Shown in pieces: positions 1 to 22,168 of a stretch of DNA of 22,168 nucleotides (positions are counted from its first letter, which is position 1; each line of letters starts with the position of its first letter). Made by a program: the position numbers and the translations under genes. Location of the stretch: the IMG/VR virus record IMGVR_UViG_3300034093_001062, positions 1-22,168 of that record; one strand, given 5' to 3'. This DNA comes from a virus. Under the pieces are notes generated by a model. It was not told where the DNA came from and searched no databases. It saw nothing but the letters and a program-made list of their open reading frames with translations.

Positions 1-3000
1 ATGTGTTTAACAGTGGCGCAACTACTGGTAATTTGTTTGGAGCTGGTACTAGTATCACAATTGGTGCTGTCACAGGCACTACAACTATTCGTAATGCCAA
101 CACAGTGGTCACTGGCGATTTAGCAGTCAACGGTGGCGATGTTACTACTAGTGCTACCACATTTAATCTATTAAACACTACAGTTACAACAGGTAACTTG
201 TTTGGTGCAGGTACTACAATCTCAATCGGTGCAGCTACTGGTACTACCACAATCAACAATGCCAACACAGTGGTCACAGGTGACCTAGCCGTTAACGGTG
301 GTGACATTACTACTAACCAAACAACATTTAATCTTTTAAATGCCACAGTAACAACTGGTAATTTGTTTGGTGTAGGTACAGCAGTTAATATTGCTACTAG
401 TGCCGCAGCACTGAGTACATTGACATTTGGTCCTGCTATTACTGGCAACAGTTTTGAAATTAATTCAACAGCCGCTGGTACTATTAATTTAACTAGTGAT
501 GTAACCACAGGTGTTATCAATGCCTATACCGGTGTAACAACAGGTACTGTAAACTTAGCCACTGGCGGTGCAAGTACAACTAACATCGGCGGAGCAGCCG
601 CAGCAGTTAACATTGGTACTACCACAGGTAACAGCACATTGACAATTCGTGGTAATGCCACTACTGGTACAGCTACTTTACAAACTAATACTGGAGTTAC
701 CACAGCGGCTGTGTTTAACACCTTTGCCACTACTGGTAATTTATTTGGTGCTGCTACAACTATTGCTGTTGGTACAACCAGCGGAACTATTACACTAAGC
801 AATCCAACAGTGGTAGGTACACAAACAACTGTTAACTTATGGAATACTGTAAGTACAACCGGTAACGTTCTAGGTGTTGCCACAGCCGTTAACTTGGCAA
901 CATCAGCAGCTTCAGCAAGCACATTTACGTTTGGTCCAGCAATTACTGCCAATATATTTAAGATTGGATCAACAGCCGCTGGCACTATTAATTTAACAAG
1001 TGATGTAACAACTGGCATTGTCAATGCCTACACTGGTGTTACTACAGGTACTGTAAACTTGGCAACAGGTGGCGCAAGTACAACCAATATCGGTGGAGGA
1101 GCGGCAGTCGTTAATATTGGTACAACTGGTGGAGATAGTACATTAACTATTCGCGGTAATGCCACAACTGGTACAGGTACCGTTGCCACCAACGCTGCCA
1201 CAGCCAGTGTATTCAATGCCAACGCTACAACTATAAATGCATTCGGTGCTGGCACAGCGGTAAACATTGGTGCAAGCACAGGTACAATGACTGTGGGCAA
1301 CCCAACGCTGACAATGACACAGGGTATAGCGTTCAATATGAACGGTGCTAACCCTGCGATTGCAAGTACTAATACTGGCACAGCAAATATTTTTAATGCG
1401 AACATTACTGCCATTAACTTTGGTCAAGCTGCTGATATTAGTATGGGCGGAACTGTAATTGGAGCTATTACTCCTGTTACTACATATACAACGTTAACTG
1501 GAACCAGTGTAACAGCCGCAGCAACCTATACAACTGTTGCTCCTTCTGCTACAAGCGGCACAGGTACAGGCGCACAATTTACAGTTACAAAAACTGGCTC
1601 AGGTACAGCTTACTCAGGTGTGACAACCATCACAGTCACTGCGGTAGGATCAGGTTATGCCGTCGGTGACACTGTTACTTTACCTGGCAATCTGTTGGGA
1701 GGCACTGCCCCTGCAAACAACTTAACATTTACACTAGCAACTGCGGTAAGTAACGGTACTACTACAGTTAGAGGAAGACTACAAGTAAACGGCAATACCA
1801 CAATTGGTGATGCAGCAGGCGATTTAATTACCTTTACTAACGATGTTGCCAACGTCAACGCAACAAATAATTTAACTTTTGTAGTTAACGATGCGTTAAC
1901 AAATGCTATCAGTTACCCTGTTAAATTTAGACATACCACTACAGGCACTGCCGCAGTTGGTATCGGTACAGGTGTACAGTTTGTTACAGAAAATGCAGCT
2001 GGATCTAATATTATTGGCGGCGCAATTGAAAGCGTGAGCACCAACGTAACCGCTGCATCAGAAGCTTTCAACTTAGTATTTAAAACTATGACAGCCGGCG
2101 GTGTGGCTGCACAGGCACTGTTAATTAACAGTACTACGCACACGGTTGGTGTTGCAAGTACAGCACAAACAATTAATACTCAAACTAGCAGTAACTTAAC
2201 TGTTACTACTGGTGCTACTGGTGCTACCAGTGCAGGTAATACATTGTTAGTAGCTGGCGGTGCAGGTGGTTCTACCAGTGGTGCAGGTGGCACAGCACTA
2301 TTTAGAGGCGGTGAAGCTACAACCAGCGGTGCTGGTGGTATTGCTACATTTAGAAGTGGCGATGCTGTTGGCACAAACATTGCAGGCGCTAATACTGTAA
2401 TTTTAGCAGGTAACGGAACTGGAACTGGCGGTAGTGGTTCAATTGTATTTAGAACTGCATCTGTAGGATCCAGTGGTTCTGCTGCCAACACCATGGTTGA
2501 TAGATTTACTATTGCAAACACTGGTGCAACTACATTCAGCAGTGATGTTACAGTGGGTGGCAACTTAATTGTTAACGGCACACTATCAACACTAAACTCT
2601 AGTACAATTACAGTTGATGACAAAAATATTGAGCTTGCTAGTGTGGCAGTTGTTACTGGTCTAACTGTGACAATTACCAGCGGTAGTGGTGTAATTACAT
2701 TTATTGGTGCTAGCACAACTACTGGATTATTAGCGGGGCAGACAATAACAATTACCAGTACACAGAGTGGTGCTCCAATTATGGGCGCCCTTGCTGTGAT
2801 TCAAAGTGTTAACAGTTTGACACAGATCACCATGACAGTTGTGGCTACTGGAACAACTGGTAACGCAACTATTAGCTCAAGTGGTGCAACAGATGCCACT
2901 GCCAACGGCGGTGGATTTACTATCCTTGGTACTACTAATAAGACATTCCAGTGGACTAGTACAGGTAATAATTTTAACAGTAATCAAAATATTGACATCA

Positions 3001-4493
3001 ACAATACGTTGACATACAAGATTAACAATACCGATGTGTTGAGCAGTGTGGCCGTATTACAAAATGCTGCCACAGCCAGCATTGGTTCGTTGGCAGCAGC
3101 TGCAACAGTGAGTATTGGTGCAGCCACACAAAATAACATTTTAAACATCAATGGTAATACTACAACTGGTACCGCTACACTAACTACCAACGTAACCAGC
3201 GGTATAGTAAACAACTTTGTTGCGGTAACTGGCACTATCAATTATGGTAGTGCGGCTACAACTATTACGATGTTTAACACTGCCACAACGGCACAGACGT
3301 TCCAATTAGGTGGAGCAAGCACTGGAGCAAGTACATACAGTATTGCTCATGGCGCCACAGCTAGCGCAACTATTAAAACTGTTAACTTAGGTACAGCAGG
3401 TGTAAGCGGTAGCACAACCAACGTTAACATTGGCAGTGCTGTAAGCGGAGCAACTGGTACAACAGCCGTCAACAGTGGAACTATCAACTTAGGTACTGTA
3501 CAAAGTGCTGCAACCACTGTAAACATTGGACCAGCTATCACAGGTAACATTGTTAAATTTGCCAGCACTACCGGCGGAACTGTTAATATCACAACAGATG
3601 TGACTACTGGTACTGTGTCTATGTTCAGTAGTCTAAGCACTGGTACAGTTAACCTAGGCGTAGGTAGCGGTGCAACCAACATCAACTTAGCAGGTGTTGG
3701 CGGTAACGTCAACGTTGGTACAACTGGTGGTAACTCAACATTAACAATAAACGGTAACACTACCGCAGGTACAGCAACATTAACTACCAACGTCACTACT
3801 GGCATTGTAAACTTAGTAAATGGAGTTACTACTGGTACTGTTAACATTGCTACCGGCGGTGCAAGCACTACAAACATTGGTGGCAATTCTGCAACTGTGA
3901 ACATTGGCGCTGCAGCTGGAAATAGTACACTAAACATAAGAGGAAATACCACAGCGGGTATTGCCACAATTGGTACCAACGTTACCACTGGTGGCGTGTC
4001 ATTCATGCCGTCACTGACCACAGCCACAATGACCATTGGTAGTGCGGCAGCAGGTAGATTGGCCATTGCCTTTAACCAAGCAAGTACAAGTACTACAACA
4101 GGTGCTGTGACCATTGCTGGTGGACTAGGTGTTAACGGTGCTGTTAACGCACTGACTAAATCGTTTATTATACCTCACCCAACCAAGCCAGGCAAACTGC
4201 TAAAACACGGTAGCTTGGAAGGTCCTGAGTTTGGTGTATACACACGTGGCAAGGCAACCAGCAAAATTATTGAACTTCCAGATTACTGGTTAGGTCTAGT
4301 TGATGCAGACACTATCACAGTGGATCTAACACCAATCGGCAAACATCAGAAACTATATGTAGAAAAGATTGAAGACAATCGAGTTTACATCAATACCGAA
4401 GGATTGTTTAGCAGTAATATCAGTTGCTTCTATACTGTGTGGGGCGAACGCAAAGACGTTGGCAAACTAGACATTGAGGCAGATGCGGAATGA
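1..4493 (+). CDS. Giant repeat-containing phage tail fibre protein (5'-partial)
   Basis: The frame is open from the first base. The apparent GTG at base 3 lies inside a repeat, so the true start is upstream and at least 1496 codons are visible. Numbering from that GTG, residues 1-490 are Thr/Gly/Asn/Ala-rich beta-type repeats (TTGNLFG, TVNLATGGASTTNIGG, NSTLTIRGN). Residues 493-582 contain a GSGYAVGDTVTLPG module and 736-820 are Gly-rich. Residues 854-880 carry the VDDKNIELAS motif typical of marine T4-like fibres. Degenerate repeats return at 1170-1330. Residues 1387-1490 form a distinct charged C-terminal domain (IPHPTKPGKLLKHGSLEGPE, then YWLGLVDADTITVDLTPIGK and FYTVWGERKDV), a common tail-fibre ending. 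The expected role is a trimeric fibre shaft with a C-terminal tip or folding domain. The stop overlaps the next start as ATGA. Fibre identity is well supported; the exact T4 counterpart cannot be assigned. Confidence 0.85.
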   Translation, partial: VFNSGATTGNLFGAGTSITIGAVTGTTTIRNANTVVTGDLAVNGGDVTTSATTFNLLNTTVTTGNLFGAGTTISIGAATGTTTINNANTVVTGDLAVNGGDITTNQTTFNLLNATVTTGNLFGVGTAVNIATSAAALSTLTFGPAITGNSFEINSTAAGTINLTSDVTTGVINAYTGVTTGTVNLATGGASTTNIGGAAAAVNIGTTTGNSTLTIRGNATTGTATLQTNTGVTTAAVFNTFATTGNLFGAATTIAVGTTSGTITLSNPTVVGTQTTVNLWNTVSTTGNVLGVATAVNLATSAASASTFTFGPAITANIFKIGSTAAGTINLTSDVTTGIVNAYTGVTTGTVNLATGGASTTNIGGGAAVVNIGTTGGDSTLTIRGNATTGTGTVATNAATASVFNANATTINAFGAGTAVNIGASTGTMTVGNPTLTMTQGIAFNMNGANPAIASTNTGTANIFNANITAINFGQAADISMGGTVIGAITPVTTYTTLTGTSVTAAATYTTVAPSATSGTGTGAQFTVTKTGSGTAYSGVTTITVTAVGSGYAVGDTVTLPGNLLGGTAPANNLTFTLATAVSNGTTTVRGRLQVNGNTTIGDAAGDLITFTNDVANVNATNNLTFVVNDALTNAISYPVKFRHTTTGTAAVGIGTGVQFVTENAAGSNIIGGAIESVSTNVTAASEAFNLVFKTMTAGGVAAQALLINSTTHTVGVASTAQTINTQTSSNLTVTTGATGATSAGNTLLVAGGAGGSTSGAGGTALFRGGEATTSGAGGIATFRSGDAVGTNIAGANTVILAGNGTGTGGSGSIVFRTASVGSSGSAANTMVDRFTIANTGATTFSSDVTVGGNLIVNGTLSTLNSSTITVDDKNIELASVAVVTGLTVTITSGSGVITFIGASTTTGLLAGQTITITSTQSGAPIMGALAVIQSVNSLTQITMTVVATGTTGNATISSSGATDATANGGGFTILGTTNKTFQWTSTGNNFNSNQNIDINNTLTYKINNTDVLSSVAVLQNAATASIGSLAAAATVSIGAATQNNILNINGNTTTGTATLTTNVTSGIVNNFVAVTGTINYGSAATTITMFNTATTAQTFQLGGASTGASTYSIAHGATASATIKTVNLGTAGVSGSTTNVNIGSAVSGATGTTAVNSGTINLGTVQSAATTVNIGPAITGNIVKFASTTGGTVNITTDVTTGTVSMFSSLSTGTVNLGVGSGATNINLAGVGGNVNVGTTGGNSTLTINGNTTAGTATLTTNVTTGIVNLVNGVTTGTVNIATGGASTTNIGGNSATVNIGAAAGNSTLNIRGNTTAGIATIGTNVTTGGVSFMPSLTTATMTIGSAAAGRLAIAFNQASTSTTTGAVTIAGGLGVNGAVNALTKSFIIPHPTKPGKLLKHGSLEGPEFGVYTRGKATSKIIELPDYWLGLVDADTITVDLTPIGKHQKLYVEKIEDNRVYINTEGLFSSNISCFYTVWGERKDVGKLDIEADAE
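21..350 (+). repeat. Two tandem 165-bp (55-aa) in-frame repeats in the fibre gene
   Basis: Two adjacent copies, 21-185 and 186-350, encode 55-residue units that begin TTGNLFGAGT. They share IG-TGTTTI-NANTVVTGDL and AVNGGD, and end near TTFNLLN. A third, diverging copy begins at 351 with TTGNLFGVGT. The window edge may cut off earlier copies. These are protein shaft repeats inside the coding sequence. Confidence 0.8.
399..1223 (+). repeat. Long in-frame repeat with 504-bp (168-codon) period in the fibre gene
   Basis: The copies lie at about 399-722 and 903-1223. Both encode a unit of about 107 residues: SAA, TFGPAIT, STAAGTINLTSDVTTG, NAYTGVTTGTVNLATGG, ASTTNIGG, then a STLTIRGNATTGT segment. 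A third, degenerate version lies near residues 1173-1327 of the visible protein (about 3519-3983). Differences between the first two copies are mostly at third codon positions. Confidence 0.8.
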
Positions 4494-5674
4494 CTATAAG
4501 TTACAATGCTCGCGTAGTTACTAACGGGCTAGTATTAAACCTCGACGCTGCTAACCCACGCAGCCTGAGTGGTGTTAATTCTAACTTGATAACTCATCCT
4601 GAAGATCTATCTAACGCAATTTGGGGTAAAGTATCAATAGATGTCAAATCGTCTACAACAACTGCCCCTAATGGTTCTAGCACCGTTTACTCAGTAGCAG
4701 AAATTGTAGCATCTGCTCAACATTTGTTATACTATAGTATTGGCACGGTTGCTATTAATGATGTGTTTACTTTTAGCGGATATTTTAAAAATAGCGTTGG
4801 GGTCACACAAATTGTTCTACATACTAACGGTGAAGGTACTGCAACATTTAATATTAGTGGTGCTGGAAGTGTAGCAGCAACATCCGGAGCTAATACGTTA
4901 TCAAGCAGTATTACTGATGCAGGCAATGGTTGGTATCGATGTGCTGTCACTTTTAGAAAAGCAAACACTGTTGGCACTTTTTATGTATCGAATCAAAATG
5001 GATTAGGTGTATATACCGGTGACGGAATTAAAAGTTATCTTGCTTGGGGCATGCAGTTAGAAAGAGGATCTGTGTTATCAAATTATTATCCTGTGACTGG
5101 AACAAGTGCGTCAATTACTTGGCAAGATTTAAGCACTAGTGGATTAACAGCAACATTAATTGGAAATCCTAAATATAATAGTTTATACGGCGGATGTTTA
5201 AATTTTACAGGAACAGAAACTGCTACAATTACTAACCCACTAATACAAGCAAATACTCTACAAGAATGGACAGTATGTGCCTGGGTTAACATTGATAATA
5301 CTAGCAGTCAAAATTTATTAAATTTTAACAACGGCTTATATCCGGTGTACAGTGCTAGTGGCTCACTATTATATCTTAATGGCGGTGTAGATGATTATTA
5401 TACCTACGGTGGCACATTTGGTCTTCAAGGCTGGAGTTATGCTACTTTTAGATTTAAAAATAGCACCGGAACTAGAACTATATACAAAAACGGTGTTTCA
5501 GTTACTACATCTGGACCTAACAGTACATCGACTCCGTCGGGCATCCCGTCAACGCTGACAATAGGAAGTAACCTTAGAGGTAGTCTTTCTAAGTTAGAAA
5601 TCTATAACAGACTATTATCAGACGAAGAAGTCCAACAAAACTTTAACGCCTTACGAGGGAGATACGGAGTATGA
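4490..5674 (+). CDS. LamG-like lectin protein A with CBM-like N-terminal module
   Basis: 394 aa. The N-terminus carries the family signature (RVVTNGLVLNLDAANPRS, residues 8-25). Residues 32-200 look like the carbohydrate-binding-type module common in phage adhesins: SNLITHPEDLSNAIW, then DAGNGWYRCAVTF and YLAWGMQLERGS. Residues 210-385 look like a LamG/concanavalin-A jelly roll: CLNFTGTETATI, EWTVCAWV, TRTIYKNGV, LTIGSNLRGSLSKLEIYNR. The C-terminus is NFNALRGRYGV. There is no signal peptide or membrane segment. The start overlaps the fibre stop as ATGA, with GAGG at 4476-4479 as a modest ribosome binding site. The probable role is a virion-associated glycan-binding or host-recognition protein. 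The fold is read from motifs; the ligand and virion location are unknown. Confidence 0.75.
   Translation: MTISYNARVVTNGLVLNLDAANPRSLSGVNSNLITHPEDLSNAIWGKVSIDVKSSTTTAPNGSSTVYSVAEIVASAQHLLYYSIGTVAINDVFTFSGYFKNSVGVTQIVLHTNGEGTATFNISGAGSVAATSGANTLSSSITDAGNGWYRCAVTFRKANTVGTFYVSNQNGLGVYTGDGIKSYLAWGMQLERGSVLSNYYPVTGTSASITWQDLSTSGLTATLIGNPKYNSLYGGCLNFTGTETATITNPLIQANTLQEWTVCAWVNIDNTSSQNLLNFNNGLYPVYSASGSLLYLNGGVDDYYTYGGTFGLQGWSYATFRFKNSTGTRTIYKNGVSVTTSGPNSTSTPSGIPSTLTIGSNLRGSLSKLEIYNRLLSDEEVQQNFNALRGRYGV
5656..5661 (+). promoter_or_regulatory. Shine-Dalgarno of lectin gene B inside the 3' end of gene A
   Basis: AGGGAG lies nine bases before the ATG at 5671. It is formed by the CGA GGG AGA codons for R-G-R in the terminal RGRYGV of gene A, so one stretch encodes the family C-terminal motif and supplies the next ribosome binding site. 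Confidence 0.75.
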
Positions 5675-6852
5675 GTTTAGGTCACAGTCCTCGCGTAGTT
5701 AGTGACGGTTTACAATATCACATTGATCCGACCTTAACAAAATCTTGGAAAGATAGAAGCGTTAACATTCATCCCAATCCGTTAGATATCGTTGCTTGGT
5801 TTTCCCTACTCTCGGGAACTAACAACTGTCGAATCAGTAGAGAGACTACATTTACCAGCCCGGTGGGTGGTATTCCGATGAAAATGGAAACTACAGGAAA
5901 CGACAGTCATGTAGGCACCTATGCTAGTCCTGTATACAATTTAGCACCTACACGGATAGGTGAAACATGGACAGTGAGTGTGTGGGCACGAGCCAATAAA
6001 GCAACTACAGGTCAAATTTTTATATTTGGTTGTTATAACTTTGGCGCTAGTTACTATGAGGCACCGGCAACGACTATTAATATTACGACAGAATGGCAGA
6101 GATTTAGCTATACCTATACCATGATTAATGCTGGTTCTATATACATGCAGACTAGACTAGATGGTGCTGATACTTTTGACGGTTCAACCATATGGTGGGA
6201 TGGCCTACAGGTAGAAAAATCTAGCGCAATGACAACCTTTACTGCAAAGACAAGTTCTGCGCTATATGATTTATCCAGCAACAGTTACCATGCTATCGCA
6301 GTAAACAATCCTAGTTATATAACAGATAACAGTGGCATACTAGCCCTTGACGGTGTAAAAGATTACATTACATTTCCTGCAAACAACCGTCCAACAATTT
6401 CAACAGTCACAGGTTTTACAATAGGCATGTGGGTCTATCAAGCACCTACACAAGTTGGGTTGTTTTGGAATTATCTGTATGTAACATACCCTCTCGAAAT
6501 GGGAACTTATGGAACTAACAGCGGCGCATTTGGTATGAAAGACAATGCCGCAGCAGGTGGCCCTAATGTGAACACCGGCAACATTAGCGCAGGATGGAAT
6601 TACGTTGCATTTGGTACTAACTCAAGTCAAATTCCATTCTTATATCATTATAATGCTACTACTAGTTCTGTTGTAACTGCAGGCGCATTTACACCAGCAA
6701 CTTATACTATAGATAAGTTATTCCAAGGTATCAACGGCTATACTAGTTATTACGGAGCTAAATTTGGACCGATACAAATTTATAATAGAGCACTAACTGC
6801 CGCAGAAGTACTACAAAATTTTAATGCATTAAGAGGGAGATACGGAATATGA
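5671..6852 (+). CDS. LamG-like lectin protein B with CBM-like N-terminal module
   Basis: 393 aa. The family N-terminus is GHSPRVVSDGLQYHIDPTLTKSW (residues 4-26, split here as GHSPRVVSDG and LQYHIDPTLTKSW). Residues 33-190 form a CBM-like jelly roll, different in sequence from that of A: NIHPNPLDIVAW, ETWTVSVWARANK, TEWQRFSYTYT, IWWDGLQVEKS. Residues 195-385 form the LamG part: LYDLSSNSYHA, LALDGVKDYITF, FTIGMWVYQAP, WNYVAFGTNSS, KFGPIQIYNRALTAAEV. The protein ends QNFNALRGRYGI. It overlaps both neighbours as ATGA, so translational coupling with A and C is likely. Glycan binding is inferred from fold, and the centre differs from A enough to suggest a different ligand. Confidence 0.75.
   Translation: MSLGHSPRVVSDGLQYHIDPTLTKSWKDRSVNIHPNPLDIVAWFSLLSGTNNCRISRETTFTSPVGGIPMKMETTGNDSHVGTYASPVYNLAPTRIGETWTVSVWARANKATTGQIFIFGCYNFGASYYEAPATTINITTEWQRFSYTYTMINAGSIYMQTRLDGADTFDGSTIWWDGLQVEKSSAMTTFTAKTSSALYDLSSNSYHAIAVNNPSYITDNSGILALDGVKDYITFPANNRPTISTVTGFTIGMWVYQAPTQVGLFWNYLYVTYPLEMGTYGTNSGAFGMKDNAAAGGPNVNTGNISAGWNYVAFGTNSSQIPFLYHYNATTSSVVTAGAFTPATYTIDKLFQGINGYTSYYGAKFGPIQIYNRALTAAEVLQNFNALRGRYGI
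6834..6839 (+). promoter_or_regulatory. Shine-Dalgarno of lectin gene C inside the 3' end of gene B
   Basis: AGGGAG sits nine bases before the ATG at 6849. It is made by AGA GGG AGA, the R-G-R codons of the terminal RGRYGI of gene B, in the same geometry as the A/B junction. Confidence 0.75.
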
Positions 6853-9482
6853 GCGTATTAGCTGGCCCAGATATTACCTCTGATAGTTTGATAGTACACT
6901 ACGATGCTGCTACTGCTACTAGTATAACTAACATAAACAGAAATTTATTTACAAGCCCAGAAGAAATTACCAACGTTCACCCATGGTATACTAACGGAAC
7001 TACAGTACAAAACAATGTTGCTAGAGCGCCTGACGGTACTATGACCGCAGACAAGGTTATTGGCAATTTTGGAGTAACTACTAGAAAAAGCGTTTATCAA
7101 TTTGTTACTGGATTACTAGCAGGTGAACGATATACGTTTAGTGTTTATATAAAAAGTGCAGGCTACACTACGGCTATGATATGGCATGATAATAATCCCT
7201 ACAGTCAACCTGGCGGCTATCAGGGTGCAGGGTCGTTATTGAATTTGTCAACCGGCGTAAGTAGCGACAATAATTATACTACTATGACTGCCGTAGGCGA
7301 CGGATGGTATCGATGCCAAACAACCGCAGTATATCCATATTCAGATTCATATACCTATAGTATCACTATGGGAGAAGCTAACGGGGGACTAGGAACACCG
7401 ACTGGTAACGGTGTAGACGGAATATTTGTCTGGGGAGCACAATTAGAAAGAACTGGTTCGGTTGTACCATTACCTTCATTTGAAGTTAACTTTAACAGAG
7501 GTTATAATAGTTCACTAATTACCTATACTAGATCAACAGTTGGTACATTTTACAATTCGAGTGGATTAGTAGCTACTGCCGCTGCAAATACTCCACGTTA
7601 CGATTATGACCCCGTAACTTTTACAAATAGAGGGTTATTATTAGAAGCGGCGGCTACTAACAGTATTCCTAACAGCACACAAAGTACAGATCAATTTGCA
7701 GTTGCATCCGGTGGAGTTACTAAAAATTTAGTCACTAGTAATAATCCTTCAAGTGCTTCGGCTGTGTCATTCAGCGTAAGAGCCCTAGCAGCTTCTAGTA
7801 CTGCCAACGAAATTAAGTTTATGTTGCGAACTGAAAGTTGGGCAGGTGGCGGTGTTAACATATTCTCAGCATTTTTTAAACAAATTACAGCTAACATAAC
7901 ATACCCTTGTCTAGTCATGGATGATGCTGGCGTCAATGGAGGCATATATGCAAGGTTTGACCTAACAGGCAGCGGCACTGTACTCCAGGGTGCCGCAACT
8001 GGTCCTTCAGGAACTTTTCTAGGAGCAGGAATAGAACGCCTTCCGAACGGGTGGTATCGTTGCTGGGTTGTTGGTACTCCAGTTATTAGCGGTGGCCCCC
8101 GAGCTGCTATTACTATCCGTAATAATACAACCACCTCCAACGGATACGATCCAGCTTCTACATTGGCTATTGGTGACGGTGTTTATGTATGGGGTCCTAT
8201 GATTGAAAAGAACGTAGCTGACCGTAGAAAGCCTAGTTCGTATTACGAAACAACCGGTAGTACTGCTACTAGGGGCGCCGATAGTGCTGCCATTACTGGT
8301 ACTAATTTTAGTTCGTTTTTTAACAACACTGAAGGCACTATCCTAATAGAATACTACAGAAGTAACGAAACTACGTTTGGCGGCTACACTTGGCCTATGA
8401 GTATTTCCGACGGTACTAATAATAATCAAATTAGTTTCTATAACATTCTAGGTACTTCAGCAGTAACTAATATGGCTTATAGAACCGGCAATGCAGATCA
8501 GTTAGATTATCTACAAGTAAACCTCAATAACGGAATTAACAAACTAGCACAGAGTTATAAAACTAATCAAGTAGCATTTGCAGCCAACGGATCTTTAGTA
8601 GGCGTAGATTATGTTAACACTACACCAAGTGTAAACAGATTAACTATTGGCAATAGTTACGGCGGTGGCAATGATTTAAATGACAGAGTAAGTAGAATTG
8701 TCTATTGGCCTAAAGCGTTAAGTCCAACTGAAGTAACAGCACTTACTAATTTATGGAGCTCCTTAACCACGACTGTAGGCGTTGCTCCAACCCCTTATTA
8801 TCCAGTTAGTTCTAACGCACTAACAAATAAATTAACAGATATTAGCGGCAATGGTGCTGTAGGTACAATAATTGGAACTTACGGTTACGATACTACCACA
8901 TACAGTGTTCCAGTTCTTACTCTTAATAGAAGTAGTACCGCATCAGACGGTCAAATATCACTAGCTACTCGAGATTTAGATGCACTAGCAAAAACATATA
9001 ACTTTACTGTGATGTTTGCTGCAAGAAAACGATACTTTGGATTATTAGGAAATAATAACGGATCATCTCAACTGTTCCAAGGTGCTAATAACGGATATAG
9101 TTTAGGCTGGCGAATTAGCGAAGGATATCAAGGCCCTCCAGGAAACGTATTTGCAGGAACACACTCCTGGGCTTTAGGTTTTAATGATATAAACACCAGC
9201 GTTGCCGTTTCCGATACTGTGAATGCCGGCAATAGAATGTGTATATGTGCGTTTACAGTAACTTCCACTACACTAACAGCCTTCGTCAACGGCAACTTTA
9301 ATACAGCAGTAAATCCTAGAACTTATGTTAGCGGACCGAGTATTCCGTTAATTAGTTTTACAGGTGCCGGCGCAGGTAGTTTTAACGGTGATATTGGATT
9401 TTTTATGATTTATAATAGAGCATTAAGCCAAGCAGAGATCACTCAAAATTTTAACGCCCTACGCGGTAGATACGGCATTTAA
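6849..9482 (+). CDS. Double LamG/CBM lectin protein C with nested second lectin unit
   Basis: 877 aa, more than twice the size of its paralogues. Residues 1-204 match the family: DITSDSLIVHYDA, RNLFTSPEEITNVHPW, GERYTFSVYIKSAG, GDGWYRCQTTAV, FVWGAQLERTGS. Residues 205-644 form a complete second unit: ITYTRSTVGTFYNSSGLV with RYDYDPVTFTNRGLLLEAA, a second CBM-like domain (GIERLPNGWYRC, GDGVYVWGPMIEK), then a LamG-like domain ending SRIVYWPKALSPTEV. Residues 645-877 resume the normal family pattern: PTPYYPVSS, LTDISGNGAVGTIIG, then the LamG half ending IYNRALSQAEITQNFNALRGRYGI (the last residues as NFNALRGRYGI). Gene C ends the first lectin block. Its final RGRYG codons lack a strong Shine-Dalgarno, and the next gene starts 13 bases later. 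Confidence 0.75.
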   Translation: MSVLAGPDITSDSLIVHYDAATATSITNINRNLFTSPEEITNVHPWYTNGTTVQNNVARAPDGTMTADKVIGNFGVTTRKSVYQFVTGLLAGERYTFSVYIKSAGYTTAMIWHDNNPYSQPGGYQGAGSLLNLSTGVSSDNNYTTMTAVGDGWYRCQTTAVYPYSDSYTYSITMGEANGGLGTPTGNGVDGIFVWGAQLERTGSVVPLPSFEVNFNRGYNSSLITYTRSTVGTFYNSSGLVATAAANTPRYDYDPVTFTNRGLLLEAAATNSIPNSTQSTDQFAVASGGVTKNLVTSNNPSSASAVSFSVRALAASSTANEIKFMLRTESWAGGGVNIFSAFFKQITANITYPCLVMDDAGVNGGIYARFDLTGSGTVLQGAATGPSGTFLGAGIERLPNGWYRCWVVGTPVISGGPRAAITIRNNTTTSNGYDPASTLAIGDGVYVWGPMIEKNVADRRKPSSYYETTGSTATRGADSAAITGTNFSSFFNNTEGTILIEYYRSNETTFGGYTWPMSISDGTNNNQISFYNILGTSAVTNMAYRTGNADQLDYLQVNLNNGINKLAQSYKTNQVAFAANGSLVGVDYVNTTPSVNRLTIGNSYGGGNDLNDRVSRIVYWPKALSPTEVTALTNLWSSLTTTVGVAPTPYYPVSSNALTNKLTDISGNGAVGTIIGTYGYDTTTYSVPVLTLNRSSTASDGQISLATRDLDALAKTYNFTVMFAARKRYFGLLGNNNGSSQLFQGANNGYSLGWRISEGYQGPPGNVFAGTHSWALGFNDINTSVAVSDTVNAGNRMCICAFTVTSTTLTAFVNGNFNTAVNPRTYVSGPSIPLISFTGAGAGSFNGDIGFFMIYNRALSQAEITQNFNALRGRYGI
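7461..8780 (+). other. In-frame 1320-bp nested CBM+LamG module inside gene C
   Basis: The module covers codons 205-644. Removing it would join LERTGS directly to V-A-PTPYYPVSS, which mirrors LERGSVLSNYYPVTG in gene A. The two boundaries begin with similar, in-phase sequences: GTTGTACCATTACCTT at 7461 and GTTGCTCCAACCCCTT at 8781, with 11 of 16 bases identical. This could be a weak junction repeat or chance. Confidence 0.6.
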
Positions 9483-9495
9483 CTAAATATAATAT
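9483..9495 (+). promoter_or_regulatory. AT-rich leader with promoter-like TATAAT, no Shine-Dalgarno
   Basis: The 13 bases between gene C and the 209-aa gene read CTAAATATAATAT. They contain a perfect TATAAT (9488-9493) and resemble, without matching, the T4 late-promoter box TATAAATA. There is no purine-rich ribosome binding site here. TATAAT is only two bases from the ATG, so as a -10 box it would start RNA inside the gene. A promoter role is speculative. Confidence 0.2.
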
Positions 9496-10125
9496 ATGGC
9501 AAACGCAGACAAAAATATCGTTATAACTCCCAATGTAGGGCAAACAGCACAGCCTACTATTATTTTTACCGGACAAAACGCTAGTCCCATTACCCTACGG
9601 GTAACGGATGACGGCGCATTAAGCTGGGAAGGATCAGCTGGTCAGTTATTTTCTATTACCAATAGTTTAACCGGAACCTTGTTTAGTATTAACGATATTT
9701 CTGGATTGCCAATTTTAGAGATAACAGATACGCCCAGCATTATTGCCTATGCACCAATTACTGGCGCAGCGGGCGCAACCATCATGGCAGAAGCCAGCGG
9801 ATTATGCGATGGCTACAGAAACGTATTTGATATAAAAACAGATCAAACACTTGTAAGTTCTACTTACATTGTTGATTCGAAAGATTTAGAAGTCGTTGTA
9901 AGCGGCCAGCAGATGATTCCTTATGTTACTACTGCTCCAGGTCCTTGGATTCCAGCATATGATGCTGGATCATCAAGAACATTTAGAGTTAGAGAAAATA
10001 GGCTAATTATATACAACGCACCGGAAATCGGCAGTCAGGTCCAAATAACCGTAAAGAAAACGTCGGCGACTAGACAAAGGCGCAGATATCCGTTCAGCCC
10101 AACAACAATCGCATTAGGAGATTAA
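9496..10125 (+). CDS. Small virion structural or fibre-associated protein (209 aa)
   Basis: 209 aa, no signal peptide or membrane segment. Residues 40-80 contain a module, GALSWEGSAGQLFSITNS followed by LTGTLFSINDISGLPILE, that recurs in the 850-aa fibre protein (residues 696-735). The C-terminal half (115-190) is a probable beta-sandwich: STYIVDSKDLEVVVSGQQM, a PGPWIPAYD turn, RTFRVRENRLIIYNAP, QVQITVKKTS. The tail is basic (ATRQRRRYPF) and then ends ALGD. The start follows gene C by 13 bases, and its last codons (TTA GGA GAT) provide AGGAG for the next gene. The position between lectin and large structural genes suggests a fibre or baseplate accessory role. No specific function is recognised. 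Confidence 0.7.
   Translation: MANADKNIVITPNVGQTAQPTIIFTGQNASPITLRVTDDGALSWEGSAGQLFSITNSLTGTLFSINDISGLPILEITDTPSIIAYAPITGAAGATIMAEASGLCDGYRNVFDIKTDQTLVSSTYIVDSKDLEVVVSGQQMIPYVTTAPGPWIPAYDAGSSRTFRVRENRLIIYNAPEIGSQVQITVKKTSATRQRRRYPFSPTTIALGD
10116..10120 (+). promoter_or_regulatory. Shine-Dalgarno of the 970-aa gene
   Basis: AGGAG lies ten bases before the ATG at 10131. It overlaps the last codons (Leu-Gly-Asp) of the preceding 209-aa gene. Confidence 0.6.
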
Positions 10126-10130
10126 TCAAA

Positions 10131-13043
10131 ATGGCAAAACACGTAATCGTAGAATCATATACATTTACCCCAAGTACCCGAACTATTGCGGTCATTGGTA
10201 AAAATATTCGACGCGAACAATTATTACTCATCACAAACACAACTACCAACACAGTAATTTATAATTTTAGTGATCCTGATCTAAAAGCAACCAGCTATGT
10301 TAATGCTGCCGATGCAGCAACAGGTCAAGAAACTACTACCGTTATTCTTAACTATAACACAACATCAATGGCATCCACTGACAAGATTGCTATCCATGTT
10401 GAAGAAACTTATCACGAAATTATTCCAAGTGAAGTAATGCGTGATCCGGTAGACAAGTTACGTGTAAGTACTCCACAGTCATTGATTGATACTGACTTTG
10501 AATATGGCATGCAGCCTACAAAGTGGGACACAATTAATTTAGTAAACAATCGTCCTAGCGCATCTTACGATCCAACACAAGGTATCAGTAGTATTTCAAG
10601 AAATGATATGACATTTGTGGGCGCAAGTACTGGTGCTTACGCAATTAGTAATATGACTTCTAGTGGTAGGGTAGTTACTGTTGCTATTAATAACACTACT
10701 GGTATTAGTGTAGGTTTACCTGTTTATATTGTAGGTTCAGCAGACAATGCCAACGTTGACGGTTGGTGGATTATTGAAACTGTTAGTGCCAACACTAACT
10801 TTACATTCACTGTGGCTAATACACCAAGTACAACAGCATTATATGATCAGTATAAGACTTATGTGTTTATTGGTGCTTGGTACACTGGTGCAGCTATTCC
10901 GCTTACCAGTATTGTAATGAGTGGAACAACCGGCACTGTGACCACAACCGGCGAGCACGGTCTACGTGTAGGTGACGGTTTATATATTGTTGGCACAACA
11001 GGTACAAGCGGTGCAGCAACAGGCGCGGGAACAATCAATTCAAGCTGGACTGTGGCAACAACTCCAACTAACAATACGTTTACATTTGCTGCTGTTTCTA
11101 ATGCTGTAACAGCTACATTATCAGCAGGCGCAAACGCAACATTGTATCCACGTGCGCTTGGATTTGTGCAACACAGACCATTTGACGGTGGTGTACAGTT
11201 TAGTAACGAAACTGCCTACCACGGTTATCAAGTAGTTCGTCAAACAAGACGTCAATTCCGTTATCAATCTGGTAAAGGTACACAGTTCTCAACTGGTAGT
11301 ATTATGAAACCGGCGATCACAATTGAAAATATTACATCCAGCGGCACCACAGTTACTATGACTAGTAAATATGCTCACGGAATATTATCAGGTGCTGTTA
11401 TTCGTGTACAAGGTTGTAATGAAACAGCCTACAACGGTACGTTTACTGTGACCAGTGCTGCAACCGCAACTACATTTACCTATACTGCGTTAACTACACC
11501 TAGCGCAACACCTGCAACAGGTACCACCATAAATGTGAATCCGTGGTCTTGGTACGGTAGCAGTAACCGTCTTGGCATGTTCGATAGCCAAAACGGATTC
11601 TTCTTTGAATACGATGGACAAACACTTTACACTGTTAGACGTTCTAGCACATTCCAACTGTCAGGCGTGGCCGCAGTTACTAACGGTAGCCAATCGGTTA
11701 CCGGTGTAAACAGTAAGTTTAGTGAACAATTAAAACCGGGTGACAGCATTGTTATTCGTGGTATGACCTATTTTGTTCAAAACATTACATCAAATACACA
11801 GATGTACATTTACCCAGAGTACCGAGCTGTAACTAACAGTCTCATTACTATTAGTAAAACAGTTGATACACGCTATGCTCAAAGTACATGGAACATTGAT
11901 CGCTGCGATGGCACAGGCGCAAGTTTATACAACTTGGACTTGACTAAGATGCAGATGTTCTACATTGACTATACATGGTACGGTGCTGGAGCAATACGTT
12001 TTGGATTTAAAAATGCCCGTGGCGAAGTATTTTACTGCCATAGAATTCCAAACAGCAACGTCAACCCAGAAGCATATATGCGTAGTGGTAACCTAGTTGC
12101 TCGTTATGAAACTAATACGTTGCCTTATAAAACATTCTTAACAGCTACCTTGTCTAGTGCCACAAGCACTGGCGGCACAATTTCAGTGGCAGACACGACA
12201 GGTTGGCCAAACAGCGGTACTGTGGTACTTAAAGCAGCAGCTGCCACAGGCGCCGCCATTGAATATATCACATATAGTGCTAAAACACTAACAACATTAA
12301 CTATAGCAGCTCGCGCACAAACTGGTGGTACTAGTGCTACAACATTCACTGTTACAGGTGTAACAAGTGGTAGTTTAGGTGGCACTGCTCCTATCCTAGT
12401 AGAACTGTATAGCCCGCAAGTTACCAGTACTATTAGCCACTGGGGTAGTGCTGTTATCATGGACGGACGTTACGATGACGATAAGTCAGTAGTTTTCGTT
12501 GCTGGACAAACTCGTACGCAAACACTTACTAACGTTGCTCAAGACGCTACAATTCCACTAATTAGTATTCGTATTGCTCCGGCAGTTGATAATGGATTGA
12601 CCAGCTTCTTGGGCGCAAGAGAAATTATCAACCGTATGCAGTTAACGCTACGTAGTATGAGTTGTCAAACTACTGGTACTAACATGGTATTCTTGATTTC
12701 ACTACGTTTAAATGGTCGTGTAAGTGCAGGAACATTCCAAGCAGTAGGTGGTTCTAGTCTAGCGCAGGTTGCTTATCACACAGCTGGTACAACAATTCAA
12801 GGTGGTGAAAACGTGTTTGGTTTCTATACAAATACACCAGGTGTTACTGCTCAAGACTTGAGTGCAGTTCGAGACATTGGTAACAGTATTTTAGGTGGTG
12901 GAACTACTAACACTTGCCCAACTAATGCCTTAAACTTGTATCCAGATGGTCCAGATATCTTGACAATTTGCGCCACAAACATTACCGCAGTCACTACAAA
13001 CTCAGTAAATGCACGTATTAGCTGGACAGAAGCTCAGGCTTAA
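10131..13043 (+). CDS. Large virion structural protein of marine T4-like phage type
   Basis: 970 aa. The N-terminus (AKHVIVESYTFTPSTRTIAV, residues 2-21) and the regions VDKLRVSTPQSLIDTDFEYG (108-126), RRQFRYQSGKGTQFSTGS (373-390), QMFYIDYTWYGAGAIRFGF (608-626) and HWGSAVIMDGRYDDDKS (770-786) are recognisable from large structural proteins of marine T4-like phages. Several beta-modules interrupt this core. Residues 178-232, 268-325 and 405-462 resemble FCCH-type 'HGL-x-GD-x-V' barrels (GEHGLRVGDGLYIVG; YAHGILSGAVIRVQG). Residues 670-745 are a second type (SATSTGGTISVADTTGWPN, then IEYITYSAKTLTTLT). The gene has its own AGGAG and ends 15 bases before the next start. The likely site is the baseplate or tail-fibre region. 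The T4 equivalent is not identifiable by eye. Confidence 0.75.
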   Translation: MAKHVIVESYTFTPSTRTIAVIGKNIRREQLLLITNTTTNTVIYNFSDPDLKATSYVNAADAATGQETTTVILNYNTTSMASTDKIAIHVEETYHEIIPSEVMRDPVDKLRVSTPQSLIDTDFEYGMQPTKWDTINLVNNRPSASYDPTQGISSISRNDMTFVGASTGAYAISNMTSSGRVVTVAINNTTGISVGLPVYIVGSADNANVDGWWIIETVSANTNFTFTVANTPSTTALYDQYKTYVFIGAWYTGAAIPLTSIVMSGTTGTVTTTGEHGLRVGDGLYIVGTTGTSGAATGAGTINSSWTVATTPTNNTFTFAAVSNAVTATLSAGANATLYPRALGFVQHRPFDGGVQFSNETAYHGYQVVRQTRRQFRYQSGKGTQFSTGSIMKPAITIENITSSGTTVTMTSKYAHGILSGAVIRVQGCNETAYNGTFTVTSAATATTFTYTALTTPSATPATGTTINVNPWSWYGSSNRLGMFDSQNGFFFEYDGQTLYTVRRSSTFQLSGVAAVTNGSQSVTGVNSKFSEQLKPGDSIVIRGMTYFVQNITSNTQMYIYPEYRAVTNSLITISKTVDTRYAQSTWNIDRCDGTGASLYNLDLTKMQMFYIDYTWYGAGAIRFGFKNARGEVFYCHRIPNSNVNPEAYMRSGNLVARYETNTLPYKTFLTATLSSATSTGGTISVADTTGWPNSGTVVLKAAAATGAAIEYITYSAKTLTTLTIAARAQTGGTSATTFTVTGVTSGSLGGTAPILVELYSPQVTSTISHWGSAVIMDGRYDDDKSVVFVAGQTRTQTLTNVAQDATIPLISIRIAPAVDNGLTSFLGAREIINRMQLTLRSMSCQTTGTNMVFLISLRLNGRVSAGTFQAVGGSSLAQVAYHTAGTTIQGGENVFGFYTNTPGVTAQDLSAVRDIGNSILGGGTTNTCPTNALNLYPDGPDILTICATNITAVTTNSVNARISWTEAQA

Positions 13044-13050
13044 AGAGGAG
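13044..13050 (+). promoter_or_regulatory. Strong Shine-Dalgarno of the 850-aa fibre gene
   Basis: AGAGGAG immediately follows the TAA of the 970-aa gene and lies eight bases before the ATG at 13059. It is among the strongest ribosome binding sites in the window, consistent with a highly made virion protein. Confidence 0.7.
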
Positions 13051-13058
13051 AATTATTA

Positions 13059-15611
13059 ATGGCCTCAAGGGATTTCTTGAAGCATGTAGTTTCTACAAGC
13101 GAACCAGTTGGCAGTGGGTTAGGGGACGAGTATCATAACCCGTCTTCTAACAAGCTATTCAAACGACTGGCTGTTAACGGAACTAGTGTACAATGGGTTG
13201 AGCAACAACAAGCATTGACTGTTCAGTCTTCAGGCACAACTGTAGCTACAGGTGCCCGCACAATTAATTTTCCAGGCGCAACAATAAGTTACAACAGCGT
13301 AACTGATACTATCTCTGTACAAAGTAGCGGTATTCCAGGCGGCGCCAATACAAACATTCAATTTAATAGCAGCGGTGCGTTTGCTGGTTCTAGTAATCTC
13401 ACGTGGGACGGTTCATTATTAAATGTTACTGGACGCATAGAAACAAACGGCAGCAGAGTAGTTGACTATAAAAACACAACAGCACAATGGGCAATGAGTG
13501 GTGGTGGACTGGTAACTTGGACAGGAGCATCGATACTATGGAACACTAGAGTTATCTGTATCCCTGTTGAAAACTCAGAAATGGGTTCAAGCGGCCACTT
13601 TGATATCACATGTCCAACCAGCGGAACAGTGGTGTATTATAACAGTGGCAACGTGACTACCACACTTACTGCAACCGCAGCAGGTATTCCATTAGGCGCA
13701 TGGGAAGCATTATACTACGAAGTAACAGAAGGTATGTCTTCTGCTTTTGATCAGACTAGATTTAGAGTTGTTAACTATCAAAATACTACATGGCGTCCAA
13801 GTACAGGCTGGCTTTTAGTGGCCGCAGTAAACGGTGACGGCAACAACATTGGTCACATAAAATGGCTACCTGGACAGGTTAATTTACCAACAACTGGTGC
13901 AACAGTGACTTACAATACTGGTACTGGTGTTGCCAGTTGGGCAAGTGCTACAGGAACAGTCACTGCTGTCAGCGTGGCCAGTGCCAACGGCTTTGCAGGA
14001 TCATCAAGCGGCGGCGCTACACCAGCATTGACTATTTCAACTAGCATCACTGGTGTACTAAAAGGCAACGGCACAGCTATTAGTGCTGCTGTAGGCGGAA
14101 CAGATTTTCAAACAGCACAAAGCGTTACGGGTATTGTAAAATCAAGTGGAACGACTCGATCAGCTGCCGTAGCTGGTACTGATTATCAAGCAGCCGTTAG
14201 TGCTACTGGTATATTAAAATCAAGTGGTGTAAGTGGTAACGTAAGTGCTGCTGTAGCTGGTACTGATTATGTAGCGCCTGCAGGAACATTTTTTATTGGT
14301 ACTACTAGTATTGCTCATAATAGAGCTACTGCCGCACAAAGTTTAACTGGTATTAACATTGACGGAAGTGCTGGAAGTGCTACTTCGTCAACATTCACTC
14401 GAGCATTACAGCAAACTGACGGAACAAGTTTTCTTACTCCGGTTGATCCACGTGGCGCCAGCGGTAGTAGAACAACTATATTAAATGCTAACCAATACAA
14501 TTACGGGTTATTTTCAGAATTTAAAAATTCAAGCGCATTTAGTTTCACTGGAACTTACACTGGCTTAATTACATATGCAAGTTATGCAGGTACAACAGCC
14601 AGCACTGGTGATCCAAGTTATCAGTTGGCATTCCATCCAAACGCAGCCAACGCTACGGCAAATCCTAGATTAAAATTCCGTGCTGGTATTGACACCACAT
14701 GGGGCGCATGGGGCGAAATTAGCCACACTGGCGTAACTGATTTAAATATTCAACACAACAGTATCGGTGCTGGTGTAGCAGCTTCGGGCACAGCTGGTAC
14801 ATTGCGATTAACTACTGCTGGAACAGCTATTACAGTTTCAGTAACATCGGGCGTTGATCGATATTTCTTCAATGCCACTGGCGCTGTAAATTCATTTAGT
14901 ATCTACGAAAACGCTAACGTGCCCTACATTAATGCCCATAGCACTATTGCTATTCGAGCCAATCAGAATGGTGGTTCTGGCGGTACAGTTTCTTTCTCCG
15001 GCGGAACTGTACAGGTCGTTAATCAGTTACTTGATTTAACAGCAGCTACACCGGCCACTACCAATGCTCTCCGAGTCAAGAGCAATTTAGCCTACCTTAG
15101 TCCAAGCAACACTAGCACCATTACCAGCAAAATGCTTGATGCTGGTACACTGAGTTTTGAAGGCACTGTGGGACAGTTGTTCTCAATTACCAACTCAATG
15201 ACTGGTACAATTTTCAGTGTTAACGATATCTCAGGTATTCCTAGCATTGAAGTACTAGATACTGGAGTTGTTAAGATAGCTCAATACGCTGGATTTGTTG
15301 CCTACGGTGTAAGTCCAGCATTAACAGCTGCAGGATCAACACAAGGTACTGCGTTAGAATTAACAAGACCAATTAACGATGTAACTACAGTAGCAGCATC
15401 AACTGGTATTAGATTGCCAGCGGCTACACCAGGCATACGAATTGTTATTCGTAACGGTGGCGCAAATACGTTGAACGTCTATCCAGCCACTGGTGCGCAA
15501 ATTAACAGTCTTGGTACTAACGTGGCGTTTGGTCACACAATCACTACTGTTTTAGAATTTGTTGCATTTACGGCAACGCAGTGGTATACATTAAACACTA
15601 CCTATGCGTAA
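13059..15611 (+). CDS. Tail fibre protein with modular beta-repeats
   Basis: 850 aa. Residues 1-50 (EPVGSGLGDEYHNPSSNKLF, then KRLAVNGTSVQWVEQ) are the usual opening of marine phage fibres. Residues 180-270 form a module with GAWEALYYEVTEG and WLLVAAVNGDG. Residues 325-410 hold three degenerate repeats: TGVLKGNGTAISAAVGGTDF, TGIVKSSGTTRSAAVAGTDY, TGILKSSGVSGNVSAAVAGT. Residues 478-555 resemble a pyocin-knob-type element: NYGLFSEFKNSS, AFHPNA, RLKFRAGIDTTWGAWGEI. Residues 696-735 repeat the module of the 209-aa protein. The end (755-850) is a familiar fibre C-terminus: GIRLPAATPGIRIVIRNGG, ANTLNVYPATGAQINSLG, TATQWYTLN. It is preceded by a strong ribosome binding site. A receptor-proximal fibre is the best reading; the attachment point is unknown. 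Confidence 0.8.
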   Translation: MASRDFLKHVVSTSEPVGSGLGDEYHNPSSNKLFKRLAVNGTSVQWVEQQQALTVQSSGTTVATGARTINFPGATISYNSVTDTISVQSSGIPGGANTNIQFNSSGAFAGSSNLTWDGSLLNVTGRIETNGSRVVDYKNTTAQWAMSGGGLVTWTGASILWNTRVICIPVENSEMGSSGHFDITCPTSGTVVYYNSGNVTTTLTATAAGIPLGAWEALYYEVTEGMSSAFDQTRFRVVNYQNTTWRPSTGWLLVAAVNGDGNNIGHIKWLPGQVNLPTTGATVTYNTGTGVASWASATGTVTAVSVASANGFAGSSSGGATPALTISTSITGVLKGNGTAISAAVGGTDFQTAQSVTGIVKSSGTTRSAAVAGTDYQAAVSATGILKSSGVSGNVSAAVAGTDYVAPAGTFFIGTTSIAHNRATAAQSLTGINIDGSAGSATSSTFTRALQQTDGTSFLTPVDPRGASGSRTTILNANQYNYGLFSEFKNSSAFSFTGTYTGLITYASYAGTTASTGDPSYQLAFHPNAANATANPRLKFRAGIDTTWGAWGEISHTGVTDLNIQHNSIGAGVAASGTAGTLRLTTAGTAITVSVTSGVDRYFFNATGAVNSFSIYENANVPYINAHSTIAIRANQNGGSGGTVSFSGGTVQVVNQLLDLTAATPATTNALRVKSNLAYLSPSNTSTITSKMLDAGTLSFEGTVGQLFSITNSMTGTIFSVNDISGIPSIEVLDTGVVKIAQYAGFVAYGVSPALTAAGSTQGTALELTRPINDVTTVAASTGIRLPAATPGIRIVIRNGGANTLNVYPATGAQINSLGTNVAFGHTITTVLEFVAFTATQWYTLNTTYA
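14049..14272 (+). repeat. Three degenerate TG-LK-SG...AAVAGTDY repeats in the 850-aa fibre
   Basis: Three in-frame units (residues about 331-405) read TGVLKGNG...AAVGGTDF, TGIVKSSG...AAVAGTDY and TGILKSSG...AAVAGTDY. They are typical fibre-shaft repeats. Confidence 0.65.
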
Positions 15612-15612
15612 T

Positions 15613-15617
15613 GAGGT
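15613..15617 (+). promoter_or_regulatory. Shine-Dalgarno of lectin gene D
   Basis: GAGGT lies six bases before the ATG at 15624, in the 12-base gap after the TAA of the 850-aa gene. It opens the second lectin block and is not embedded in the upstream reading frame. Confidence 0.6.
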
Positions 15618-15623
15618 ACTATA

Positions 15624-16289
15624 ATGGCAACTTATTATGGTACGGGTATAGTTACTTCGGGATTGACATTTTATGCAGATGCGGGTAATCCTAAAAGTTA
15701 TCCGGGTACTGGTACAGTAGTAAACGATATATCCGGTAATAGAAATACCGGAACATTAGTCAATAGTCCTACTCACACAGCTGGAGCTTCTGGCTACTGG
15801 ACATTTAATGGTACATCTAGCGTTATTAATTTTCCCAGTGTAAATCTTACATCAACTACATTTACTGTATTTGGCATTGCTAGATACAATGGACTAGGAG
15901 GGAACGTTAGGGGTAGAATTATTAATTCTTACGCAAATAATTGGTTAATGGGTCACTGGGGCAGTAGTACAGAAAATTATTATTCTGAAGGATGGGTATC
16001 CGCTACTAGTGCAGGTACTAATGATACTGCTTGGCGTATCTATCACGCAACGGGCAACGTTTCGTTAGATCAATATCAGATATATGTCAACGGCGTATCT
16101 ACTGCCGGCCCTAATAACGCAGGCGCTGCTGGCCCAAACGGAATTTCACTTGGTGCTATGGGTAATAGCGGAGCCTATACAGAATACTCCAACGGTGATT
16201 GCGCATTAGTGGGTGCGTATAATCGAGTGTTAACGGTAGCAGAAATCTTACAGAATCACAATGCATTACGCACGAGGTACGGGTTATGA
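15624..16289 (+). CDS. LamG-like lectin protein D (compact, no CBM module)
   Basis: 221 aa, single-domain member of the lectin family. The N-terminus is YGTGIVTSGLTFYADAGNPK, followed by SYPGTGTVVNDISGNRNTG (residues 5-43). The LamG strands read GYWTFNGTSSVINF, LTSTTFTVFGIARYNG, WRIYHATGNVS and QYQIYVNGVSTAG, then GISLGAMGNSG and GDCALVGAYNRVLTVAEILQ. The protein ends NHNALRTRYGL. Protein E has the same length and layout, and the two share the opening DAGN-KSYPGTGT and the following DISGN, suggesting tandem duplication. The gene overlaps E as ATGA. Its role is inferred to be virion-surface glycan binding. Confidence 0.75.
   Translation: MATYYGTGIVTSGLTFYADAGNPKSYPGTGTVVNDISGNRNTGTLVNSPTHTAGASGYWTFNGTSSVINFPSVNLTSTTFTVFGIARYNGLGGNVRGRIINSYANNWLMGHWGSSTENYYSEGWVSATSAGTNDTAWRIYHATGNVSLDQYQIYVNGVSTAGPNNAGAAGPNGISLGAMGNSGAYTEYSNGDCALVGAYNRVLTVAEILQNHNALRTRYGL
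16274..16278 (+). promoter_or_regulatory. Shine-Dalgarno of lectin gene E inside the 3' end of gene D
   Basis: GAGGT is formed by ACG AGG TAC, the T-R-Y codons of the terminal RTRYGL of gene D. Eight bases separate its AGG from the ATG at 16286. Confidence 0.65.
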
Positions 16290-16951
16290 GCAATCACTAC
16301 GGTACAAGTATTGTTACTGAGAATTTACTATTTTATTTAGATGCTGGTAATTTAAAAAGTTATCCAGGAACTGGAACAACGTGGGGCGATATTAGCGGAA
16401 ATACAAGAGCTGGCACATTAACACTTGGTCCAACATACACTAGCGGAGCTAGTGGATATTTTAGTTTTGACGGAGTTGACGATTACGTTAACATGTCTAC
16501 TCAAAATCTACAGCGAAATTTTACATTAGAAATATGGTCGTATGTAACAGGTGACAGTTGCGGACTTTTTGGTCAAGGCGGTTTTGTAGCAAGTCAAGGG
16601 CTGCATATTTTATGGAATTCTGCCGCATCTAGGGGTATGGTTTTTGGAATGTATGGCAACGACTTAGATTCACCGTTATATACTATGGTGTTTAATGCTT
16701 GGCATCAATTTACATTTACCTACAACCACACTACCTTTCTTAAACAATTTTATGCTGACGGCGTACTAATCAACAGTGCTGTACAATCTGCATATTCGGG
16801 AACCGGGCAACTTAATGTTGGTGCAACATATTCTACACCAACTAGTCCTATGAAAGGCAGGATAGCCAATACTAAGATGTATGGTACTGTTTTAACTGCC
16901 AGCGAGGTATTACGAAATTTTAATGCGCAGCGTACAAGGTATGGTATATAA
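16286..16951 (+). CDS. LamG-like lectin protein E (compact, no CBM module)
   Basis: 221 aa, the same length as D. The opening is YGTSIVTENLLFYLDAGNLK, then SYPGTGTTWGDISGNTRAG. The LamG features are clearer than in D: YFSFDGVDDYVNM (58-70), FTLEIWSYVTG (79-89), AWHQFTFTYNHTTFLKQFYA with DGVLINSA (138-165), GQLNVGATYS (174-183), then GRIANTKMYGTVLTASEVLR. It ends NFNAQRTRYGI. The gene ends with TAATG rather than ATGA, so its stop shares a single base with the next start. Between D and E, the middle of the protein has diverged far more than either end. Confidence 0.78.
   Translation: MSNHYGTSIVTENLLFYLDAGNLKSYPGTGTTWGDISGNTRAGTLTLGPTYTSGASGYFSFDGVDDYVNMSTQNLQRNFTLEIWSYVTGDSCGLFGQGGFVASQGLHILWNSAASRGMVFGMYGNDLDSPLYTMVFNAWHQFTFTYNHTTFLKQFYADGVLINSAVQSAYSGTGQLNVGATYSTPTSPMKGRIANTKMYGTVLTASEVLRNFNAQRTRYGI
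16936..16939 (+). promoter_or_regulatory. Weak Shine-Dalgarno of lectin gene F inside the 3' end of gene E
   Basis: AAGG comes from ACA AGG TAT, the T-R-Y codons of the terminal RTRYGI of gene E. It lies 11 bases before the ATG at 16951, the widest spacing of the five embedded sites. Confidence 0.5.
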
Positions 16952-18135
16952 TGGCAATAGGACATAATAATTCATCAGCTACTAATGGGCTACTCATGTG
17001 CTATGATATTGCCAATACTAAAAAATCATGGCGCGGCGCACCGGTAACTAATTATATTCCTTTTCCAGCAGCAAGTCATAACGGATCATCGTTTGTCAAC
17101 TTTGGATATAATTATGCAAATTTAGGAGTAACGTATACATACGGCGCAGGGGTTAGTAATCCAGTTAATGCAGCAGGGGTATTACAATATTTTACAGGAA
17201 CGACCGGATATAAATATTTTTCAGTTGACTCAACAACGTTACCAACTACAGGCACTTATACGTTTTCATACTATGCTAGAATGACCGTTGGCGGCGCAGC
17301 AAACAATATTGGCAATAGCCAACTATGGCGGGCTGCCGGCTCGGATCGTGCTGTCACAGGTGATTGGAATCCTACATTTACATCAGAATGGGTTCGTTAC
17401 TCGACCTCAGGCCCAGCCGAGGCAGGCACAATCTTGCAATACTTTCCAGTACACTCGGGATCAATAACTGGCGGATACACTATTGAGTATTGTGGATTTC
17501 AATTAGAACTTGGAAGTTATGCTACGCCATTCGTTGAGGGCACTAGGAGTGCTTCACAAGCTATTGTAGATTTAACAAGTAATTATACACTTACTGCTAC
17601 TAGTTTAACATATCCTATCGATAATACTTTTAGTTTTAATGGAAGTAGTAGTGTTGTTGCATCTCCTAGCACTACGTTAAATCTTACTAGTGGTGTTTCA
17701 ATGGAGATGGTTTTTAGATCTACTGATATACAAAGTAGGGCGCAAGGTTATATGAGCTTTAGCCCTGCCCCACAATATATAAATTTTTTCTCTCCTGGTA
17801 ATAGTACGATACGTTGGGAAACTTGGCAGAATGCCGGTAGCGTAGGTGGCGCATTTTTTAGCCCAGCCACGCTGACAAATAATACTTGGTATCATGCGGT
17901 CGGCACATACTCTTCAAGTACCGGAGTTTCAGTTTTATATATTAACGGAGTGCAAGTTAATACTGCTACATACAGTGCATTTAGTTATGGAAATCTTACA
18001 TCAACAATACGTATTGGTGAATATTCAGGATACTTATCTGGAAATATTCCAATATCAAAAATGTATAGTCGTGCATTAACAGCAAACGAAGTTAGACAAA
18101 ATTTCGCAGCTTATGCGGGGAGGTTTGGATTATGA
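16951..18135 (+). CDS. LamG-like lectin protein F with CBM-like N-terminal module
   Basis: 394 aa, the same two-domain layout as A and B. The opening is GHNNSSATNGLLMCYDIANT with KKSWRGAP. The CBM-like part (residues 33-200) reads VTNYIPFPAASHNGSSF, GTYTFSYYARMTVGG, SEWVRYSTSGPAEAG, YTIEYCGFQLELGSYATPF. The LamG part (205-385) reads FSFNGSSSVVASP, SGVSMEMVFRSTDIQ, NTWYHAVGTYSSSTGVSVLY with INGVQVNT, TIRIGEYSGYLSGNIPISKM and YSRALTANEV. The C-terminus is the diverged NFAAYAGRFGL. It resembles the first-block proteins A and B in architecture more than its neighbours D, E and G, so the two blocks share ancestry. It overlaps G as ATGA. Confidence 0.75.
   Translation: MAIGHNNSSATNGLLMCYDIANTKKSWRGAPVTNYIPFPAASHNGSSFVNFGYNYANLGVTYTYGAGVSNPVNAAGVLQYFTGTTGYKYFSVDSTTLPTTGTYTFSYYARMTVGGAANNIGNSQLWRAAGSDRAVTGDWNPTFTSEWVRYSTSGPAEAGTILQYFPVHSGSITGGYTIEYCGFQLELGSYATPFVEGTRSASQAIVDLTSNYTLTATSLTYPIDNTFSFNGSSSVVASPSTTLNLTSGVSMEMVFRSTDIQSRAQGYMSFSPAPQYINFFSPGNSTIRWETWQNAGSVGGAFFSPATLTNNTWYHAVGTYSSSTGVSVLYINGVQVNTATYSAFSYGNLTSTIRIGEYSGYLSGNIPISKMYSRALTANEVRQNFAAYAGRFGL
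18117..18123 (+). promoter_or_regulatory. Shine-Dalgarno of lectin gene G inside the 3' end of gene F
   Basis: GGGGAGG is formed by GCG GGG AGG, the A-G-R codons of the terminal AGRFGL of gene F. It lies eight bases before the ATG at 18132 and is the strongest of the five embedded sites. Confidence 0.75.
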
Positions 18136-18872
18136 CAGCTAGATCAGGAACAGGTATTGTTAGCGATAGTTTAGTATTAAACTTAGATGCATCTAACATT
18201 TTAAGTTATGATCCAACATTATTTATTGGTGTTCGAGATGTTACAAATCTTAAAAACACTTGTACGTCTACTGGCGGCGTAACTGTTACACTAGTTAGTG
18301 ACCGTAGCGCACCTAACTATTTTACATTTGATGGAACATCAGGGTATCTTTTAGCCAGTGCTCCAGATTTACCAACAGGTACTAGCGCAAAAACTATATT
18401 ATGTTGGTGCTGGCCTGATTCTACCCTTGTAACAACTGATACATATACTGGACTTGTTGGCTACGGTGGCCGATCAAGTTCTAATGCAACACTTCTATCA
18501 ATGCAGACTACAGGAGCTACATGGTACGCAAGCAGCGCCTATTGGGGCAATGACTATGTTCCTGGATCCACAGTTGTTATTAATAAAAATGCTTGGAATA
18601 TGATAGGCATTATACATCAAGGTACTAATACAGTAAACAACACCACGCTTATTGTAGGCAATAGTAGTGGTGTTACTACAATAACAGGTAGCTCTAGCTC
18701 TTCCGCCACAGTGATGACACAGACCAGTCAAAACTTAACTATAGGATGTACTGATGTACCGGGACGTTATATGAAAGGCCGTATCAGTCAAGTATTAATG
18801 TATAATAGAGCATTAACTGTTGCCGAGGTTACTCAAAACTTTAATGCACGTCGAGCATCATTTGGTCTTTAA
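18132..18872 (+). CDS. LamG-like lectin protein G (single domain, end of array)
   Basis: 246 aa. The opening is RSGTGIVSDSLVLNLDASNI, then LSYDPTLFIGVRDVTN. There is no separate CBM module; residues 60-235 form the LamG part: NYFTFDGTSGYLLASAP, AKTILCWCWPDS, NAWNMIGIIHQGTNTVNNTT, NLTIGCTDVPGRYMKGRISQ, VLMYNRALTVAEV. The C-terminus NFNARRASFGL is the most diverged of the family. As the last plus-strand gene it has no follower, and its terminal codons (CGA GCA TCA) carry no Shine-Dalgarno. Its TAA at 18870-18872 overlaps the stop of the convergent Nudix gene. Confidence 0.75.
   Translation: MTARSGTGIVSDSLVLNLDASNILSYDPTLFIGVRDVTNLKNTCTSTGGVTVTLVSDRSAPNYFTFDGTSGYLLASAPDLPTGTSAKTILCWCWPDSTLVTTDTYTGLVGYGGRSSSNATLLSMQTTGATWYASSAYWGNDYVPGSTVVINKNAWNMIGIIHQGTNTVNNTTLIVGNSSGVTTITGSSSSSATVMTQTSQNLTIGCTDVPGRYMKGRISQVLMYNRALTVAEVTQNFNARRASFGL
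18869..18872. other. Overlapping stop codons of convergent genes
   Basis: The palindrome TTTAAA contains TAA of the plus-strand lectin G (18870-18872) and TAA of the minus-strand Nudix gene (18871-18869). Two transcription units meet with no intergenic space, and I see no hairpin plus T-run terminator for either side. Confidence 0.9.
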
Positions 18873-19309
18873 ATTAATTCAATTACGTCAAATACAGTTT
18901 GTAATTTTGTACGAACAATTTTACTGCTAAAACTGTTACGCAATCCCTGATGTAGGGGCTTTGGAGCATGGTCCAATGTAGTCCACGCCCAACCAATATG
19001 CTCGTCACTTAGTAACGGTACAAATTCATCCGCTATCACACACAGATATGTGTGAAAATTAAAAACCGTATCGTTACTAACAAATGTTTCAATTGGAATT
19101 GTTTTAAGTATAGTAGGTATACTGCCAATTTCTTCTTGAATTTCTCTCTGAAGACCTTGCCATGGAGTTTCTTGATCTTCTGCTGTGCCGCCTACTAAAC
19201 TCCACGTGCCTTGATGTTTGCCCGTAGATTTTTGTAATAATAGAAATCGTTTAGTAGACTTTGCATAGAATAAGGCACCACTACAAACTATACGTTCTTT
19301 AAAGTTCAA
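18869..19309 (-). CDS. Nudix hydrolase (MutT-like)
   Basis: 146 aa from the preferred TTG at 19309. The Nudix box G-x5-E-x7-REIQEEIG occupies residues 41-62, with R55, E56, E59 and E60 for metal binding. The last position, usually hydrophobic, is Ser63. The N-terminal strand KERIVCSGALFYA and the HQGTWSLVGG approach are typical of the fold. The family hydrolyses nucleoside diphosphate-X compounds; the substrate cannot be read here. The start is uncertain: TTG at 19342 (GGAG eight bases upstream) would add 11 residues, while TTG at 19309 has a better AGGAG nine bases upstream and gives MNFKERIV. Either start lies inside the end of the gp15-like gene, so translation is probably coupled to it. 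Confidence 0.85.
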   Translation of the reverse strand: MNFKERIVCSGALFYAKSTKRFLLLQKSTGKHQGTWSLVGGTAEDQETPWQGLQREIQEEIGSIPTILKTIPIETFVSNDTVFNFHTYLCVIADEFVPLLSDEHIGWAWTTLDHAPKPLHQGLRNSFSSKIVRTKLQTVFDVIELI

Positions 19310-20897
19310 GACGCCACTCTCCTCTTCTATACAATCCCTCAAAACTTTTACTCCAATTTACACCATTCCATTTGTATTGTGTACCTGTAAATATGTTGGT
19401 TAGGTACAATAGATTGTCTGCGTTTTCTCCAGCATTAAATATCACTTGCCACGATTCGCCGTTCCATTCAATGATATCACTTGCTTCGGCAATAAAGTCA
19501 CTAGAGTCGGTATTTTTCCAAGCATCAGGTCCGTCTTCGTTCATGTACAGTTCGTATGAAATTTCACTACCCGCAGGCACTGCTGTGTCCAAGGTGATGT
19601 AGTAATTACCAAAGTCTACATTATTAGGTATGCGTACATTGCCTGACCCTACTTCTACACCGTCTACAAAGATTTTATGATCGTTGACTTTTCTATGCAG
19701 AACATTGGTATTGATTCTATGCACACTAGATTCAGTTATAAATGTATCACGAATACCTCCGCCAATATCATCCAGTATTAAATATCTTGTACCTTCAACT
19801 ACACCGCTTGGTTTTGTTTTGTGCGGATCAATGATAGCATCAAATGTTCCTGCACTGACTCTGTGATCTGATGTGATAGCAGTGTTGGTTGGGTACGTAT
19901 CACCATCCCAATTGACTATCATAATAGTATCATCCAAGGGATTTATAGTCACATAGCCCACTACGTATGTGCCATCCAACTGACGTAGATACAGTCTACT
20001 AAGTCCTGCTCGATACACACTGGGATTTTGATTTATCAACATAGACCATGCAAGATAATTGCCTTCGTTGCTGAGCAGTCTAATAGATCCCTCCGCAACC
20101 TCGAGATCGTAGTTACCAATAGTAGTTTGTTGAGTAAACAATGGATTACTAGGCACTTGAGTGCCGCTCATAGGATCAACTCCTAGTCCTTCAATGTAAT
20201 CTGGCGTTGGATTACCGATACTGCCTAATATACTGGCAATAATATTGGTAGTAACACCTAGTCGTTTAACCTTAGCAGGAGGGCTAATCCAGATAGGAGT
20301 TACTAAACTCAAACTGGCAACATCGATGTCATTGGCTGTACCTGTAGGTATTGATCTGCTGCTAAAAGTTACATCACTAAGATCTATTACACTTAAACTG
20401 GTCCAATCAACAAAGTTATCGGTGGTCTGTATTTCTAAACTTGGGTTAAACAACATTAAAATCTGTTCAAGTATCTGAAGTTTTTGATCAGTATTAACCG
20501 ACCAAATATCTACTTTTAGGCTTAATTTAAACGGAGTTGGCATTAGTCGCTCAACTGTGTAGTTATCGCCCTGCGTATTGCCGTAAGTTTCATTGCCTTG
20601 ATTGTCAGTATATACAGAACGTTCTCGTATGTGTACTTTGCCCACATAACTAGCATCGCCTAGTCTGCTGGTATCTAAATCTAGATCAGTTATATACACC
20701 GCAATTCTTGGTGCTGACAGCACAGTATTTTCACTGTTTTGTTTGATAATGCTGGCGACCTGTCTGTCTTGGTCGCCGTACATTACCGGAACTCTAACCA
20801 GTGTGCCATCGCCATATTTGACTACAAAGTTACTGAACAAGCGTATTGTTTGTACTAAATATCTTCTAATTTGTCCGTCATAAAAGTGTTGTGCCAT
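19299..20897 (-). CDS. gp15-like tail sheath stabiliser with long C-terminal extension
   Basis: 532 aa. Residues 1-210 match the T4 gp15 pattern: HFYDGQIRRYLVQTIRLFSN with the T4-type FY-x5-RRY and LFSN spacing, VRVPVMYGDQD, VERLMPTPFKLSLKVDIW, then QILEQILMLFNPSLEIQTTD and PIWISPPAKVK. In T4, gp15 caps the tail tube and sheath and contacts the neck. T4 gp15 is about 270 aa, and here roughly 300 residues follow the core. The extension holds VNDHKIFVDGVEVGSGN (404-420), a probable beta-sandwich, and two W-N-G-x-x-W hairpins (EWNGESWQV at 477-485, YKWNGVNWSKS at 508-518). The gene starts one base into the upstream stop (TAATG). The family is confident for the N-terminal half; the role of the extension is unknown. 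Confidence 0.8.
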   Translation of the reverse strand: MAQHFYDGQIRRYLVQTIRLFSNFVVKYGDGTLVRVPVMYGDQDRQVASIIKQNSENTVLSAPRIAVYITDLDLDTSRLGDASYVGKVHIRERSVYTDNQGNETYGNTQGDNYTVERLMPTPFKLSLKVDIWSVNTDQKLQILEQILMLFNPSLEIQTTDNFVDWTSLSVIDLSDVTFSSRSIPTGTANDIDVASLSLVTPIWISPPAKVKRLGVTTNIIASILGSIGNPTPDYIEGLGVDPMSGTQVPSNPLFTQQTTIGNYDLEVAEGSIRLLSNEGNYLAWSMLINQNPSVYRAGLSRLYLRQLDGTYVVGYVTINPLDDTIMIVNWDGDTYPTNTAITSDHRVSAGTFDAIIDPHKTKPSGVVEGTRYLILDDIGGGIRDTFITESSVHRINTNVLHRKVNDHKIFVDGVEVGSGNVRIPNNVDFGNYYITLDTAVPAGSEISYELYMNEDGPDAWKNTDSSDFIAEASDIIEWNGESWQVIFNAGENADNLLYLTNIFTGTQYKWNGVNWSKSFEGLYRRGEWRLEL

Positions 20898-22168
20898 TAT
20901 AAATCTGCCTTGGGTCTAAGTGCTTTGCTAAGTGACTGTCGTTGATCAGTTGAGCTTGAATATAATTTCCATGCTATTTGTTGTCCTGATACAATTTCAA
21001 CATTGAATGTTAACAATGCTTTGCCACCAGTACCAGATGTTACTATAATTTCTGGGATTATAGAATCACTAATTACTGCGCTGGCAAACATACCGACGGT
21101 GTAGGTCACTGTGGTTAATAACTGAGTAATGTTAGCTGGTGCAGTGTAAACATCACTGGTGAGTAAATTAACTCCAGTTCTATTTTTATTATTAATGAAC
21201 GACCCTTTCTGAGTCAATCGATTAGCAGATAGCGGATTAGTTGGGTCGTCGTTAGTCATTACAGTACGCACAGCATCCTCACGTTTGATCCATCGAGCTC
21301 CGTCGAATCTAAATAATCTATTTGGAAGAAAGTCTGTACGCAGATAGTAATCGCCATCGTTAGGTGAATTAGGAAATGTAATTCCACTGCCAAAATCTGC
21401 ACCGTTGTCAGGAATTCCGTCACCTAACAAGTAACCCGAGTAGCCAGCACGTTGTGGTCTCTTGGCTGTTCTACTGACATCGAATCCTGTGTCACCGGCA
21501 TCCGGAGGTGCCGACGTATCATCTACTGTTTCTAACAGTGCATTGCCTTTATCATCAACAGCCAGTGTGTAAAAATGTTGTGTTTCATATCCACTCTTTG
21601 GAGCATCGGCTTCTGCTTCTGCTAAAATAGCATCATTAATTTGCAATTCTCTAGCATGAGTACTTAGTATATCGCTTAAGGTAGTATCTGTTTCTTCGCC
21701 AGTTACTGGATCAACTACCTTTTGATCAAATATATCTTTGTATTGTTGACCAGCAATAATCTTAGTTAGTTTTAATCTATATAGATGCGGATACCAAGTA
21801 GGACTAAATCCTTCTGCAGCACGTCCAACATCACTGATAACAAAGTATCTAGGTAAACTTACATCAAAATCATTTAGTGCAAATTCATCTTTAATGTGTG
21901 GTAGTTCTATAACATCTCCGCTAATGGGTTTTCGACCAATGGCACGTATAAAATCATTAATATGCATGGTCATGTACAGCGTGTCGTTATCAATGAACAG
22001 TCCAAATTGACTTAGGTTAAAATCCAAGTCCTGCACATTGTAAATACCCCTAAGCCGATATATGCTGGGGTCGTATTTTCTGTCTCGATTTTCTAAGAAC
22101 ACGAGATCTTGTATCTGTGTAATATCTTTAACAGTTGTGCCGTCGTCTGTACCTATGTATTTGTGTAG
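20897..22168 (-). CDS. Probable neck protein, gp14-like (5'-partial)
   Basis: 423 codons are visible. The frame stays open to the window edge, where it reads LHKYIGTDDGTTVKDITQIQ and then DLVFLENRDRKYDP. A GTG at 22102 is therefore probably internal. The segment FGLFIDNDTLYMTMHIND, RKPISGDVIELPH and the following RYFVISDVGRAAEGFSPTWY, PHLYRLKLTKI resembles T4 gp14, where an FGMQ-type strand, a K-E-GDLIYFP turn and a long beta-strand region occur in the same order. The position directly before gp15 also fits T4 gene order (13, 14, 15). The C-terminal part is an extension: NDGDYYLRTDFLPNRLFRFD with GARWIK (249-273), then a beta-rich end. The stop overlaps the gp15-like start by one base. In T4, gp14 joins head to tail; the assignment here is tentative. 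Confidence 0.6.
   Translation of the reverse strand, partial: LHKYIGTDDGTTVKDITQIQDLVFLENRDRKYDPSIYRLRGIYNVQDLDFNLSQFGLFIDNDTLYMTMHINDFIRAIGRKPISGDVIELPHIKDEFALNDFDVSLPRYFVISDVGRAAEGFSPTWYPHLYRLKLTKIIAGQQYKDIFDQKVVDPVTGEETDTTLSDILSTHARELQINDAILAEAEADAPKSGYETQHFYTLAVDDKGNALLETVDDTSAPPDAGDTGFDVSRTAKRPQRAGYSGYLLGDGIPDNGADFGSGITFPNSPNDGDYYLRTDFLPNRLFRFDGARWIKREDAVRTVMTNDDPTNPLSANRLTQKGSFINNKNRTGVNLLTSDVYTAPANITQLLTTVTYTVGMFASAVISDSIIPEIIVTSGTGGKALLTFNVEIVSGQQIAWKLYSSSTDQRQSLSKALRPKADL

What the first reader, a model, noticed from the sequence alone, without database searches (positions are those of the whole stretch)
4490..18872. Lectin cassettes whose conserved C-terminal motif encodes the next gene's ribosome binding site
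Seven lectin-like genes end in variants of R-G-R-Y-G-[IVL]. In the five followed directly by another lectin gene (A, B, D, E, F) those codons contain the next gene's Shine-Dalgarno: AGGGAG, AGGGAG, GAGGT, AAGG and GGGGAGG, 8-11 bases before the ATG. In the two without an abutting lectin gene, C (CGC GGT AGA) and G (CGA GCA TCA), the site is weak or absent. A protein terminus and a translation signal seem to be under joint selection. Such a cassette would bring a working start for its follower wherever it is duplicated.
Basis: partly seen in the sequence, partly recalled or inferred. Interest (0 to 1): 0.75.

Follow-up and report, generated by a model that had tools for sequence, protein, structure and literature searches.

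The report
Phage lectin ends encode neighbour's RBS
In tandem arrays of phage lectin genes, the conserved last amino acids of one protein are written in exactly those codons that form the ribosome-binding site of the next gene, so lectin genes can be swapped in and out of the array and the follower still has a start signal; the principle is known, but this shuffled-cassette use of it was not found described in the papers searched.

Summary
Seven ConA-like lectin genes end in variants of [RK]-x-R-[YF]-G-[ILV]. The five that abut another lectin gene (ATGA or TAATG overlap) carry that gene's Shine-Dalgarno (SD) in those codons; C and G do not.

I tested it on 621 homologous gene ends. Among non-redundant RGR ends, overlapping genes (n=149) use GGG for Gly in 55% and AGR for the second Arg in 97%, against 11% and 68% in non-overlapping ends (n=114). 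The Arg just outside the SD shows no difference. The bias survives 85 phylogenetically independent contrasts (61 against 9), moves with the position of the start codon, and exceeds a synonymous-codon null by about 18 standard deviations.

Closely related lectins occur before different followers, and related followers after different lectins, with the embedded SD kept at most such joints; at several joints homology ends at the ATGA. The residues lie in the predicted C-terminal helix of the fold and persist without a follower, so the protein motif has its own constraint. Selection on the amino acids for SD capacity (the middle Gly) is only suggestive.

Embedded SDs and translational coupling are known. 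New here is a portable, protein-motif-encoded start signal in a shuffling adhesin array.

The parts
4490..5674 (+). lectin gene A (394 aa; Laminin_G_3 domain; ends ALRGRYGV)
   Evidence: PF13385 E=1.6e-14
5656..5661 (+). AGGGAG, SD of gene B inside the Arg-Gly-Arg codons of A; 9 nt before ATG 5671
5671..6852 (+). lectin gene B (393 aa; ends ALRGRYGI); ATGA overlap with A
6834..6839 (+). AGGGAG, SD of gene C inside the tail of B; 9 nt before ATG 6849
6849..9482 (+). lectin gene C (877 aa; ends ALRGRYGI written CGC GGT AGA; no abutting lectin, next ATG at 9496)
15624..16289 (+). lectin gene D (221 aa; ends ALRTRYGL)
16274..16278 (+). GAGGT, SD of gene E inside the tail of D (ACG AGG T); 8 nt between the last G and ATG 16286
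16286..16951 (+). lectin gene E (221 aa; ends AQRTRYGI); modelled here: jelly roll with a C-terminal helix at residues 205-219 holding the motif
16936..16939 (+). AAGG, SD of gene F inside the tail of E; 11 nt before ATG 16951 (TAATG joint)
16951..18135 (+). lectin gene F (394 aa; ends AYAGRFGL)
18117..18123 (+). GGGGAGG, SD of gene G inside the tail of F; 8 nt before ATG 18132
18132..18872 (+). last lectin gene G (246 aa; ends ARRASFGL, CGA GCA TCA, no SD; no gene follows on this strand)
4476..4493 (+). generic embedded-SD joint: tail of the 1496-aa upstream ORF (GAG GCA GAT GCG GAA TGA, GAGG at 4476-4479) overlaps the start of A by ATGA without the lectin motif

Best explanation
The seven genes are phage ConA/laminin-G-like lectin modules, probably virion adhesins, laid out as overlapping cassettes. 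Each module ends in a conserved helix, EVxQNFNAx[RK]GR[YF]G[ILV], that belongs to the protein fold. When the next gene starts at the stop codon, the same nucleotides are under a second selection: the Gly and second-Arg codons are kept as GGR AGR so that they form a Shine-Dalgarno site, and an A-ending last codon plus TGA supplies the ATG at the right spacing. Ribosomes finishing one lectin therefore start, or re-start, the next (translational coupling). Because the start signal sits entirely inside the upstream cassette, lectins can be swapped, added or lost at the ATGA boundary without stranding the follower. Shown: the dual coding, its dependence on overlap and start position, and exchange of neighbours. 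Inferred: efficient re-initiation, adhesin role, recombination at the joint as the route of exchange.
For: Overlap against non-overlap ends, non-redundant: GGG 82/149 vs 13/114 (p=5e-14), GGR 136/149 vs 61/114, AGR 144/149 vs 77/114, AGG 83/149 vs 21/114; the neighbouring Arg outside the SD does not differ, 69/130 vs 38/86 (p=0.21). 85 independent contrasts on a tree of the domain: 61 vs 9 with 15 ties (p=1e-10); outer-Arg control 11 vs 11. Within the same locus: 30 of 40 positive, 1 negative. Register: AGG at the second Arg 43/49 when d=-1 vs 40/100 when d=-4 (p=2e-8); when the start lies 1-8 nt downstream, the next Gly codon is GGA in 37/40 vs 78/145 at d>=9. Codon entropy drops only at the two SD codons (1.30 and 1.18 bits vs 1.89 and 2.22), flanking conserved codons being equally free. 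Synonymous null. Presence of an SD at the joint rises from 45% in contigs whose other genes do not use SDs to 92% in those that do; non-overlap ends are flat at 26-43%. Lectins 60-97% identical with both ends overlapping: 32 of 37 pairs have different or only weakly related followers; in L080/L237 (96%) and L129/L130 (87%) homology stops at the ATGA, and in L299/L319 it runs about 75 nt further. Related followers behind different lectins: 28 of 29 overlap pairs. AlphaFold places the motif in a C-terminal helix, pLDDT about 90 or above.
Against: No expression data: coupling and start strength are inferred. About 11% of overlapping RGR ends do not have GGR-AGR, and a group of overlapping lectins (KNRF[VI]; L261, L270, L272, L286, L297) has no SD at the joint, so overlap works without it in some phages. 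The few RGR ends in contigs scored as not using SDs still have GGR-AGR (13 of 15), so either that score is noisy or the codon bias is not fully tied to SD use elsewhere in the contig. One pair with a shared follower (L106/L158) lacks the SD at both joints. Part of the high SD strength comes from the peptide itself: RGR re-coded at random already gives about -6.3. Other overlapping genes in the same contigs also have embedded SDs (mean -4.08 vs -2.18 in non-overlapping ends).
Confidence: 0.85

Rival explanations
1. Ordinary embedded SD: any gene overlapping its successor carries that gene's SD, and the lectin motif is just a purine-rich protein tail that happens to fit; nothing about lectin cassettes is special.
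For: Non-lectin overlapping pairs in the same contigs also have stronger SDs than non-overlapping ends; the upstream ORF of gene A does it with an unrelated tail; published as a general feature of about half of overlapping pairs in most prokaryote groups (PMC6728339) and as a constraint on the 3' end of upstream genes (PMC2784483).
Against: Lectin joints are much stronger than the other overlaps of the same contigs (-7.27 vs -4.08, p=1e-18), and the joint is kept through exchange of either partner. This rival is the mechanism itself; what it leaves out is the modular reuse.
Confidence: 0.35
2. The shared codons are inherited: one ancestral joint was duplicated many times, and GGG AGA is a relic, not a selected feature.
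For: Lectins in one array are paralogues and tails are similar across phages; one non-overlapping end (L127:7688) still carries GGG AGA.
Against: Adjacent conserved codons (first Arg, Asn, Phe) vary freely while only the two SD codons are restricted; 85 independent contrasts; the bias moves when the start codon moves.
Confidence: 0.05
3. The peptide itself is under SD selection: the middle residue is Gly because only R-G-R can encode a strong SD, so the translation signal has shaped the protein end.
For: R-G-R allows up to -12.7, against -6.6 for K-S-R or K-T-R and -4.1 for K-N-R; Gly in 158/198 overlapping vs 121/210 non-overlapping ends; stratified by SD use p=5e-6, and p=0.044 in loci found with queries free of RGR; five modules fused in frame to further sequence have P, S, S, K, S in that place.
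Against: Within-locus comparison is only p=0.08 and unstratified unbiased loci p=0.09; Gly frequency also rises in non-overlapping ends of SD-using contigs, a lineage effect.
Confidence: 0.4
4. The conserved DNA at the joint is a recombination site (DNA-level signal) rather than a ribosome signal.
For: Homology between related arrays can stop at the ATGA.
Against: The conserved part is only the GGRAGR register; it shifts with the start codon and vanishes when the start is 9 nt or more downstream, which a recombination site would not do. Homology also breaks about 75 nt inside the next gene (L299/L319).
Confidence: 0.04

Closest known systems
Translational coupling by termination-reinitiation at ATGA/TAATG overlaps with intragenic SD (Nat Commun 2019, PMC6728339)
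   Same: Overlap types, SD in the 3' coding end of the upstream gene, serial genes.
   Different: Here the SD is carried by a conserved protein motif of a module family, is stronger than in neighbouring overlaps, and is retained through exchange of either partner.
Constraint on 3' ends, stop codons and synonymous codons from the next gene's SD (Eyre-Walker 1996, as cited in PMC2784483)
   Same: Synonymous codon choice at the end of one gene is bent by the SD of the next.
   Different: That is a genome-wide average; here one protein family was followed with independent contrasts and a register test.
Phage ConA-like/LamG lectin proteins (Pfam Laminin_G_3; PHROG 8510 and 24074; Synechococcus phages S-PM2 and S-SKS1, Flavobacterium phage immuto)
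   Same: Fold, C-terminal QN[FY]NAx[RK]xR[YF]GL-type motif, annotated as virion structural or tail-fibre-like.
   Different: In the cyanophage records read here the lectin ends are not overlapped (next starts 12-57 nt away) and in immuto they abut without an SD-forming motif; the window has two overlapping arrays.

Membership tests
Laminin_G_3 / ConA-like lectin superfamily | Match to the family profile above the curated cut-off | tested here: met
   Six of seven genes exceed the PF13385 cut-off; B does not and is linked by its alignment, PHROG 8510 and its tail.
Laminin_G_3 / ConA-like lectin superfamily | Jelly-roll fold | tested here: met
   Model of E, pLDDT 87.7; hits to viral ConA-like proteins (TM 0.90) and to lectin domains of solved proteins.
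Laminin_G_3 / ConA-like lectin superfamily | Sugar binding | not testable with these tools
   Needs a binding assay.
Translationally coupled overlapping gene pairs | Start codon overlaps the upstream stop (ATGA or TAATG) | tested here: met
   Five lectin joints in the window; 231 homologous joints.
Translationally coupled overlapping gene pairs | SD inside the upstream coding end, beyond chance | tested here: met
Translationally coupled overlapping gene pairs | Translation of the second gene depends on translation of the first | not testable with these tools
   Needs reporter constructs with an early stop in the first gene.

The most novel reading that the evidence does not exclude
The C-terminal helix of this lectin family has become a dual-coded connector: protein element and ribosome-binding site in one, shaped by selection on both codons and residues. 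It makes adhesin genes plug-and-play, so that phages can grow and reshuffle long adhesin arrays with each newcomer expressed and expressing its follower.
Probability: 0.35. Interest if true: 0.7.

Novelty: new variant of a known kind. Interest (0 to 1): 0.52.

Why it matters
It suggests how tandem adhesin arrays can gain, lose and exchange members without breaking expression: the start signal travels with the upstream module. It also gives an unusually clean natural case (same peptide, many copies, follower present or absent, start position varying) to measure how strongly a ribosome-binding site constrains a protein end, and a simple reporter test: recode six nucleotides, peptide unchanged.

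Tried and rejected
Strict RGR motif inside fused proteins as a third codon class: no strict matches, five looser fused ends, all without RGR. Query with the tail of D: only four relatives. Generic SD strength per locus by mean duplex energy: noisy (rho 0.21), replaced by a motif-based estimate. Stratified test with statsmodels failed, module absent; done by hand. A PHROG call with guessed coordinates failed. Near-identity search of the window's tail-sheath end in phage records: no match. Genome-contig scan gave 29 loci, mostly metagenome bins, many Bacteroidota; not used in the statistics. A paper on Baltic Flavobacterium phages was read for virion proteomics of the immuto phages and does not cover them. 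Recombination-site and pure-inheritance readings were considered and rejected (see rivals).

Full report
What is there. The window is a virus record of 22,168 bases with a contractile-tail phage context: a tail-sheath-type gene and a structural gene on the minus strand, and on the plus strand a 1496-aa repetitive structural ORF, three lectin genes (A-C), three other structural-type genes, and four lectin genes (D-G). Six of the seven pass the Laminin_G_3 cut-off and B aligns with them.

Sample. Scans of viral contigs plus four annotated phage regions gave 343 loci, 3.27 Mb; 621 distinct lectin-like gene ends were found by a tail motif and classed by the position d of the best following start: 231 overlapping (d=-4 or -1), 15 other overlaps, 75 at 0-8, 256 farther, 44 with none. 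Of the overlapping ones, 170 have a follower recognised as lectin; the rest have other followers, and those seen in long arrays still have the SD.

Codon test. Among [RK]GR[YF] ends, thinned at 80% identity, the Gly codon is GGG in 82 of 149 overlapping against 13 of 114 non-overlapping ends; the second Arg is AGR in 144 of 149 against 77 of 114. Gene-wide usage is GGG 8% of Gly and AGG 12% of Arg. The first Arg, which lies outside the SD, does not differ (p=0.21). Internal Gly-Arg pairs are GGR-AGR in 31%, overlapping termini in 89%, non-overlapping in 40%. On a tree of the domain, 85 independent overlap/non-overlap contrasts gave 61 for and 9 against, and 11 against 11 for the first Arg.

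Register. With TAATG joints the SD must sit 3 nt further along: the second Arg is AGG in 43 of 49, against 40 of 100 with ATGA joints. With starts 1-8 nt after the stop, the bias leaves that pair and the next Gly becomes GGA in 37 of 40, against 78 of 145 when the start is 9 nt or more away. This is what a ribosome-binding site requires and what inheritance or a recombination site does not explain.

Strength. Re-coding the same peptides with the genes' own usage gives -6.34 +/- 0.13 kcal/mol; overlapping ends have -8.80; non-overlapping ends have -5.60, slightly weaker than their null of -6.32 +/- 0.20, in line with known depletion of SD-like sequence in coding regions (PMC5100845). Other overlapping gene pairs in the same contigs average -4.08 and other non-overlapping ends -2.18: the effect is general, but the lectin joint is the strongest class.

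Dependence on SD use. Where other genes of a contig use SDs, 92% of lectin joints have one; where they do not, 45%; non-overlapping ends stay at 26-43%. The drop comes mainly from other tails replacing RGR: the 15 RGR joints in the lowest class are still GGR-AGR in 13. Lectins of contigs without SD use (L261, L270, L272, L286, L297) have ATGA joints with a KNRF tail and no SD. Flavobacterium phage immuto, whose locus shows no SD use, has abutting lectins, one ending TKTRFGL, without the SD-forming codons.

Exchange of neighbours. Of 37 pairs of overlapping lectins 60-97% identical, 32 have followers that are unrelated or only weakly alike. The window's own D (also in locus L129, identical) and its 87% relative in L130 precede lectins that are only about 30% alike, and both keep ACG AGG; the DNA similarity falls from 97% to 43% at the ATGA. 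L080/L237 falls from 87% to 27% there. In L299/L319 similarity continues about 75 nt into the next gene before it falls. Conversely, 28 of 29 overlap pairs with followers at least 60% alike have upstream lectins less than 60% alike; the joints shown keep the SD except L106/L158. Arrays reach about ten lectins in one locus (L112).

Why the peptide is there. In the model of E (pLDDT 87.7) the motif forms the C-terminal helix 205-219 of the jelly roll, and it is present in non-overlapping genes and, in other spellings, in phages without SDs. So the protein end has its own reason to be conserved. Whether the middle Gly is also selected for SD strength is open: it favours overlapping ends in the stratified test (p=5e-6 in all, p=0.044 in the loci found without RGR in the query) but not clearly within loci (p=0.08).

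Placing it. Embedded SDs in overlapping genes, and their effect on codon use, are established (PMC6728339; PMC2784483). I found no paper in the searches made describing a protein-family tail used as a portable RBS in shuffled adhesin arrays; the library lacks most subscription journals, so this is weak evidence of novelty. Verdict: a real, well-supported variant of a known principle.

Noticed in passing
window 18869-18872: The last lectin G and the minus-strand Nudix-like gene (18869-19342) end against each other, sharing TTAA, so that both stop codons overlap.
   Followed up: no
window 9483-9495: The leader of the gene after C is CTAAATATAATAT with no SD; it resembles a T4-type late promoter (TATAAATA-like, from memory), which would restart transcription where the first lectin array ends.
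   Followed up: no
L112 (start about 3788), L068 (start about 4141), L117 (start about 2694), L015, L188 and others: A small non-lectin protein family (MSLTEENGLTYVTLDLSEASSL... or MYDxRxYxIFxxTEL...) is interspersed between lectin genes in many arrays; its role is unknown.
   Followed up: partly
window 16286-16948 model: The PDB hits to the model include a cyanopodophage tailspike (9vyh) among many lectin domains; a structural relative in a phage adhesin.
   Followed up: no
non-redundant RGR ends, all loci: Overlapping ends have Tyr rather than Phe after the second Arg more often (68 of 110) than non-overlapping ends (25 of 67); the Tyr codon TAC is the main increase. No explanation.
   Followed up: no
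L127 end 7688: A GGG AGA TAC GGT GTA TGA end whose ATGA frame closes after a few codons, with a lectin start 123 nt on: possibly the relic of a removed or broken follower.
   Followed up: no
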